From Tautonia marina (GTDB taxonomy: Bacteria; Planctomycetota; Planctomycetia; Isosphaerales; Isosphaeraceae), in NCBI RefSeq assembly GCF_009177065.1, contig NZ_WEZF01000019.1, positions 85,603-149,602 on the forward strand: a stretch of 64,000 nucleotides of DNA. Direction: 5' to 3'. How positions within the stretch are numbered: the stretch's first letter is position 1; each line of letters starts with the position of its first letter. Below the pieces are notes generated by a model that saw only the letters and a list, made by a program, of their open reading frames with translations, did no database searches and was not told the DNA's origin. Both the position numbers and the translations under genes were made by a program. Of the stretch, positions 1 to 64,000 are shown piece by piece.

Positions 1-361
1 CGACGGGCTCGGGGACGAGGAGGCCCAGCTCGCGTCCCCGGTGCAGGTGACGCCACTCGGCCCCGGCGGGAGAGTGGCGGCCGTCGGGGTGGAGCAGGGC
101 GGCGAGTCGGGTCGGCCAGGGAAGCTGGTAATGCCGCTTCAGGTAGACGGTGAGCGGGCCGCTGGGGGCGTCGAAGCGAACGCGGCAGGTGGAGCGGCCC
201 TGCTTCGCGTGGAGGCGGTCGTCGGACTGGATCTGCATGACGATCGCGTCGAGGTCGGGCGGCAAGCGGTCGCCGTGGCTCGGCGATCGCCAGGCCCATC
301 GGGTGCCCTGCGTGAGGCGCTGAACCAGGGAGCCGGCGGGGGAGCTTGGCGGTGAGTTCAT
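1..361 (-). CDS. LPS core kinase-like protein (Kdo kinase/WaaP family), N-terminal part
   Basis: The first 120 residues of a minus-strand gene are visible; the rest lies beyond the window edge. The translation begins MNSPPSSPAGSL and contains RVRFDAPSGPLTVYLKRHYQ followed by GAEWRHLHRGRELGLLVPEPV. This matches the N-lobe of the lipopolysaccharide kinase (WaaP/Kdo kinase) fold: the Lys in YLKRH would be the ATP-binding lysine, and the Glu in AEWRHL would lie in the helix-C position. Such enzymes phosphorylate inner-core Kdo or heptose on the inner face of the inner membrane. The ATG overlaps the stop of the upstream glycosyltransferase (ATGA), so translation is probably coupled. It is the last visible gene of an LPS operon. 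The catalytic loop is not visible, so the exact substrate is unknown. Confidence 0.7.
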   Translation of the reverse strand, partial: MNSPPSSPAGSLVQRLTQGTRWAWRSPSHGDRLPPDLDAIVMQIQSDDRLHAKQGRSTCRVRFDAPSGPLTVYLKRHYQLPWPTRLAALLHPDGRHSPAGAEWRHLHRGRELGLLVPEPV

Positions 362-1989
362 CGAAGGATTCCCTCCCACGACTCGGGCTGAGCGAAGCGG
401 TAGACGTGGACGCCGATGGTGTCGCCCCCTTGCCGTTCGGGAAAGGCGGCGACGGGAACGGCGGCGTAGTCGAGCAAGGCGGCGAGCGTCTCGGCGCGGC
501 GGCTCTCAGCGGTCAATTCGTCGTCAGAGATGACAATATAAGCGAGCTTCTCGTCGGTCAATGCCTGGCGAATGTGCCAGGGTCCGTACGACCGCAGGTC
601 GGAGACGAAGGCGGCCCAGCCTCGGGTATCGAGCACGGCATCGCCCGGTCCGGCGCGCTGGGCGAGCCACTGGCCGGCCTGCTGGTAGCCCCATCGGCTC
701 GCGTGGCCGGGCTTGAGCTGAAGGGCCACGACACCGACGAGGAGCAGGGCAAGGGCCAGTCTCGCCAGCCGTTGCCGACGTGCTGGAGCGAGTGCGCGAC
801 GATCGGCCCACCGTCGAGCCAGATCGAGCAGCCCGAAAGCCGACCACGGCAAGACGGCCACCACGAACAGAGCGCAGTGCCGATCGGACAGATACCCGGT
901 GGTCATCGTGTGTCGGATCAGGATGACCAGGAATCCGACCGCGAGCAGGCCGAGGGCCTGGCGGGCCGGACGTGATCGGCGAGGGCCGCGGTGGTGCCAG
1001 GCTCCCCAGCAGGCCAGCGGGATGAGCACCCAAACGCTCGCCTCGGTCGCGCGCCGAGCCACGAGAACTGAGGCGGGAAGCAGGCCAAGCCGACCGGGGG
1101 CGTCCGATTCTTCCTTTGGCGCAAAGTCCCAGCGCGGGTCGTCGAGGCCCGGAGGAACCCAGAGCGGCACGCTCCGCGAGACGCCAGTGCCATCTCCCAG
1201 ACCGGTGGCGACTCGGAGCGAGAGCTTCTCGGACACCGTTCCCTTCACGGCGGCATAGGAACCGATCAGGACCACGAAGGGGAGTACCAGCAACGCGATC
1301 TTCTGGAGCGATGCCGCCAGTCCGAGATGAGGGGGGGGCAGGATCGGCGTGCCATCCCGCTCCATCGAATGCTTGCGTGATGCCCGAATCATGCGTTCCA
1401 GGCGGTTCACGAAGCCTCCCGCCAGGACGACCACCGGCACGACGGCGACCTCGGGCCGGGCGAGATAGCCAAGACCGGCGCAGAGTCCGCAAGCGATTGC
1501 GGACCGGGAATGGCCGGTGGTCAGGGCCTGCGTTCCGAAGGCGAGGGCAGCGACGGCAAACAGCAAGGCGGTGGCATCGCTGAGGGTTTCGTGCCCAAGT
1601 TCGGCAAAGAGGGGGATGATCGGGAACAGCAAGGTGGCGAGCAGGGCCGATCGCCGACCGACGCAACGACGAGCAAGGGCGAAGACCAGGGGAATGGCGG
1701 CGAGTATCGCCAGCATCGAGACGGCCTGGGCGGCGATCCGCCAGGAATCGGGGCCGTTGGCGATCCGGGGGGCGATGGCTGGGTGCAGGGTGGCGATGAG
1801 GGCAGGATAGAGCGGGTGCTGGTCGGCATTGCGGACCACGTCGGCCCAGGGCTGTTCGCCGAACTCGCGGGCGATCCGGATGAATTTCAGGCCGTCTTGC
1901 GAGGGGAGCGGCGTGCGGATCATCCCCACGATCTGCAGCAAGGCGGTCAGCACGAGAATGGCGATCAGCGATCGATGGCGGGGGATCAC
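358..1989 (-). CDS. GT39/ArnT-like multispanning membrane glycosyltransferase
   Basis: The product has about 543 residues, with an N-terminal membrane segment (SLIAILVLTALLQIVGMI), a periplasmic acidic loop (LPSQDGLKF) and about ten further hydrophobic segments, ending in a soluble C-terminal domain. This is the architecture of polyprenyl-phosphate-sugar-dependent GT39 (ArnT/PMT-like) transferases, which modify lipid A, glycans or proteins on the outer face of the inner membrane. I chose the GTG at 1989 because a strong ribosome site, AAGGAGG, lies 8 bases upstream. The longer TTG start at 2085 adds about 32 hydrophilic residues and has no ribosome site. It sits between an epimerase and the WaaP-like kinase, so a role in LPS or surface glycan decoration is likely. 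Donor and acceptor cannot be read from the sequence. Confidence 0.75.
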   Translation of the reverse strand: MIPRHRSLIAILVLTALLQIVGMIRTPLPSQDGLKFIRIAREFGEQPWADVVRNADQHPLYPALIATLHPAIAPRIANGPDSWRIAAQAVSMLAILAAIPLVFALARRCVGRRSALLATLLFPIIPLFAELGHETLSDATALLFAVAALAFGTQALTTGHSRSAIACGLCAGLGYLARPEVAVVPVVVLAGGFVNRLERMIRASRKHSMERDGTPILPPPHLGLAASLQKIALLVLPFVVLIGSYAAVKGTVSEKLSLRVATGLGDGTGVSRSVPLWVPPGLDDPRWDFAPKEESDAPGRLGLLPASVLVARRATEASVWVLIPLACWGAWHHRGPRRSRPARQALGLLAVGFLVILIRHTMTTGYLSDRHCALFVVAVLPWSAFGLLDLARRWADRRALAPARRQRLARLALALLLVGVVALQLKPGHASRWGYQQAGQWLAQRAGPGDAVLDTRGWAAFVSDLRSYGPWHIRQALTDEKLAYIVISDDELTAESRRAETLAALLDYAAVPVAAFPERQGGDTIGVHVYRFAQPESWEGILR

Positions 1990-2087
1990 CGCGTCGCCCT
2001 CCTTGGACGTGAAGCGAATCGGATGCGCGGTCCGCTCCCTGGACCGCTTGGGCGGGATTGTCGGGGGGTTTGGGAGAACGGTCAAGG

Positions 2088-3089
2088 TCAGTCGGTCGCT
2101 GGGGGACGGGCGAGCGTTGACGATTCGGCGCGGTGGGCTGGTGGAGCAGGGCTGACGTGTGGAGCGTCAGGCCGGAGAGATCGGGATCGAACGGAGTTCC
2201 AGAGGTCGGCCAGGCTCTGGTCAATCGGGATGCGAGGGGCCCAGCCGGTATCGCGCTCGATGGCGGCGATCGAGGCTCGGGAGTCGATCGGGCCGGGCCC
2301 CGGGGTTGGGTCGGAGGAGACGATCACGCGGCGAGCACTGAGAGCGATGAGGCGATCGAGACCGTCGCCGATACGGTGAGACCTGCCGGTGCCGACGTGG
2401 TAGACCCGTCCCGGATGGCCTCGGAGGGCGAGGGCGATGAGAGCGTCGGCCACGTCTCGGGCGTCGATCAGGTCGCGGCGGGCGTCGAGATTGCCAGTTT
2501 GCAGGCGCAGCGGGTCAGGGCTCGGCACGGCGAGCTGTGCGGCAAAGCGTCCAAAGGCCTGAGAAGCAGGCATGCCGGGGCCGATCGGGTTGAAAATCCG
2601 GGCGGCGATCCCCTCGATCGGTCTGGGGCTGGCGACGGTGGCCTGGGAGGCAAACCACTTGCTCAGGCCGTAGGGGGAGTCGGGCCGGCAGGGAGTGGAC
2701 TCGTCGGCGGGGAGGGAGGCTTCGGGCACGGGCCCCAGCTCGGCGGCCGATCCGGCGGTGATGACCCGACACGGGCGGCCGATCGCGTGTAAGGCCCGGA
2801 GCAAGGCGAGCGTGCCGCCCGCGTTGACACGGTGCAGGTTCGCCTCGTCGGCCGGGGGGGTCTGGCCGGCGAGGTGAAGGATCACCGACGGCCGAACGGT
2901 GATGAGGGCTCGGGAGAGGCCGGCGGGGTCGTTCAGATCGGCGCGAAGAAAGGACTCGGCGGGCCAGTTGTCGGGGAAGCGACGGCCGAGGACCAAAACG
3001 CGAGAGATTCGAAGATCTGAAGCACTGATTTGATTCAAGACATGACGACCGAGGAATCCGGAGCCTCCGGTGATGAGCCAGGTGGACAT
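2088..3089 (-). CDS. NAD-dependent epimerase/dehydratase (extended SDR)
   Basis: The protein has 333 residues and starts MSTWLITGGSGFLGRHVL, a Rossmann-fold nucleotide site of the TGGxGFLG type. The catalytic pair of extended short-chain dehydrogenases is seen as SPYGLSKWF (Tyr-x3-Lys). A later HVGTGRSHRIGDGL segment resembles the substrate-binding part of nucleotide-sugar epimerases and reductases. It probably makes a modified nucleotide sugar (for example an epimer, dehydratase or 4-keto reductase product) for the neighbouring glycosyltransferases. The ATG at 3089 has GGAG 8 bases upstream, and an earlier in-frame ATG (3182) would run into the preceding gene. The gap to the GT9 gene is 31 bases and the downstream gap is 98 bases, consistent with one operon. 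Confidence 0.8.
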   Translation of the reverse strand: MSTWLITGGSGFLGRHVLNQISASDLRISRVLVLGRRFPDNWPAESFLRADLNDPAGLSRALITVRPSVILHLAGQTPPADEANLHRVNAGGTLALLRALHAIGRPCRVITAGSAAELGPVPEASLPADESTPCRPDSPYGLSKWFASQATVASPRPIEGIAARIFNPIGPGMPASQAFGRFAAQLAVPSPDPLRLQTGNLDARRDLIDARDVADALIALALRGHPGRVYHVGTGRSHRIGDGLDRLIALSARRVIVSSDPTPGPGPIDSRASIAAIERDTGWAPRIPIDQSLADLWNSVRSRSLRPDAPHVSPAPPAHRAESSTLARPPATD

Positions 3090-3120
3090 TGGGAATGCTC
3101 CGGATCGATCAAACGAAACA

Positions 3121-4176
3121 TCAGGCCGCGCGGCGGGCGGACGGCCGGGAGAGGAGGCGTCGGCTGGCCTCGAAGACGGCATCGGGGTGCAGCTCGGTCA
3201 TGCAACGATGGTGGCCGAGCGGGCAAACGGGCTTCTGGCAAGGACCACACGGAACGGGCTGTTGCAGGTGAATGGCCAGGGGGTGATAGGTGCGGGTCCA
3301 GGCAATGTGCGTCGGGCCGAACAGGCTGACCACCGGCACGCCAAAGCCGGCGGCGAAGTGTCGGGGGCCGGAGTCGGTGGTGACGAGCAGGGCCGATCGG
3401 CGGACGCTGGCCTTGGTCAAGCCGATGCTCACCGGTTCATCGGCCAGGCTGACCACGTCGGGATGCGCGGCTCCAGCGACGATCGCGCGGGCCGAGGCCC
3501 GTTCGGCGGGACCGCAAACGACGAGGATCTTCACCCCCAGCTCGCTGACCAGCCGCCGGGCGAGGGTGGCGAAGTGGGCATCGGGCCAGTTCTTCGCGGG
3601 GCCGAAGGCGCCTCCCGTGTTCAGGCAGACGACCGGGCGATCACCGAGCAGGCCGAGCCGTTGCCAGGCGAGGTCGGCGGCCTGTTCGTCGGCAACGGTC
3701 GTGAACAGCTCGCAGGCAAGGGAATCGACCGGGCATTGCAGGTGCCGGGCAAGGGCGAGATAGTACTCGACAATCGGCACGGGAGTGAAGCGGCCCCGAG
3801 CATCGCGGGGGGCGTGTAGGTGGTCGGTCAACAGGAGGCCGCGGCCCCCTCGGGCGTAGCCGACCCGCCGCTCAACGCCGCCAAGCCAGGCCATGAGGGC
3901 CGATCGGATCGAGTTGGGCAGTAAGACGGCGAGGTCGAACCGCTCGTCACGCAACCGGGCGATGACGCCGGGCATGCGCTGCTCGGGCTCGGCCGATTTC
4001 GGATGGAAGCGGATCAGCTCGTCGAGCCAGGGGGCGCCGTCGAGCGTCGGGGCGACGTTCGGCTTGATCAAGGCGGTGATCCGGGCAGAGGGGAACCCCT
4101 GGCGGAGGGCTCGCAACGTCGGCGTGGCCATAACGGTGTCGCCGACGAGGTTCGGGCAGAAGACGACGATCCGCAT
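3121..4176 (-). CDS. Glycosyltransferase family 9 (heptosyltransferase-like)
   Basis: The protein has 351 residues and begins MRIVVFCPNLVGDTVMATPT, the N-terminus typical of ADP-heptose:LPS heptosyltransferases. The C-terminal donor-binding domain shows TTDSGPRHFAAGFGVPVVSL and the linked LFGPTHIAWT, the signature of the WaaF/WaaC group. A Cys-rich stretch near the C-terminus (CGPCQKPVCPL...HHRCM) is recurrent in this family. It would transfer heptose, or a similar sugar, to the Kdo-lipid A core at the cytoplasmic face of the inner membrane. AAGGA lies about 8 bases before the ATG. It is 48 bases downstream of lpxK and 31 bases upstream of the epimerase. The specific acceptor position is not predictable. 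Confidence 0.88.
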   Translation of the reverse strand: MRIVVFCPNLVGDTVMATPTLRALRQGFPSARITALIKPNVAPTLDGAPWLDELIRFHPKSAEPEQRMPGVIARLRDERFDLAVLLPNSIRSALMAWLGGVERRVGYARGGRGLLLTDHLHAPRDARGRFTPVPIVEYYLALARHLQCPVDSLACELFTTVADEQAADLAWQRLGLLGDRPVVCLNTGGAFGPAKNWPDAHFATLARRLVSELGVKILVVCGPAERASARAIVAGAAHPDVVSLADEPVSIGLTKASVRRSALLVTTDSGPRHFAAGFGVPVVSLFGPTHIAWTRTYHPLAIHLQQPVPCGPCQKPVCPLGHHRCMTELHPDAVFEASRRLLSRPSARRAA

Positions 4177-4224
4177 CGGGGAATCCTTTCCCGAAGTCGG
4201 AAGGGGGGAGGCGGCGGGCGAGCG

Positions 4225-5289
4225 TTACGGCTCCGGGTCGGGAGGAGCCATCGCGGCGATCCGGTCGAGCGAGGCGTCGAGGAGGTCGGCGCCGTCGAGC
4301 AGTTCCAGACCGATCCGCACCGCGCGGAGGGGAACCGGCCCCAACCGGTCGAGGCGAAGCTTGACCGAATCCTTCTGCGTGGTCAAGGCCAGGCTGGCCT
4401 GATGCTCGCGGGCCCAGGCAATGAGGGAATCAACATCCGAGCGATCGTACGGGTGATGGTCGGGGAACGCCCGAAAGGCGACGAGGTCCGCGCCGAGGCC
4501 GAGCACGGTGCGGCGGAACCCTTCCGGATTCCCGAGCCCGCAGAAGGCAACGACCGGGCCTGATCGGGCAAGGTCGAGGGGAAACGCCTGACCCTCGTCG
4601 TCGATCAGGTCGCGAGGGGCGTGACGCGCCTCGGCCCAGGGCAGGGGGCCAGCGTGGCGTTCGGCCTCGGCTCGAATCGCGCGGCGATCGTCGGGGGAGA
4701 CAAGGTCGGCCCGCGAAAGCACGACCACTCCCGCGCGGCGGAGGGATCGGATCGGCTCGCGGAGCAAACCCCGGGGCAAGAGGTGGCCGAGGCCGAATGG
4801 GTCGAGGGCGTCGATCAGGACGATGTCGAGGTTCCGGGCGAGCCGGCGGTGCTGAAAGCCGTCGTCGAGCACAAGAACCTGAGACTCGCACTCCTCGACG
4901 GCGATCCGAGCCAACGACAGGCGATCGGGGTCCTGGAAGTGGGGCACGTCGGGCAGGTTGGCGTCGAGGACGAGTCCCTCGTCGTTCAGGCCCTCGGTGG
5001 CGCCGTAGCCTCGGCTGAGGATGGCGACCCGAAGGCCGAGGGCGCGGAAGTGTCGGCAGGCGTATTCGACCATCGGCGTCTTGCCGGTGCCGCCGACGGT
5101 GATGTTGCCGATCGCGACGACCGGCACCTCGGCCCGTTCGACCCCCCGGCCGCGATCAAACCGGGCGTTCCGGGAGGTGATGCCGAGGCGGTAACCTTCG
5201 GCGGCGACGCGGAGCACGGCCCTGGCCAGGGTGGCACGAGGGCCTCGGGTTTCGCCCCGGATGAGTCGGTGAAAGGCGATGCGATCCAT
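4225..5289 (-). CDS. lpxK: Tetraacyldisaccharide 4'-kinase
   Basis: LpxK phosphorylates the 4' position of the lipid A disaccharide precursor at the inner membrane. The 354-residue product has the P-loop [12 protein letters not shown] (GGTGKT at residues 66-71) after an N-terminal amphipathic/hydrophobic segment, and the LpxK signature [13 protein letters not shown] in the middle. Later segments ([10 protein letters not shown], then FPDHHPY) also match the family. I started at the ATG at 5289 because AAAGGA lies about 10 bases upstream, and the longer ORF would overlap the SGNH gene. Its presence with a heptosyltransferase and a WaaP-like kinase shows that this bacterium makes lipid A and a phosphorylated LPS core. 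Confidence 0.95.
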
Positions 5290-5329
5290 CCGTGGACGGT
5301 CCTTTGGCGCGGTGAGGGAGAACGAACGA

Positions 5330-5962
5330 TCAACGGTAGATGCGGGCGGCGAGGTTCGAGACGTCTTGCTCGGCCACAACCCGACGGATCAGGCGAGCGA
5401 TCTTGCTCCCACCGAAGGCGGAGGGCTCAATGGGGGAGAGTGGCGAGAAGTCGTCCGGGTCGTTGCACGCCAGGCGGAGGTCGATCACCGAGACGATGGC
5501 GCGGGACGCCTCCCGGAGAATGGTCTCATTGAACAGGGCCAGCCCGGCCCGCTCGGCGGGGGAGAGGCCGGGGATGGCATCGTAGATGGTGCAGACGGCA
5601 ACCGGCCTGTGGAACGATCGAAGCTGGTCGAGCATGGTCCGATAGGTCGCCTGGAACGCCTCTCGGATCCCGTCCAGGGCGGTCAGCACCCCGGCCACCG
5701 ATTCGGCCGGCTCGTGCAGGATCCAGGAGCGGGCGCCGAGGGCGTCGTTGCCTCCCGTGCTGACGACCAGATGGGTGGCGTCTCGGGGAAGCTCCTTGAG
5801 CTGTCGGGCCACGTCTTCGGTCACCGAGCCATCAACCGCCAGCAGGGTGGCCCTCCAACTGGGGAGCAGGTGCTTCCGGAGATGATCGAGGACCGACGGC
5901 CCACCGGGGACATACGCAGCGTTGTCGAAGATCGAGTCTCCGAGCAAGACGACGTGGGGCAT
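5330..5962 (-). CDS. SGNH/GDSL-type hydrolase
   Basis: The protein has 210 residues and starts MPHVVLLGDSIFDNAAYV, with the GDS nucleophile block at residues 8-10. Block III is seen as STGGNDALG. The C-terminal SPIEPSAFGGSKIARLI segment stands where many SGNH proteins carry D-x-x-H; here the region reads PIEPS, and no clear D-x-x-H is visible. There is no signal peptide, so it is probably cytoplasmic. Members are esterases, thioesterases or deacylases; substrates cannot be inferred. It is 40 bases upstream of lpxK in the same direction and probably the first gene of the LPS operon, so it may act on an acylated envelope intermediate (inference). Confidence 0.8.
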   Translation of the reverse strand: MPHVVLLGDSIFDNAAYVPGGPSVLDHLRKHLLPSWRATLLAVDGSVTEDVARQLKELPRDATHLVVSTGGNDALGARSWILHEPAESVAGVLTALDGIREAFQATYRTMLDQLRSFHRPVAVCTIYDAIPGLSPAERAGLALFNETILREASRAIVSVIDLRLACNDPDDFSPLSPIEPSAFGGSKIARLIRRVVAEQDVSNLAARIYR

Positions 5963-6124
5963 GGCAAGGGCTTCCAGAGCACGAACTGGGGCCAGGCCTC
6001 CGGTGGCCCTGGACGTGATGATAAACGCTGAGGGGTGCCCTGGCCACGTTGGCGTGGCCTGCCTCGGGCGTGGGCAAGCCCCCCGGGATTCAGAACCCAG
6101 CGTTGGCGGGAACGGTTGAGCCCC

Positions 6125-6382
6125 TCAGTCATGAGTCTGGCGAACCAGGGTCGCTCCGATCGCAACGCCGGTCAGTGCCGCCAGAAGGTTGCCCAGGATC
6201 CAATGAATGGTGGCAGCTGGAGCCCCAGGCAGAACCGTGGCCGCCCAGCAACCGAGCCACAGGATCCAGAAGTCAAGTCCTGCGGCGAGGAACCACGCTC
6301 GATGATGGCTTCCACCCATGAGAGTGTCCCGATGTGATCGCTCGTCGAGGATCGACCGGAGCCGAAGTTCTGACAGCCTCAT
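6125..6382 (-). CDS. Small two-TM membrane protein, unknown function
   Basis: The predicted product has 85 residues. After a basic N-terminus it has two hydrophobic segments (AWFLAAGLDFWILWLGCWAATVL and ILGNLLAALTGVAIGATLV), ending in a short polar tail. I do not recognise the family. Its ATG overlaps the stop codon of the preceding small membrane gene (TGATG), which supports a real, translationally coupled pair. An internal ATG at 6319 would give a shorter protein beginning just before the first membrane segment. It lies 162 bases upstream of the SGNH gene in the same direction. Confidence 0.55.
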   Translation of the reverse strand: MRLSELRLRSILDERSHRDTLMGGSHHRAWFLAAGLDFWILWLGCWAATVLPGAPAATIHWILGNLLAALTGVAIGATLVRQTHD

Positions 6383-6618
6383 CAGGAGGGAGCATCGGGC
6401 TTTCGGAAGGCCAGCCAGAGGCCGGCGAGGCCGAGCAGAATGCCACCGAACAGGAGCGGCCCCAGTTCGTCATCGCTGAGCAGTCGGGCGATCAAGGGCG
6501 ATGGGGGAGGTGTGTCGCGATCTCCTCCGCTGAGCGTCGTGAAACCGAACGCCATGAAGGTCATGAAGCCGCCGACCAGGATCGCGGCAAGGCCGCCGAG
6601 CTTGGAGGCTACTTCCAT
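6382..6618 (-). CDS. Small two-TM membrane protein, unknown function
   Basis: The product has 78 residues and begins MEVASKLGGLAAILVGGFM. It has one hydrophobic helix at residues 6-26, a polar loop rich in Pro and Asp (GGDRDTPPPSP), a second hydrophobic segment (LLFGGILLGLAGLWLAF) and a basic end. The start at 6618 has AGGAAG 7 bases upstream; the longer ORF would add a low-complexity N-terminus without a ribosome site. It is coupled to the following small membrane gene by a TGATG overlap. I do not recognise the family; together the two may form one small membrane complex (inference). Confidence 0.55.
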   Translation of the reverse strand: MEVASKLGGLAAILVGGFMTFMAFGFTTLSGGDRDTPPPSPLIARLLSDDELGPLLFGGILLGLAGLWLAFRKPDAPS

Positions 6619-6697
6619 GGACGGACTTCCTGGGAACTTGGGAAGAGGACTGGGAGCGTCTCGACCCAAGTGTTCGATGCGATGGAGGAAAGGGGGA

Positions 6698-6718
6698 CTG
6701 GGGTCGAGGTGACCCCAG
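6698..6718 (-). terminator. Hairpin downstream of icd
   Basis: An 8-bp perfect stem (CTGGGGTC / GACCCCAG) with a 5-base loop lies 48 bases after the stop of the isocitrate dehydrogenase gene. On the minus strand it is followed by a pyrimidine stretch with only a short T run, so it is a plausible but weak intrinsic terminator. Confidence 0.45.
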
Positions 6719-6765
6719 CCTCCCCTGGTTTTCATTCCGGAGCGATCAAAACCAAGGCCGATCGC

Positions 6766-7851
6766 TTAGCCCATGGCCTTGATGATGGCGTCGGCCATCT
6801 CGGAGGTGCCGACGGCGGTGGGGTCGTCGCGGTGGGGCTTCATGTCGTAGGTGACGTCCTTGCCTTCGGCGATGACCTGGGCAACGGCCTTTTCGAGGCG
6901 GGCGCCGGCGTCGGTTTCGCCGAGGTAGTCGAGCATGAGCTTGCCGGAGAGGATCAGGGCGACCGGGTTGACCTTGTTCAAGCCCTTGTACTTGGGGGCC
7001 GAGCCGTGGGTCGCCTCGAAGACGGCCCCCTTGTCGCCGACGTTCATGCCGGGGGCCATACCCAGGCCGCCGACGAGGCCGGCGCCGAGGTCGGAGAGGA
7101 TGTCGCCGTAGAGGTTCGGCAGGACGAGCACGTCGTACAGTTCGGGCTTCTGGACGAGCTGCATGCACATATTGTCAACAATGCGCTCGTCGAACTCGAT
7201 GTCGGAGTTCTGCTTGGCGACCTCCTCGGCGGTCTTGAGGAAGAGGCCGTCGGAGAACTTCAGGATGTTGGCCTTGTGAACGGCGGTAACCTTCTTGCGG
7301 CCGTTCTTGCGGGCGTAGTCGAAGGCGTACTGGACGATCCGGCGCGAGCCCTCGACGGAGATCGGCTTGATGGAGATGCCGGAGTCGGGGCGGATGGTCT
7401 TGCCGCCGAGGCGCTTGATGGTGCCGATCAGCTCGGCCGTTTCGGGCTTGTCCAGCTCGAACTCGATGCCGGCGTACAGGTCTTCGGTGTTCTCGCGGAC
7501 GATGACGAGGTCGATCTTGTGATCGGAGAAGGTGGTGCGGACCCCCTCGTAGATCTTGCAGGGGCGGACGCAGGCATACAGGTCGAGCGCCTGGCGGAGG
7601 TAGACGTTGACCGAGCGGAAGCCGGTGCCGACGGGGGTGGTGATGGGGGCCTTCAGGGCGACTCCAGTGCGCTTGATCGATTCGAGGACGCTATCGGGCA
7701 CGGGGGTGCCGAGGCGTTCCATGACATCGACGCCGGCTTCCTGGACGTCCCAGTTGATCTTGACGCCGGTGGCGTCGATGCAGCGTCGGGTGGCCTCGGC
7801 CAGTTCGGGGCCGGTACCGTCGCCGGTGATGAGGGTGACTTCGTAAGCCAT
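6766..7851 (-). CDS. icd: Isocitrate dehydrogenase (isocitrate/isopropylmalate dehydrogenase family)
   Basis: The enzyme oxidatively decarboxylates isocitrate to 2-oxoglutarate in the TCA cycle. The 361-residue product starts [17 protein letters not shown] and has the substrate loop [34 protein letters not shown], and the metal-binding region [20 protein letters not shown]. The cofactor loop reads [15 protein letters not shown]; Lys-Tyr at this position is the pair that specifies NADP in the E. coli enzyme, while a more distal Arg determinant is replaced ([11 protein letters not shown]). NADP use is therefore likely but not certain. The short length resembles NAD-type and thermophile enzymes. 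Isopropylmalate dehydrogenase is a less likely alternative. The leader holds a long inverted repeat. Confidence 0.9.
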
Positions 7852-8274
7852 GAGGGCGATGCTCGCTCGTCTCGCGAAAAGGGAGTGACCGGGGAACGGA
7901 ACGGGACCTTCGTCTCGCAAACGCCGAGATCCGTTGCCGTGGCCGTTGCGAGACGAAGGGCGGCTCGGGGCGGGGGAGCGGCTTGCGAGCGAGGGCGAGG
8001 AGTGGCTATCCTGGCTACTGGCCAGTACGTTGCGTAAGGGGTTCAAGCTACCGAGCCCCCTTGCCAGCGTCAAGCGATGCGGTCGAGTGGTTTGCGGGTC
8101 AGATCGATCGGGAGTTCCGGTCGGGACGCTTCGTCCTGTTCTCGGCCGTGATGCCCTCGCCGCGTTGATCCGATCGCGGTACGAGACGTTTGCCCGAGCG
8201 TTGGTGTCGATCGCCGAGGCCGTGATCGACCAGGACCGCCCCCGTTGCATGGACACCTGTTGAGATTCGCACCG
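7852..8274. other. Divergent intergenic region between icd and the Mpo1-like gene
   Basis: This 423-base region lies between oppositely directed genes and should hold both promoters. It contains the inverted repeat at 7907-7959 and a third CGTCTCGC half-site at 7868-7875. I could not identify a convincing -35/-10 pair for either direction. Confidence 0.6.
7907..7959 (-). promoter_or_regulatory. 14-bp inverted repeat in the icd 5' leader
   Basis: A perfect 14-bp inverted repeat (arms at 7907-7920 and 7946-7959, 25-base spacer) lies 56 bases upstream of the icd start. In the icd mRNA it would form a strong hairpin. The sequence GCGAGACG of the icd-proximal arm is present again at 7868-7875, so the distal arm could pair with either copy. 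A leader switch or a protein operator are both possible; neither is shown by the sequence. Confidence 0.5.
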
Positions 8275-8616
8275 ATGATCTGCCCGCCGCTCTCGCCGGA
8301 CCCGGTCGTTCAGGACTGGATCGCCCGACACCGTCGGCCGGTCAACTTCGTCCTGCACATCCTGGCGATCCCGCCGACGATTCTGGGGGTGCTGTACATC
8401 CCCATCTACGTCACCCTGCTGTCGGTGCCGGTCTTCGTGCTGGCGTTTTTGCTGTTCGATGGCGGATTCCTCGTCCAGTTCCTCGGGCATGCGATCGATC
8501 GGTCGGAGCCGGGGGAAGTGACCTTCTTCAAGAAGCTCTGGCGGCGCTTCTGCGAGCAGCGTGCCCGATCGCGCTCGGCGGCCGTCGGTGGGGCCGCGGG
8601 CCGCGACGCGCGATGA
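8275..8616 (+). CDS. Mpo1-like (DUF962 family) membrane protein
   Basis: The product has about 113 residues. It shows [20 protein letters not shown], two further hydrophobic stretches, [20 protein letters not shown] and then [13 protein letters not shown]. The N-x3-H and GH...P/E-type pattern is that of the DUF962 family, whose yeast member Mpo1 is a dioxygenase in phytosphingosine degradation; conserved His residues in this pattern probably bind iron. The bacterial role is not established. The start at 8275 is chosen because it puts the first conserved segment in the usual place; no clear ribosome site is present. The gene is followed after 88 bases by apt, in the same direction. Confidence 0.7.
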
Positions 8617-8704
8617 GAGACCGACTGCCTCGACACGCCGGCACCTTTTGATTCGACCCGATTCGCTTTGAGACGACGACGCCTCACACGGAGCACGCTT
8701 CCGC

Positions 8705-9235
8705 ATGACCGCGCCCGACGGCATCAACCTCGACGCCTTCATCCGCAACATTCCCGATTTTCCCAAGCCGGGGATTCAGTTCAAGGACATCACGCCGCTG
8801 CTGGCCGATCCGGGAGCGTTCCGGGTGGCGATCGATCGGCTGACCGAACCGTTTTCGGGTCGGAAGATTGACGGCATTGCCGCGGCCGAGGCGCGGGGGT
8901 TTCTACTGGCGGCTCCGATGGCGCTGGCGCTGGGGGTCGGCCTGGTGCCGATTCGCAAGGCGGGCAAGCTGCCGTTCACGACCGTGCACGCCGAGTACGA
9001 CCTGGAGTACGGCACCGACCGGCTCGAAATGCACAGCGACGCCCTGGAGCCAGGCAAGCGCATTCTCGTGGTCGATGACGTGCTGGCGACGGGCGGAACC
9101 ATGAAAGCCTGCTGCGATCTGGTCCGCAACGCCGGGGCCGAGGTGGTGGCCTGCGCTTTCCTGATGGAGCTGGGCTTCCTCGGGGGCCGGTCGAAGCTGG
9201 AGCCGACGGAGATCGTCAGCGTGTTGAGCTATTGA
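8705..9235 (+). CDS. apt: Adenine phosphoribosyltransferase
   Basis: Apt salvages adenine by transferring it to PRPP to give AMP in the cytoplasm. The 176-residue product matches the family length and contains [20 protein letters not shown] at the N-terminus, [17 protein letters not shown] (substrate loop) and the PRPP-binding motif [14 protein letters not shown]. Downstream, [17 protein letters not shown] is the usual C-terminal end. It lies close behind the Mpo1-like gene and overlaps the convergent gene on the other strand by about 20 bases at its 3' end. Confidence 0.96.
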
Positions 9236-10508
9236 CCTCGGTGGAGCCGGCCTCGCCCGGCTCACTGCCCGGCCTCGGGGGATTCCCGTGGGCCGGACCC
9301 TCCGGATGACTCCGCCCGGTGGTGGTCCTGGGGGTCGTCGGACGATTCGAGAGCCCGGCCGGAGCGTCCGGGGCGGTCCGAACGGCCTCGGTGCGCTCGT
9401 GGGTGCGCCCCTCGGTGCGCCCGTGGGTGCGCCTCTCGGGGAGCGAGGCGGGGGCAGGGGCGTCGTGGGGCATCCCGTGTTCGGAGAAGGGGTTGCGTCG
9501 ATCGCTTGCCGAAGAATCGGCCGTCGGCGGGGGTTCGTTTCGTGATTCCGGCGCGGGCGGCTCGGGGCGGCTCGTCGGGGGGACGTAGGCCGGGGTCTCG
9601 ACGCGCCGGGAGGCTGCCGACTCCATCAGCTTCGACTCTCGGGCGTTGGTCTTCGAGCGTTCGGAGCGCAGGCGGGTCAGCGCGGCGAGGCTGCGGTGAA
9701 AGTCGCGGGAGGCGTCGCGGCGGTAGCGGTGGCGTTGCTGCCCCTCCTTCGACGTGTCGATGAGGGCGGCGGCCTCGACGGCCCGTTCACGAGGGGCGTC
9801 GACCTCGTCCCAGACGACGGGGCGGAGCGTTTCGAGGTGAGCGATCGTGTCGAGCACACTCGCTCGGATGCGGGCGACGGCCTCGGGGTCGCCGATCGGG
9901 GGGGCGGAGAGGTTCCACGCCTTCGGAAAGGCGGTCAGGGCGTATTGCCAGAGCGAGGCGGCCAGACTCGTCGGGTCGGTCGGCGCGGCGGCCTTGTGGC
10001 CGAGCAGGTGCATTGCCTGGATTAGGTTGTCGCCGGTCCAGCCGGCCCCTCGGTCGATTTGTGCCAGCAGGTTTCGCCAGTGCCGCAGCATCCAATCGAT
10101 GCCGAAGGCCGATTCGAGCAGCTCGGCGGCGACCTGTTCCGGGTCGTTCGGCAGGTTCTGGGCCTTGCGCCGGATCGCGTGTCGCTGCGCCTCGCGCCAG
10201 TCGCGCACGGCGTCCCTGATCGCCGGCCCGAGCCGCGACTCCTCGGCCTCGACGCAGCGCAAATAGCGCACATATTCGATTGCTGCCGACGCGATCAGTG
10301 CCTCCTCCGGCGGCGTCTCGGGCATGGCCTTGACCGTCCACTGGTCAACGATGACCCGTAGCCGCTCGGCCTCCTCCTCGGAGAGCGGCCGTTTGGCGGT
10401 CAGGCCGTGGGTCGTGGCGTTGGCCGAGCTTGCGGCCTTGCCCTCCTCGGTCCGGGGTCCGGGTCGGGGATGGTCCTGGCTAGCGTTGTGATCGTGGTGC
10501 GTGCTCAT
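9216..10508 (-). CDS. Hypothetical protein with N-terminal 'GKAASSANATTHGL' motif
   Basis: The protein has 430 residues. Residues about 10-40 (GPRTEEGKAASSANATTHGL) match a motif that recurs in uncharacterised planctomycete and acidobacterial proteins of the type 'GPxTxxGKxxSSxNAxxHGL'. A largely helical middle (about 45-280) contains Trp/Arg-rich segments such as DWMLRHWRNLLAQ. The last 150 residues are Pro/Glu/Arg-rich and probably disordered. The tail includes RRTHGRTEGRTHERTEA, encoded by four 12-base tandem repeats. The start at 10508 is the first ATG before the motif. No function is known to me; paralogues are often numerous in one genome (family knowledge). It overlaps the 3' end of apt. 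Confidence 0.65.
   Translation of the reverse strand: MSTHHDHNASQDHPRPGPRTEEGKAASSANATTHGLTAKRPLSEEEAERLRVIVDQWTVKAMPETPPEEALIASAAIEYVRYLRCVEAEESRLGPAIRDAVRDWREAQRHAIRRKAQNLPNDPEQVAAELLESAFGIDWMLRHWRNLLAQIDRGAGWTGDNLIQAMHLLGHKAAAPTDPTSLAASLWQYALTAFPKAWNLSAPPIGDPEAVARIRASVLDTIAHLETLRPVVWDEVDAPRERAVEAAALIDTSKEGQQRHRYRRDASRDFHRSLAALTRLRSERSKTNARESKLMESAASRRVETPAYVPPTSRPEPPAPESRNEPPPTADSSASDRRNPFSEHGMPHDAPAPASLPERRTHGRTEGRTHERTEAVRTAPDAPAGLSNRPTTPRTTTGRSHPEGPAHGNPPRPGSEPGEAGSTEVNSSTR
9390..9437. repeat. Four tandem 12-bp units
   Basis: Four imperfect 12-base units (consensus GGTGCGCCCSTS) lie head to tail within the coding region of the hypothetical protein and encode its repeating Arg-Thr-His/Glu-Gly/Arg tail. 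Odd and even units resemble each other more closely, suggesting a doubled 24-base unit. Confidence 0.8.
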
Positions 10509-10875
10509 GGGGGATCGCCTCTCGGGAGCGGGGGCATGGCGTGATTCGGGCGGTGGACGGTCGTGTGCTTGGACGATGATCGGCCGTATCCTGATATCAT
10601 CGTGGCGACGGGCGGGTTTAAGCACTTTTTCCGGCGCGCGGGCCGGATCGGCCCACGAAGTTGCCCGAGGGGCTTCCTCCGTGCCCTTTGTGAACCCGAT
10701 CGGCTTCGGTGCTGGCTGCTTGGTGTTCGTCCGTGTTTCAGCGTGAATGTGCTTGCCGCGCCGAAAGAATGGCGAGAGAATCGGCTGAGCGGATAGGGTT
10801 CTGTGGACGAATAGGCGTGTTTGGAAGCGGAAGTTCGTCCGTCTACGACGTCTTCGGCGGCTTCGGGAGGCGACG
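10509..10875. other. Intergenic region, divergent genes
   Basis: This 367-base stretch lies between divergent genes. I see no convincing gene, hairpin or standard promoter. A short open frame on the plus strand (10563-10796) has no ribosome site and no recognisable family. Confidence 0.5.
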
Positions 10876-11394
10876 GTGAGATCGGTTTTCATCTTCCTCC
10901 GGGACACGAGTGAGGCAGAAGTCGCGACGTACCTCGATCGAGCGTACCCTGCCCAGTGGGAGCCGTGGCTGGTGAACTCGGCCGGTGATCCCTGTCTGTA
11001 CGTCAATTTCTATCGCGACGCATCCAGGGAATTCGATTCGGAGGATTGGTCGGATCTGGTCCAACGGTTTGGTGGCGAGCCGGCGGTCGTGGTCATGGCC
11101 GATGTATCAGGTAGACATCCGGGCGACGAACAAGTCTTCGATTTCGTGACCGACCTCCTGAGCCGCTTCAGCGGGTCCGCGCAGGATGACTATACGGAGC
11201 ACCTGTGGTCCCTCGACGAGTTGCGGGCCGGGTTTCAGGTCTTGGGGCATCCGTTCTTCGACTATATTGGCTGGCATGCCCAATCCCAGGCGGACTGGGG
11301 GTGGCCCCGGTTGCTCGCCAACCGGGGCGGCGCAGCCGCAAGAGGCGACGGGAGGCCGCACCGAGACCGCTCGTCGCTCCGCGACCCCGGTTGA
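10876..11394 (+). CDS. Orphan protein with a REP-derived C-terminus
   Basis: The product has 172 residues from a GTG start (MRSVFIFLRDTSEAEVATYL). Residues 1-139 look like a normal small globular acidic protein with several aromatic residues (EPWLVNSAGDPCLYVNFYRD). From about residue 143 the frame runs into REP palindrome 1, giving GWPRLLANRGGAAARGDGRP, and stops inside palindrome 2. The original 3' end was therefore probably replaced by insertion of the repeat. I do not recognise a family. It may be a surviving gene with an altered tail or a decaying remnant. Confidence 0.5.
   Translation: MRSVFIFLRDTSEAEVATYLDRAYPAQWEPWLVNSAGDPCLYVNFYRDASREFDSEDWSDLVQRFGGEPAVVVMADVSGRHPGDEQVFDFVTDLLSRFSGSAQDDYTEHLWSLDELRAGFQVLGHPFFDYIGWHAQSQADWGWPRLLANRGGAAARGDGRPHRDRSSLRDPG
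11304..11328 (+). repeat. REP palindrome 1 (forward)
   Basis: A 25-base imperfect palindrome GCCCCGGTTGCTCGCCAACC-GGGGC with flanks GTG (left) and GGCGCAGCCGCAAGAGGC (right). Its core is shared with five other copies around the transposase gene. Confidence 0.85.
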
Positions 11395-11408
11395 CGAGCA
11401 ACCGGGGC
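11385..11408 (-). repeat. REP palindrome 2 (inverted)
   Basis: The core CCCCGGTTGACGAGCAACCG-GGGC is the reverse complement form of copy 1, with the GGCCACCC flank on the right. It is preceded by TCGCTCCGCGA and followed by CGCAGCCGCAAGAGGCG. Confidence 0.85.
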
Positions 11409-11477
11409 CACCCGCGCAGCCGCAAGAGGCGTGAGGGAACGCCCGAGGTCTCATTGTGGCCTCGCGTCGCTTCGCGA

Positions 11478-11501
11478 CCCCGGTTGGCGAGCAACCGGGG
11501 C
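11478..11501 (-). repeat. REP palindrome 3 (inverted)
   Basis: Core CCCCGGTTGGCGAGCAACCG-GGGC, the exact reverse complement of the core of copies 1 and 4, preceded by GTCGCTTCGCGA as in copy 2. Confidence 0.85.
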
Positions 11502-11551
11502 TACCCGCCCGAGGTGGATTCCCAGGAATGTTCAAAAAGCATGTGTGGGTG

Positions 11552-11576
11552 GCCCCGGTTGCTCGCCAACCGGGGC
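11552..11576 (+). repeat. REP palindrome 4 (forward)
   Basis: Identical to copy 1 over the 25-base core and almost identical in the right flank (GGCGGAGCCGCAAGAGGC). It lies 36 bases beyond the 3' end of the transposase gene. Confidence 0.85.
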
Positions 11577-11612
11577 GGCGGAGCCGCAAGAGGCAGGCAC
11601 CTGTCGGTAAGG

Positions 11613-12125
11613 CTACTCCACCCAGCCAATCGGGACGCCGACCGATCGCCCTTGTTCATACCAGCGGGCCGAACTCCAGGGCCAGTCCACGGGACGCTCG
11701 ACCAGGCCCGCGCGCACGGGGTTGAGGTGGATGTATTTCAGCTTTTCCTCCAGCTTCGCCCGTGAATGGACCGCGAAGGCGTAGTATTTGGGTTGCCAGA
11801 AGCGATCGCCGTGGCCAATCTCCTTGAAATACGCCGCGTCCATGTCCCGATACCACGAACGAATGCGGAAGCTGGACTGCCGTTTCCACTCGTGCATGAA
11901 CGCGCTGAGCTGATGCGTCCGGGGGAGCCAGATCAAGGCATGCACGTGGTCGGGCATGACCACGAAGCCGACGCAGGTTGCACCTTGCCGCGTCAGTTGC
12001 CCGTTCAGGACTCCCAGCACGATCCTCCTGGGATGGTCGTGGTCGAGCAGTCGACGCCGGTGGTCGCAGGAAAAGGTGATGAAGTGGACGTAGCGTTCCT
12101 CGTCCGCAATGGGTCGATTCGACAT
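11613..12125 (-). CDS. REP-associated tyrosine transposase (RAYT, Y1/HUH, IS200-like)
   Basis: The protein has 170 residues and starts [20 protein letters not shown]. It has the HUH motif in [15 protein letters not shown] (His-x-His), and [14 protein letters not shown] with the probable catalytic Tyr. These are the marks of the Y1 transposase domain in REP-associated transposases, which cut and rejoin single-stranded REP hairpins and are usually domesticated single-copy genes. A longer N-terminal frame would read through REP-like sequence, so I took the ATG at 12125. The gene is bracketed by REP palindromes at 11304-11576 and 12233-12338, which supports the assignment strongly. Confidence 0.9.
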
Positions 12126-12232
12126 GTCTCCAATTTGATCTCTGCCGGGCCGTTGAGCAACCGGTTTTCCAAAAAGCCTCCTTTCGTTCAATGATCTCAA
12201 CATTGCACGGCAGCCGAGACTCTCGCTGCGCC

Positions 12233-12257
12233 GCCCCAGTTGCTCGCAAACCGGGGG
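12233..12257 (+). repeat. REP palindrome 5 (degenerate, forward)
   Basis: GCCCCAGTTGCTCGCAAACC-GGGGG differs from copy 1 at a few positions (CCAG for CCGG, AAA for CAA). It lies 107 bases upstream of the transposase start, followed by a GACGCGGAGCGACGAG flank. Confidence 0.7.
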
Positions 12258-12314
12258 ACGCGGAGCGACGAGAGATCCCAAAGTCAGGCTGGGTCAGCCT
12301 CTAGCGGCTGCGCC

Positions 12315-12338
12315 GCCCCGGTTGCAAGCAACCGGGGC
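12315..12338 (-). repeat. REP palindrome 6 (inverted, variant loop)
   Basis: GCCCCGGTTGCAAGCAACCG-GGGC has the usual stem but a CAAG centre, and the GGCCACCC flank of copies 2 and 3. It ends 38 bases before the bamA stop. Confidence 0.8.
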
Positions 12339-12376
12339 CACCCACGGGGAGGGGAGAAGGAAGGCCGGATAAAGGA

Positions 12377-15352
12377 TCAATAGAAGGCACCGATGAAGAA
12401 GGTGAAGATGCGTTCGCGGTCGTCGGGGCCCTTGACGACGGGGAAGGCGATGTCGAAGGCGAGGGGGAGGGGGCCGAGGGCGGGCATGGTGACGCGGAGG
12501 CCGGTGCCGACGGAGACGCGGTAGTCGGAAATGCTGTAGCCGTTCTCGACGGTGCCGGTGTCGGAGAAGACGACCATCTGGAACTGGTCGTTGGCGGTGA
12601 GCGGGAACTGGTACTCGATCGAGCCGAGCAGGCTCATGGTGCCGCCGACGTTCTGGCCGAGGACGTAAGGGCCGACGCCGCGATAGGCGAAGCCGCGAAG
12701 GCTGCGGAAGTCGCCGGCATAGAAGCGTTCGTAGAGCGGGGTGTCGGGGCCGGAGATGCCGAAGAAGCCTCGCATGCTGAGGATATGTTTGCCCGTCATG
12801 TCCGGGCGCTGCCAGACGGTGAAGTGCTGGCGGCCTTCAACCGTAAACTTCGGGAAGGTGAAGGTGCCAAACCCCTGTTCGTAGGCGAATTCGAGGTACG
12901 AGCCGTTGGTGGGCAGGAACGGGTCGTTGCGGTTGTCGAAGTGGAGGCTGGGACGGAGGGTGGTGAGGAAGGTGTTGCCGGAGACGGCGTAGAACTCGGC
13001 CGGGGCGGGGGTCTGGAAACCGGAGACATTTACGTTTTCGGCACGGACGGCGAAGTCGGCGTAGGTCTGGGTGCCGAACTGCTTGCCGAGCGCGAAGCGG
13101 CCGCCGGCGCGTTGTTCGAAGAAGTCGGGATAAAAGCGTGAGAAGGCGTAACCGGAGGTATTGAGACCGATGCGTTGATTGAACAGGTCGGGCTCGCGGA
13201 AGCTGACGACGGCGCGGTTGATCTGGGTGCCGGGGGAGAGTTCGAGGCGGAATTCCTGGCCGGCCCCGCGGAAGGCCTGGCCGTTGAGCAGTTCTCGGAA
13301 CGAGCGGGGGACGTTGAACAGGTCGAAGTTGCGCTCGTGGACGATGAAGTTGCCGCTGAGGCCGCCGAAGCTGGTGGCCCCGAAACCCAGCAAAATGCGC
13401 CCGGTGGGGGCTTCCTGGACCTCGACATCCAGGTCGGCGAACGACCGGCCCGAGCCGCGGGGCTCGGCCTGGGTGGCGATGTCGGCGAAGGAACGGTTCG
13501 GGAACGGCTCCTGGCGGTCGGGGCCGACGTCGGAGAAGTTCATGCCGGGCGTGGACGGAAAGGTGCCGGGCGGCGTTCCGTCGGACGGAGGCATCGGTCG
13601 GCCGCCGAGGCCGGGCGGCAGCGGCTCGACGAGCGGGGGCACGTCGATCGGCGGCAGGGCGTCGGGGGATGGCTCGAAGGCGCCTCCGGAGCCGAAGGGA
13701 GCAACGGCCGCGGGGCCATCACCGGGGGCGAGGGGCTCGATGTCGATGGGGGGGATCGGCGGCAGATCGGGCACCCCGCCGGGGGGGCCGAGGTCGTCGA
13801 CCTCCTGGAACCGAGCGCGCTGGACGGAGGGATCGGCCTCCGGCGTTTGGGGAGCGGGCTGGTAGTGGACAAGAGGGACGGGAGCGTTGTCGCCGGCCGG
13901 TTGAACCTGGGCGAGCTGGAGCGGTTCGTCGGGGGTCTGGAAGCGGGCCTGGCGGACGATCTCGTCGAGGTCGGGCAGGGCGACCTCGCCGTAGGGGGCG
14001 TCGGGGCCTCGGCGATTGGAGATCGCCATCTTGATCGGCTCGCCCTGTTGGGGGTCGGTGACGAAGAAGTTCAGGTTGGCCAGGCGCTTCTGGGCGGTTT
14101 CCATGCGGCGGCCGTCGAGCGGCTCGCCGGGTAAAAGACCGGCGGCGGCCAGCTCGCGGAGGATAACCTTCGCCCGGGTGCGTTCGTTCCCCTTGATGTT
14201 GATGGCGCCGAGGAGGTAGCGGTCCCCCTCGTTGATGGTGTAGACGAGATCGACGACGCCGGGGGTATCGGTGAAGCGGGGTTCGGGAACAATATCGACA
14301 TCAATGCAGCCGATGGCGGTGTAGCGCTCGGTGAGGGTGATCATGTCGCGCTGGCGGAGGTTGTCGCGGAAGGGCTGGCCGGAGTGGAGGACCAGGCCTT
14401 CGCGCAGTTCCTCCTCGGCGATGAGTTCCTGGCCTTCAAAGCGGATTTCGCGGACGGAGTACTCGGGGCCTTCGGAGATGACGAAGCTGAGGCGAAGGTC
14501 GCCGACGCGGCTGCCATGGCGGGTGACGGGGGTGCACTGGCATTCGAAGTAGCCGATGGCCTGGTAGGCCTCGACGATTCGGCGGGCGTCTTCCTCGGGG
14601 CCTTCGGCGTTGTAGCCGGGGCCGAGGAAGCCGAGGATCGGGGGCTTGGACTGGATCTTGGTCTTGAGGGTGGCGTCGGAGAAGACGGTGTTCCCCTCGA
14701 AGTCGACGGCGCCGACCTTGAACTTCGGCCCTTCGAAGATCTCGAAGACAACGCGCTTGTCGCCGGCCTCGGCCCCTTCGAGCAGGCGGACCTCGGCCTG
14801 GAGGTAGCCTTTTTCCTCGTAGAGGCGGCGGATCTGGGCGACGGCGGAGCGGGCGCGGATGCCGTCGGCGCGGGCGCCGGCCTTCAGGCCGGTGGCTTCC
14901 TCAAGGTTTTTCTGGCTGATGGCCCAGCGGCCGCGGAACTCGACGGCGTCGAGGACGGGCATTTCCTCGACCTTGTAGAGGAGGATGATGCCGCCGCGGT
15001 CGGAGTCTTCGAGGAAGGTGGCGCGGACGTGGGAGAACCACTGGGTATTTTTGAGCGAGCGGAAGTCGCTCTCGACCGTGTCGGGATCGAGGGGCCGGCC
15101 GGCCCGCGTCAGGAGCTTGGCCCGGATGCGAGACTCGGAGACGGACTCGTTGCCCTCGATGCGGATCTCGGTGACGAGCCGGCCGTAGGGGCCGTCGGCA
15201 TCGGCGCCGAGAGCGACGAAACAGACCCCGAAGGCGAGGGCCGCGATCGTCGGCCGCGCGAGACGGCGGGACCGCGACGGCTCGCCGACGAGCGGATCGG
15301 GTCGGTCTGCCGTCCGAGGGGGGTGCGGTCGATAACGATGGCTTGCGCTCAT
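12377..15352 (-). CDS. bamA: Outer membrane protein assembly factor BamA with a Pro-rich linker
   Basis: BamA inserts beta-barrel proteins into the outer membrane. The 991-residue product has a basic N-terminus and a hydrophobic signal segment (residues about 33-50, TIAALAFGVCFVALGA). About five POTRA domains follow (about 58-455; examples VTEIRIEGNESVSESRI and LGAINIKGNERTRAKVI). Then comes a linker of about 170 residues very rich in Pro, Gly and Asp (about 470-630), and a C-terminal 16-strand-type barrel (about 640-991). The barrel holds FRSLRGFAYRGVGPYVLG, the RGF loop of the Omp85 family, and ends in an aromatic residue (FFIGAFY). E. coli BamA is about 810 residues and has no such linker. 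I started at the ATG at 15352. It is the last gene of the long minus-strand run and sits next to REP sequence. Confidence 0.92.
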   Translation of the reverse strand: MSASHRYRPHPPRTADRPDPLVGEPSRSRRLARPTIAALAFGVCFVALGADADGPYGRLVTEIRIEGNESVSESRIRAKLLTRAGRPLDPDTVESDFRSLKNTQWFSHVRATFLEDSDRGGIILLYKVEEMPVLDAVEFRGRWAISQKNLEEATGLKAGARADGIRARSAVAQIRRLYEEKGYLQAEVRLLEGAEAGDKRVVFEIFEGPKFKVGAVDFEGNTVFSDATLKTKIQSKPPILGFLGPGYNAEGPEEDARRIVEAYQAIGYFECQCTPVTRHGSRVGDLRLSFVISEGPEYSVREIRFEGQELIAEEELREGLVLHSGQPFRDNLRQRDMITLTERYTAIGCIDVDIVPEPRFTDTPGVVDLVYTINEGDRYLLGAINIKGNERTRAKVILRELAAAGLLPGEPLDGRRMETAQKRLANLNFFVTDPQQGEPIKMAISNRRGPDAPYGEVALPDLDEIVRQARFQTPDEPLQLAQVQPAGDNAPVPLVHYQPAPQTPEADPSVQRARFQEVDDLGPPGGVPDLPPIPPIDIEPLAPGDGPAAVAPFGSGGAFEPSPDALPPIDVPPLVEPLPPGLGGRPMPPSDGTPPGTFPSTPGMNFSDVGPDRQEPFPNRSFADIATQAEPRGSGRSFADLDVEVQEAPTGRILLGFGATSFGGLSGNFIVHERNFDLFNVPRSFRELLNGQAFRGAGQEFRLELSPGTQINRAVVSFREPDLFNQRIGLNTSGYAFSRFYPDFFEQRAGGRFALGKQFGTQTYADFAVRAENVNVSGFQTPAPAEFYAVSGNTFLTTLRPSLHFDNRNDPFLPTNGSYLEFAYEQGFGTFTFPKFTVEGRQHFTVWQRPDMTGKHILSMRGFFGISGPDTPLYERFYAGDFRSLRGFAYRGVGPYVLGQNVGGTMSLLGSIEYQFPLTANDQFQMVVFSDTGTVENGYSISDYRVSVGTGLRVTMPALGPLPLAFDIAFPVVKGPDDRERIFTFFIGAFY

Positions 15353-15848
15353 GGGCTCTCGATCCCGAGCGATCCGAAGGCAAGGGGCCGATCCGAAAGG
15401 GGGATCGGCTGATGCCGTCGGCCTGGTTCTGCCGATGGGACGATGGACCGAGACGCGACGCAAGACGAGGGAGGGTGATCTCCCCCAAGGCATCAAAAAG
15501 ACGTGATCGCAGCAGATGTGACGAGCGTCGAGACCCGATCGCTCCGCAAGACCGTTCCCGTCCGTGGGACGACCCGAGCGGTCTGTGTCTTCGAGGCGGA
15601 CTTGTACCGCGATTCAGGAGAGTTGGCAAGGTCGGAACCGAGGCCGGGAAGGCTTCAATCGGTTCGTCTGGGTCTTGCCGGATGCCTCGAACCGGGGCGA
15701 AGACCGCCTCCGTCAACGAAACGGACCCCGAAGCCGGGGAAGTTCCCGGGCCTCGGGGTCGTTTCGATGAGCAGACCGCATCTCGGAGCATTCGGCCCGG
15801 AAAGGGAGCGGATGAGGGCCCACTCCCTGCCGATCGGCCGCGATCAAC
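15353..15848. other. Intergenic region between DUF1559 gene and bamA
   Basis: These 496 bases hold the hairpin at 15724-15760 near the DUF1559 end and presumably the bamA promoter. I found no standard promoter pattern and no credible gene. Confidence 0.5.
15724..15760 (-). terminator. Hairpin downstream of the DUF1559 gene
   Basis: A GC-rich stem (GACCCCGAAGCC pairing with GGCCTCGGGGTC with one mismatch, further extended inward) lies 88 bases after the stop of the DUF1559 gene. On the minus strand it is followed by GTTTCGTT-like sequence, so it is a probable intrinsic terminator. Confidence 0.6.
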
Positions 15849-17078
15849 TTACTGGGCGATGTCGCTCTGGTTGACCGGGAGCTGCTTGAACGGGGTGTCC
15901 ATGTACTCGCCGGCGGGGGTCATGACCTTTGCCCAGACGGTGCCGTCGATGGTGTCGGAGATGATCTTGGTCGAGCCGTCGCACATGACGGCGATGATCA
16001 CACCCGGGTGCAGGCTGTTGGGGAAGGGGTAACCGCCTTCGATGCCAACGACACGGCCGCCGTTAAGGTTTTCGCGGGTGTTCTTGTTGTTGGCGAGGGC
16101 CCAGCCGGGGCCGTCGACGAACTTGCCGGCGCCGCCGGCTCGGGGGGCGAGCTGGCCGTCGGTGCAGTTGCTTGAGCCGGTGCCGCCGGTGCAAACGTCG
16201 TCAGAGGCCATGAAGGCGACGAAGTTCGGGTGGGCGCTGGCCCAGTTGGTCACCACCGGGCTGCCGCTGGCCTGGGCGTAGGGGCTGGTGGTCGAGGCAC
16301 CGGCGAGGGTGTTCTCGGTGAGCATGACGGTGGTGCTGGAGCCGTCGGTGATGGCGGCGACGGTGGTCTTGTGGTCCCAGGGCTTGTTCCCCTGGATGCT
16401 GCCCGGCCAGAAGACGCCGGTGCGCTTGGCGTTGTTGCGGGCGGTCTGGGGATCGGCGCCGAAGAGGACGGAATGGCCGGTGGTCGGGGGGGTGTTCTGG
16501 CCGTTCCAGCCGCTGCCGCTCCACCACCAGCGATTGAAGCCGGAGTTGACGACGTAGGAGAGGTTCCCCTGGTCCTGGATGATCGTGTCGTCGTTCGGGC
16601 AGGTCAGGATGCCGATGTCGGTGGCGGAGACGGTGAGATTGTTGGTCGTCGTCCCCGCGATGCTGAAGTAGACCTGGTTGCGGTTGAAATCGTTGTAGAG
16701 GGCCTGGTTGTCGATGTAGGGGAGGATCTCGACGACCCAGCTATGCAAGGGGCCGAGGTCGTGCTCCGGGTTGGCCGGAGTGGCGCCGGCCAGCTGGAAG
16801 CTCATGTCGCCGGCCTCGTAGGCCGCGGCGAGCGGGGCGGCCGCGGTGACATCGGGCTCTCCCCAAACGACGGAGTTGGGGAAGGTGTTCTTGGCGTTGA
16901 AGTAGCCGATCAGGCCGAGGCCGATGTTCTTCTGGTTGTTCATGCACTGCGTGCGACGGCCGGCCTCGCGAGCGGCGTTGACGGCCGGCAAGAGCAGGCC
17001 GACGAGGACGCCGATGATGGCGATAACCACCAGCAGCTCGATCAGGGTGAAGCCGGGACGACGGTGACGGATCGACAT
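15849..17078 (-). CDS. DUF1559 (H-X9-DG) pseudopilin-like protein
   Basis: The protein has 409 residues. The N-terminus [20 protein letters not shown] is a class III prepilin signal with Gly before Phe and the conserved Glu at +5. Downstream, [20 protein letters not shown] is the standard start of the DUF1559 domain, and the C-terminal signature [13 protein letters not shown] gives the H-X9-DG motif. These proteins occur in tens to hundreds of copies in planctomycetes and are assumed to be exported pseudopilins or surface proteins of unknown role. GAGGGA precedes the ATG at 17078, and a candidate promoter lies at 17125-17154. Being directly behind the pseudopilin cluster suggests export by that machine (inference). 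Confidence 0.93.
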
Positions 17079-17124
17079 GACGGTTTCCCTCACTCCGAGA
17101 TGGGTCGACGGGACGTGTCTTACA

Positions 17125-17154
17125 AGTGTATCGGCCAGGGGCACCTCGGGACAA
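17125..17154 (-). promoter_or_regulatory. Candidate sigma70-type promoter of the DUF1559 gene
   Basis: On the minus strand TTGTCC (-35) and TACACT (-10) are separated by 18 bases, about 46 bases upstream of the DUF1559 start. Both hexamers are 4/6 matches, so this is only moderately supported. Confidence 0.4.
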
Positions 17155-17224
17155 GGCAATCAACGCTGATTGGTGGTGTCCCGAGGCGTCCGGCCCACGA
17201 CAAACGCAACGGAAGGTCGGCCGA

Positions 17225-20200
17225 TCACTCGATCCGCCGGCTGTAGACAATGACGTCTCGATAGTCGCCCGGTCGAAGCGGATTGAATCCGGTCGCCCGG
17301 GTGCGATCGAGCACAAAGAACGAGCGATACCGCACATTCGAGCCCGAGGCCACGCCCAGCTCCGGCCCCAGCTCGTCGGGGATCAACTGGGCGCGATCGC
17401 CCGTTTTGACGACCTCGAACAGGCCGACCGTGACCCAGACGGCGTACTGGTGCGTTCTCGGGGTCGTCAGGTTGGACACTTTCTGCAACAGCTCGGTCCG
17501 GGTGGACGGATTGCGTCGCATGTCTCGGTTGACGCGACCCGCGGCGTTGCCGGTGGGCTCGTCGACGGTGAAGGTCTGAACGCTTCCGGTGACCGGCTCG
17601 AACTGGGTGAAGGTGGTGCCCACAACCGAGCCGCCGAGGTAGGCCGAGGCGCCGCTGAACCGGCTCCGCATCTCGGACCCGTCAGCCGGGCTGGTCCAGA
17701 GCGGGAACAGGCCAGGGTAGTCGCCGATGATCGGAGCCACGGACGACAGGGCTGTGCCGGCATTGGTGATGGGCGTGTAGGTCATCACGGGATCGCCGAC
17801 ATTGAGAGGAGTCAATGGCCCAAGAACCGCGGCGTTTGAGGTCGTCAGGGGATCGACGACGGCATCGGACCAGTCGGGGATCTGGAACCATCGGCGCGGC
17901 GGGATCGGCGGGACGATCGGCTTGCGATCGGTGCCGATGGGCCGGTACGGGTTGGCGTAGAGCAGGCTGATGTCGCCTGGGGCGGTGATCGCAGCCGGGG
18001 GCTCGTAGACGATGCCGGGATCGAGGAGCAAGGCCTCGGTCACGTCGTACTGCGAGTCCTTCAGGCCGGGGTTCTGGACGTTCGGATCACCTGGAGCGAC
18101 CGCGACTTGCAGTGGGGGCGCGGTGAAGGTGGACGGCTCCATCGTGGCCGGCCGCATCAGAGTACGCTGAATGTCGTAGTGCGAGAGGGAGCGATAGGGC
18201 AGGTCGCGGGCCACCTTTGAGCCAAGCGGGGCCGCCCCGGCCCCCTGGGTGCCGGTGTCGCCGTCGCCATAGGCGAAGAGGAACCCGGAGCCGCCGTGCC
18301 GCTGCTTGAGGAAGTCGGCGAAGGAGCGCTTCATCGCCATCAGGGGGAAGCTGGCGGAGGTGGGAGCGCTGTCCAGCTCGGTGCCGGCCTGGTCAGTCGA
18401 GAAGACGGTAAAGCCGCGGTTCTCCATCGAGTAGGAGGCAACCGGGCGGCCGTCGAGATCGACGGCGGTGACGATCTGGGGTGGGAGATCGGCTGGAACA
18501 CCACCCGATGCGGGAAGGAGGCTACGCAGCCGGAGGTGGGTCGTGTCGAGCAGCCTCGGATCGTCGATCAGGCCGAAGAAGACCTCTTCATCGAGGATGA
18601 GGTTGAGGTTGATCTGGCCGGGTCGGCGATCCTGGCGGAACCAGTCGAAGTTCAGGCCCTGGGCGACGGGGCCGATGGCGTCGAGGACCGGAGAGGGGAC
18701 CTCGAACAGTTCGAGCATCTTGTACCAGCCGGCGCTGGTCGAGCCGCCGACGAGGTGCAAGGTCGCGCCGCCGCCGAAGGCGTTGGTCGGGTCGACGATC
18801 GTACTCGGGTTCGACGAGTAGAAGAACTCGTGCGCCAGGTACGGATAGGTACGGACCTGAGCGTGATTGATCGCTGGCGAGGCGCCGGGGATGGTCGAGG
18901 GGTAGGCCAGGTCGGTCGGCACCCAGTCGAATCGGCCTCCGTTGCGAGGAGGAGGTACGGGGGAGAAGGCCCCGAGCTGATCGACCGTGCCATTGTCATC
19001 GGTGTCGGCGGCAACGGGGACCTCCAGGAGGTCGGGCGGCCGCTCGGCGAATTGCTTGGTGAACAGACCGGGAGGACAGGCGGGGACGAGCAACAACTCG
19101 GCCACGCTCATGAAGTCGCGGTCGTTGAAGGGGAAGTAGTCGTACGACTCGTCGACACCGCCGGAGGCTCCGGCGTTGGCGTTGCGATCGCCGAGGGTCT
19201 GGAAAATGCGGCCGGAGGTGTCGACCTCCTGATTATTCGGGGTGTCGAAGTAGGTCCGGTAGTTGTTCGAGCCGCCGGTGTTCGAGTCGGCGGGCCGAGC
19301 CTGCTCGGAGCTGCCGTAGAGGAACAAGGGGAGTGACGGGTTTTCGGGGTCGGGCACAAGCTGACCGCCGCGGAAGGGCTGAGGACGCTGGATCGAGTAA
19401 ATTGGGTGATCCGCGGGGGTGACTTCCTCGTCCTCGTTGCTGGCGGTGTTGACCTGGCCTTCCCCTTCAGAGGCGCCGAAGGGGAAGCGGATCGAGTCGA
19501 CGACGACCATGGGGTTGGTGCTCGGATCGGGAGGGAGCAGGGGGTTGGCCGGTCGTCGGAGGTAGAGCCAGAAGTAGCGGCCCTGGGGGTTGTGGGTGGT
19601 GAAGGCCTCGTCGTTGACCGAGGGGATGAGATCCCAGGCGTCGTTGCCGAGGTCGCGGTCGATGTCGGGCCGGTTGCGCTCGAAGTCGGGCGTGGTCGGC
19701 AGGGCCGGGCCGTCGGTCCGGGTGCCGGCGATGACCCAGCGTTCCTGTCGGCCGTCGGGTTCCATGGCGGGGATGTCATCGGCCGCGGGCAGGGCGGAGT
19801 TGATGTAGGAATCCTGGTAGGTTGTCAGGTCGGTTCGGTCGGGGACGGTGCCGGTGCCGACGAGAACGGCCTGAGACTGGCCGGGGGCGACGGTCACGCC
19901 GTCGCCATCGGGAGCGACCGGCCGCTTGTCGGGGTCAGGAAGCGCGGCGTCCGGAATCTGACCCGTGATCGGGTCGGGCCGAACGAAGACCGGGTGGTGG
20001 TACGGGTTGCCGGCCGAGTAGTTCGGGTCGTGATCTTCCTTGACGAGGACGAAGTCCCAGCCCTGCAGATCGAGGTCGGTGGCGTTGGGCGCGGGGTCAC
20101 CGGCCTCGGTCAGCATGTTGACCATCTCGATATAGAGACGGTTGGCTCGGGAGTTCTGGAAGGTGCTGCCCGACGCCTCGGCGAAGCTGAACTGGAAGCC

Positions 20201-23200
20201 GAGGACCTCGTTCAGGGCGACCGGCTGGTATTCCATGCCGTAGTGGGTGAGCGGCCGGGCCAGAGCGTCGCTGAACCAGGGGTCGGGGGTACCGTCGGCC
20301 CGATAGGGGAGGTGGATCGAGGGGGGCAGGTCGTAGTCGGCATCGTCGTCGAGGTTGCCGTTCCCGTCACCGTCAGCGCGGCGGGCGGGCAGGTGGACGA
20401 TGTCGGGGTTCTGCCAGATGGTGATGGCGTTGTCCGGGTCCCGGAAGTCGACGATGTTGACAACAAACTGGCCGAGCTTGGCGAGTTCGTGCGGGGTGTC
20501 GATCGCGTGCGGCGGCAGGATGACCTTGAGCGTTTCGTACGTCTCGGTGATCCACTTCTGCCGAACGGGCTCGACGGGGTTGTACGAGTGGGGCAACGGG
20601 TGGTTGAGGTTGATCCGTCGGCCACCGTGGGTCAGGCTGGGGTTGGCCTGGTTGAGGTTCTCGAAGCTGGCGGAGACGAGCGGACCGAACCGCGTGTTGC
20701 TGATCGGAGGAACCTCGGAGGGATCGCCCGGAGACAGGGTGGCCGGATTGACGGGGACCAGGCGATCAATCGGATTGTCGTTGGCAAAGGAGTAGTCGAT
20801 GCGGTCCCAGCTGTCGACGCTGAACAAGCGGCGGCGGGTCTGGGCATCGACGGCGTGGACGAAGCTGATGGGGGCGAGATCCTTGAGGCGGCTATCGAGC
20901 GAGAGGCCGTCGACGTCACCGAAGCGATAGAGCCATTCGAGATCGTTTGGCCCGAACGGCGCGTCGGTCGAGTCGGGCCAGTAGAGGTTCATCTCGTTCG
21001 GGTCGTTGAGCAACGGATTGCCGAGCGGGTAGGTATGCACGGCGGTCGTGGTATCGGTGACGAACTGAGCCCCCATGTAGAGAGGGAGGGGGGCACTGGT
21101 GACCGGGTCTGTGAGGAGTTCGTTGCGAAGGCGGCCCAGGGGATTGGCGTTGATCGTCGGACTGAAGGTGCCGACATACGCGCCCGAGCCGGCGCTGTCG
21201 AAGAGGTCGGTGGGAGGCACGGCCTGACCGGTCGCCGGGTCTCGGGGAAAGAAACCGGCTCCGGCGTTGCTGAGGTCGAAGGGCATCGCGCCCATCATGA
21301 AGCCGTTGTTGCCGCCAGGGAACAGATGGGAATGGAAGCCGTGGTAACGGTTGTGCTGGTTGTCGGCGAGGATGTACGGCGGAGCGCCGGTGTTGGGGAT
21401 CAGGCGAACGCCGTCGTCGGTGTCGAGCGGGACGCCGGGGGGCCGGAAGTAGTGCATGAAGCTGATCCGGCCTCGGCCGTCGGGTCCGATGTCGGCCGGA
21501 ATCAAGGGATCGCCCGGCAGCGGGATGCCCGGCACCTGGTTGTAGCGGGTGACGCGGCCGACGCCGGTGGGATCGATCGGGGTGACGAAGCGTCGGATGC
21601 GCTCGGAGGCGAGGATCGGCAGATTGGCCGCGTCGTGAGCGTCGGAGAAGCCCCCGACCGGGGCGGCCTCGGGGCCTTGATTGGCGGCGCGGGCGGGGAA
21701 GAAGTCGTAGGTGTCGAGATTGGTGTCGATCCCGTCGGTCAGGTACTGGCCGTTCGGGAAGGGAGACTGGCCGGGCCGGACCGGGTTGGGGATGTCGAGG
21801 TTGACGCCGCTGGGCAGGAGGACCCGGCTGCTGCTGAAGTTCAGGGCGCGATCGAGGGCGGGGGAGATCAGATCGCCCGCGGGGTTCGGGAATAGACGCA
21901 TCTCGGGGGGGATGGCGTCGGGTTCTCCCCAGCGGCCGGGGATGGCCTCGTTGGTGAAGCGATCGACCGATTGACCACCATTGCGGGCGACCCAGAAGTC
22001 GGCGCCATCGACCGTGTTGTTGTGGAACCGGATGAGGTCGCCGTCGACCAGCACATTGTTTTGCTCGCCGCTGTCGTTGTTCTGGTTGATCCGGGTGCCG
22101 GTCAAGAGGCTGCGAAGCTGGGAGAGGGCGACGGGAATGTGACCGAGGCCGGTGCCGGGGTCGGTCGCGTTGTCGAACTGCTGATGCTGGGGCTTGGCGT
22201 CGTCGGGGATGTTGTTGCCGGCGCCGTCAGGGGTGGGGTCGAAGGCGTTTTGGAGTGCGTACTGGGGGTTGATCTCACTGGGGCTGTAGCCGAGGTGCGA
22301 AGCGTGGTCGTAGAGGGGCAGGCCGGCCTCGTCGAAGTTGAGGGTGGCGGGGTTATCGACGAGCAGGCGAGCGTTGAGGTTGCCGGCGGTGTTCAGGGGC
22401 AATCGGCCGTTGGTGCCGACGGCCATGAAGGAGAAGAGGGGTTTGTACAGAGTGCCGTCGTTGGAGCGCTGGACGGGATAGCCGAGGTCGAGCCAGACCG
22501 AGTCGCCGACGCCGTCGCCGTCGTTATCGACCGGGTAGGTGATGAAGCCGTTGGCGTCGGGCAGGAGGTCGGAGAAGCCGGCGGTCGGGTGGTCGATGGG
22601 CCGGGGGGTGAGGATCTTGGAGATGGCCCGGACGGCGCGGCGGTAATCGGGAGTGCCGGGAGCGAAGTTACTCGGGTGGGGGAACTCCATGTCGCTCACG
22701 CCGAGGGGATCGACCGCAAGGATGCCGGGCCGGTGGAACGACGGGATGATGGTGCTGCCGTCGGCGCTCTGGGCGGCGAGGAACCAGTTTTCCAGGTCTG
22801 GTGCGTCGTAATCTTCATCCATGGGGAGAAGATTGACGTTGAAGGGACGAGGGGTGTAGGCCAGATCGCCTTCGAGGATGCCGCCGCTGACGCGGAAGTT
22901 GGCGAACTGGCCGGGGTTGCGGTTGCCGGGGTCGGGACCGGCAGTCATGGCCTGATCGACGTTGCCCGTGAGTGCGGCCATGCCGGTGCCGTTGAAGGCG
23001 TGGCGGTAGCGGCCGTCGAGTGAGAAAACGGCGTTGGTGACTGGGATCGACATGCCGATGACGCCGTTCACCCCGCTGGTGGTGGTGCCGGGTCGGTGAG
23101 AGCCGGTAATCTCCAGCACGTAGTTCGGGCCGGAGTTGACGCCATTGACCACCTGGAAGGTCTGCGCCACGGTGCCGCCGGTGCCGGGAATGGTGAGAAT

Positions 23201-23632
23201 CCAGCCGGAGAAGTTGTAGCCGACGAAGCTGGGGATGTTCGTGGTGATGGTCCAGCGGGCCGGCTCACCGGCGAGCACGGGGACCACGGTGACGGTGCCG
23301 ACGGTCGGGAACGAGCCGTTGGGGTTGCGGTCGTAGAAGCCGTTTTCGACCGCGTCGTTGCCATACTGGTCGCGCTTGAGGCCGTGCCCGTAGAGGGCGG
23401 ACATGGGGTTGGTGGTGTCGTTGATGAACTGGCGGATGCCGAAGCCGACGAGGTCGTCGGCCAGGGGGCGGTTGAGCTTCTTGGTGTAGGCGCGGGCGGC
23501 GCTGCGGGCCTGTCCGCTGAAGGCGGCAAACGACACGCCGATGACCGCAAGCAGCCCCAGCATCGACAGGACCAGGATCAGGACCACACCTCGGCGTCGG
23601 GAGGCGGGGGATCGGGGTCGTCGGGCGATCAT
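17225..23632 (-). CDS. Giant GspK-like minor pseudopilin
   Basis: The product has 2,135 residues, about six times a normal GspK. The N-terminus SRRRGVVLILVLSMLGLLAVIGVSFAAFSG has a basic leader, Gly15 at the cleavage site and a hydrophobic helix without Glu at +5, exactly the GspK/PilX pattern. The remainder is a secreted Pro/Asp/Asn/Gly-rich protein with many beta-type segments; acidic loops such as DNDGDGVGD (about 369-377) and GDGNGNLDDDADYD (about 1083-1100) may bind Ca2+. The sequence reads through without a stop and with uniform codon use. AAGGA precedes the ATG at 23632. It is the last pseudopilin gene of the cluster, the position gspK holds in classical operons. It might cap the pseudopilus or be the secreted/exposed part of it (inference). 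Confidence 0.8.
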   Translation of the reverse strand: MIARRPRSPASRRRGVVLILVLSMLGLLAVIGVSFAAFSGQARSAARAYTKKLNRPLADDLVGFGIRQFINDTTNPMSALYGHGLKRDQYGNDAVENGFYDRNPNGSFPTVGTVTVVPVLAGEPARWTITTNIPSFVGYNFSGWILTIPGTGGTVAQTFQVVNGVNSGPNYVLEITGSHRPGTTTSGVNGVIGMSIPVTNAVFSLDGRYRHAFNGTGMAALTGNVDQAMTAGPDPGNRNPGQFANFRVSGGILEGDLAYTPRPFNVNLLPMDEDYDAPDLENWFLAAQSADGSTIIPSFHRPGILAVDPLGVSDMEFPHPSNFAPGTPDYRRAVRAISKILTPRPIDHPTAGFSDLLPDANGFITYPVDNDGDGVGDSVWLDLGYPVQRSNDGTLYKPLFSFMAVGTNGRLPLNTAGNLNARLLVDNPATLNFDEAGLPLYDHASHLGYSPSEINPQYALQNAFDPTPDGAGNNIPDDAKPQHQQFDNATDPGTGLGHIPVALSQLRSLLTGTRINQNNDSGEQNNVLVDGDLIRFHNNTVDGADFWVARNGGQSVDRFTNEAIPGRWGEPDAIPPEMRLFPNPAGDLISPALDRALNFSSSRVLLPSGVNLDIPNPVRPGQSPFPNGQYLTDGIDTNLDTYDFFPARAANQGPEAAPVGGFSDAHDAANLPILASERIRRFVTPIDPTGVGRVTRYNQVPGIPLPGDPLIPADIGPDGRGRISFMHYFRPPGVPLDTDDGVRLIPNTGAPPYILADNQHNRYHGFHSHLFPGGNNGFMMGAMPFDLSNAGAGFFPRDPATGQAVPPTDLFDSAGSGAYVGTFSPTINANPLGRLRNELLTDPVTSAPLPLYMGAQFVTDTTTAVHTYPLGNPLLNDPNEMNLYWPDSTDAPFGPNDLEWLYRFGDVDGLSLDSRLKDLAPISFVHAVDAQTRRRLFSVDSWDRIDYSFANDNPIDRLVPVNPATLSPGDPSEVPPISNTRFGPLVSASFENLNQANPSLTHGGRRINLNHPLPHSYNPVEPVRQKWITETYETLKVILPPHAIDTPHELAKLGQFVVNIVDFRDPDNAITIWQNPDIVHLPARRADGDGNGNLDDDADYDLPPSIHLPYRADGTPDPWFSDALARPLTHYGMEYQPVALNEVLGFQFSFAEASGSTFQNSRANRLYIEMVNMLTEAGDPAPNATDLDLQGWDFVLVKEDHDPNYSAGNPYHHPVFVRPDPITGQIPDAALPDPDKRPVAPDGDGVTVAPGQSQAVLVGTGTVPDRTDLTTYQDSYINSALPAADDIPAMEPDGRQERWVIAGTRTDGPALPTTPDFERNRPDIDRDLGNDAWDLIPSVNDEAFTTHNPQGRYFWLYLRRPANPLLPPDPSTNPMVVVDSIRFPFGASEGEGQVNTASNEDEEVTPADHPIYSIQRPQPFRGGQLVPDPENPSLPLFLYGSSEQARPADSNTGGSNNYRTYFDTPNNQEVDTSGRIFQTLGDRNANAGASGGVDESYDYFPFNDRDFMSVAELLLVPACPPGLFTKQFAERPPDLLEVPVAADTDDNGTVDQLGAFSPVPPPRNGGRFDWVPTDLAYPSTIPGASPAINHAQVRTYPYLAHEFFYSSNPSTIVDPTNAFGGGATLHLVGGSTSAGWYKMLELFEVPSPVLDAIGPVAQGLNFDWFRQDRRPGQINLNLILDEEVFFGLIDDPRLLDTTHLRLRSLLPASGGVPADLPPQIVTAVDLDGRPVASYSMENRGFTVFSTDQAGTELDSAPTSASFPLMAMKRSFADFLKQRHGGSGFLFAYGDGDTGTQGAGAAPLGSKVARDLPYRSLSHYDIQRTLMRPATMEPSTFTAPPLQVAVAPGDPNVQNPGLKDSQYDVTEALLLDPGIVYEPPAAITAPGDISLLYANPYRPIGTDRKPIVPPIPPRRWFQIPDWSDAVVDPLTTSNAAVLGPLTPLNVGDPVMTYTPITNAGTALSSVAPIIGDYPGLFPLWTSPADGSEMRSRFSGASAYLGGSVVGTTFTQFEPVTGSVQTFTVDEPTGNAAGRVNRDMRRNPSTRTELLQKVSNLTTPRTHQYAVWVTVGLFEVVKTGDRAQLIPDELGPELGVASGSNVRYRSFFVLDRTRATGFNPLRPGDYRDVIVYSRRIE

Positions 23633-23800
23633 GGCTTCAATTCCTTCTGTTCGACGGGTCCCTTGAGTGATTCGTAAACGACGTCCGAAGGGCGCATCGG
23701 ATCGGATCGAGAATGAGGCAAGGCGACGATTCGGGCAGGGGGCCGATCCGATCAAAGGAGGGATCGATCAAGGCCCCGACGGCCGATTCGCCGAGGGGTG

Positions 23801-25678
23801 TCAGAGTTTGTCGGTGAAGTCGTGGCGAATGGTGATGACCTTGAGCACCTGGTTGTCGGGAGAGGCCAGGCGGACCTGGATCTGGATGCCTCGCAAGGGT
23901 TCGGGATACGGCGGCGGATACGACGGATAGACCGGCCGGGAGGCGCTGAGCGGCGGATAGAGCGAGGGGTCGATTCCCTTGAAGGGAGCGAAGGCGTAGT
24001 CGGTGGACCAGGTATCCCAGACGCGGCGGAGCCGAACGGTGTTGGGGTTGTTGTCGCCGATCGGGAACAGAAGGCCGAACTTCTGCTCCATGTGGTAATC
24101 GACCCGGTTATCGGTCGGCAGCGGAGGAATGCGCCCTTCGTGGCCGAGCGTGGTGGTTTCGCCGGGCAGGGTGTCTCCCTCGCCGGCTCCGAAGGTGAGC
24201 TTCAAGGGAAGGCCGTAGCCGAGGTCGTAGTAGTCGGTCGTCATGTTCACGCCGACGAGGGCGGTGTAGGCCGGGGCGTTCGGGTCGAGCACCTTGATGT
24301 CGAAGCTGCGGACGTTGGTGGCGAGCAGGTCGTCTTGCCAGGCGGAGGCGGGGGGAACGAGGTTTGGGCCTCCTGCGCCAGCCGCGGCGTCGCTGTACCA
24401 GTGGCCTTGCGGGGGAAGCAGATCGTTGTTGCCACCCCGGACCCAGGACAGCCCGACGGCCTGCTGGCCTGCGGGAATTTGGAAATCATCGAAGGCAAGG
24501 CGCTTGTTGGCGGCGGTCCAGCGGGGGTTGCGGGTTTCAGCCCAGGTGGGGAAGCCCCAGAAGGTCCAATTCTCGGCGAGACTGGTGGGGACGGGCAGGT
24601 TGTCGCCATCGGCCGGGTCGAGGGGGGAGTGATTGGTGGTGGTCGGCGAGAAGGGGGGAGCAGACGGGATTGCCAGAGTCGGGCCAATGTTGATCGAGCC
24701 AACGGCGGCGGGGCTGCTCTTGGAATAGGCGCTGGGGAAAAGGAAGGGAAAGGCGAGGGTGTCGAGCGAGTCGGTACCGAGGGCCGGGCGATTGGGCCGA
24801 AGCGGGGCGTTGCCTGGAGTGAGCGTGGGAGAGAAGTCGGGGACCCCGTCGGGAGATGGGCCGGGAAGCCCGACGAAATCGTCGTCGGCGCCGTTTTGAT
24901 CAAAGTCGCTCGTGAAGCGCGGCCGGGCGAAGCGGTTGTGGCGGTTGGTCAGGTCGCCGAGGGTGTTGGCGATCGGCGGGGCGTTGTTTGCCGGGGTCAG
25001 GGCGTTGGAGGGGCGAGCCGAAATGTCGTTGACACCTTGCCAGCTCACTTCCGGAGCATTGGCGCCGGTGAGGCTGAAGCCGTCGGACCCGACTCCGGCG
25101 AAGCGGAACCCGGTGGGGTTGGCGACAGGGACAAGGTCGGCATAGAGCGTCTGATTGGGCGCGACCAGCAAGACGCGGCGGTAGAGATTGCCGTGGCGGA
25201 GGAAGTAGATGACCTCGGCGGTATCGCTGGTGATGGTGGCCGGGAGGTAACGGGGCTGGCCGGCGAGCGGGCCGGCGGGCCAGACACCCCGAGGAAGCAT
25301 GACGCGGCCGGTGAAGGGCTGGCCGGGGGGGGCCTTGGTGGTGAAGGCGAGGTAGTCGTCGGTGTCTTCACCCTGGGGGTCGGAGAAGGAGTTCTCGCCG
25401 TACTCGAAGTAGCCGAGGTTGTCGGCCGGGTTGAGCGGAGGGGTGAAGCGGGCGGTGGCGCCGCGGAGGTCCTGTTGAATGACCGTTTCGAGGCGGCGGG
25501 CCTCGGAGGCAAGCTCCTGGTCCTTCTTCATGCCCGTCATGGCGTCGGTGGCGGAGGTGAAGACGCCGACGATCACGGACATGATCAAGAGCATCAGGGC
25601 GATGGTCACCAGCAGCTCGACGAGCGTCAGGCCCCGGCGGTGCAGGGCTGCGGTCGGCCGCGTTGTCGGACATCGCAT
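23801..25678 (-). CDS. GspJ/PilW-like pseudopilin, enlarged
   Basis: The product has 625 residues. Its N-terminus ALHRRGLTLVELLVTIALML is a prepilin signal (Gly16, Glu at +5). It is followed by the GspJ-type segment SEARRLETVIQQDLRGATAR, comparable to the RLxxALxxLExDLR helix of GspJ/PilW. The rest is a long exported region with an acidic loop (DFDQNGADDDF, about 257-268). It ends with a beta-rich part including RGIQIQVRLASPDNQVLKVI, which resembles the end of PilW/GspJ proteins. Canonical GspJ is about 200 residues. GAGGAA precedes the start. The upstream gap of 149 bases and downstream gap of 168 bases hold no other gene. Confidence 0.8.
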   Translation of the reverse strand: MRCPTTRPTAALHRRGLTLVELLVTIALMLLIMSVIVGVFTSATDAMTGMKKDQELASEARRLETVIQQDLRGATARFTPPLNPADNLGYFEYGENSFSDPQGEDTDDYLAFTTKAPPGQPFTGRVMLPRGVWPAGPLAGQPRYLPATITSDTAEVIYFLRHGNLYRRVLLVAPNQTLYADLVPVANPTGFRFAGVGSDGFSLTGANAPEVSWQGVNDISARPSNALTPANNAPPIANTLGDLTNRHNRFARPRFTSDFDQNGADDDFVGLPGPSPDGVPDFSPTLTPGNAPLRPNRPALGTDSLDTLAFPFLFPSAYSKSSPAAVGSINIGPTLAIPSAPPFSPTTTNHSPLDPADGDNLPVPTSLAENWTFWGFPTWAETRNPRWTAANKRLAFDDFQIPAGQQAVGLSWVRGGNNDLLPPQGHWYSDAAAGAGGPNLVPPASAWQDDLLATNVRSFDIKVLDPNAPAYTALVGVNMTTDYYDLGYGLPLKLTFGAGEGDTLPGETTTLGHEGRIPPLPTDNRVDYHMEQKFGLLFPIGDNNPNTVRLRRVWDTWSTDYAFAPFKGIDPSLYPPLSASRPVYPSYPPPYPEPLRGIQIQVRLASPDNQVLKVITIRHDFTDKL

Positions 25679-25827
25679 GACGGGTTCCTCACTCAGTCAC
25701 TTCAAGGACAGGGGCGCCGGTCGAGGGGGACCAACGAGTCGGAACGAGCGGACGATCGAACGAACGAGCACGAGCGAATGAATCGGGCCGTGGCCGCCCG
25801 GGGAACGAGGCGGCCTGCGAGCGCGGG

Positions 25828-27264
25828 TTATCGGCTGTAGAGCATGATCGGAAAGACGTTGACGACGTACGGGCAGATCAAGGCCGCCTCGGGCACGACG
25901 GATTCGACGACCCCCGCATTGATCTGGAGGCGGGTCTTGGCCTGCAAGGGGGTATCGACCCGGACGATCGTGCGATAATGATTGGGAACCACGGGGTCGG
26001 GCTCGACCTCACCCTTTTGAACGATGCGATACCAGTGGATGCGTTGACCGGCGTATTGCGCCCCGTTGCGGCCGGAGCCCGGAAGGGCACGCGGGTAGTT
26101 CGTGTTCGAGGGGCCCTGGTAGCGTTCGTAGGTCACGTCGGCGATGAACCCTCCGACGCGGATGTCGGGGTCGTTGCTGGCGGCGGGCCATCGCAAGAGC
26201 ACGGTGTGGTCGTCGGCGGAGCTGTAGCCGGTGCCGGCGACGGCAGGAAGGGGACTCGGGATGGGGCTGACCGCGTTGGGGGTGTTGGTGTAGCCCCAGA
26301 TGGCCTCGACCGTGCGCTCGCCGGACGGAACAAGCAGGCCGGAATTCGGTTCGGTATCGAGTCCGATCGGTCGGCTGTGGAAGAGGACGATGTTGCCTTC
26401 GAAGATGGAGGGGTCGCCGGCGACGCCGAGGCGGCCGGTGAGCATCCAGCTAAAGGCATATTCGCGTTCCGATGCGTAGCCGGCGCCGGGGCTCGTGTTG
26501 TACGGGACGACGGGCACACCGCTCTGGCCCGATTCATCGCCGGTGACGATCGGATCGTCGAGCGAGGTGAAGACGTTGCCGGCGACCTCGGCGATGGCCT
26601 GAAGTCCGGCGGGAGTACTCGACAGGGAGTAGGTGTAGGGCCAGGGAACACCAGCGTTGTAGGGTTCGAAGTTGGTGATGCGCTGGAGCCCGTGGGCCGC
26701 GGCCCCGGGTCGAAGGAAGCCGATGCCCGAGCCGAACCGGCCTTCCTGCCCGAGGTTGCCACGCACACCGATCGGCGTCTGTTCCGGCGCGAGTCCTTCG
26801 GTCTGGAAATGGGTGGTGGCCCAGAACAAGGGGTCGTAGACGACCGGGAGGCCGGGGGCGAAGAAGTCGGAGAAGACGCCGGCATTGCGATCACCCCCGA
26901 TCGTGTCGTAGTCGTAGGTCAGCGGGGTGACGGAGAACGGAATGCCCTGGCTAATCAGGTTGACCGGATAGTTGTTTGGATTTCTCCAGGGAGCGTACCA
27001 GGGCAAATTCGGATGAACGAATGATTCCGGATTGACGAGTCCCTTGGCGTCGCCGAGCGATTGGGGCAGGCCGCGGACCTCGGCATCGTCCTTGGCGGAC
27101 ATGGCGAGGATGGTCGATCGGGAGTCTCGCGTGGCGTCTCGAAGGCGCAGGAGGCCGATCGGGAAGAGCGTGGCCACCGAGACCATGCCGATGCCCAGGA
27201 TCATGATGGCGATGAGAATTTCGGTCAGGGTGATTCCGGACCGATCAGTGGATCGACGGTGCAT
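25828..27264 (-). CDS. GspI/PilV-like pseudopilin, enlarged
   Basis: The product has 478 residues from the ATG at 27264 (MHRRSTDRSGITLTEILIAI). The prepilin helix GITLTEILIAIMILGIGMVS followed by ATLFPIGLLRLRDATRDSRS is the PilV/GspI pattern, with Gly10 and Glu at +5. The GTG at 27279 would touch a GGGGAGG sequence without spacing, while GAGG lies 5 bases before the ATG at 27264, so I prefer the latter. It starts 11 bases after the previous pseudopilin gene. The large exported part is Pro/Gly-rich and has no recognised domain; it ends in a hydrophobic beta-type segment. Canonical GspI is about 125 residues. Confidence 0.78.
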   Translation of the reverse strand: MHRRSTDRSGITLTEILIAIMILGIGMVSVATLFPIGLLRLRDATRDSRSTILAMSAKDDAEVRGLPQSLGDAKGLVNPESFVHPNLPWYAPWRNPNNYPVNLISQGIPFSVTPLTYDYDTIGGDRNAGVFSDFFAPGLPVVYDPLFWATTHFQTEGLAPEQTPIGVRGNLGQEGRFGSGIGFLRPGAAAHGLQRITNFEPYNAGVPWPYTYSLSSTPAGLQAIAEVAGNVFTSLDDPIVTGDESGQSGVPVVPYNTSPGAGYASEREYAFSWMLTGRLGVAGDPSIFEGNIVLFHSRPIGLDTEPNSGLLVPSGERTVEAIWGYTNTPNAVSPIPSPLPAVAGTGYSSADDHTVLLRWPAASNDPDIRVGGFIADVTYERYQGPSNTNYPRALPGSGRNGAQYAGQRIHWYRIVQKGEVEPDPVVPNHYRTIVRVDTPLQAKTRLQINAGVVESVVPEAALICPYVVNVFPIMLYSR

Positions 27265-27275
27265 CAACACCTCGG

Positions 27276-28751
27276 TCACCTCCCCGTCTGCTGATGGAGG
27301 GCGGCTTCATTGTAAGGAGTATTGATCGTGACAGGGCCACTCGGGTCGAGGTAAGAGATCTCACTGACTGATGAATGACCTGAATTCGGAGAGATCGTGA
27401 TCATCCTCCGGTAGCCCTCAAGATAGGGAGGACCGGGCAGACCCACCTCACGCGGCATGGGCAAGAGGGGCTGAGCGGCGGCCGTGGCCCCGGGCGGCGG
27501 CGTATGAACATCTTCTCGGGCGGCGATCCAGAGGAAGTAGAACGGGAAGCCGGTGGTCATGGATTGACGCAGGCCATAAGGGGTCGAGGGGACCACCTGC
27601 CCATTCGGATAGATCATCAGGTCGACGATTCCGGTGACCGGGTCGATCGGCACGCGGGATCGCTCGGGAATGATGTTTGGGTCCGCCAGGCCGAGGGTCG
27701 TGAAGTCGATCACCGATCCGGCCGGCAGGGTGTATTCGCGGGAGTCGCTCGCGGCGCTCGGGCGTCGGGAGATGACGTAGCGAAAGCGACGAACGTTGGC
27801 GAAATCGGTGATTAAGAACGGGGTACCACCGAGCGGGTCTGCCAGCGGTGTGAGAAGCGGGATGTTCCCAGGACCGACCGCGTCGTTGACGCGAGCCCAG
27901 AGGAAGGCTCGGAGGATGGGGTCGTCCTCCTCGTATTCGGGGGGAACAGCCGGAAGGCCGAGGAGGAGTTCGGCGGGATCATCAACGAATCCGGCGATTC
28001 CACCGTTGTCGATCCCGTTATAGCCTGGGTCGATCACGCCATCGCCGTTGTTGTCGATCCCGTCGAAGTGCGGGTCAACGTAGCCGTTGCCGCTATCGTC
28101 GCGACCGTTGACGAGGTGGAGAATCTCGTAGCTGGGGTCGGTCGAGATCGGCAGGGCCTGAACCTGATTCCCCGCCGCCTGGCCGTTGACCGTACGGTTG
28201 ATGAAGCGTTCGGGATTGCCGGCCTGAGGCCCGACGGTGATCGGCCCGGCGATGGTGAATTCGTTCCCGCCACCACCGATCCGGATCGTTTCCCCCTGGC
28301 GAATGTTAAAGTGCCAGGCAGTGGGGGAGGAGGGGATACCGTCGTTGTCGGTCTTGGCGCCGTAAACCGCGAGGCGACGAATTTCGATCGGGAGCCCGGT
28401 GACGGCCGGGGTGAAGATTTCGACCACCGGCACCACCAGGCCTTCGGAGTAGTTCGGCGGGGTGGTGAGGGTTACCATCCGGTTCGAGACGACGACGCCG
28501 GTGGTGAGGTCGGTCAGGTCGGGGTCGGGCAGGAAGCGGACCCCCTGGGGCTGGCCGGTGCCGGCGGCACGGTCGCGGGTCATGGAGATGTTGGCTTGCA
28601 CGATGCTCGCCCCCTCGCTGACGGCGCGTTCGGCGAAGGTGACGTAGGCGGTCGGCAGGGCCGCGGCGCTGAGCAAGAGGATGATGGCAATGACCACCAG
28701 CAACTCGGTCAGGGTCACCCCCGAGCGTCGGGGCATGCGCGGGGCAATCAT
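27276..28751 (-). CDS. GspH/FimT-like pseudopilin with tandem acidic loops
   Basis: The product has 491 residues. Its N-terminus is [20 protein letters not shown] (Gly11, Glu at +5). The ALPTAYVTFAERAVSEGASIV stretch resembles GspH/FimT after the helix (a short loop followed by a helix with a run of small residues). Residues about 218-257 hold three tandem D/N-rich loops (DDSGNGYVD, DGIDNNGDGVID, NGIDNGG...FVDD) that look like calcium loops of the dockerin/EF-hand kind. The start overlaps the stop of the preceding gene by one base (TGATG), so translation is coupled. Canonical GspH is about 170 residues. Confidence 0.78.
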   Translation of the reverse strand: MIAPRMPRRSGVTLTELLVVIAIILLLSAAALPTAYVTFAERAVSEGASIVQANISMTRDRAAGTGQPQGVRFLPDPDLTDLTTGVVVSNRMVTLTTPPNYSEGLVVPVVEIFTPAVTGLPIEIRRLAVYGAKTDNDGIPSSPTAWHFNIRQGETIRIGGGGNEFTIAGPITVGPQAGNPERFINRTVNGQAAGNQVQALPISTDPSYEILHLVNGRDDSGNGYVDPHFDGIDNNGDGVIDPGYNGIDNGGIAGFVDDPAELLLGLPAVPPEYEEDDPILRAFLWARVNDAVGPGNIPLLTPLADPLGGTPFLITDFANVRRFRYVISRRPSAASDSREYTLPAGSVIDFTTLGLADPNIIPERSRVPIDPVTGIVDLMIYPNGQVVPSTPYGLRQSMTTGFPFYFLWIAAREDVHTPPPGATAAAQPLLPMPREVGLPGPPYLEGYRRMITISPNSGHSSVSEISYLDPSGPVTINTPYNEAALHQQTGR

Positions 28752-30451
28752 CAGCGTCCTCCCGTGCCCAGGGTGTTCGGTGAATGGTTGGTGAGGTCAT
28801 CGACGCCCCAGCGGTCTCGCAGGGGGACCGTGAACGGGCTGGCGTCGGCCGGCAACTGATAGAGGGCCATCTTCTGAGTCAGATTAGCGGCGTTGGAGAG
28901 GTCGGCGGGACCGGCCTGGCCGGGAATGCGTTGGTAGGGGTCGGATCGGGACGCCTGGTTTTCAATCAGGGTCATCCGGGCGGCAGTGGTCGCCGCATCG
29001 CCAGCGGGCAGGGAGGCGGGGTCCTGGACCGATCCGGAATAGGTCACCCCAAAACTGCCGACGCCAAGCTGACGGTCGGGACCGGCAGAGAGAATCAGGT
29101 GCTTGAAGAAGTACGAACGACGCTTGTAGAAGTGCGTGCGATCCCAGAGGAACCCGCGTGAGGGGAACGGCTGCGACACGGAACCGGCGGGCAGGTCGGC
29201 ATACGGATCAAGCAGGCTGAAGAATTGCTGCTGAAAGACATTCGCTCGTGCGCTCATCTGAGCAGCATTATCGGGGTAGCCGGTCGTCGGATCGGCCCAC
29301 CAGCCGGGAGAGACGAGCAACTGGTTCGGGTCGAGGGGGTTTTCTTCTCGGATTTCTCGAAGATCGCCCGCCGTGTAGGGGGCTTCACCTTTCTGAAGGC
29401 CGCGAGTCGTCGCACCGTACTCGGAAACGAAGTAGACCGGCCAGCGGTAGAACTGAAGCGGCTGACCCCAGGCATCGACGAACTCGGGAAGGCCGTCGCC
29501 GTCGGTGTCCTGGACTTCCTGGGGAGTGAAGTCATCGGCGCTGAAAACGCTGCCGAGCGGCCCGACCCCGCTGACGAGGATGGCGTAGAGCATCTCCGAT
29601 CGCGCGGTGAGATGGCGATGATTGCCGAGCCTGGTCGTCAGATCGGTTTGCAAGGCCGAGAAACTGGCCGCGCGGTCGGGATCGCCGGGACGGTACAGTT
29701 CGTCGATCGTAAATTCGTCGATCAAACCATTGCCGTCGTCGTCGATGCCGTTGTAGCCGCGGGGCGGGTAGCCGAGCTGCCGCGTCAGGCTGCCGATGGC
29801 CGAATAGGAGGCGCCGAAGATCCCCTGGCCGGCCGGAGGGCTCGTAAAGCGGACCTGCGACGGGTCGAGGCCGCTCATGTCTCCGAGCCGCGTGAGGCCC
29901 GCTCCGAAAAGCTTGGTATCGCCATCCCAGACCTGATCGATCTGCAAGGCGTGGCCGAGTGGCAGCACATAGGGGGCGTAGGCGGCCGGAATCTGGGGGA
30001 AGGCGGAGCCGGCCCCGGGACCAGGAGCCATCGACGACGGCTTGAAGGGGACGCCGGTGAAGTTCAACGGGTAAAGCTGATCCGGCTGCACGAAGAAGAC
30101 GTCGGGCAGCTCGCGCTTGAGGTAGTCGATCTGAGCGATGAGCCGGGCACGGGCCTCGGAATCGACGTAGCGGACGGTTCCGCTCACCGGATCGGGGGCG
30201 ATGGACATGGCCATGAAGCGGTGGCCGTTGTTCGGCTCGGGCCGCTGGCCGGTGAGGGCCTCGATCCGGTCGGAAACGGCGAGGTCGAGCTTCTGGATGA
30301 GGGACTGAGTGGCCCGTTCGTTGGCCCGTTTCAGCCCTTCGAACGAGGCGACCAGGAGGAAGGACATCATGATGCCGATGATCAGGATCACGACGCCCAG
30401 CTCGACCAGGGTGAAGCCGGCGCGGCGTCGTGGCGAGGATCGGGATCGCAT
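28751..30451 (-). CDS. Additional large pseudopilin with acidic loops
   Basis: The product has 566 residues from the ATG at 30451, which has GGGGAGG 5-6 bases upstream. The prepilin segment is RRRAGFTLVELGVVILIIGI with Gly12 and Glu at +5. Acidic loops lie at about 236-246 (IDDDGNGLIDE) and 315-326 (DTDGDGLPEFVD); the latter is followed by AWGQPLQFY, a motif often seen after the helix of GspG-like proteins. Another segment, HLILSAGPDRQLGVG, parallels QIISAGRDRLFGTGG in the neighbour. It has no clear counterpart in the classical G-H-I-J-K set and may be a second GspG-type pseudopilin. The 88-base upstream gap suggests that it is in the same operon. Confidence 0.75.
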   Translation of the reverse strand: MRSRSSPRRRAGFTLVELGVVILIIGIMMSFLLVASFEGLKRANERATQSLIQKLDLAVSDRIEALTGQRPEPNNGHRFMAMSIAPDPVSGTVRYVDSEARARLIAQIDYLKRELPDVFFVQPDQLYPLNFTGVPFKPSSMAPGPGAGSAFPQIPAAYAPYVLPLGHALQIDQVWDGDTKLFGAGLTRLGDMSGLDPSQVRFTSPPAGQGIFGASYSAIGSLTRQLGYPPRGYNGIDDDGNGLIDEFTIDELYRPGDPDRAASFSALQTDLTTRLGNHRHLTARSEMLYAILVSGVGPLGSVFSADDFTPQEVQDTDGDGLPEFVDAWGQPLQFYRWPVYFVSEYGATTRGLQKGEAPYTAGDLREIREENPLDPNQLLVSPGWWADPTTGYPDNAAQMSARANVFQQQFFSLLDPYADLPAGSVSQPFPSRGFLWDRTHFYKRRSYFFKHLILSAGPDRQLGVGSFGVTYSGSVQDPASLPAGDAATTAARMTLIENQASRSDPYQRIPGQAGPADLSNAANLTQKMALYQLPADASPFTVPLRDRWGVDDLTNHSPNTLGTGGR

Positions 30452-30539
30452 GGCATCCTCCCCTGGAATACAGTCTTTCAGCAATCGACCGAGGTTCATC
30501 CCTTCACGCCTTCCTGGTTCAAGTGCGATCGGCGAGCGA

Positions 30540-31697
30540 TCAGTCAAGCGTGCCGTTGGAAATGTTGGTGACGTTGTCACGCTCGCGAGTGCGCCCGTCG
30601 CCAGGGAGGCGATCGCCGGTCCCGCTGCTGGAGTACTGGCCGCCGGTGCCAAACAGGCGGTCGCGGCCAGCGGAGATGATCTGATACGACTGCGGCTGGT
30701 GGAACGTGGCCGGCTTGTCGCCGGTGGCCACCGGAAGGCTACTGGTGTAAGGGTTCGGCAAGGGGGAGCCCGTGACCCGAGCACTCACTCCATTCAAGAC
30801 CGGGAACGAGACCGAGAAGGGGAGGGCGACCGGGTTCGGCTCGGAGATGGCGCCGGCGTTGAAATTGACGTCGTTCGGGTCGTAGCCCTGCCCGCCGTAG
30901 GAGCTGAAATAGGCGAAGTAACGCCCGGCCGGTCCCTCGCCGAGCGGGTCGATGTAGCCGGGAATGCCGTCGAAGTCGTCGTCCACCAGGCGCTCGGCGC
31001 GGAACTCGAAGAACGGCTCGGAGCGGTTCTGGCCGACCGGGTCGAGGGTGCCGTCGGGCAGGTACGCGGGCCGGAACGGGTTTCGAGGATTGCCGCCAAA
31101 GCCCCCGACCCCTTCCAGGGTGTAGGTGCTACCGACGATCGTGTGGGTGGGGATGCCGCCGAGGAAGAAGGCCAGGCACTCGTGCCCTTCGAGGTAGATT
31201 GGGTTCGCGTCGAGCACGCCGTTGCCGTTGAAGTCGTAATACCCACCGACAATGCCCGAGGCGGCCGGACCGGTCGAGAACTGCGTTTTCGAGAAGAACT
31301 TCCGCATGACGGAGATCGATTTCTGAGCCAACGCGGCGTAGGTCTGGTCACCCACGCCCGTCACCACCTGCGGATTGCCGCCGATGTTGGCCGCCGGGCT
31401 CTGGTAGCTCATGCCGGCGTAGAAGGGGACGCTGTCGAGCGCGACGGCGGCAGAGTCGTAACCACCGTCCTCGGCCAGAATGATCCGGCTCGGCGGATAG
31501 TCGCCGAACTTGTTCTGGAAGCTGGCCAGGGCCTGGGCGAGGGTGTTGATCTCTCCCCCGACGCGGGCATCGTTGGCGCGACCGACGGCGCTCCAGATGA
31601 CGGGGATCAGCAGGCCGATGAGGACCCCGATGATCGTGATCACGACCAGGAGCTCAACCAGGGTGAAGCCGGTCCGACGGCGTTCGGCGGGGGTCAT
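30540..31697 (-). CDS. GspG/PilE-like pseudopilin, enlarged
   Basis: The product has 385 residues from the ATG at 31697 (GGAGG 8 bases upstream). Its N-terminus RRRTGFTLVELLVVITIIGV followed by LIGLLIPVIWSAVGRANDAR is a clean class III prepilin of the GspG/PilE type, with Gly10 and Glu at +5. It continues as EINTLAQALASFQNKFGDYP, the GspG helix that precedes the conserved Pro. Loops at 155-163 (DFNGNGVLD) and 239-250 (DDDFDGIPGYID) resemble Ca2+ sites; GspG pseudopilins are known to bind calcium. It is the first pseudopilin gene after gspF, the classical gspG position. Its length is about 2.5 times that of GspG. Confidence 0.85.
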   Translation of the reverse strand: MTPAERRRTGFTLVELLVVITIIGVLIGLLIPVIWSAVGRANDARVGGEINTLAQALASFQNKFGDYPPSRIILAEDGGYDSAAVALDSVPFYAGMSYQSPAANIGGNPQVVTGVGDQTYAALAQKSISVMRKFFSKTQFSTGPAASGIVGGYYDFNGNGVLDANPIYLEGHECLAFFLGGIPTHTIVGSTYTLEGVGGFGGNPRNPFRPAYLPDGTLDPVGQNRSEPFFEFRAERLVDDDFDGIPGYIDPLGEGPAGRYFAYFSSYGGQGYDPNDVNFNAGAISEPNPVALPFSVSFPVLNGVSARVTGSPLPNPYTSSLPVATGDKPATFHQPQSYQIISAGRDRLFGTGGQYSSSGTGDRLPGDGRTRERDNVTNISNGTLD

Positions 31698-31984
31698 CGT
31701 CGCATCCTCCGAAGTGCGGGGGCCGATCCGAGAAGGGAGTCGGGGAGCCAGAATCGTACGGTCTTGGACGGGTACAGTGACACGATCGTTCACGAAATTT
31801 CATCTCGATTTCCCGAATCCATCCCCCTGACCCCCCACGGAAGGGGGTGCTCATGCATTGATGCCGCCTGGTGGCCAGGGCACGCACGACAGGGAGGACG
31901 GAGAAGGGAGAACGGTCGGCCCTCTCTGGGCCTCGATCGAAGCCCAGAGAGGATCGGAGTCGGGCGAAAACCAAGGAGAACGGA

Positions 31985-33241
31985 TCAGCCCGAGAGTTCG
32001 CTAATCAGCTTGACCAGCGGCATGAACAGGGCGATGACGATGAAGCCGATGATGCCGCCGAGGACGACGATCATGATCGGTTCGAGCAGGCTGACGAGCG
32101 ACTCGACGGCCGCCTCGACTTCTTCATCGTAGTTGTCGGCGATTTTCATGAGCATGGTATCAAGCTCACCGGTTTCCTCGCCGACGTCGATCATGTTGAC
32201 GACGATGTCGTCGACGATCCGAGCCTCGCGGAGGGGCTGGGCGATGGTTTCACCCTCTCGGATCGAGTCGTAGATGCGGGTGAACGCCCGTTCGAAGACC
32301 GCGTTGCCGGCGGTGTCTCGGACGATGTTCAGCGATTCGAGAATCGGCACGCCCGACTGCACGAGGGTGCCGAGGGTCCGGGTGGTTCGGGCGACCACCG
32401 ATTTTTCGAGGATCGTGCCCATCACCGGAATCAAAAGTTGCACACGGTCGCCGATGTAGGCGCCGGTTTTACTCCGGTAGAGGAGCTTGACGAAGACCCA
32501 CCAGATGGCTGGGATCAACGGAGCGAGATACCAGTAATTGACGACCACGTGGCTGCCGTTGATCAGGGCCACGGTCATCTGGGGCAGGTCGACGCCGAAG
32601 TCGATGAAGATGGCTTCGAACTTCGGCACGATCCAGTACATGATGAAGCCGACGATGAGGATGGCCACGAAGATGACCACCACCGGGTAGACCATGGCCG
32701 ACTTGATCCGGCGCTTGAGCGACTGGCTCTTCTCCATGAAGTCGGCCAGGCGCTGGAGGATCGCTTCGAGGGCACCGCCGGCCTCACCGGCCTTGACCAT
32801 GTTGCAGTAGAGGCGGTCGAAGCACTTGTGGTGCTTGGACATGGCCTCGGAGAGGGTCGAGCCACTCTCGATGTCTTCGATGACGTCGGCAAGGGAGTTT
32901 TTCAGGACGCCGGGCTTGGCCTGTCCTTCGAGGATTTTGAGGCTGCGAAGGATCGGCAGGCCGGCGTCCTGCAGGGTGGAGAGCTGTCGGGTGAAGGTCG
33001 TTAGTTGCTTGGATGAGACCTTGCCGATGGTGAACGACTTCTTCTTGCGACGGCCGGCCGGTCGCTTGGCGGCGGAGGTGCCACCCTTCTTGGCTTTCTT
33101 GGCGGCGCGCTCGCTGATCTTGGTGACGAAGTAGCCTTTCTGGCGGATCAGCTGTTGGGCTTCTTCCTGGGTGGAGGCGTCGATGGAGTCCTTGACTTCC
33201 TTGCCGGTGTGATCCATCGCCTCGTACTGAAAGGTCGGCAT
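31985..33241 (-). CDS. GspF/PilC inner-membrane platform protein
   Basis: The protein has 418 residues, the normal length of the family. It has an N-terminal cytoplasmic region (MPTFQYEAMDHTGKEVKDSI, then a Lys/Ala-rich linker AAKKAKKGGTSAAKRPAGRR) and two repeats of the GspF domain, with transmembrane segments VVVIFVAILIVGFIMYWIVP, YLAPLIPAIWWVFVKLL and IMIVVLGGIIGFIVIALFMP. The typical FTRQLSTLQDAGLPILRSLK is present. It is the inner-membrane anchor that couples the ATPase to pseudopilus assembly. It follows the second GspE gene by 97 bases and precedes the GspG-like gene by 287 bases. The Lys-rich insert after residue 45 is not usual. Confidence 0.95.
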   Translation of the reverse strand: MPTFQYEAMDHTGKEVKDSIDASTQEEAQQLIRQKGYFVTKISERAAKKAKKGGTSAAKRPAGRRKKKSFTIGKVSSKQLTTFTRQLSTLQDAGLPILRSLKILEGQAKPGVLKNSLADVIEDIESGSTLSEAMSKHHKCFDRLYCNMVKAGEAGGALEAILQRLADFMEKSQSLKRRIKSAMVYPVVVIFVAILIVGFIMYWIVPKFEAIFIDFGVDLPQMTVALINGSHVVVNYWYLAPLIPAIWWVFVKLLYRSKTGAYIGDRVQLLIPVMGTILEKSVVARTTRTLGTLVQSGVPILESLNIVRDTAGNAVFERAFTRIYDSIREGETIAQPLREARIVDDIVVNMIDVGEETGELDTMLMKIADNYDEEVEAAVESLVSLLEPIMIVVLGGIIGFIVIALFMPLVKLISELSG

Positions 33242-33338
33242 CTCCTCGTCCCCCTGGGTGGTCCTGGTCGGTCGATCCGTTTGCGGGCGGTGGTCGGTCG
33301 CGTGACGATTCGCGGAATAAAACGAGAGGTGTCTGAGA

Positions 33339-35057
33339 TCAGTCTTCAGTGATCGTGGCTTTGAGCACTTCCTCGACGGTGGTCAGGCCGTCGTTGATGG
33401 CTTCGAGGCCCGACTCGCGCAGGGTCTGCATACCGTACTTGCGGCAAGCCTCGCGGAATTCGTCGAGCGAGGTTTCGCGGACGACCAGCTCGCGAAGAGA
33501 ATCGTTCATGATCACCAGTTCATAAAGGCCCATGCGTCCCTTGTAACCGGTGTTGTTGCAGCGGTCGCAGCCGCGGCCGTAGAAGAATTTCTGGGCGGCT
33601 CCTTCCTCGGGAGAGAGGCCCAGTTCGAAGAGGATTTCCTCGCTCGGGCGGAACTCGGTGCGGCAGTTCGGGCAGATTTTGCGGACGAGCCGCTGGGCGA
33701 GCACCCCTTCGACCGTGGCGGTGATGAGGAAGGGGGGGATGCCCATGTCGCGCAGGCGGGTGACGGCCGAGGGGGCGTCGTTGGTGTGCAGGGTGGTGAA
33801 GACGATGTGGCCGGTCAGCGAGGCCTGAATGGAGATCTCGGCAGTTTCGAGGTCTCGGGTTTCTCCGACCAGGATCTTATCGGGGTCTTGCCGGAGGATG
33901 GCTCGCAGGCAGGCGGCGAAGGTCACGCCGATCTCGGCGTTGATGGGGCACTGGATGAGGCCGTCGATGTCGTACTCGACCGGTTCCTCGGTGGTGATGA
34001 TCTTATCTTCAACCGTGTTCAGTTCGTTGAGCGTGGCGTAAAGGGTGGTCGTCTTGCCGGAGGAGGTCGGCCCGGTGACGAGGATAATGCCGTTGGGCTT
34101 GTGGACCAGCTCGCGCCATCGGCGGAGGGTCTCCTGAGACATGCCGATCTTTTCGAGGTCGAGCTGCACGACCGTGCGGTCGAGAATCCGGAGGACGACC
34201 GATTCGCCGAACATCGTCGGCAGGGTCGAGACGCGGATGTCGACCGAGTTGCCGCCGATGTTCAGCTCGATCCGGCCGTCCTGCGGCAAGCGGCGTTCGG
34301 CGATATCAAGGTTGGACATGACCTTGATGCGGCTGGCGATGGCGGGCGCGAGGTGGCGAGGGGGTGGGACCAGTTCGTAAAGGACGCCGTCGACGCGATA
34401 CCGCATCTTGTATTCATCTTCGAACGGCTCGAAGTGAATGTCGGAGGCCTTGTCCTTGATCGAGAGCAGGAGCACCATGTTCAGGAGCTTGCGCACGGGG
34501 GCGGCGTCGGCCATTTCCTCGATGGCTTCGAGGTCGATGGTGCTCTCGCTGCGGTTCTGGAACCGGGAGAGATCCTTGTCGGACTCGATCTGCCGGATGA
34601 CGTCGTTGAGCGACTCCTTATCGGAGCCGGCGTAGAGTTCCTCGATCTTGGCCATGACCTCGGATTCCGAGGCGATGACGCCGCGAACCTCGACACCGAG
34701 GAAGGAGCGCAGGCTGTCGAGCGTGGCCGGGTTCTGGGGCTCGGCCATGGCGACGGTGACGGCCTTGTCCTTGCGGCCGATGGCCACGGGGACGACCTTG
34801 AAGGCTTCGGCCATCGACTGGTTGACCGTCTCGATCACCTCGGGCGGGACGGTCGTGTCGGAGAGCTTGATGACCTTCATGCCGAGCTGTTCGCCGAGGG
34901 CACGCAGCACGTGCTCCTCGCGCACCAGGCCGAGGCGAACGGCGACCTTGCCGATCAGCTCGCCGCCGGAGTTCTTCTGCTCCTCCAGGACTTTCCAGAG
35001 GGCCTCCTCGTCGAGGTAGCCCATGTCGACCAGGATCGTTCCGAGACGTCGAGCCAT
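33339..35057 (-). CDS. GspE/PilB-family assembly ATPase (copy 2)
   Basis: The protein has 572 residues, starting with MARRLGTILVDMGYLDEEAL, the N1E (MshEN) domain typical of PilB/GspE. The core ATPase shows the Walker A loop GPTSSGKTTTLY, DPDKILVGETRDLETAEISI (Asp box and Walker B region) and FTTLHTNDAPSAVTRLRDMG (His box). The tetracysteine zinc motif reads CPNCRTEF...CDRCNNTGYK. It powers assembly of pseudopilins into the fibre from the cytoplasmic side. It lies directly upstream of gspF, the arrangement found in T2SS and T4P operons. A second paralogue lies at 36694-38409; the two differ in length of the N-terminal part and in many positions. Confidence 0.95.
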   Translation of the reverse strand: MARRLGTILVDMGYLDEEALWKVLEEQKNSGGELIGKVAVRLGLVREEHVLRALGEQLGMKVIKLSDTTVPPEVIETVNQSMAEAFKVVPVAIGRKDKAVTVAMAEPQNPATLDSLRSFLGVEVRGVIASESEVMAKIEELYAGSDKESLNDVIRQIESDKDLSRFQNRSESTIDLEAIEEMADAAPVRKLLNMVLLLSIKDKASDIHFEPFEDEYKMRYRVDGVLYELVPPPRHLAPAIASRIKVMSNLDIAERRLPQDGRIELNIGGNSVDIRVSTLPTMFGESVVLRILDRTVVQLDLEKIGMSQETLRRWRELVHKPNGIILVTGPTSSGKTTTLYATLNELNTVEDKIITTEEPVEYDIDGLIQCPINAEIGVTFAACLRAILRQDPDKILVGETRDLETAEISIQASLTGHIVFTTLHTNDAPSAVTRLRDMGIPPFLITATVEGVLAQRLVRKICPNCRTEFRPSEEILFELGLSPEEGAAQKFFYGRGCDRCNNTGYKGRMGLYELVIMNDSLRELVVRETSLDEFREACRKYGMQTLRESGLEAINDGLTTVEEVLKATITED

Positions 35058-35206
35058 GGCTGGGAATCACCTTCGGGCTGCTCGGCCGGAGCCGGGAAGT
35101 GAGCGGGACGGGGTCATCAACAACCGAGTGATCGGGTGGGAGGAGTGGCTCCGGGAATTGCGATCGCCGGGGCCACTCGACGCGGGAGCAAACCGAGGAC
35201 GAGGAG

Positions 35207-36337
35207 TTATCGCTTCTTGGCGCCGCCGTCCTCGTCGTCCTCCTCCTCATCCACGTCGTCGAAGATGCCCTTCTTGGCCAGTTCGATGCGTTCGCGCAGG
35301 TCGTTGGGCTTGCGGGCCTTGTAAATGATTTCGGTTTCCTCGACGAGGCCCTGGCGCCAGAGGTTGAACAGCGAGTCGTCCATCAGGATCATGCCGTGCT
35401 TGCGGCCGGTCTGGATGGAGGAGTCGATCCGGTAGGTCTTGTTTTCTCGGATCAGGTTGGCGATGGCCGAGGTCACGACCAGGCACTCGTAGGCGGCGAC
35501 CAGCCCTTTCGGCTTGCGTGGGAGGAGCGTCTGGGCGAGGATGCCGATGATCGCCACCGAGAGCTGGGTGCGGATCTGGTCCTGCTGCTCCTTGGGGAAG
35601 ACGTCGATGATGCGGTTGACCGTGCCTTCGGCCGAGTTGGTGTGCAGGGTGCCGAAGACGATGTGGCCGGTCTCGGCGGCGGTGATGGCCGCGGAGATGG
35701 TGGCCAGGTCACGCATTTCGCCGACGAGGATGATGTCCGGGTCCATCCGGAGGGCGCGACGAATGGCCTCGGGGAAGTCAGGGACGTCGATGCCGATCTC
35801 GCGTTGGTTGACGAGCGACTTGTTGTGCTGGTGGAAGTACTCGATCGGGTCTTCGATGGTGATGATGTGGCGATCGAGGTTGTTGTTGATCCAGTTGATC
35901 ATCGAGGCAAGGCTGGTGGTCTTGCCCGAGCCGGTCGGCCCGGTGACGAGGATCAGACCGCGGGGGCGTTGAATCAATTCCTCGATGACCCAGGGCAGCC
36001 CGAGCTGCTCGAAGGTCAAGAACTCGTTCGGAATCCGCCGCAGCACCAGCCCGATATTGCCGCGTTGCTTGAAGATGGCGACGCGGAAGCGGGCCATCTC
36101 GCCGAAGGCGAAGCCGAAGTCGGTGCCGCCGACTTCCTGCAACTCCTGCTGGCAGCGTTCCGGGGTGATGCTCTTCATCAAGGCCACCGTGTCAGGCGGC
36201 TCGAGCACCTTGGTGGCCAGGGGACGCATATGACCATGCAGCCGGAGCATCGGGGGGCTGCCGACGGTCAGGTGCAGGTCGCTGGCTTTCTGGGTACAGA
36301 CGGTCTGGAGCAGCTTGTCGATCAGCAGCGTGCCCAT
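35207..36337 (-). CDS. pilT: PilT-family retraction ATPase
   Basis: The protein has 376 residues, typical of PilT. It starts MGTLLIDKLLQTVCTQKASD, lacks the N-terminal MshEN domain and the zinc motif of GspE/PilB, and shows the SDLHLTVGSPPMLRLHG segment, Walker A GPTGSGKTTSLASM, IILVGEMRDLATISAAITAA and GTLHTNSAEGTVNRIIDVF. In PilT these form the hexameric retraction motor. The C-terminus carries a cluster of acidic residues (DDVDEEEDDEDGG). A retraction motor is not a part of standard type II secretion systems, so its place between the two GspE genes suggests a dynamic, T4P-like fibre. The ATG at 36337 fits the family start. Confidence 0.95.
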   Translation of the reverse strand: MGTLLIDKLLQTVCTQKASDLHLTVGSPPMLRLHGHMRPLATKVLEPPDTVALMKSITPERCQQELQEVGGTDFGFAFGEMARFRVAIFKQRGNIGLVLRRIPNEFLTFEQLGLPWVIEELIQRPRGLILVTGPTGSGKTTSLASMINWINNNLDRHIITIEDPIEYFHQHNKSLVNQREIGIDVPDFPEAIRRALRMDPDIILVGEMRDLATISAAITAAETGHIVFGTLHTNSAEGTVNRIIDVFPKEQQDQIRTQLSVAIIGILAQTLLPRKPKGLVAAYECLVVTSAIANLIRENKTYRIDSSIQTGRKHGMILMDDSLFNLWRQGLVEETEIIYKARKPNDLRERIELAKKGIFDDVDEEEDDEDGGAKKR

Positions 36338-36693
36338 GGACTCCGGTTCCTCACGTCGATCGAGATCGAAAAGGGATGGGGGTAGCCCCGAGGCTCGAAT
36401 CCACCGGGGCTTGACTTTGTCTCGCAACCCAACTGTCAGACGGAAGACCGACCGTGAATCAAGAGTTGCGACGAGAGGACCCGGGAACCCGGTTCGCTCT
36501 CATTATTCGGAACGATCACGGAACGGATCAAGCAACCGCAGGCGATTGCCACGAACGGGCGTCGGGTTGGCGAGCCTTTGCAGTCGGCTCGCTCAGCCCG
36601 ATCGCGTCGAAAGGTCGAAGCTGGGCGAGCGCCGTTTCGCCCCGAGGGTGGGCCGAGCCGCCCGGGCGGCCTCGACCCGGATCGCGCCACGAC
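36338..36693. other. Intergenic region between GspE copy 1 and pilT
   Basis: This 356-base gap separates two genes in the same direction and may hold a promoter for the pilT-gspE-gspF group. I recognise no standard promoter, hairpin or gene in it. Confidence 0.4.
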
Positions 36694-38409
36694 TCAGGAG
36701 GAACTCGAGGCTTCGTGATGCGTGATGCGAAGCACCTCGTCGATGGTGGTGACCCCCTTGAGAGCCTTGATCATCCCGTCCTCGAAGAGGGTGCGCATCC
36801 CCTGTTTGCGAGCCAGTTTACGGATGGCCTGCGTGTTTTCGCCCTTGAAGGTCATCTCCCGGATCTGGCTGGACATATTCATCAGCTCGTAGATCGCCAG
36901 GCGGCCGCGATAGCCGGTCTTGTTGCAGTACGAGCAGCCTTTGCCACGCATGAAGTTCGCCTTCGAGGCGATCTCGGGACGGATGCCAAGGCTCTTGAGC
37001 AGGTGGGCCGGCGGCTCGTATCGGGCCCGGCATTTCGGGCAGACCTTGCGCACGAGACGCTGGGCCATGATGCCGATAATCGAGCTGGCGACCAGGAACG
37101 GCTGAACACCGATATCGACCAGACGTGTCAAGGCACTGGGCGCATCGTTCGTGTGCAGTGTACTGAAAACCAAGTGTCCTGTCAGTGAGGCCTGGATGGC
37201 GGTGTTCGCCGTCTCCTCGTCCCGAATCTCGCCCACGAGGAGGATATTCGGGTTCTGCCGGAGCATGGCCCGAATGATCCGGGCGAAGGTCATTCCGATG
37301 CGGGCCTTGACCTCGCACTGGTTGATGCCGGGCAGGTAGTACTCGACCGGGTCCTCGGCGGTGATGATCTTCGTGTCCGGACGGTTCAGCTCGTTCAAGG
37401 AGGCGTAGAGCGTCGTCGTCTTGCCCGAGCCGGTCGGCCCGGTGACGAGGAGAATGCCGTTGGGCCGCTTGATGAGGTTCTGGTAGCGCTTGAAGTCCTC
37501 CTCACCGAAGCCGAGGTCGCGGAGGCTGACCTTGATGTTGTCGCGGTCGAGGATCCGCATAACCATCGACTGCCCGTGGTTGGTGGGCAAAACGCTGACC
37601 CGCAGGTCGATGTCCTTGCCGGTGACGTGGACCTTGATCCGGCCGTCCTGGGGGCGTCGTTTCTCGGCGATGTCGATCGAGCCCATGATCTTCAGGCGGC
37701 TCATGATCGGTCCGAGCAGACGGCGGGGAGGGCTCTCGATTTCCTGGCAGACGCCATCGATCCGGTACCGGATGCGGATGCGGTCGGCAAAGGGTTCGAT
37801 GTGGATGTCCGAGGCCCGCATCAGGACCGCTTTTTCGAGAATCAGATTCACCAGGCGGATGACCGGAGCGCTATCGTCCTCCTCGGCCCCACCGACCCCC
37901 TTGCCCGCGTTGATGTCGTCGGCGTAGTCGATGGCGGTGTCGGTGAACTCCTGAAGCATCGAGTCGACCGACTCGGACTCGGTCGTGGCGCCTCCGTAGT
38001 AGCGGTTGATGGCCTCGACGATCGCCTCGCGGGGGGCCAGGGCGATGCTGATTTCTCGGTTCAGGACGAAACGGAGCTTGTCGAGCGTCTCGAAGTCCAT
38101 TGGGTCATGCATGATGACCTTGATGGCGCCCCCTTCCTGAGCCAGGGGCATGACGACGTTTTCCCGGGCGAGGGATTCGGGAACGAGTTCGACGACCTGG
38201 GCCGGAATCTCGATCTCTTGCAGGTCGACATAGTCCAGGCCGTTCTGTTCGGCCTTGGCCTTGGTGATGTCTTCGATCTCGGCGTAGCCGAGCCGCACGA
38301 GCGACTCCTCAAGGGCGTCGCCCATACCTCGGGCTTCCTGGATCTGGTCGGCTCCGACGATCCCGCGTTTGACGAGGATGTCGGTCCAGTCCTTGGTTTG
38401 CTTGGCCAT
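36694..38409 (-). CDS. GspE/PilB-family assembly ATPase (copy 1)
   Basis: The protein has 571 residues and starts MAKQTKDWTDILVKRGIVGA, with an MshEN-type N-terminal domain (about 1-145). The ATPase core contains GPTGSGKTTTLYASLNELN (Walker A), NPNILLVGEIRDEETANTAI and FSTLHTNDAPSALTRLVDIG, and the zinc motif CPKCRARY...CSYCNKTGYR. It belongs to the same family as the copy at 33339-35057 and is likewise expected to drive pilin polymerisation. It is separated from pilT by 356 bases and follows the ppdK gene by 397 bases with a hairpin in between, so it is probably the first gene of the pilus-like cluster. Two assembly ATPases may serve two fibres or act on different substrates. Confidence 0.93.
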   Translation of the reverse strand: MAKQTKDWTDILVKRGIVGADQIQEARGMGDALEESLVRLGYAEIEDITKAKAEQNGLDYVDLQEIEIPAQVVELVPESLARENVVMPLAQEGGAIKVIMHDPMDFETLDKLRFVLNREISIALAPREAIVEAINRYYGGATTESESVDSMLQEFTDTAIDYADDINAGKGVGGAEEDDSAPVIRLVNLILEKAVLMRASDIHIEPFADRIRIRYRIDGVCQEIESPPRRLLGPIMSRLKIMGSIDIAEKRRPQDGRIKVHVTGKDIDLRVSVLPTNHGQSMVMRILDRDNIKVSLRDLGFGEEDFKRYQNLIKRPNGILLVTGPTGSGKTTTLYASLNELNRPDTKIITAEDPVEYYLPGINQCEVKARIGMTFARIIRAMLRQNPNILLVGEIRDEETANTAIQASLTGHLVFSTLHTNDAPSALTRLVDIGVQPFLVASSIIGIMAQRLVRKVCPKCRARYEPPAHLLKSLGIRPEIASKANFMRGKGCSYCNKTGYRGRLAIYELMNMSSQIREMTFKGENTQAIRKLARKQGMRTLFEDGMIKALKGVTTIDEVLRITHHEASSSS

Positions 38410-38806
38410 GGCGAGGGACTCCGATCGGCGGGGCGCGCAGCACACAAGGGCACGAGAGCCGTTGCTCCCGGGCGAGGAACGAGACGAGAGAACTCGGAAC
38501 GGTACCGTGCGAATCGGAACCAATGTTCCGGGAATCGGCCGGATCGGGTCCGGCAATGAGACATGGGAATCGATTCCAAAGGCGCTCTGGGGGAATTCCC
38601 GGACGTCAGATGATGATCGAGATAAAAGAGAATGGAATGGTCCGAGACTAGCATGCCGGATCGCCCAACGCAAGGACTCGATTGGCGTTCGGTGACAGGT
38701 CGGCCGATCGTGAGGTCTGGACGCGACAACGCCCCCGACCGGCCGGGGGGCCAATCGGGGGCGTTGGGTTTCGAAGAATCGCGTGTTCAATCCGTCGCGG
38801 TGCCGC
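38410..38806. other. Intergenic region between ppdK and GspE copy 1
   Basis: The 397 bases hold the ppdK terminator at 38728-38767 and should carry the promoter of the pilus-like cluster. I could not identify a clear -35/-10 pair. Confidence 0.5.
38728..38767 (-). terminator. Intrinsic-type hairpin after ppdK
   Basis: A perfect 12-bp stem (CAACGCCCCCGA / TCGGGGGCGTTG) with a GC-rich 16-base loop lies 40 bases after the ppdK stop. No strong T run follows on the minus strand. It would insulate ppdK from the GspE gene. Confidence 0.65.
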
Positions 38807-41479
38807 TCAGCGGTCGCGCGAGACGGTCGCGCCGTCGTTGATGGCGGCCTGAGCGGCGGCGAGCCGGGCAATCGGCACGCGGAAGGGGGAGCAGGAGACG
38901 TAGTCGAGCCCGACCTTGTGGCAGAAGGCCACGCTGGCGGGGTCGCCGCCGTGTTCGCCGCAGATGCCGATCTTCAGCGGGCCGTCCTTGGTCTTGCCCG
39001 TGGACCGGCCCTTCTGGACGCCCATGGCGACGAGCTGGCCGACGCCGGTCTCGTCGAGCGACTGGAAGGGGTCTTCGGGCAGGATCTTCTTCTCCAGGTA
39101 GGAGTTCATGAACGACCGGATGTCGTCCCGGCTGTAGCCGAAGGTCATCTGGGTCAGGTCGTTGGTGCCGAAGGAGAAGAACTCGGCGTGCTGGGCGATC
39201 TGGTCGGCCGTCAGGGCGGCCCGGGGAACCTCGATCATCGTGCCGACGAGATAGTCGACCGAGGTGCCGGCCTTCTCGATCGTTTCCTTGGCGACGCGGT
39301 CGGTTTCCTGACGGAGCAGGGCCATTTCCTCGACGGTACCGACGAGCGGGATCATGATCTCGGGCAGAACCTCGACCCCCTTCTTCTTGACGGCGATGGC
39401 CGCTTCGATGATGGCGCGGACCTGCATTTCAAGAATCTCGGGGTAGCGGACGGCCAGGCGGCAGCCGCGGAAGCCGAGCATCGGGTTGAACTCGTGGAGG
39501 GACTCGACCCGGTCCTTGACCTTCTCCACGTCGATGCCGAGTTGGCCGGCGACCTCGTTCTGGCCGGCGTCGTCGTGCGGCAGGAACTCGTGGAGGGGCG
39601 GATCAAGCAGTCGGATCGTGACCGGCAGGCCGGCCATGGCCTCGAAGATGCCGATGAAGTCGTCGCGCTGGTAGGGTTCGAGCGAGGCGAGGGCCTTGCG
39701 ACGGTCTTCCTCGGTATCGGCAAGGATCATCTTGCGCATGTCGGTGATGCGCTGACCCTCGAAGAACATGTGTTCGGTCCGGCAGAGACCGATCCCCTCG
39801 GCGCCGAACTCGCGAGCCTTGGTCGAGTCCTTGGGGTTATCGGCGTTGGTCCGGATCTTGAGGGTCCGGTACTTGTCGGCCCACTCCATGAGGACGGCGA
39901 AGTCGCCGGCCATCTTGGGGGGAATGGTCGGCACTTCGCCGATCATGACGTCGCCGGTGGTGCCGTTGATGGTGAGGAATTCACCAGCCTTGACGACCTG
40001 GCCGTCGACGGTGATCTGCCCGGCCTTCTCGTTGATCCGGATGGCCTCGCAGCCGACGACGCAGGGCTTGCCCCAGCCTCGGGCGACGACGGCGGCGTGG
40101 CTGGCCTTGCCGCCGGTTGAGGTGAGGATGCCGACGGCCGCGTCCATGCCGGCAACGTCTTCGGGGCTGGTTTCCTTGCGGACGAGCAGCAGCTTGACGT
40201 TCGGGTTCGCCTCGCGCTGGGCGACGGCGTCCTCGGCCGTCAGGACGACCTTACCGGAGGCGGCGCCGGGGCTGGCGGCAATGCCTCGGGCGACGGGAGT
40301 GACCCCGGCCTTCGGATCGAGCTGGGGCAGGAGCAGGTGGTTGAGGCTATCGGGATTGACGCGCTGGACGGCGGTCTTCTCGTCGATCAGTCCTTCGTGG
40401 ACCATATCGACGGCGATCTTGACGGCGGCCGAGCCGGTGCGCTTGCCGGTTCGGGTCTGGAGCATGTAGAGGGTGCCGTCCTCGATCGTGAACTCGATGT
40501 CCTGCATCTCCTTGTAGTGCTGCTCAAGCTTCTCACGGATTTCCATGAGCTGCTTGTACACGGCAGGCATCTCGCCTTCGAGATCGGCGATGTGCTCGGG
40601 GGTCCGGATGCCGGCAACGACGTCTTCGCCCTGGGCGTTGATGAGGAAGTCGCCGTAGAAGACGTTCTCGCCGGTGTTCGGGTCGCGGGTGAAGGCGACG
40701 CCGGTGCCGGAGGTGTTGCCGGTGTTGCCGAAGACCATCGCCTGCACGTTGACGGCGGTCCCCTTCAAGCCGGTGATCTTCTCGATCCGGCGGTACTCGA
40801 TGGCCTTCTTGCCCATCCAGCTGCGGAAGACGGCCTGGACGGCCTTCCAGAGCTGTTCCATCGGATCCTGGGGGAAGCCGGTGCCGACATTCTTTTCGTA
40901 GACGGCCTTGTAGCGGCGGACCAGTTCCTTGAGGTCGTCGGCCGACAGGTCGGTGTCGAGCTTGACCCCTTTCTCATCCTTGAGCGATTGCAGCTCGTGC
41001 TCGAAGTGCTCGTGATCGACATTCATGACGACGGAGCCGAACATGTCGATTAGTCGGCGGTAACCGTCGTAAGCGAAGCGCGGATTGCCGGTTTTCTGAG
41101 CAAGGCCCTCGGTCGAGGCATCGGAGAGACCGAGGTTTAAAATCGTGTTCATCATGCCCGGCATCGACAGAGCGGCGCCGGATCGGACACTCACGAGCAA
41201 GGGATTGCTCGGGTCGCCAAGTTTCGATCCGTAAGCCTCTTCCATCTTGGCCAGGGCGGCCGAGACCTGGGATTCGAGGCCGTCGGGGAAGGTTTGCCCG
41301 TTCTTGTAGTAGAGGTCGCAAACTTCTGTGGTGATGGTGAAGCCCGGAGGCACGGGAATTCCAATGGAACTCATCTCGGCGAGGTTGGCTCCCTTGCCGC
41401 CGAGCAGTTCCTTCATCTTGGCCGTGCCCTCGGCCTGACCCGCGCCGAAGGAATAAACGTATTTCTGGGGATCGGACAT
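38807..41479 (-). CDS. ppdK: Pyruvate, phosphate dikinase
   Basis: PPDK interconverts pyruvate, ATP and Pi with PEP, AMP and PPi. The 890-residue product has the ATP-grasp nucleotide domain (about 1-340; FGAGQAEGTAKMKELLGGKG, SVRSGAALSMPGMMNTILNL), the phosphohistidine domain with His461 in TGGKASHAAVVARG, and the C-terminal PEP/pyruvate TIM barrel. The barrel includes FGTNDLTQMTFGYSRDDIRS and YVSCSPFRVPIARLAAAQA, with the catalytic Cys. Residue 459, where plant and many bacterial PPDKs carry the regulatory Thr (GGMTSHA), is Ala here. A PpdK regulatory protein that phosphorylates this Thr is thus not expected to act on it. A candidate promoter lies at 41597-41624 and a terminator follows. Confidence 0.97.
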   Translation of the reverse strand: MSDPQKYVYSFGAGQAEGTAKMKELLGGKGANLAEMSSIGIPVPPGFTITTEVCDLYYKNGQTFPDGLESQVSAALAKMEEAYGSKLGDPSNPLLVSVRSGAALSMPGMMNTILNLGLSDASTEGLAQKTGNPRFAYDGYRRLIDMFGSVVMNVDHEHFEHELQSLKDEKGVKLDTDLSADDLKELVRRYKAVYEKNVGTGFPQDPMEQLWKAVQAVFRSWMGKKAIEYRRIEKITGLKGTAVNVQAMVFGNTGNTSGTGVAFTRDPNTGENVFYGDFLINAQGEDVVAGIRTPEHIADLEGEMPAVYKQLMEIREKLEQHYKEMQDIEFTIEDGTLYMLQTRTGKRTGSAAVKIAVDMVHEGLIDEKTAVQRVNPDSLNHLLLPQLDPKAGVTPVARGIAASPGAASGKVVLTAEDAVAQREANPNVKLLLVRKETSPEDVAGMDAAVGILTSTGGKASHAAVVARGWGKPCVVGCEAIRINEKAGQITVDGQVVKAGEFLTINGTTGDVMIGEVPTIPPKMAGDFAVLMEWADKYRTLKIRTNADNPKDSTKAREFGAEGIGLCRTEHMFFEGQRITDMRKMILADTEEDRRKALASLEPYQRDDFIGIFEAMAGLPVTIRLLDPPLHEFLPHDDAGQNEVAGQLGIDVEKVKDRVESLHEFNPMLGFRGCRLAVRYPEILEMQVRAIIEAAIAVKKKGVEVLPEIMIPLVGTVEEMALLRQETDRVAKETIEKAGTSVDYLVGTMIEVPRAALTADQIAQHAEFFSFGTNDLTQMTFGYSRDDIRSFMNSYLEKKILPEDPFQSLDETGVGQLVAMGVQKGRSTGKTKDGPLKIGICGEHGGDPASVAFCHKVGLDYVSCSPFRVPIARLAAAQAAINDGATVSRDR

Positions 41480-41596
41480 CGGATGCGATGACTCCCGGTT
41501 CGCCCTGGATCGCCGGCGCCCGGGGTGCTGGCCCTCACGCGAGGACCGCGACGCCGGACTCGGCGCGATTCAAGCGTAAGTCCATGAAAGGGCATA

Positions 41597-41624
41597 GCTT
41601 ATCGTGCCGATTCCGGCTCGTCAA
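41597..41624 (-). promoter_or_regulatory. Candidate promoter of ppdK
   Basis: On the minus strand TTGACG (-35, 5/6) and TAAGCT (-10, 3/6) are separated by 16 bases, about 118 bases upstream of the ppdK start. The -10 match is weak. Confidence 0.35.
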
Positions 41625-41642
41625 GTCGTTCGGCGCGTGGCC

Positions 41643-42503
41643 TCAGAGCGCCGCGGAGAGGAGGGGGCGATCGGATCCGACGACGACCCGTCCGTCGGTG
41701 TGCTGCTGGCTCCAGTCGTCCCAGCGGAACCGTTGCATCCGCCCCAGGCGCTTGAGGATCCGTCCCCGGTTCGGACCGGAGAGGGAGACGAGCCCTTCCT
41801 CCTGTTCCACCCAGAGGCCCTCGGACGAGCGATCGTAGAGCAAGGGTTCATCGTTGTAAAAGTAGCCGGCGAACCCCATCTGCAACCGCTGGCCATCCAG
41901 AACCGTTTCGAAGACCGAGGACCCCGTCGCCGGCGGTTTCGTATGGAGGATTAGCAGCGGCTTCCCGTCGACCTCGTCGTTGATGACCAGAACCTTGTCG
42001 AGCACGATCACCGGGTAGGCGCAGTGCCGGCCGTCGATCCGCATGGCCTCGACCTCATGGTGACCGGGGATCCGGGCCGAGATGGGACCGCCACCGACCT
42101 CGGCCAACGGTTGATTGATCCCCTGGAACAGATCGCGCCCCACGGACTCGCTTAACAGGTTGCGGTCGAGATCGTCGGGCTCGATAGTGAACCAACGGTG
42201 CCCCTGCTCGGCATGCCAGCCCGCCCAGAGCCGCACGTGTGGTCCCTCGATGCGGAACCAATTTCCGGGGGGCAGCGCGGCGGAGGGGTTGGGGCTGATT
42301 CCGACATAGCCCACCACGGCACTCTGTCGGGCGGCGGAACGCTCTCGAAGCAAGGCGTTGATTTCATCCCAGAGCGAAGGTCCCTGGTACGCAATGAACC
42401 CAAAGACGGCCACGATCCCGCAGAGGAGAACTCCGCGAGGGGCCGTGTTGGGGGAGAGGTTCGAGGGAGACGGGTCGATCGGCTGGTGTGACGGGGTCGA
42501 CAT
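41643..42503 (-). CDS. DUF3179-domain protein with N-terminal membrane anchor
   Basis: The product has 286 residues. A short N-terminal polar part is followed by one hydrophobic helix (GVLLCGIVAVFGFIAYQG, about 24-41), then a periplasmic-type domain. The C-terminal half (about 170-275) reads like DUF3179: AMRIDGRHCAYPVIVLDKVL, VFETVLDGQRLQMGFAGYFY, NDEPLLYDRSSEGLWVEQEE, GPNRGRILKRL. The family is uncharacterised. I chose the ATG at 42503, with GGAG 8 bases upstream; a longer frame would add a Cys/Arg-rich low-quality extension. A good promoter lies about 118 bases upstream. The ppdK gene follows after 160 bases with its own candidate promoter. Confidence 0.75.
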   Translation of the reverse strand: MSTPSHQPIDPSPSNLSPNTAPRGVLLCGIVAVFGFIAYQGPSLWDEINALLRERSAARQSAVVGYVGISPNPSAALPPGNWFRIEGPHVRLWAGWHAEQGHRWFTIEPDDLDRNLLSESVGRDLFQGINQPLAEVGGGPISARIPGHHEVEAMRIDGRHCAYPVIVLDKVLVINDEVDGKPLLILHTKPPATGSSVFETVLDGQRLQMGFAGYFYNDEPLLYDRSSEGLWVEQEEGLVSLSGPNRGRILKRLGRMQRFRWDDWSQQHTDGRVVVGSDRPLLSAAL

Positions 42504-42620
42504 CTTACGGCTCCGCGGGCGAGAGAGGCTGAAATGCCTGGAGAACGTCCGGGAAGACGAACAACAGACCCGGGACCGAGTGAGAGTCAGTCGGTCGGCT
42601 GACTCAAGACGAGCGTCTTG

Positions 42621-42650
42621 GTTATGCAAGGCAGGGCCGTCGTCTGTCAA
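42621..42650 (-). promoter_or_regulatory. Candidate sigma70-type promoter of the DUF3179 gene
   Basis: On the minus strand a perfect TTGACA (-35) is followed after 18 bases by CATAAC (-10, 4/6). It lies about 118 bases before the DUF3179 start. Confidence 0.55.
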
Positions 42651-42792
42651 GACGCCACAAGGCGCGGCGCGCACGAATCCGCAAACACGCTTGCACGCCG
42701 ATGCAAACGCCGTCTGCCACTCACGCATGTGATTGCCAGCCTTCGCGCGCAGAATTGACGGCGCGGAGCCGGAGGGAGGGGGAAACAACGAA

Positions 42793-42830
42793 CGCCGGGT
42801 CCGGCTCAACGGAGAGAGCCAGACCCGGCG
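42793..42830 (-). terminator. Terminator of fusA
   Basis: A 15-bp stem (CGCCGGGTCCGGCTC / GAGCCAGACCCGGCG, one G-U pair) with an 8-base loop lies 56 bases after the fusA stop, followed on the minus strand by TTCGTTGTTTCC. This is a good intrinsic terminator. Confidence 0.8.
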
Positions 42831-42886
42831 TGATGAACATTGCGACAAAGAGGAGGGGCCCCGGCCAATCAAGGCCGGATGGGCGA

Positions 42887-44983
42887 TCAGGCCTTGGCCA
42901 TGCTCTTGGCGTCTTCCTGGGCCTTCTTGATGATCTCGTCCTGAAGGCTGGCCGGCACCCGCTGGTACTTGTAGAACTCCATGCTGAAGGTGCCCTTGCC
43001 CTGCGTCAAGGAGCGAAGGTCGTTGGAGTAGCCGAACATGGCCGAGAGGGGAACCTCGGCGTAGATCACCACGAAGCCCTCGCGAGCCTCGGTGTTGGTG
43101 ATGATCCCTCGCTTCGAGGAGACCTGGCCGGAGACGGGGCCCTGGAACTCGATCGGGCACTCGACCTCGACCTTCATGATCGGCTCAAGCAAGACGGGGT
43201 CGGCCTTGCGGAAGGTCTCTCGGAAGGCGTCGAAGGCGCAGATTTCGAAGGCCATGGCCGAGGAGTCGACGTCGTGGTAGGCGCCGTCGTCCAGGGCCAT
43301 CTTCACGCCGATGACCTCGTAGCCGGCCAGCGGGCCCTTGACCAGGCCGCGGCGGAAGCCCTTCTCGATGGCCGGGATGTACTCGCCGGGGATGCGGCCA
43401 CCGGTCACGTTGTTCTCGAATTCGAAGGGCTCCTCGAAGGGCTCCTCCAGGGGGATCAGCTTGCCGACGACCTTGCCGTACTGGCCCGAGCCGCCGGTCT
43501 GCTTCTTGTGGACGTAGCTGTACGGGGTCTCCCTGGTGGGGGCCTCCCGGTAGCTGACCTTCGGCTGACCGATGGTGCAATCGACCTTGTACTCGCGGCG
43601 GATCCGCTCGACGTAAATCTCCAGGTGCAGCTCGCCCATGCCGGAGATGATCGTTTCACCGGTCTCGTGGTCGACGTGCACGCGGAAGGTGGGATCCTCT
43701 CGCATGAACCGGTTCAGGGCCTTGGAGAGCTTGTCGTAGTCGGCCCGCTTGTTGGGGGTGATCGACAGATCGATCACCGGCTCGGCGGCGTAGATACTCT
43801 CGAGCGAGTAGTTGATTCCCTCGGAGCAGAACGTGTCGCCGGTGGCGCAGTCGATCCCCATGACGGCGACGATGTCGCCGGCGCCGGCGGCCTCGATGTC
43901 CTCACGCTCGTCGGAGTGGACCCGGAGAATGCGGCTGACCCTCGCCCGCTTGCTGGACCGGGTGTTGTAATAGAACTCCCCCTTCTTGAGGGTACCCTGG
44001 TAAATCCGCATGTAGGTGACCTGGCCGAACGGCTCTTCAACGAGCTTGAAGGCCATGGCGACCAGCGGCTCGTTGTCGTCGGGCTTCAGGACGACCTCGG
44101 CCTGCTCGTTGAGGTTGTCCCGGGCCTTCACGTCGCGGTCGAGCGGGCTGGGCAGGAAGTTCGTGATGGCGTCGAGCAGCGGCTGAATGCCCTTGTTCTT
44201 GTAGGCGGTTCCCATCAGAACCGGGGCAATTTGCTGGGCAATCGTCGCCTCCCGGATGATCTTCAGGACCAGCTCCAGGGGCGGTTCCTCCTCCTCAAGG
44301 AGGATGGTCATCAGTTCGTCGGAGTAGAGGGAGAGGGCTTCAAGCATGCCCTGGCGGCGCTGCTTGGCCACTTCCATCAGGCCGTCGGGGATCGACTCTC
44401 GGCGGACGGTCTCTCCCTTCTCGCCGTCGAAGTAGACGGCCTCCATCGAGAGCAGGTCGACGACCCCCTCGAAGTTCATTTCCAGGCCGATCGGAATCTG
44501 CAGCGGCACGGCGGTCAGGCCGAGCTTCTGCTCGACAGTCTCGATGACCTTCTGGGGATTGGCGCCGGTGCGGTCGATCTTGTTGATGAAGACGAGGCGG
44601 GGGACGCCGTACCGCTTCATCTGGCGGTCGACGGTCAAGGTCTGGGACTGAACCCCTTCGACCGCGGTGACGACGAGGATGGCGCCGTCGAGCACGCGGA
44701 GCGACCGCTCGACCTCGACGGTGAAGTCGACGTGGCCGGGGGTGTCGATGATGTTGATCTTGTGATCCTTCCAGGCCACCGTGGTGGCGGCCGAGGTGAT
44801 CGTGATGCCCCGCTCCTTTTCCAGCTCCATGTGGTCCATCTTGGCGCCGTCGCCGCCGCCACGGACGTCCTCGATCTTGTGGATCTTGCCGGCGTAGAAC
44901 AGGACCCGCTCGGTCAAGGTCGTCTTGCCGGAGTCGATGTGGGCCGAGATGCCGATATTGCGCAGGTCGCGGAGATTATCCAT
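42887..44983 (-). CDS. fusA: Translation elongation factor G
   Basis: EF-G drives GTP-dependent ribosomal translocation. The 698-residue product has the five EF-G domains. The G domain shows AHIDSGKTT (about 14-22), DTPGHVDFTVEVERSLRVLD and NKIDRTGA. Switch I contains HKIEDVRGGGDGAKMDHMEL followed by EKERGITITSAATT. Domains III-V end in GKGTFSMEFYKYQRVP. The AHIDSGKTT form (Ser rather than Ala) and the switch region are like mitochondrial-type and 'spd' EF-Gs known from spirochaetes, planctomycetes and delta-proteobacteria (family knowledge; assignment to spdEFG1 is inference). I placed the start at 44983 as in family members. A good promoter lies 250 bases upstream, and a terminator follows. 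It is not in a rpsL-rpsG-fusA-tuf operon. Confidence 0.97.
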   Translation of the reverse strand: MDNLRDLRNIGISAHIDSGKTTLTERVLFYAGKIHKIEDVRGGGDGAKMDHMELEKERGITITSAATTVAWKDHKINIIDTPGHVDFTVEVERSLRVLDGAILVVTAVEGVQSQTLTVDRQMKRYGVPRLVFINKIDRTGANPQKVIETVEQKLGLTAVPLQIPIGLEMNFEGVVDLLSMEAVYFDGEKGETVRRESIPDGLMEVAKQRRQGMLEALSLYSDELMTILLEEEEPPLELVLKIIREATIAQQIAPVLMGTAYKNKGIQPLLDAITNFLPSPLDRDVKARDNLNEQAEVVLKPDDNEPLVAMAFKLVEEPFGQVTYMRIYQGTLKKGEFYYNTRSSKRARVSRILRVHSDEREDIEAAGAGDIVAVMGIDCATGDTFCSEGINYSLESIYAAEPVIDLSITPNKRADYDKLSKALNRFMREDPTFRVHVDHETGETIISGMGELHLEIYVERIRREYKVDCTIGQPKVSYREAPTRETPYSYVHKKQTGGSGQYGKVVGKLIPLEEPFEEPFEFENNVTGGRIPGEYIPAIEKGFRRGLVKGPLAGYEVIGVKMALDDGAYHDVDSSAMAFEICAFDAFRETFRKADPVLLEPIMKVEVECPIEFQGPVSGQVSSKRGIITNTEAREGFVVIYAEVPLSAMFGYSNDLRSLTQGKGTFSMEFYKYQRVPASLQDEIIKKAQEDAKSMAKA

Positions 44984-45232
44984 GGGCCGGTGACGCCTCT
45001 GCATCGAGGGGAAGCAAGCCCCTCAACAGAACAAGGAGGAAAAAAAGAGAGGGAAAGATCAGCCGGATCGACGGGGAAGACCGCCACCCCGCAGCACCTC
45101 GTTGCAGGTTGCGAGCGCGGGTGGTTGAACCACGACGCAATGACCGAATAAGCGACCAATCCATTCTCAGACGATCGCACAGTCGGGCGTGTGAATGGGG
45201 CGTGCAGGTCTTGGTGAGCGTACAGAGCACCT

Positions 45233-45260
45233 ATTCTAGCGATCGTAGCATTTCGGTCAA
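45233..45260 (-). promoter_or_regulatory. Promoter of fusA
   Basis: On the minus strand TTGACC (-35, 5/6) and TAGAAT (-10, 5/6) are separated by 16 bases. This is a strong sigma70-type match, giving an unusually long leader of about 240 bases. Confidence 0.7.
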
Positions 45261-45513
45261 GCAGTTCAAATGAGGTTCCCCAAAACCCTGTCGGGACTCG
45301 GGGCGCCGAGGGGTGTAGCGGCAGGGGCCGATCTGTCGATTGGGTGATGCGAATTTTCCAACGGAAGTCTCGGCAAATCGCTCGGAGGGGACTCGAAAAA
45401 ATCCTGCCCATCGCTTGAAAATGTTTCCGGCGCGCGACCGAATCGCTTGTGCAACGGTTTGCCAATCGACGGGTGATCGGAGACGGATGACTCCGTTGAT
45501 CTCGGGAATCGTT

Positions 45514-45542
45514 TTGACACGGAGATGACCTCCCGTTACCTT
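45514..45542 (+). promoter_or_regulatory. Candidate promoter of the S26-like gene
   Basis: A perfect TTGACA (-35) is followed after 17 bases by TACCTT (-10, 3/6), about 66 bases upstream of the start at 45608. Confidence 0.45.
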
Positions 45543-45607
45543 CCCCGACAGTTGTCCGACTCGTGGAAAGTGGGGAGGATGTGGTGCTGACCGAGAGGGA
45601 CGATCCG

Positions 45608-46393
45608 ATGACACGGAGTCAGACCGGGCCTGCCACGGCTCCACACCAAATATTCGCCGATGGGGGGAGTCAGGGGTGCTTGCTTCTCGTGCCGGGGCTT
45701 CCTCAGTGGTGGAGAGGAGAGCGGTCGAGGGGCTTGGTCTTGCTCGGCTGGTATGGTTCGGCGGTACTGGTGGCGGGGTTCGGCTGGGGATCGGCCGTGG
45801 GCGCGATGTTGCTGGGAGTGGCGTTTCTGGTGCATTGTGCCTCGGTGGCCGATGGGGTCAGGCAGTCGGCCTTTCCGGGGTTTGGGTCCTGGGCTCCCTG
45901 GTACTCGGCGGCGGTGGGGCTGGGGGCCATTGGCTATGTGCCGGCCCTGGTCGTTGCCCTGGAGCTGGCGTATCCGGCCTGGACAGACGACGGGGGCTAT
46001 CTGGTCAATCGTCGGGCCTACGAGCAGCAGGAGCCGAGCCCTGGCCAATGGATCTGGCTCGACCGACCGTCGTCGGAGCGACCGGGGGGGATGGCAAGGG
46101 TTGTGGCCGTGGCGGGCCAGGTCGTTTCCTGGTCGAGTGGTGGCATTCTGGTGGATGGCCGGCGGCTGGCGGTTGATCCGACCCAATGGAGACTGAAGTC
46201 CGGAACCCAGGGGCGCTTTGAGATTCCAGAGCGAGCGTTTCTGGTTGTCTGCGAAGGGCCTCGGCTCTCAACGCATTCCTGGCGGAAGGATGAGCTCTCG
46301 TCGATGGGCCTGGAACTGATTCCGGAGGATTGGGTGGTTGGACGGCCCTGGGCCCGATCGTATCCGATCTGGCAACGTCGGATGCTTGGTTAA
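45608..46393 (+). CDS. Degenerate signal peptidase I-like (S26) membrane protein
   Basis: The product has 261 residues. After a short N-terminus it has three or four hydrophobic segments (GLVLLGWYGSAVLVAGFGWG, AVGAMLLGVAFLVHCASVA, AVGLGAIGYVPALVVALELA). A domain that reads like S26 peptidase follows: YLVNRRAYEQQEPSPGQWIW, MARVVAVAGQVVSWSSGGIL, VDGRRLAVD, IPERAFLVVCEG, LIPEDWVVGRPWARSYP. In active signal peptidases the third box reads KRVxGxPGD, with the catalytic Lys; here it is MARVVAVAGQ with Ala in place of Lys, and no Ser-Met-x-Pro box is present. It is probably catalytically inactive; the role is unknown. The ATG at 45608 has GAGGGA 7 bases upstream. Confidence 0.65.
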   Translation: MTRSQTGPATAPHQIFADGGSQGCLLLVPGLPQWWRGERSRGLVLLGWYGSAVLVAGFGWGSAVGAMLLGVAFLVHCASVADGVRQSAFPGFGSWAPWYSAAVGLGAIGYVPALVVALELAYPAWTDDGGYLVNRRAYEQQEPSPGQWIWLDRPSSERPGGMARVVAVAGQVVSWSSGGILVDGRRLAVDPTQWRLKSGTQGRFEIPERAFLVVCEGPRLSTHSWRKDELSSMGLELIPEDWVVGRPWARSYPIWQRRMLG

Positions 46394-46595
46394 GGGTGGC
46401 GGCTGGTCGGAGGGAACAGGTTCAGTCCGCCTTGCCCCGCACCCAGAAGGGGCAAAACACTTCGGAGCGGTCGAGAGAAGGGATCGTGAGCCTCACGACG
46501 CCATCGGCGCGAAGTGGTGGTCGATTCGCTCGGGAACGTGGCCGACACGCTTCAAAAAAAAAGACAACTACCCCCGACCGAGAGGGCTGGCGTGT

Positions 46596-46604
46596 TGGTA
46601 TAGT
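46596..46604 (+). promoter_or_regulatory. Extended -10 promoter of the HIT-PIN pair
   Basis: TGG-TATAGT (extended -10 with a 5/6 match) lies about 72 bases before the HIT gene start; no clear -35 is present, as is usual for extended -10 promoters. Confidence 0.45.
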
Positions 46605-46676
46605 TGTGAATTGCCCGATCCCGGCCAGTGTCGGTCTGGAGGGTTCGAGCTGAGGCAAGGGGCGGATCCATTCCCA

Positions 46677-47228
46677 ATGCAGCAGATCTGGGCCCCCTGG
46701 CGGGCACAGTATATTGAGCAGGGCCAGACTCCGGAGGGGCAGGCGACCGCCTGTTTCCTTTGCCGAGGGCTGGCGGAGCAGGACGATCGAGCCAATCTGC
46801 TCGTCTGGCGACGACCGCACTCGGCGGTTTACTTGAACCGTTACCCGTATAACAATGGGCACCTCCTGGTTGCTCCCCGTTCGCATCGAGGGCAGCTAGA
46901 AGACCTTCAAGGCGCGGAGTTGTACGAACCCGTCGAGACGATTCGACTGTTGACCGGGGTCCTCGACCGCATGTTCCGACCGGATGGGTACAATGTTGGG
47001 TTGAATCAGGGACGATCGGCCGGGGCGGGTTTGCCCGGTCATCTTCACTGGCACATCGTTCCTCGGTGGGATGGTGACACGAACTTCATGCCTGTCCTCG
47101 GGCAGACCAAGGTGATTATTCAGGGGCTCGTGGAACTGTATGATCGTCTGGTTGTGGAGTTGGTCCGAGAGGGAATGCTTGACGAAACCGCCGGATCGGC
47201 CCGACGGTCTTCTGACGACTCCGGATGA
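46677..47228 (+). CDS. HIT-family nucleotide hydrolase/transferase
   Basis: The protein has 183 residues from the ATG at 46677 (MQQIWAPWRAQYIEQGQ). A CFLC pair (residues 26-29) is followed by DDRANLLVWRRPHSAVYLNR, YPYNNGHLLVAPRSHRGQLE and GLPGHLHWHIVPRWDGDTNF. HLHWHIV (122-128) is the HIT motif H-x-H-x-H, with the middle/last His acting as nucleophile. The arrangement is that of Ap4A phosphorylase-like proteins, which cleave dinucleoside polyphosphates or nucleotidyl adducts in the cytoplasm. A membrane PIN-TRAM gene starts 65 bases downstream in the same direction and may be co-transcribed. A longer upstream frame overlaps nothing recognisable. Confidence 0.9.
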   Translation: MQQIWAPWRAQYIEQGQTPEGQATACFLCRGLAEQDDRANLLVWRRPHSAVYLNRYPYNNGHLLVAPRSHRGQLEDLQGAELYEPVETIRLLTGVLDRMFRPDGYNVGLNQGRSAGAGLPGHLHWHIVPRWDGDTNFMPVLGQTKVIIQGLVELYDRLVVELVREGMLDETAGSARRSSDDSG

Positions 47229-47293
47229 TGACGCGAGACGCGAGACGTAACCCACGGGCGTCGGGCAACTGATTGCCTCGGAGAAATCGGATC

Positions 47294-48355
47294 ATGATGT
47301 TGGTGGCGATTCGAGCAGTCTTCATTCTGGTGGCCGGCGGACTGGCGGCGCGCCTGGCCACGCTTGCGGGAGGTCCTCCCTGGGCCCCTGCGGTTCTCTT
47401 TCCCATTGTCATGGGCGCCGCGGCGATTGTGGTCGTGATCGATGTTCTCACCCCTCGCAAGCGGATTCAGACCATCTCGGCCGTTTACTTCGGTTTGATT
47501 GTCGGCCTGATTCTCAGTTATTTCTTGCAACTCGCCCTACAACCGACGATCGACATGTTTGGGGGAGGGCTGGCCATCGAGATGGTTCAGGCAGTCTTCG
47601 CGCTGGGAACCGTGGCCATCTGTTATATCTGCGTCAGCACCTTACTTCAGACGAAAGACGACTTCCGTTTCGTGATTCCTTATATGGAGTTTTCGAAGGA
47701 GGTCAAGGGGGCCTGCCCGCTGGTACTCGATACCTCGGTCATCATCGACGGCCGGATTGCCGACGTGGCCGAGGCGAGGGTCCTGGATCAACCGCTGGTC
47801 GTCCCTCAGTTCGTGCTTCAAGAATTGCAGGGAATTGCCGATAGCTCGGACAAGCTCCGGCGCAACCGAGGGCGTCGAGGGCTGGACATCCTCAACCGGC
47901 TTCAGAAATCGCCCGAGGTGGAGATCCGGATCTTCGACACCGAGCTGCCCGAGCTGGCCGGCATCCGCGAAGTGGATCAGCGGTTGGTCGTTCTGGCCAA
48001 ACATCTCGACGGCAAGGTGGTCACGAACGACTACAACCTGAACAAGATTGCCCGACTTCAGGGGGTCGAAGTCATCAACCTGAACGACCTGGCCAATGCC
48101 TTGAAGCCGGTTGTCTTGCCTGGCGAATCCCTGACCGTGAAGTTGATCAAGCGCGGTGAGGAACCAGGCCAGGGGGTTGGCTATCTCGATGACGGCACGA
48201 TGGTCGTGGCCGAGCAAGGGATGGGACATCTGGGTGAGATGGTTCGGATCACCGTGACCAGCGTGTTGCAAACCAGTGCCGGCCGCATGATCTTCGGACG
48301 GATGGAAGGGGTGGCGTCGGGGCAGGGACATGGAGCCCACCGGGCGGGTCATTGA
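47294..48355 (+). CDS. Membrane PIN-TRAM domain protein (YacL-like)
   Basis: The product has 353 residues. Four hydrophobic segments cover residues 1-115 (AVFILVAGGLAARLATLAGG, APAVLFPIVMGAAAIVVVID, YFGLIVGLILSYFLQLAL, AVFALGTVAICYICVSTLL). The PIN domain (about 143-265) carries LDTSVIIDGRIADVAEAR, VLQELQGIADSS, RGLDILNRLQ and VVTNDYNLNKIA, giving the acidic metal-binding set (Asp146, Glu177, Asp199, Asp246). The C-terminal TRAM domain (about 274-337) includes PGESLTVKLIKRGEEPGQGV and GMGHLGEMVRITV. This is the arrangement of YacL/PIN-TRAM proteins, probable membrane-bound ribonucleases. I chose the ATG at 47294 (GGAG about 10 bases upstream) over a TTG at 47273. Confidence 0.9.
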   Translation: MMLVAIRAVFILVAGGLAARLATLAGGPPWAPAVLFPIVMGAAAIVVVIDVLTPRKRIQTISAVYFGLIVGLILSYFLQLALQPTIDMFGGGLAIEMVQAVFALGTVAICYICVSTLLQTKDDFRFVIPYMEFSKEVKGACPLVLDTSVIIDGRIADVAEARVLDQPLVVPQFVLQELQGIADSSDKLRRNRGRRGLDILNRLQKSPEVEIRIFDTELPELAGIREVDQRLVVLAKHLDGKVVTNDYNLNKIARLQGVEVINLNDLANALKPVVLPGESLTVKLIKRGEEPGQGVGYLDDGTMVVAEQGMGHLGEMVRITVTSVLQTSAGRMIFGRMEGVASGQGHGAHRAGH

Positions 48356-48426
48356 TCGTACGCCGATTTCCGAGCTGATCAACCCAGCGGCTTGAGCGTG
48401 CGCAGTCTTGCTCAGATACACAAACA

Positions 48427-48466
48427 GGCGGCCGGGCTCGATCGAAAGGGATCGAGCCCGGCCGCC
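48427..48466. terminator. Bidirectional terminator between PIN-TRAM and PPIase genes
   Basis: A perfect 17-bp stem (GGCGGCCGGGCTCGATC with its exact reverse complement) with a GAAAGG loop lies between the convergent PIN-TRAM and PPIase genes, 71 and 60 bases from their stops. It can serve both directions. Confidence 0.85.
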
Positions 48467-48526
48467 CGGAATACTTTGCAGAGGCGTTGATTGCCGACGG
48501 ACTGTGTCAACGCGGAGTCAATCCGA

Positions 48527-49777
48527 TCACTTTGGCTCGGTTGGGTTGACAGCCGGGTTCGGCAGTGCGGGGGCGTCGGGGGCACCGACCGGGCGTTCGA
48601 CGTTCCCTTCGGCATCGACGGGCGACTGCTGCAACGCTCGAAGTTTTTCCTCGGCCCCCGATGGGGGCAGGTCCACGTCTGGCTTGGACATGCGGGCCCG
48701 CCTCACCTCCTCGTCCTTGACCACAACCTCAGCTTCCTGAACGCCGGAGTGCTTGACCTGGCCGGTCAGGTGGTTTTCGACGGCCGCCTGGACGAACAGT
48801 TCTTCCATGACGGTCTTCATCTCGGCCTGGAGCTTGGCCTCGAAGATCGAGGTCTTCACCTGAGCGACGAGGTTTTCATCGTCGGTGTTGTACTCCTGAC
48901 CTTCTTCCACCCGTTCGCGCTGGAAGATGACCCAGGCGGTTTCGTTCACCTGGATCGGGCCGGTGAAGTCACCGTCCTTGGGCTTGTGGGTCGGGTCCTT
49001 GTCTTCCGGGTCGCCATCGACGAGCTGAGCGAAGGCGGCCTCAGAGACGTGCAAGGGGTCGGCGAACCGGGCGATCGGCTGGGCGAGCAAGCCGCCGAGC
49101 ACGCGAGAGTCCTGGTCCATCGAGAGTTCCTGGGCAAGCTTGGCGAAGCCGCCCGGATTTTCTCGAACCCGGTTCCAGACGTCCTTGGCCTTGGCCAGGG
49201 TGTCGACGAGGATCATCCGAACGACGAGCTTCTCGCCGTAAAAGGCCTCGAAGGCCTTCTCGATGTCCTCATCCGTGACCTGAACCCGAGGTTCGGCCAG
49301 CTTGCGGAGCGCGACGCCGGGGAAGGCGATATACTCGGCGTATTGCCGGGGGCTGACATTCCGCTCGCGAGCCAGGGCCCGGAGGAAGTTTTCCCGGTTG
49401 ATGCCGGCTCGGGCGGCGTCTCGATCGATCTCGGCATCGATCTCGGCGGCGGTGACCGTCAGTTGCCGGTTCTTGATCGCCTGGTCGAGCAGGCTCCGCA
49501 TGATCAGGGTATCAAGAACTTCGAGCCCGTGGCGCGAGACACACTCGTCGGCCAGTCGCTGGCGAGAGATAATCTCCCCGTTGACCACGGCGATCGGGTC
49601 ATTCGGGTTCGCCGGCACGGCTCGGGGAACCAGCGTCGGCTGGTTCTGGGGCTGGCCCGCCCTGGTCTCCGGGGCATTGGTTGCTTGCTGGGCCTCGGCG
49701 GCGGTGCCAAGTCCGAAACCCACTTGAATCAGAGCGGCCAGCGCAACGAGCCGCCCTCCTCGGATCCGATCACCCAT
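48527..49777 (-). CDS. Periplasmic peptidyl-prolyl isomerase (SurA/PpiC-like)
   Basis: The product has 416 residues with a signal peptide (VALAALIQVGFGLGTAAEAQ, cleavage expected near residue 30). A SurA-like N-terminal part includes IAVVNGEIISRQRLADECVS and IMRSLLDQAIKNRQLTVTAA. A parvulin-type domain (about 195-310) shows EKLVVRMILVDTLAKAKDVW, GGFAKLAQELSMDQDSRVLG and FADPLHVSEAAFAQLVDGD. The C-terminal tail is Pro-rich and probably disordered. It would fold exported or outer-membrane proteins, functionally related to BamA. AAGGAGGG lies 5 bases before the ATG. The key parvulin residues are partly altered, so isomerase activity is not certain; a pure chaperone is possible. Confidence 0.85.
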   Translation of the reverse strand: MGDRIRGGRLVALAALIQVGFGLGTAAEAQQATNAPETRAGQPQNQPTLVPRAVPANPNDPIAVVNGEIISRQRLADECVSRHGLEVLDTLIMRSLLDQAIKNRQLTVTAAEIDAEIDRDAARAGINRENFLRALARERNVSPRQYAEYIAFPGVALRKLAEPRVQVTDEDIEKAFEAFYGEKLVVRMILVDTLAKAKDVWNRVRENPGGFAKLAQELSMDQDSRVLGGLLAQPIARFADPLHVSEAAFAQLVDGDPEDKDPTHKPKDGDFTGPIQVNETAWVIFQRERVEEGQEYNTDDENLVAQVKTSIFEAKLQAEMKTVMEELFVQAAVENHLTGQVKHSGVQEAEVVVKDEEVRRARMSKPDVDLPPSGAEEKLRALQQSPVDAEGNVERPVGAPDAPALPNPAVNPTEPK

Positions 49778-49969
49778 GTCGTCCCTCCTTGAACTGCTCG
49801 CGCCGGGGAACCTCGACCGCGATCCGGCACGTTCCGGGCGTTACGATAGCCTCCATCCCCCTGCGGTCAACGTCGATTCCAGGCAATCCGACGCACAACC
49901 CGCAAATTTTTTGACGCGAGCCGTGTTCCTCGACCGATCTCGATTCATTGCTTTCGGAGAATCGTCACC

Positions 49970-51817
49970 ATGATAATGCCTCAGCGATTTGCCCTCGTCC
50001 TCCGGGTCTTCCGCTTCGATCCAGGAGCAGGAGATTGCACGGCTCGATCCGACCCTCGGGTGTTGCGGGCCGCGTCCTCTCGGCGAGGGTTGATCGTGAG
50101 CCTCGGGCTCGTGCTGACGACGCTGGTCGCCTCGTCGCCGCTGAAGGCCGAGGAATTCCGGTCGCATGTGGTCGTCTCGCAAGAGGCGAACGCCTCGGAC
50201 GTGGGCCGAGACGTGCTTCGCAACGGAGGCAATGCGATCGACGCGGCGATCGCCACCGCCTTCGCCCTGGCGGTCACGCATCCGGCGGCGGGGAATATCG
50301 GCGGTGGCGGCTTCATCGTCGCCTACCTCGCCGAACGGGATGAGGTGGTCACCGTCGACTTCCGGGAGCGCGCCCCGTTCGCGTCAACCGAGCGCATGTA
50401 TCTGGATGACAGGGACCGTCCCGTCCGCGGCTACCGCGCCGGTCCGAAGGCCGCCGGAGTGCCGGGGACGGTTCGGGGGCTGGCCCTGGCTCACGAACGA
50501 TTCGGCTCCCGGCCCTGGGCCGAGCTGGTTCGCCCGGCGGTGGCTTTGGCGGAGGAGGGGTTCCCTGTGACGGAGACCCTTGCCCGTTCGCTCAACGCCC
50601 AGTTGTTCGTCGATGACGGCGCGGCCGACTTGCTCGACGGCAGTGGCCGAGTCGATCGCCTGGCCGATTTTTCAGCCTCAGTCGCGGCCTTCCGCAAGGC
50701 CGACGGCACCCCCTGGCAGGAAGGGGACCTTCTTCGACAACCCGACCTGGCCGCCACGCTGTCTCGGATCGCCGAGCAAGGCCCCGACGAATTCTACGGC
50801 GGCAAGACCGCCGACCTGATCGTCGCCGCCATGCAGGAGGGCGGGGGCGTGATGACCCGAGAGGATCTCGAATCGTATCGAGCCGTTGTGCGTCCCCCGG
50901 TTCGGGGTCGGTTTCGGGGGTTCGAGGTATACGGCATGGGGCCGCCGTCGTCGGGCGGGATTGTGGTGGTCTTGATGCTCCAGATTCTCGAACGGTTTGA
51001 TCTCGCCGCCGATGGTCCGGATGCTCCCGAGACACTCCACCGGATTACCGAAGCCATGCGGCGTGCCTTCTTCGTGCGGGCGACCCGGATTGCCGATCCC
51101 GACTTCGTCGAGGTCCCGGTCGAGGAGCTGACCTCCCGAGCCTTCGCCGACGAACTGGCCGAGTCGATCGGCCCCGAGGCCACCCCGAGCCAGGACCTGG
51201 CCGACTTCCCGATCGCCGGCCTGGCCGAAGGCTCGAACACGACGCACCTCTCGGTCGTCGATCGCCAGGGGAACGCCGTGGCCCTGACCTACACCCTGGA
51301 ACTCGGCTACGGCTCGAAGGCCGTGGTCCCGGGCGCGGGGTTCTTGCTCAACAATGAGATGGGAGACTTCAACCTCGTCCCAGGTGTCACCTCAACCTCG
51401 GGCCTGATCGGGACGCCGGCGAACCGGATCGCGCCGGGCAAACGGATGCTCAGTTCCATGTCGCCGACGCTCGTCTTGAAGGACGGCAAGCCCCGGCTTG
51501 TCACGGGATCGCCGGGCGGTCGGACGATTCCGAACACGGTGCTCTGGGTCGTCCTGAACGTTCTGGAGTTCGGCCGATCGCCACGAGAGGCGATTGACGC
51601 CCCTCGAACGCACCACGCCTGGTTCCCTGACGTGATCACCCTGGAAGGTCGCTCGTGGCCTGCGGAAACGCTTGACGAGCTCCGCCGCCGCGGCCACCGC
51701 GTGCGATCGACGACCTTGCAGGGGGATGCGCACTCGATCGTCATCGACCCCGAAACCGGGCTCTTGCACGGGGCCAACGACCGCAGACGACAGACCTCGA
51801 AGGCCTCGGGCGACTGA
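49970..51817 (+). CDS. ggt: Gamma-glutamyltransferase (periplasmic)
   Basis: The enzyme cleaves the gamma-glutamyl bond of glutathione and similar compounds. The 615-residue product has a long N-terminal region with a hydrophobic segment (GLIVSLGLVLTTLVASSPLK), so it is probably secreted. SHVVVSQEANASDVGRDVLR, NGGNAIDAAIATAFALAVTH and IGGGGFIVAYL are the usual large-subunit motifs. The autoprocessing site is EGSNTTHLSVVDRQG, with Thr424 as the new N-terminal nucleophile. Downstream, TPANRIAPGKRMLSSMSPTL and GSPGGRTIPNTVLWV are conserved. The length agrees with the family (E. coli 580 residues). The start at 49970 has GGAGA about 10 bases upstream. Confidence 0.95.
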   Translation: MIMPQRFALVLRVFRFDPGAGDCTARSDPRVLRAASSRRGLIVSLGLVLTTLVASSPLKAEEFRSHVVVSQEANASDVGRDVLRNGGNAIDAAIATAFALAVTHPAAGNIGGGGFIVAYLAERDEVVTVDFRERAPFASTERMYLDDRDRPVRGYRAGPKAAGVPGTVRGLALAHERFGSRPWAELVRPAVALAEEGFPVTETLARSLNAQLFVDDGAADLLDGSGRVDRLADFSASVAAFRKADGTPWQEGDLLRQPDLAATLSRIAEQGPDEFYGGKTADLIVAAMQEGGGVMTREDLESYRAVVRPPVRGRFRGFEVYGMGPPSSGGIVVVLMLQILERFDLAADGPDAPETLHRITEAMRRAFFVRATRIADPDFVEVPVEELTSRAFADELAESIGPEATPSQDLADFPIAGLAEGSNTTHLSVVDRQGNAVALTYTLELGYGSKAVVPGAGFLLNNEMGDFNLVPGVTSTSGLIGTPANRIAPGKRMLSSMSPTLVLKDGKPRLVTGSPGGRTIPNTVLWVVLNVLEFGRSPREAIDAPRTHHAWFPDVITLEGRSWPAETLDELRRRGHRVRSTTLQGDAHSIVIDPETGLLHGANDRRRQTSKASGD

Positions 51818-52027
51818 GTCCTAGCCCCTTCGGAGTCTGCCGAAGACGGCAATCCCGCGAAAAAGACTGCCGGGGCGCAGCCAGATTGCAATTTTTCCTG
51901 TATATTTCGGGCCAGAGCGTCGATCTGGTTCGGCAGGAGCGTCGTTTGAGCCTCCCCAATGCGGGTCGGGGCCACCAGGAGCGCTCCCACACGGTATTCG
52001 CACATCGATCAGGAGGGGATGCGACCC

Positions 52028-52414
52028 ATGGCCGCGAAGAAAGCTGCCCCCAAGGCCGCGCCTGCAAAGGCCGAAGCCGCTTCGGCCAAGCCCAAGGCCC
52101 GGCCGATGACCAAGAACGAACTCTACACGGCCCTGTCCGAGAAGACCGGCCTGGCCAAGAAGGACGTGGCCAATCTCTTCGAGCAGCTCGACGAGCTGGT
52201 CCGCGTCTCGCTGACCAAGCGAGGCGGGCCGAAGCAGTTCGTCCTGCCCGGCATGCTCAAGATCCGCCTGGCCGAGAAGAAGGCCACGCCCGCCAAGAAG
52301 GGTCGCAACCCCCAGACCGGCGAGATCATCGACATCCCCGCCAAGCCCAAGCGGAACACCGTCAAGGTCACCCCGCTGAAGGCCCTCAAGGATGCCGTCC
52401 TGACCGGCAAGTAA
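52028..52414 (+). CDS. HU-family DNA-binding protein with Lys/Ala N-terminal tail
   Basis: The protein has 128 residues. Residues 1-26 are a histone-like Lys/Ala/Pro tail (AAKKAAPKAAPAKAEAASAK). The HU fold follows (about 27-122): MTKNELYTALSEKTGLAKKD, NLFEQLDELVRVSLTKRGGP, GMLKIRLAEKKATPAKKGRN and the DNA-intercalating arm with GRNPQTGEIIDIPAK. It binds and bends DNA as a nucleoid protein. A strong AGGAGG at 52011-52016 lies 11 bases before the chosen ATG; an ATG at 52019 is only 2 bases from it and is less suitable. A TATATT box lies near 51901. It is followed by a hairpin terminator. Confidence 0.88.
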   Translation: MAAKKAAPKAAPAKAEAASAKPKARPMTKNELYTALSEKTGLAKKDVANLFEQLDELVRVSLTKRGGPKQFVLPGMLKIRLAEKKATPAKKGRNPQTGEIIDIPAKPKRNTVKVTPLKALKDAVLTGK

Positions 52415-52426
52415 TCCGGGATCACC

Positions 52427-52462
52427 GAGGAGGAGGTCGAGCCGTGCCTGGCCCTCCTCCTC
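52427..52462 (+). terminator. Hairpin after the HU-like gene
   Basis: A perfect 10-bp stem (GAGGAGGAGG / CCTCCTCCTC) with a 16-base loop, extended by outer CACC/GGTG after a bulge, lies 12 bases after the stop. It has no T run. Confidence 0.55.
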
Positions 52463-52528
52463 CCAGTCGGTGAGTCGTTGCCGTCTTTGCGATCGCCCCG
52501 ACCTCATTGCGACCGACGGACTTCCTCG

Positions 52529-52900
52529 ATGGACACCTCCTCTCCGCCTCGAACCGGCCCCGGGTATCTCATCCGACGCCTTGACGAGGCGCCCACGGTT
52601 CCTTGCCCATGCGGTCAGAGCACCCGCCTCTTGACCTTCGAGGACGCCTCGCCCGCCAACTTCCACGTCACCTTCATCACCGATTCGGTCAAGCACTATC
52701 ACGCCCGCTGCACCGAACTGTATTACATCCTTGAAGGGACTGGAGAACTGGAGCTGAACAACGATCGCGTCGCCGTGGAACCGGGGATGCTCATCCTCAT
52801 TGAGCCGTACACCCGCCATCGCCTTCGCAGCGAAGACGGTGTTCGAACCCTGGTCCTCGGCATTCCTGCCTGGCACCCCGACGACGAATACTTCGATTAA
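52529..52900 (+). CDS. Small cupin-domain protein
   Basis: The product has 123 residues from the ATG at 52529. It shows the cupin metal site: SVKHYHARCTELYYILEGTG (H-x-H...E) and EPGMLILIEPYTRHRLRSED (P-G...H), followed by RTLVLGIPAWHPDDEYFD. One conserved beta-barrel is present, with His-His-Glu-His as likely metal ligands. Cupins of this size act as isomerases, dioxygenases or sugar-binding proteins; the substrate cannot be inferred. A CPCGQSTRL segment near the N-terminus has two Cys (residues 26 and 28). It precedes tRNA-Leu by 20 bases in the same direction. Confidence 0.82.
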   Translation: MDTSSPPRTGPGYLIRRLDEAPTVPCPCGQSTRLLTFEDASPANFHVTFITDSVKHYHARCTELYYILEGTGELELNNDRVAVEPGMLILIEPYTRHRLRSEDGVRTLVLGIPAWHPDDEYFD

Positions 52901-52920
52901 TCCCCGCTCTTGCACCCATT

Positions 52921-53005
52921 GCCGGCGTGGCGGAATGGCAGACGCAGAGGACTTAAAATCCTCCGGAGGGAAACCTCCGTGTGGGTTCGACTCCCACCGC
53001 CGGCA
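52921..53005 (+). tRNA. tRNA-Leu (anticodon UAA)
   Basis: The 85-base gene has the acceptor pair GCCGGCG/CGCCGGC and an anticodon stem GAGGA/TCCTC with loop CTTAAAA (anticodon TAA). The long variable arm is of the class II type (CGGAGGGAAACCTCCG), and the T arm is GTGGG-TTCGACT-CCCAC. The discriminator is A; the CCA end is not encoded. Confidence 0.96.
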
Positions 53006-53419
53006 CTCATCTCGATCGAGAAAACCCTGGCCGGTTCGCACGATCCGGCATGAGGGCGGAAACGCTCTGAAATCGAGGCGTTCGCGTGTCCTGGTGATCA
53101 GGACGTCTCGCTGCAAGAACGCGATTTGTGGGATGGGGATCACAATCCGGTTGGTCCCCGTCTGCGTCGTCACCAATACGGGTTGGACTGAAGTGCCGGA
53201 AGTGTGACGCGAGGAATGCAGGAATCGGGACGATTCTGCCGACAACATCAGTATGTCGTTCGGGAACGTACCCGGTCCTGGTGAGCGTGCTTTCCCGTGA
53301 GACCCGGTCGGAGTCGCGGAGGTCGTCTCGACCTCAAGCGCTCTGATCCGTTTGCTCTCTGCGGTCGATCTCGCGTCTCGTGTCCCGATCCGAGGGTGGC
53401 CCTCGCCATCGAATCACTC
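53006..53419. other. Intergenic region between tRNA-Leu and the TolC-like gene
   Basis: The 414 bases should hold the promoter of the TolC-like gene. I see no clear promoter, hairpin or gene. Confidence 0.4.
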
Positions 53420-55003
53420 ATGATCAACCGATCTATCGTCCTGAGCAGTCTGCTGGTCCTGGCCCTGCTGCCGGCGAAGCACGGAGTGCTGGCGCAGCAG
53501 GCGACCGCTCCTCCGTCAAGTTTCGGCCAGGGATTGCTAGAGTCGGCCCTGGGACGATCGCCCGGCTCGATGACGACGCAGATGCCGTCCGATCGGCCGG
53601 ACATGCAGGGGACGATCGGAAACCGACCAGGTCCCGGCACGCCTCGCGTGCCGTTCTCGATCACCACGCCGGAAACGAGCCTTGCGCCTCCGGGGCTGGA
53701 GCGGGTGCTCCCGCTTCCCGAGTTGCCGATCACCGCAATGCCGCTCTATGGCACGCTGGAGCTTCCGACCGATCCTGATGCCCCCTTCGATCCGAACGCC
53801 TTGACGCTCGACGAAGCCATCCAGCGATTACTCGACGTGAACCCGACCCTGAAAGCCCTCTCGTTCGAGCTGCCGCAGGCCGAGGCCGACGTGCTCACGG
53901 CAGGGTTGCGAGCCAATCCCATCCTCTTTACCGATGCTCAAATGATCCCCTATCAGCCCTACACCGACGCGCGGCCCGGGGGGCAGACGCAATATGACCT
54001 GAACATCTCGTATCCCCTCGACCTGACGGGAAAACGCCGGGCGCGCATTCGATTCGCGAGTCAGAGCCTCAGCGTGATTGAAGCCCAGTATCAAGACGCG
54101 GTTCGTCGAGAGATCGACAATCTTGCGATTGCCTTCGTTGATGTGCTCGCCGCCAGAGAAACCGTCCGGCTGGCCGAGGCCGGCGCTCGGGGATTGGAGC
54201 GGGTGCTCGAACTGACCGAAACACTGCGCGAGCAGGGGCTTCAGACCGAGGCCGATGTCAACCGCGTTCGGATTCAGCAAACCGATGCTGAGATCGCCCT
54301 TGCCGATAGCGAGGAAGCACTCCGACGGACCAAGCGAGCGCTCGGCTCGCTGCTGGCGATTCATCCGGCCGAGGCCGAAGTCATGGCGGTCGAGGGGCAA
54401 CTCGTGGATCCGATCGCCGCGCCCCCGACCATCGAGGAACTGACCGAACTAGCCCTGGCCGCGCGACCCGATTTGCAGGCCTACCGTCTTGGGATTGATC
54501 GGGCCAGGGCTCAGGTTGATCTGGAAGTGGCCAATCGGTTATCCGACGTCTTCTTGCTTTATCAGCCGTTCACGTATCAGGACAACTCTCCTTTTGACCT
54601 CCCGGGAGCGACCTCGTGGGCCCTGGGACTCACGATCCCCTTGCCGGTCTTCAACCGCAACCAGGGGAATATTCAGCGGGCGCGGTTCAACGTTTCGCAG
54701 AGTCGGGTCGAGTACGAAGTCATCGCTCAGCAGGTGATTGTGGAGGTGCGTCAGGCCGAACAGGAGTTTCATAGCTCTCGGACCGCCTTGCGTCGCGTCG
54801 AGGCAGACCAGCTTCCGGCCGCCGAGCAAATTCTGGAATCGACCGACCGCCTCTTTTCCAGCGGTGAGATCGACGCGGTGGCCTACCTCAACGTTCGACG
54901 CGAGTACAACGATGTGATCCGTCGCTGGCGAGACCTGCTGGTCCGTCACCGTCGGAGCATGCTCGCCCTGAATACGGCGGTCGGCCAACGGGTCTTGCCG
55001 TGA
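53420..55003 (+). CDS. TolC/CzcC-family outer membrane efflux protein
   Basis: The product has 527 residues with a signal peptide (IVLSSLLVLALLPAKHGVLA). A Pro-rich N-terminal part of about 100 residues precedes two repeated OEP domains (LTLDEAIQRLLDVNPTLKAL, and the second from about residue 320). It has the typical helical segments such as RREIDNLAIAFVDVLAARET and ESTDRLFSSGEIDAVAYLNV. It would form the outer-membrane trimer of an RND efflux pump. It is convergent with the czcA-like gene (16 bases between the stops), so it is close to its partners but read from the other strand. The ATG at 53420 directly precedes the signal peptide. Confidence 0.92.
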   Translation: MINRSIVLSSLLVLALLPAKHGVLAQQATAPPSSFGQGLLESALGRSPGSMTTQMPSDRPDMQGTIGNRPGPGTPRVPFSITTPETSLAPPGLERVLPLPELPITAMPLYGTLELPTDPDAPFDPNALTLDEAIQRLLDVNPTLKALSFELPQAEADVLTAGLRANPILFTDAQMIPYQPYTDARPGGQTQYDLNISYPLDLTGKRRARIRFASQSLSVIEAQYQDAVRREIDNLAIAFVDVLAARETVRLAEAGARGLERVLELTETLREQGLQTEADVNRVRIQQTDAEIALADSEEALRRTKRALGSLLAIHPAEAEVMAVEGQLVDPIAAPPTIEELTELALAARPDLQAYRLGIDRARAQVDLEVANRLSDVFLLYQPFTYQDNSPFDLPGATSWALGLTIPLPVFNRNQGNIQRARFNVSQSRVEYEVIAQQVIVEVRQAEQEFHSSRTALRRVEADQLPAAEQILESTDRLFSSGEIDAVAYLNVRREYNDVIRRWRDLLVRHRRSMLALNTAVGQRVLP

Positions 55004-55018
55004 GGATCGTGACCCTTC

Positions 55019-58000
55019 TCAGGGGTTGGCAGGGGGTTCTCCGTTCGTCTCGGGTTCCGGTTCGAGTTCGTCACGATCACGATGGCGGGGCCCCTGCCCA
55101 AAGAGGGAGTAAAGGACCGGGAGCACGATCATGGTGGTCAGGGTGCTGAATCCCATTCCCGCCACGACCACCGTGGCCAGGGGGCGCTGCACCTCGGCGC
55201 CGAACCGCTCGGAGGTCGCCATTGGCAAGAACCCCAGGGCCGCCACCGTCCCGGTCATCAGGACCGGTCGTAAACGTTCGAGCGCGGCCTCTCGGATCGC
55301 CCGATCCTTGGGGATTCCCGATTCAATGCGATTGCGAATGGCGTTGACGAGCACCAGGCCCATCAGCATCGACGCGCCGGAGAGGGCAATGAACCCCACT
55401 CCCGCCGAGATGGTAAAGGGCATGCCACGCGACCAGAGGCCGAAGACTCCGCCGCTGGAGGCGAACAGGACGCCGGTGAAAATCAAGGCCGCGTCGAGGG
55501 CCGAGCCGAAGGTCAGATACAGCAGGCTAAGCGTCAGTCCGAGGGCCACGGGAACGACCAGATACAGCCGGTTTCGGGCTCGGATCAGGTTCTCAAACTG
55601 GCCTCCCCAGTCGATCGAGTAGCCGGTCGGCAAGGTCAGTTGGTCCTCGATTTGGCGCTGGGCCTCCTCGACGAAGGAGCCGAGATCGCGCCCGCGAACG
55701 TTTGATTGAACGACGATCCGACGCTGACCCCAGTCGCGCTGAATGGTCGATGGACCCACCGTCTCCTCAAACCGCACGAGCCGGGACAGCGGGATGCGAG
55801 CCCCCGAGGCGGTCGGAATGACAATTTCCTGCAGGGCTTCGGGGTGATCGCGGTACCGCTCGGGCAATCGGATGACCAGAGGGAACCGGCGGCCTCCCTC
55901 CTCGGCAAAAATCTCACCCACGGGAATCCCGCCGGCGGCCCGAACCGCATCGAGGACGACCCGCGCCGGAACGCCATGACGAGCCAGGGCCGGACGATCG
56001 ACGACGACGCGGAGCACCGGCAAGCCGGTCACCTGCTCGACGCTGACATCGGCCGCCCCCGGAATCTCTTCGAGGATTTTGGCAATCTCGGTGGCCTTTG
56101 CTTGCAGCACGTCCAGATCATCGCCGAACAGTTTGACACCCAGGTCCGCGCGAATCCCCGCGATCATCTCGTTGATCCGCTGCTCGATCGGCTGGCTGAA
56201 CACCGCTTCGGTGCCGGGCAACTGCTCGACGATTTCGGCCATCTGATTGACGAGTTCCTCCTGGTTGGTGGCTCGGGTCCAGAGGTCTCTCGGCCGAAGC
56301 GTTACGAAGACGTCACTGAGTTCCAGGCCCATCGGATCGGTGGCGACCTCGGCGGTTCCGATCCGGGTCCAGAGGTGATCGATTTCATCGGGGAACTCTT
56401 CCAGGAGGATCCGCTCCAGTTCGCTGCCGTAGCGTTGCGATTCGTCGTAGCTGACACTCGCCAGCCGAACGGTATTGAAGACGATCGCCCCCTCTCCGAG
56501 GCGAGGGATGAACTCCGATCCAAGCCCCATCGCCAACCGAACCATCACGGCCGTCATCGTCACCGCGAGCAACAAGGTCTTCAGCGGGTTTTTCATCGAC
56601 AGACGAAGGATCGGCCGGTACACCCAGAGGGCGATCCGGTCGAGAATCGTTTCCTTTTCCTCCTTGCCCTTCGAGAGACCGAGCGAGGCAAGGACTGGCA
56701 TCAACGTGAGTGAGAGGATCATCGAGCCGACCAGCGCGAAGACGACCGTCAGGGCCATCGGCCGGAACAGCTTTCCCTCGACCCCTTCAAGGGTCAAGAT
56801 CGGCAGATAGACAATGATGATGATAAGTTCGCCAAACATGGTCGGTTTGCGAACTTCGATGGCCGCTTCCCGCACGATCTCTTTTTTCGAGCGGGTTGAG
56901 CGATCTTCCGAGAGCCGGCGGACGCAGTTCTCCACCATCACCACCGAGCTGTCCACCACCAGGCCAAAGTCGATCGCTCCGAGGCTCATCAGGCTCCCGG
57001 CGATTCCCACGCGCTGCATCATCGAGAGGGCGAAGATCATGGAGAGTGGGATCGCCGAGGCCACGATCAGACCGGCTCTCAGGTTTCCGAGGAAGGCGAA
57101 CAACACGGCGATGACGAGAATCGCCCCTTCGAAGAGATTCGCCTCGACCGTGTGCAAGACCCGGTCGATCAGCTCGGTCCGTCGGTAAACGACGACGACC
57201 TCAACCCCTTCGGGAAGGAGTTTGCGGACCTCCTCCATCGCGGATTCGATCGCCAGGGTGACGTTTCTCGAATTTTCGCCCATCCGCATAAAGGCGAGCC
57301 CGAGCACGACCTCCCCCTGACCCTCGGCCGTGGTGCCTCCCCGGCGAATGGCATGGCCGATGGCCACGTCGGCCACGTCTCGAATCCGAATCGGCACACC
57401 ACCGACCGAGGTAATGACCAGGTCGGCAATATCCTCGGTCGATTGCACCAGGCCAACCCCCTGGATCAGGGCAAGCTGTCCTCCCTGGTCCACCGGGCCG
57501 CCGCCGACATTCTGGTTGTTTTCACGAAGCGTTTGCGAGATGTCGTCGAAGGTCAGGTTGTATTTGGCCAGTAACGAGGGATCGAGCTGAACCTCATATT
57601 GCTTGGCCAGACCGCCCAGCGTGTTGATCTCGGCGATTCCATCAACCCGCATTAATCGCGGGCGGACAACCCAGTCGTGCAGCGTCCGCAATTCTGTCAA
57701 ATCATAAACATTGCTTTTGAGATAATAGTGGTAAATCTCTCCCAGGCCCGTGGCCACGGGCCCCATTTCGGGTGGGTCGATCCCCTCGGGCAATCGCAAG
57801 CCGGCCAAGCGTTCGGAAATTTGCTGGCGGGCGAAGTAGATCTCCGTCGAGTCGTCGAAGATCGCCACCACCTGCGAAAGCCCGAACTTCGAGACCGAAC
57901 GGACCTCTTGCAGCCCCTTGAGGCCCCCGAGCGAGAGTTCGACCGGGTAGGTCACCAGCAATTCCATTTGCTCGGGCGACAGGGCAGGGGCCACGGTGTT

Positions 58001-58147
58001 GATCTGCACCTGATGCGGCGTCGTGTCGGGGAACGCGTCGAGCGGCAACTTCAACGCCGCGTTCACTCCCACGAGCACGAGAATCAGGGTTAACATCAGA
58101 ATGAGAAAGCGGTTGTTCAAACTCGCATTGATCAGCGCGTTGAGCAT
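55019..58147 (-). CDS. Heavy-metal RND efflux pump, CzcA family
   Basis: The protein has 1,042 residues, the usual length. It starts MLNALINASLNNRFLILMLT, with 12 predicted membrane helices and two large periplasmic loops. The transmembrane charge relay of the heavy-metal subfamily is present as IDFGLVVDSSVVMVEN (Asp393, Asp399, Glu406), at the spacing of CzcA (402, 408, 415). This pattern is that of divalent-cation (Co/Zn/Cd) pumps rather than the Cu/Ag subgroup. It uses the proton gradient to expel metal ions from periplasm to outside. The membrane fusion protein gene lies 44 bases upstream in the same direction, and the TolC-like gene is convergent. Confidence 0.95.
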   Translation of the reverse strand: MLNALINASLNNRFLILMLTLILVLVGVNAALKLPLDAFPDTTPHQVQINTVAPALSPEQMELLVTYPVELSLGGLKGLQEVRSVSKFGLSQVVAIFDDSTEIYFARQQISERLAGLRLPEGIDPPEMGPVATGLGEIYHYYLKSNVYDLTELRTLHDWVVRPRLMRVDGIAEINTLGGLAKQYEVQLDPSLLAKYNLTFDDISQTLRENNQNVGGGPVDQGGQLALIQGVGLVQSTEDIADLVITSVGGVPIRIRDVADVAIGHAIRRGGTTAEGQGEVVLGLAFMRMGENSRNVTLAIESAMEEVRKLLPEGVEVVVVYRRTELIDRVLHTVEANLFEGAILVIAVLFAFLGNLRAGLIVASAIPLSMIFALSMMQRVGIAGSLMSLGAIDFGLVVDSSVVMVENCVRRLSEDRSTRSKKEIVREAAIEVRKPTMFGELIIIIVYLPILTLEGVEGKLFRPMALTVVFALVGSMILSLTLMPVLASLGLSKGKEEKETILDRIALWVYRPILRLSMKNPLKTLLLAVTMTAVMVRLAMGLGSEFIPRLGEGAIVFNTVRLASVSYDESQRYGSELERILLEEFPDEIDHLWTRIGTAEVATDPMGLELSDVFVTLRPRDLWTRATNQEELVNQMAEIVEQLPGTEAVFSQPIEQRINEMIAGIRADLGVKLFGDDLDVLQAKATEIAKILEEIPGAADVSVEQVTGLPVLRVVVDRPALARHGVPARVVLDAVRAAGGIPVGEIFAEEGGRRFPLVIRLPERYRDHPEALQEIVIPTASGARIPLSRLVRFEETVGPSTIQRDWGQRRIVVQSNVRGRDLGSFVEEAQRQIEDQLTLPTGYSIDWGGQFENLIRARNRLYLVVPVALGLTLSLLYLTFGSALDAALIFTGVLFASSGGVFGLWSRGMPFTISAGVGFIALSGASMLMGLVLVNAIRNRIESGIPKDRAIREAALERLRPVLMTGTVAALGFLPMATSERFGAEVQRPLATVVVAGMGFSTLTTMIVLPVLYSLFGQGPRHRDRDELEPEPETNGEPPANP

Positions 58148-58191
58148 GCGGTAGGTTCCCGACAGGAGGCCGATTCGAAAGGGAAAACCGA

Positions 58192-59490
58192 TTAGTCGCC
58201 GGCCAGTTCGTCTTGGCGCAGTTCCGACATCAGGAAAAAGGCCCCCGTGGTGACGACCCGATCTCCCGGTTCCAGGCCCTGCACGATTTCAACCATTCCC
58301 GGCTCCCGGATCTCTTGAACCTCGACGTGACGAGGAAGGAAGCTGCCGTCCGCCTGTTCGACGAAGACGACCGTTCTGCCGGGGGTCACTACCTGCGCCG
58401 CCTGTCGCGGAATCACGACCGATTCCCGGGGTTCGGCGACCGCGATCGAGCCCCAGCCAAACTGATTGACTCGCAGCCCTCCCTCGGAATTCTCCAGCTT
58501 GGCGAGGACTCGGACGGTCCGCGTGACCGGATCGACCGAGGAATCAACCCACTCAACGGTCCCCTTGGCGGGAGACTCGGTCCCCAACTTCGTGTCAAAC
58601 GTGACCGATTGCCCACGGCTGACTCGGCTGAATTCGGCTTCCGGCACGTCGATCCAGACCCAGAGGGACGAGAGATCCGTCAGCAGGAACATCACGGTCC
58701 TCGGCTCCAGAGCTTCGCCGATCACGGCATGAAGATCGACGACCGTTCCCTCGATCGGCGCCACAACGTCCAGCAACGACGAGGTGTCGTTCTTGGCGGC
58801 GATCTGTTCGAGATCCTCGTCGGTAAACCCAAAATTGCGGAGCCGCTGCGAGGCCCCGAGCAGGTCGGCTCGGGCGGTATTCAACGTGGCTCGGGCTTCA
58901 AGCTCTCGGGCCTTGGGAAGGGCGTCACTGGCCGAGAGGGTGATGGTCCGCGCCAGCGTCGCCTCGGCCAGTTCGGCCATGGCCCGGGCGGAGAGGTAAT
59001 TGGCCTTCGCCGTTCCGACCTCGGCCGAATCCACGACGGCCAGCCGATCTCCGGGCTGACAATGGGTTCCGTGATCCGCGAGCACCTCCCGAACCACGCA
59101 GGCCACCCGAGGAACGATCTCGGCATAGTGATGGCCGTTGTATTGGGTCTCGGCGTTCCCCTCAACGCGTTCGACGATCATTCGGCGTTCGGCGATGGCC
59201 GTTTGCAGTCCGATGCGTTGCGCCACGTCCGGAGTCGCAAGTCGGACGGCGGAGAGGCTCACTGCGGAGTCACCCGTGGCGGTTGAGCCCGACTCCGGGG
59301 AGGCCTCCTGATCCCCTTCGTCCTCGACGACGACGGGGGGGGTTGTGTCCTCGGCCTTGGTCTCAGGCTCTTCCAGAAAACTCGACAGGCTGGGGATCTC
59401 CACCAGATCCGGCCGGAGTACCGCGAGCAAGATGACGGCGATCACGGCGTAAGCAATCAGATTGCCGACCCATGAGAGAAGACGACTCAT
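58192..59490 (-). CDS. RND efflux membrane fusion protein, CzcB family
   Basis: The product has 432 residues with an N-terminal anchor (LLSWVGNLIAYAVIAVILLA) and an acidic stretch (SFLEEPETKAEDTTPPVVVE). The HlyD-type biotinyl-lipoyl and hairpin regions are shown by PRVACVVREVLADHGTHCQP, GDRLAVVDSAEVGTAKANYL and VDLHAVIGEALEPRTVMFLL, and the beta-barrel by GTVEWVDSSVDPVTRTVRVL. The VEWVDSSVDPVTRTVRV form is typical of CzcB/CusB members. It links the inner-membrane pump to the outer-membrane channel. It is 44 bases before czcA and probably the first gene of a two-gene metal operon, with a small Cys-rich gene 213 bases further upstream. Confidence 0.92.
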   Translation of the reverse strand: MSRLLSWVGNLIAYAVIAVILLAVLRPDLVEIPSLSSFLEEPETKAEDTTPPVVVEDEGDQEASPESGSTATGDSAVSLSAVRLATPDVAQRIGLQTAIAERRMIVERVEGNAETQYNGHHYAEIVPRVACVVREVLADHGTHCQPGDRLAVVDSAEVGTAKANYLSARAMAELAEATLARTITLSASDALPKARELEARATLNTARADLLGASQRLRNFGFTDEDLEQIAAKNDTSSLLDVVAPIEGTVVDLHAVIGEALEPRTVMFLLTDLSSLWVWIDVPEAEFSRVSRGQSVTFDTKLGTESPAKGTVEWVDSSVDPVTRTVRVLAKLENSEGGLRVNQFGWGSIAVAEPRESVVIPRQAAQVVTPGRTVVFVEQADGSFLPRHVEVQEIREPGMVEIVQGLEPGDRVVTTGAFFLMSELRQDELAGD

Positions 59491-59703
59491 AAGAACGATC
59501 CTTATTGGGTCAAAGACGTTCCCGGGCGGGGTGTGCGCTTCGTCAGCCGATCACCAGGGGAATGTCCCTGGAGTCATCGGCCCTCGGCGTGACGTTCGGT
59601 TTCCGGGAATCGGGAAGGGGGAGGGAGATCCCGAATCGTGCGTGCAAAGGTTCCGGGATCGAGGCTGATGCCGGGCTTTGCGAGAGGAAGGGCAGACGCT
59701 GCG

Positions 59704-60087
59704 CTAGCAGCGGAAGTTCTGAAGCATCGCGCGCACCGGGAGCGCACGGAACGGGCTCGGCGGCCTGAATCGTCGCACGCTGAATTCGGCGTCCGGCAGT
59801 GCGATCGATTGCTTCAAGGGGATCGCCCATTCGGCGAGAGGTTCGCCGGAGCGATCGTCGACCAAGCAAGGGGAGCAAGTCGAGGTGGGGGCCCCGTCGC
59901 AGATGCAAGGGCCAAGGTCGGGAACCGAGAAGGGATCGGACAGATCATCCGAAGGGATCGTGGCCGCTCCCGCCCATCGGTAGAAGGCAAGCGACGACCA
60001 ATCGTGAAAGCTTTCCCCGCTCAAGCACGGGCAGGCCACGATTCGGAACAGCAGCCAGCATTTGAACAGTACCGCCAGGTGCGGCAT
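59704..60087 (-). CDS. Small Cys-rich protein upstream of the czc genes
   Basis: The predicted product has 127 residues starting MPHLAVLFKCWLLFRIVACP. The first about 25 residues could be a signal peptide. It holds six or more Cys residues, including PCICDGAPTSTCSPC, and ends RALPVRAMLQNFRC. A similar layout (short signal, C-I-C-x-G-A segment, C-terminal LRALLQS-like end) is, as I recall, seen in small unnamed proteins next to planctomycete metal-efflux genes; this needs a search to confirm. Its place directly upstream of the czcB/czcA pair fits a metal-related role, for example in metal binding (inference). No clear ribosome site is present, and an ATG 45 bases further upstream is possible. 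Confidence 0.55.
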   Translation of the reverse strand: MPHLAVLFKCWLLFRIVACPCLSGESFHDWSSLAFYRWAGAATIPSDDLSDPFSVPDLGPCICDGAPTSTCSPCLVDDRSGEPLAEWAIPLKQSIALPDAEFSVRRFRPPSPFRALPVRAMLQNFRC

Positions 60088-60496
60088 GCCGATGCGACTC
60101 ATCACAGGGAATATCGAACGCTTCCACTGCACTCCTCATGATCGTATCCCTCGAACCTCCCGCAACGCAAGACTCGACACGGAAGTTTCAGAAAAGATGG
60201 CGACGTCGATCGCCTTGGGACGCCGTGATTGCCCTTCGCTCGTCGAGCATTGTGCTGCTGGAGTCGTGTCGAAGGACTTCGAGTTCCGCCGGCTTCCTTT
60301 CGAATCCGCTCGTCAGGGCTCGACAGGGCCAGAACCGTCGAAACTGCAGGTGGGGGGCGAAAGGATTTTCTTGAGAGACGTTTGCGTTGACAACTCGTCG
60401 CGCAATCCCGGACGCTCTATGCTAAAACGTTATCGTTCCTTCTTGCCGCGTTCATCGTGTGTCCCCCCCGAATGACCAGTGACGAGGATCTCCCGC
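60088..60496. other. Divergent intergenic region before the permease gene
   Basis: The 409 bases lie between divergent genes. TTGACA at 60387-60392 and TATGCT at 60418-60423 look like hexamers but are 25 bases apart and do not form a normal promoter. No gene is credible here. Confidence 0.45.
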
Positions 60497-62065
60497 GTGT
60501 CTCAGGAGGCACCAACCGAAGACACCCACGAACTTGCCGGCTTCGGGTACCGGCAGAAGCTTGACCGGACCCTGGGGAGCTTCTCCTCGTTCGCCGTCGG
60601 CTTCTCGTATCTGTCAATCCTGACCGGCCTCCCTCAGCTCTTTTACATGGGCTACGCCGCGGGTGGACCGGCCTTTTTTTGGACCTGGCCGACGGTCTTT
60701 CTCGGACAGTTTCTGGTGGCGCTTTGCTTTGCGGAACTGGCGGCGCGGTATCCCCTCTCCGGGGGCGTTTACCAGTGGTCCAAGCATATCGGATCGGCCG
60801 GCATGGGCTGGATGGCCGGCTGGGTCTACCTGGCCTGCTCGGGGATTACGCTGGCGGCCGTGGCCCTGGCGCTTCAGATTACCCTACCGCAGCTCTGGTC
60901 CGGGTTTCAGATCATCGGCTCGGCCGCCAATCCCGACGACGCCGCAAAGAACGCCGTGCTCCTTGGCTGCATCCTGATCGTCTTCAGCACGATCGTCAAT
61001 TCGGTCGGCGTGCGGTTGCTGTCTCGGATCAACAATGCGGGAGTCTTTGCCGAGATCGTCGGAGCGATCCTGCTCGTGGCTCTGATGGCCTTTGCGGCGC
61101 GTCGAGGGCCGAGCATCGTCCTAAACGTGGAGGGCCTGGGCGAAGGTCGATCGCTGGGCATTCTCGGGGCGTTTCTGGCCGCGGCTTTGCCGGCAACCTA
61201 TGTGATGTACGGCTTCGACACCGCCGGATCACTTGCCGAGGAAACCGACAACCCGAGGCGACGCGCTCCCCGGGCGATCCTGCTCGCCCTGGCCTCGGTC
61301 GGCCTGGTCGGGGGCTTGCTGATCGTCACGGCCCTGTGCGCCGTCGAGAATCCGGCCGACCCGCAGCTCGGCCTGGTCAGTGGCGGAATGCCCTATGTGA
61401 TCAAGCAGGTCCTGGGAGACCGGCTCGGGCGCCCCTTGCTCTGTCTGCTGGTGGTGGCGATTACCGTCTGCACCCTGACCGTGCACGCCGCGGCCGTTCG
61501 CCTGATGTTCGCGATGGCGAGGGATAATAACCTGCCGTTCTCCGAGACCCTGGCCCATATCTCCGAGACCTCTCGAACACCCACCTGGCCGGCCGTGTTC
61601 CTGGGGGCGTGTGCCATCCTGATGCTGGTGGTCAACGTCAACTACCCGCAAGTGATCGAGGTCATGGCCTCGGTGTCGATTGTCTGGGCCAACCTCGCCT
61701 ACCTGATGGTGACGGCGCCGCTGCTCTCTCGTCGGCTTCGCAAGGCGTATCGAGGCGCTCACCCGCACCACTTCTCCGACGCCTTTTCGATGGGCTGGTG
61801 GGGCTTGCCCGTCAATGTGTTGGCCGTGGTCTGGGGCATTTTCGTGATCGTGAACCTCTCCTGGCCCCGCACGGAAATTTACGGCACGGAACCGGCCCGG
61901 CGGTTCAGTGCCCCGCTGGCGACGGCCGCCATGCTGCTGGCAGGAGGCTCGTATTACTGGCTGGTCCGTCGACACAAGACCGGCGTTCTCGAAACCCACC
62001 GCGCGCCCGTGACTCTTGCGCCGGCGACGATGGTGCTTGATCCTGAGGGAGGCGAACGAGGATGA
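60497..62065 (+). CDS. APC-family amino acid/choline permease
   Basis: The protein has about 522 residues with 12 hydrophobic helices. The N-terminal segment FGYRQKLDRTLGSFSSFAVG, followed by FAELAARYPLSGGVYQWSKH and YGFDTAGSLAEETDNPRRRA, is the signature of the amino acid/choline transporter (ACT) branch of the APC superfamily. That branch includes choline, GABA and basic amino acid carriers. The GTG at 60497 has GAGG 9 bases upstream and is preferred to a GTG at 60479. The stop overlaps the start of the phosphatidylcholine synthase gene (ATGA). Because the downstream enzyme uses free choline, choline is a plausible substrate (inference). Confidence 0.85.
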   Translation: MSQEAPTEDTHELAGFGYRQKLDRTLGSFSSFAVGFSYLSILTGLPQLFYMGYAAGGPAFFWTWPTVFLGQFLVALCFAELAARYPLSGGVYQWSKHIGSAGMGWMAGWVYLACSGITLAAVALALQITLPQLWSGFQIIGSAANPDDAAKNAVLLGCILIVFSTIVNSVGVRLLSRINNAGVFAEIVGAILLVALMAFAARRGPSIVLNVEGLGEGRSLGILGAFLAAALPATYVMYGFDTAGSLAEETDNPRRRAPRAILLALASVGLVGGLLIVTALCAVENPADPQLGLVSGGMPYVIKQVLGDRLGRPLLCLLVVAITVCTLTVHAAAVRLMFAMARDNNLPFSETLAHISETSRTPTWPAVFLGACAILMLVVNVNYPQVIEVMASVSIVWANLAYLMVTAPLLSRRLRKAYRGAHPHHFSDAFSMGWWGLPVNVLAVVWGIFVIVNLSWPRTEIYGTEPARRFSAPLATAAMLLAGGSYYWLVRRHKTGVLETHRAPVTLAPATMVLDPEGGERG

Positions 62066-62910
62066 CATCCCGAGATTCCGTGATGGGAGAGAACCTGACC
62101 ACCGACGAGCCAAACGCCGATCAGGGTCGTCCGGGAGCCGGGGACCCGGTCCGCACGGTGATGGCCTGGGGCGTGCACCTCTACACGGCCCTCGGCCTGG
62201 TCATCGCCGCCTCCATCGCCGTGCTCTTGGTGCGGGGCGATGCCGACGCGTTCCGCTGGTCCTTCGCGTTGATGCTTCTTGCCACGCTGGTCGACGCCAC
62301 CGACGGCACCATGGCCCGCGGTGTCGGCGTGAAAAGCGTCTTGCCGAACTTCGACGGTCGAAAGCTCGACGATTTGACCGACTTCCTGACCTACACGTTC
62401 CTGCCCCTGCTGCTCATCTGGCGGGCCGAGATCCTCCCCAGTGGGATGGAAGCCTGGCTCCTGCTGCCTCTGCTGGCCAGCGCCTATGGTTTTTGCCAGG
62501 TTGAGGCCAAGACCGACGACGGCTACTTCCTCGGCTTCCCCTCTCACTGGAATGTCGTCGCCTTCTACCTCTACGTCCTGCCCCTTCCCGAATGGGCCGC
62601 CCTGGCAACCCTCGTCCTGTTCGGCTTCCTGACGTTCATCCCCAGCCGATACCTCTATCCCTCGCAGCCGGGACGGCTCAACATGCTGAGCAACTTGCTG
62701 GCCGTTCCCTGGACCTTCCTCCTGATCTGGATCCTCTGGCGAATGCCCTCCGACTCGCCCCCGGGCTGGAACGCGGAGATTCGGACCTTGACCTTGATCT
62801 CGCTCTACTATCCCGCCTTTTACATGGGTGTCTCCTGGGTCATCACCCTGCGCCGCTGGATCATCGACTCTCCCCCGCACCGCCTCGGAGCTTCAAACTC
62901 CTCCGACTGA
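62062..62910 (+). CDS. pcs: Phosphatidylcholine synthase-like CDP-alcohol phosphatidyltransferase
   Basis: The protein has 282 residues with about eight hydrophobic segments. The CDP-alcohol phosphotransferase motif is LVDATDGTMARGVGVKSVLP, then NFDGRKLDDLTDFLTYTFLP, giving D-x2-DG-x2-AR...G-x3-D-x3-D. The VKxVLPN.-G..LDx..DFLTY form is that of bacterial Pcs (for example S. meliloti), which condenses CDP-diacylglycerol and choline to phosphatidylcholine and CMP at the membrane. AWGVHLYTALGLVIAASIAV at the N-terminus also fits Pcs. It overlaps the permease gene by four bases (ATGA). The alternative is a related transferase with another alcohol. Confidence 0.9.
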   Translation: MTSRDSVMGENLTTDEPNADQGRPGAGDPVRTVMAWGVHLYTALGLVIAASIAVLLVRGDADAFRWSFALMLLATLVDATDGTMARGVGVKSVLPNFDGRKLDDLTDFLTYTFLPLLLIWRAEILPSGMEAWLLLPLLASAYGFCQVEAKTDDGYFLGFPSHWNVVAFYLYVLPLPEWAALATLVLFGFLTFIPSRYLYPSQPGRLNMLSNLLAVPWTFLLIWILWRMPSDSPPGWNAEIRTLTLISLYYPAFYMGVSWVITLRRWIIDSPPHRLGASNSSD

Positions 62911-62922
62911 CCAAGGTTCCTC

Positions 62923-62956
62923 GGTGAGCGTTGGCGTTCCCCCCCCCGCGCTCACC
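62923..62956 (+). terminator. Hairpin after pcs
   Basis: An 8-bp perfect stem (GGTGAGCG / CGCTCACC) with an 18-base loop containing a run of C lies 12 bases after the pcs stop. There is no T run. Confidence 0.5.
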
Positions 62957-63021
62957 AATCCATCCCCCTCGGCCCCGCTCCTGGCTGATGGAATTCAACC
63001 GATCACCTGGAAACCAGCCGC

Positions 63022-63049
63022 TTGACACGGCGCTCACAATCGGAACAAT
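63022..63049 (+). promoter_or_regulatory. Promoter of tRNA-Arg
   Basis: A perfect TTGACA (-35) and AACAAT (-10, 4/6) are separated by 16 bases, ending 14 bases before the tRNA. The position fits a tRNA promoter with a short leader. Confidence 0.65.
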
Positions 63050-63063
63050 ACCAGGTGTTCAAC

Positions 63064-63137
63064 GTGCCCGTAGCTCAATTGGATAGAGCGTTAGCCTCCG
63101 GAGCTAAAGGTTGCAGGTTCAAGTCCTGCCGGGCATA
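63064..63137 (+). tRNA. tRNA-Arg (anticodon CCG)
   Basis: The 74-base gene has acceptor GTGCCCG/CGGGCAT (first pair G-U), D arm GCTC...GAGC, anticodon stem TTAGC/GCTAA with loop CTCCGGA (anticodon CCG), and T arm GCAGG-TTCAAGT-CCTGC. The discriminator is A and CCA is not encoded. It is the integration site of the element that follows. Confidence 0.95.
63113..63137 (+). other. Candidate attachment site (3' end of tRNA-Arg)
   Basis: The 3' end of tRNA-Arg from the T arm onward is the usual crossover target of tyrosine-recombinase islands, and the integrase gene starts 86 bases beyond. The matching second copy should lie at the far end of the element, outside the window. Confidence 0.45.
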
Positions 63138-63222
63138 CTCAGAAGTCTTTACACTGTAGGGACTTACGCCTAGGACAACTGCCAGGGGATCGCGTCGGGT
63201 TCTGTGCCAACGGCATGGAATC

Positions 63223-64000
63223 ATGGCACGGAAAGCAAAACCTTGGTTCAGATCCGATCGAGGCTGTTGGTTTGTTTACCATCAAGGCAAGCAAATCAAT
63301 CTCGGCAAAGACGAAAAATCAGCATGGGAAAAGTTCCATAGTCTGACCGGAACTAAGCCGCCCATTGCTTCGGACTTGCCGCTAGAAAGACCGCGCGATA
63401 TAGACGCGCTAGTAGATATTTGTCTTGCTTATTACAAAGCTACGCGCTCCAATAATAGTTGGACTGTAGCAAAGGCTCGACTCTCAAAGTTCCGTAAGAG
63501 ATTCGGGACTTACGCGCCTGAAAAACTGACGCCAGGGCAGTTGGAACGCTGGTCAAGAGAGCAAGGCTGGTCGAGTAGTGGCTCGCGTGGAGTGCTGACC
63601 GTAGTAAATGCATTCCTCAATTGGTGTGAGCGCGAAAAACTCATTGCAGAGAATCCGGTTGCTGGTGTTCACAAGCCATCAATGGAGCGCCGGACACTGC
63701 TACTGACAGACGATCAAGTGAAACGGCTCTTGGAAGTCGCGCCGGACGATTTGAAAATTATGATGCAATTGTTGGATAGCACAGTCGCGCGACCACACTT
63801 GTTATGCACCATGCAAGCAAGCCACATCGATTGGAATAACGGCATTGCCAAGATGAGATCAAAGGGTAAGCAATATCTACTTTATCTCCCTAAATGCTGG
63901 CTCGACTATCTCAGAGTAATGGCGCGGCGCTTTCCCGATGGTCCCCTGCTACGGACACAAAGAGGGAAGCCCTGGACACCCAACGGACTGCGCCAAAGAC
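63223..64000 (+). CDS. Tyrosine recombinase/integrase of an integrated element (partial)
   Basis: About 259 codons are visible without a stop. The start MARKAKPWFRSDRGCWFVYH is followed by QGKQINLGKDEKSAWEKFHS (Arm-type N-terminal domain). A core-binding region comes next (AYYKATRSNNSWTVAKARLS, EKLTPGQLERWSREQGWSSS, VVNAFLNWCEREKLIAENPV). The catalytic domain then begins: LLLTDDQVKRLLEVAPDDLK and QLLDSTVARPHLLCTMQASH, with the first catalytic Arg in TVARPH. The remaining His, Arg and Tyr residues are beyond the edge. The base composition is much less GC-rich than the rest of the window. It lies 86 bases from tRNA-Arg, in the same direction, as in tRNA-targeting islands. Confidence 0.88.
   Translation, partial: MARKAKPWFRSDRGCWFVYHQGKQINLGKDEKSAWEKFHSLTGTKPPIASDLPLERPRDIDALVDICLAYYKATRSNNSWTVAKARLSKFRKRFGTYAPEKLTPGQLERWSREQGWSSSGSRGVLTVVNAFLNWCEREKLIAENPVAGVHKPSMERRTLLLTDDQVKRLLEVAPDDLKIMMQLLDSTVARPHLLCTMQASHIDWNNGIAKMRSKGKQYLLYLPKCWLDYLRVMARRFPDGPLLRTQRGKPWTPNGLRQR

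Follow-up and report, generated by a model that had tools for sequence, protein, structure and literature searches.

What kind of machine is encoded by a gene cluster that keeps the gene order of a type II secretion system (T2SS) while its exported parts are enlarged severalfold? The cluster lies in a window of 64,000 nucleotides from Tautonia marina, by which we mean the whole stretch of DNA analysed, and all of its genes treated below are on the minus strand. Six prepilin-type genes stand there in the order G1-G2-H-I-J-K, beside two GspE/PilB ATPases, PilT and GspF, and the whole set that a first-pass annotation had read from one strand is indeed present. The first ATPase, E1 (36694..38409, the likely start being 38409 in an open frame extending up to 38871), is of the assembly type and has an MshEN domain (T2SSE 5.6e-136, MshEN 1.8e-23); it scores 620.1 bits with the GspE model and 610.2 bits with the PilB model, both below the curated cut-offs. 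It is followed by a PilT/PilU-type retraction ATPase of 406 aa (35207..36427; TIGR01420 444.2 bits, cut-off 319.1) and by the second GspE/PilB-type ATPase, E2 (33339..35057; T2SSE 4.2e-135), which scores 612.5 bits with GspE and 611.1 bits with PilB, again below the curated cut-offs, and bears a c-di-GMP-binding MshE-type motif at its N-terminus (NF053729 45.6 bits, cut-off 38). The GspF/PilC inner-membrane platform protein F, of 418 aa (31985..33241; T2SSF 3.1e-69), reaches 389.7 bits with the GspF model, under the cut-off of 424. At its other end the cluster continues past K into a gene for a DUF1559 (SBP_bac_10) pilin-like protein (15849..17159; PF07596 1.3e-38), and such a gene follows K in all nine Isosphaeraceae loci read.

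The six pilins are all acidic (pI 4.6 to 5.1), and five of them give a match to Pfam's N-terminal prepilin motif with E<=2.7e-4, those of J and I falling slightly short of the cut-off. With likely starts they measure 385 (G1), 566 (G2), 491 (H), 478 (I), 625 (J) and 2,135 aa (K), to be compared with 145, 169, 125, 195 and 327 aa for GspG to GspK of E. coli K-12; the enlargement is 2.7 to 6.5 times, close to the factor of 2 to 6 first noted. The best hhalign matches are GspG for G1 and G2, GspH for H and GspJ for J, assignments that all score below the NCBIfam equivalog cut-offs. More specifically, G1 (30540..31697; open frame up to 31793) matches the GspG model at 2.3e-13, below cut-off, aligns with E. 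coli GspG at an hhalign probability of 97.3 and has a SAGRD motif; G2 (28751..30451; open frame up to 30784), with a probability of 95.8 to GspG and a SAGPD motif, is a second GspG-type protein, and the extra member noticed at first is this second pilin of the row. H (27276..28751) matches the GspH model at 3e-6, below cut-off, with a probability of 93.4 over 105 columns, GspG coming next at 90.2. For G1, G2 and H the GspG/GspH models outscore the PilA-type models.

The last three pilins differ in how well they can be classed. I (25828..27264; open frame up to 27279) matches the PilV model at 3.2e-4, below cut-off, and GspI with a probability of 7.8 only; its class, taken from position and helix, is a weak call and the weakest of the set. 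J (23801..25678) has GspJ as its best hhalign match, and its predicted model aligns with T2SS pseudopilin chains only. In that model the GspJ-like core (residues 16-171 and 451-625) is split by a stretch of about 280 inserted residues, and J is by its predicted fold a modular pilin, namely a pilin fold with a grafted domain. K (17225..23632; open frame up to 23755) gives no Pfam or NCBIfam match up to E=1 and its fold model is poor, while it has a prepilin-like leader and helix and, as had been remarked before, no Glu5. Its shorter relatives, here called bridging, give sub-threshold GspK matches, and the open frames in relatives reach 2,909 aa. From its last place, the absent Glu5, GspK-like landmarks and these shorter relatives, K may be the GspK of the set and may descend from GspK. 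Altogether, of the G-H-I-J-K series in the first-pass annotation, GspG, GspH and GspJ stand by hhalign, GspJ also by fold, while GspI is weak and GspK comes from the bridging sequences without help from a fold.

The arrangement is not peculiar to this genome. All nine Isosphaeraceae loci read show the G1-G2-H-I-J-K order unchanged, as do 12 genomes from other families; K is present in 90 of the 98 genomes of the class, and a five-pilin version of the cluster occurs in another class. In relatives both the order and the sizes are found again, which goes beyond chance; the first reading would have been refuted had the order not been conserved there. Moreover, the motors adjoin the pilins in 25 class loci read (nine of Isosphaeraceae and those of G002, G004, G005, G006, G008, G011, G016, G023, G030, G042, G046, G049, G061, G062, G065 and G070), with one exception, G021. 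This adjacency speaks against the idea that H-I-J-K belong to the Verru_Chthon cassette, as the planctomycete branch of that envelope structure of unknown purpose, and only travel with pilus motors. The cassette is found in the same superphylum as planctomycetes, and its four proteins A to D (TIGR02600, 02598, 02599, 02596), a giant and three prepilin-like ones, could map onto K, I, J and H. In fact H matches cassette D (0.00043), I matches B (0.088) and J matches C (0.016), four bridging K-like proteins match A (7.2e-7 to 0.0019), and two K homologues (P0037, P0287) carry the name in UniRef. However, these weak matches are confined to the N-terminal helix and lie far below the curated cut-offs, which no cluster protein exceeds for any of A to D; K of the window has no TIGR02600 match at E<=1, and the genome has none at 0.001, in a search where the controls gave none either. 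We consider this origin very improbable. The data support instead one machine, in which the T2SS gene order was kept while the exported parts were enlarged, with order and sizes maintained in planctomycete relatives.

That single machine had already been proposed as a variant secretion or fibre machine; the T2SS order and the enlarged exported parts stand, and the choice between T2SS and pilus, left open there, can now be taken further. The likeness to the T2SS pseudopilus (E. coli gsp, Xcp, Eps) lies in the gene order E-F-G-H-I-J-K, which E. coli gspE-K shares, in the GspG, GspH and GspJ classes with the model preference of G1, G2 and H, and in a last-placed K without Glu5. If the cluster were a variant T2SS, the pseudopilus would stay periplasmic, and the enlarged H-I-J-K would be a substrate-gripping piston head pushing large enzymes through a secretin; a bulky tip is also more easily kept in the periplasm than passed through a pore. 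On the other hand, the proteins are far larger, there is a second GspG-type gene, and GspC, GspD, GspL and GspM were not recognised in the cluster or the scanned flanking genes. PilT stands in the cluster; that of E. coli gsp lacks it, and T2SS in general is not known to have it. The same genome has a second E-F-pilin cluster, of normal size and near its own secretin on contig C28, which makes a more plausible secretion system. A variant T2SS is accordingly possible but doubtful, and PilT in the cluster together with the lack of a local secretin points to a retractable type IV pilus.

The remaining parts of such a pilus must be sought outside the cluster. A secretin and a prepilin peptidase, which the first-pass annotation had suggested looking for elsewhere in the genome, are both encoded on other contigs: there are three secretins, all away from the cluster's contig, and the peptidase is on C22. 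A PilM-like protein on C9 scores 150.3 bits with TIGR01175 (cut-off 133), and one PF11104 (PilM) match per genome is found in 25 of 25 Isosphaeraceae, here on a different contig from the cluster. The PilN family PF05137 has no match in the genome, and the 621-aa gene after PilM matched no family. Compared with a type IVa pilus, the PilB-type ATPases, PilT, the PilC-like platform and the PilM, peptidase and secretins elsewhere are alike, while the pilins, several times larger, are of GspG type, no PilN is recognised and the parts are spread over several loci. Akkermansia has a pilus-like system, Amuc_1098 to 1102, which the C9 genes recall: against the NCBIfam family of Amuc_1101 the PilM-like protein gives 5.9e-61, and against that of Amuc_1098 a TPR-secretin gives 4.8e-18, but both are below cut-off and the secretin scores higher with the GspD and PilQ models. 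The C22 peptidase and these two C9 proteins may serve the cluster.

Taken together, there is a somewhat better than even chance that the cluster builds a retractable type IV pilus of GspG-type subunits, at whose tip an enlarged H-I-J-K complex of about 400 kDa would bind surfaces or extracellular polysaccharides; compared with its E. coli counterpart, the tip set predicted here is four times as heavy. By analogy with GspH-I-J-K, these four would form the tip complex, with the inserts of the pilins as the likely binding parts, and the role of the head is probably adhesion or polysaccharide capture. The prepilin peptidase would cleave the prepilins, the filament would be primed by K-I-J-H, and G1 and G2 would be added from below by E1 and E2, of which E2 is probably controlled by c-di-GMP. 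The head would then pass out through the secretin and bind its target, and PilT, as the presumed retraction motor of the fibre, would pull the bound head back.

Pilins with a domain grafted onto or into them and an argued tip location are known from PilB and PilC of Streptococcus sanguinis, ComZ of Thermus and CofB; here, however, all minor pilins are enlarged together, and K has 2,135 aa, whereas the most extreme multi-domain modular pilin named in the consulted part of a survey has 860 residues (PMC8179133). The case of ComZ, in the part of its description drawn upon a GspK-like tip pilin binding DNA by a large inserted domain (PMC6561018), raises the reading of a pilus for DNA uptake (competence) whose receptor tip has been enlarged. 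We regard it as unlikely: the acidity of all six pilins is unlike a typical DNA-binding surface, and competence genes were not recognised in the cluster.

Planctomycete fibres reportedly bind complex sugars, and the genes making them are not settled in those portions of the literature found. The cluster, with its order kept across the class, provides a short list of candidate fibre genes. For Planctopirus limnophila, published work has described deletions of three pilQ-like genes (PMC11958385). Tentatively, and with rather low confidence, the H-I-J-K head could be the working end of the crateriform-pit fibres, a phylum-old retractable pilus that would catch polysaccharides with its head of about 400 kDa and reel them into the enlarged periplasm. 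The cluster would also reveal the extent to which a filament tip can enlarge with the gene order kept, and smaller versions in another lineage, such as a K of 862 aa, are possible intermediates.

The cluster in the window is a run of 12 genes, all on the minus strand, in which a PPDK gene (38807-41479) stands first, before E1, and is followed by PilT, E2, F, G1, G2, H, I, J, K and a DUF1559 pilin-like gene. Its parts are of known kinds, and what appears to be new is their joint enlargement and its fixation across the class; in the titles and abstracts of the open-licence literature, among the matches listed, we found no description of giant pseudopilins in planctomycetes. The mature proteins G1, G2, H, I, J and K amount to 39.5, 60.3, 51.1, 50.4, 65.8 and 229.3 kDa, respectively, and H to K sum to 396.6 kDa, whereas their E. 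coli K-12 counterparts, taken uncleaved, reach 92.3 kDa. Among the six pilins Glu5 is missing from K only, with Leu in its place. The genome itself comprises 7.07 Mb in 80 contigs and is 97.8% complete, the window being the end part of contig C19, and the nearest homologues of K are found in Tautonia with 85% and 81% identity, which makes Tautonia (Isosphaeraceae) the very likely genus of the organism. A gene at 12377-15496 encodes an Omp85 protein of the BamA type, in which there are five POTRA stretches and the barrel is preceded by a long segment rich in proline; such a gene adjoins the cluster in four loci, and in the window an IS200-like (Y1) transposase gene (11613-12281) lies downstream of it.

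The first-pass annotation tied its reading to the same gene order being kept in relatives, and this is what we found: the order from E1 to DUF1559 recurs in all 8 further Isosphaeraceae genomes read, three partial contigs (L020, L021, L022) agree with it, and the E1-to-K order is seen outside the family in 12 genomes (G002, G004, G006, G008, G030, G042, G046, G049, G061, G062, G065, G070), the stretch end cutting K or E1 in some of them and J reaching only 20 bits in G062. Departures occur as well. G005, G011 and G016 have E1 to I and K without J there, J lying elsewhere in G011 and G016; K precedes J in genomes G023, G047 and G071 and in stretch L023, with no I recognised in G023; G021 has G1 to K, while the 8.5 kb ahead of them hold no recognised motor gene; and within the stretch read around J, G035, G043, G063, G067 and G079 carry J without the rest of the cluster. 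In another class, three genomes of family f13 (G099, G130, G188) show PilT-E2-F-G1-H-I-J-K without G2 and with a K of 1,572 to 1,601 aa, where J and K were identified at 20 to 40 bits and I by place. In genome G256, E-E-F is accompanied by three pilins (185 to 234 aa) and an 862-aa K, PilT being absent from the run.

At the level of the class, K is matched at E<=1e-10 in 90 of 98 genomes by a profile 16 of whose 18 rows come from genomes of the same sample, and in 86 of these 90 the match lies in open frames of 1,369 to 2,909 aa; no match at this threshold was obtained in G010, G044, G045, G048, G050, G066, G074 and G084. J scores at least 630 bits in 22 of the 25 own-family genomes, and the remaining three (G044, G048, G084) are also without K. 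Across a sample of the whole phylum, K is matched at E<=1e-6 in 43 of 294 genomes, namely 20 of the 21 class genomes listed (231 genomes without a match are absent from the listing, and the total of 21 counts listed genomes only) and 23 from other classes, in 20 of which the match is confined to the helix region.

To classify the pilins, we built profiles of ten sequences, one from the window and nine from Isosphaeraceae loci, and ran each by hhalign against single E. coli sequences. G1 matches GspG with a probability of 97.3 over 60 columns and G2 with 95.8, H matches GspH with 93.4 over 105 columns (GspG being the runner-up with 90.2), and J matches GspJ with 71.2; a 62-row alignment of J gives 72.4 over 124 columns, with an LRN..LYR segment common to both. 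For I the top score is GspG with 37.1, GspI having only 7.8, and its putative class follows from its place and a match to the PilV model (3.2e-4). Moreover, a SAGx[D/N] motif, which we read as a probable GspG-like C-terminal signature, is present in the G1 and G2 of the window, and in protein sets delimited by score thresholds of our own choosing it occurs in 12/31 G1, 20/29 G2, 0/33 H, 2/28 I, 4/38 J and 11/41 long K proteins, compared with 18/706 of the remaining ORFs of at least 250 aa. The extra member noticed earlier in the pilin series is thus G2, a second GspG-type protein.

K of the window has no match in Pfam or NCBIfam. The consensus landmarks shared by K proteins, all located in the window's protein, comprise a helix at the N-terminus, the blocks DEDYDAPD..N.FLA, DVDNDxDGxxDSxWxDLG with DLDGRxNLN after it, AQxAVNxVDxxDxD and PGKxNLNT, and RSxxxAVWxTVGxFEV at the C-terminus, and in our interpretation the NLN, DxxDxD and NLNT blocks may be parts of GspK. 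The GspK model finds bridging proteins, namely the 862-aa protein in K position in stretch L135 and the K-like proteins of L136, L137, L139 and L140, with values from 3.7e-8 to 1.1e-4 and with scores well short of the 130-bit cut-off. The helix is their strongest matching stretch, and four of these five proteins have another one. PF03934 is matched by L139 (8.8e-5) and L140 (0.0023), and at E<=0.5 it picks up 4 of 24 K proteins, with 1e-5 as the best value. For the K of L131, which is from f13, there was no match to any family. Against an 18-row Planctomycetia K profile from which it was left out, L135 aligns in five collinear blocks, the strongest with 23.6 bits and the other four with 0.7 to 3.9 bits. 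Among the controls, reversed sequences scored below 0 and shuffled copies never reached 15 bits, a level that lies above the four weak blocks. The fold prediction for K residues 1-1,182 is poor (pLDDT 58.1, pTM 0.43), and a fold search with this model returned nothing on GspK. GspK-like proteins of 1,135 to 1,639 aa are encoded in L134, L136, L137, L138, L142 and L143, with no motor or J gene recognised in the stretches read, and genome G162 has six K matches.

No secretin lies inside the cluster. As the first-pass annotation had suggested looking for, the genome encodes elsewhere three full secretins (C29, C28, C9), besides one weak match, and on C22 an A24 prepilin peptidase that reaches the Pfam cut-off and no NCBIfam family; a second A24 peptidase lies on C20 beside genes read as Tad. 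The single PilM, on C9, exceeds the TIGR01175 cut-off and is a relative of the Amuc_1101 family, and the C9 secretin carries TPR repeats and matches the GspD, PilQ and Amuc_1098 models, each below cut-off. Of 11 Isosphaeraceae checked, 9 (all but G007 and G036) have PilM and the TPR secretin no more than 15 kb apart, as do 2 of 13 genomes outside the family, one of them with the two on opposite strands. PilM is matched in all 98 class genomes, singly in 25 of 25 Isosphaeraceae, and secretins in all 98 at E<=0.001, above cut-off in 97. We infer that the peptidase, PilM and secretin encoded elsewhere serve the cluster. The PilM-like protein at L095:10264-12735, of 823 aa, is related to the Akkermansia Amuc_1101 family. 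The genome also holds a second, compact E-F-pilin cluster (L006 and L025, G000:C28:44000-79500) with normal-sized prepilin-like proteins of 148 to 196 aa, a gene we read as a GspC/PilP-like candidate and, close by on the opposite strand, a gene for a secretin; a GspE-like gene followed by three GspF-like genes in succession (L028:6130-11050, on C26); and a second PilT/PilU-type gene adjoining that of a PilB-like ATPase whose N-terminus is unusual (L026:9275-12281, on C12).

As for the working of the machine, the fibre would be retracted by PilT, because PilT is in the cluster; its shaft would be T2SS-like, since the subunits are GspG-type; and the enlarged minor pilins would form a head in which the inserts are the working parts. 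GspI-J-K of T2SS are reported to form a complex, the proposed pseudopilus tip (PMC8179133, PMC6561018), and in ComZ a large domain within a GspK-like pilin is argued to fit at the tip only (PMC6561018). A polysaccharide or surface is indirectly suggested as a possible target of the head, because the K-like protein of another planctomycete lineage (L139:176-3367, 1,063 aa) has a lectin-type Laminin_G_3 domain at residues 850-936, and because of reports on planctomycetes: fibres compared to type IV pili are reported to bind sugars (PMC8303584), Fimbriiglobus ruber pili on chitin are said to be shown in one source (PMC11131199) and only suggested in another (PMC11279305), and pilus genes including PilT go up on chitin in Singulisphaera Ch08 (PMC11279305), whose K homologue is P0037.
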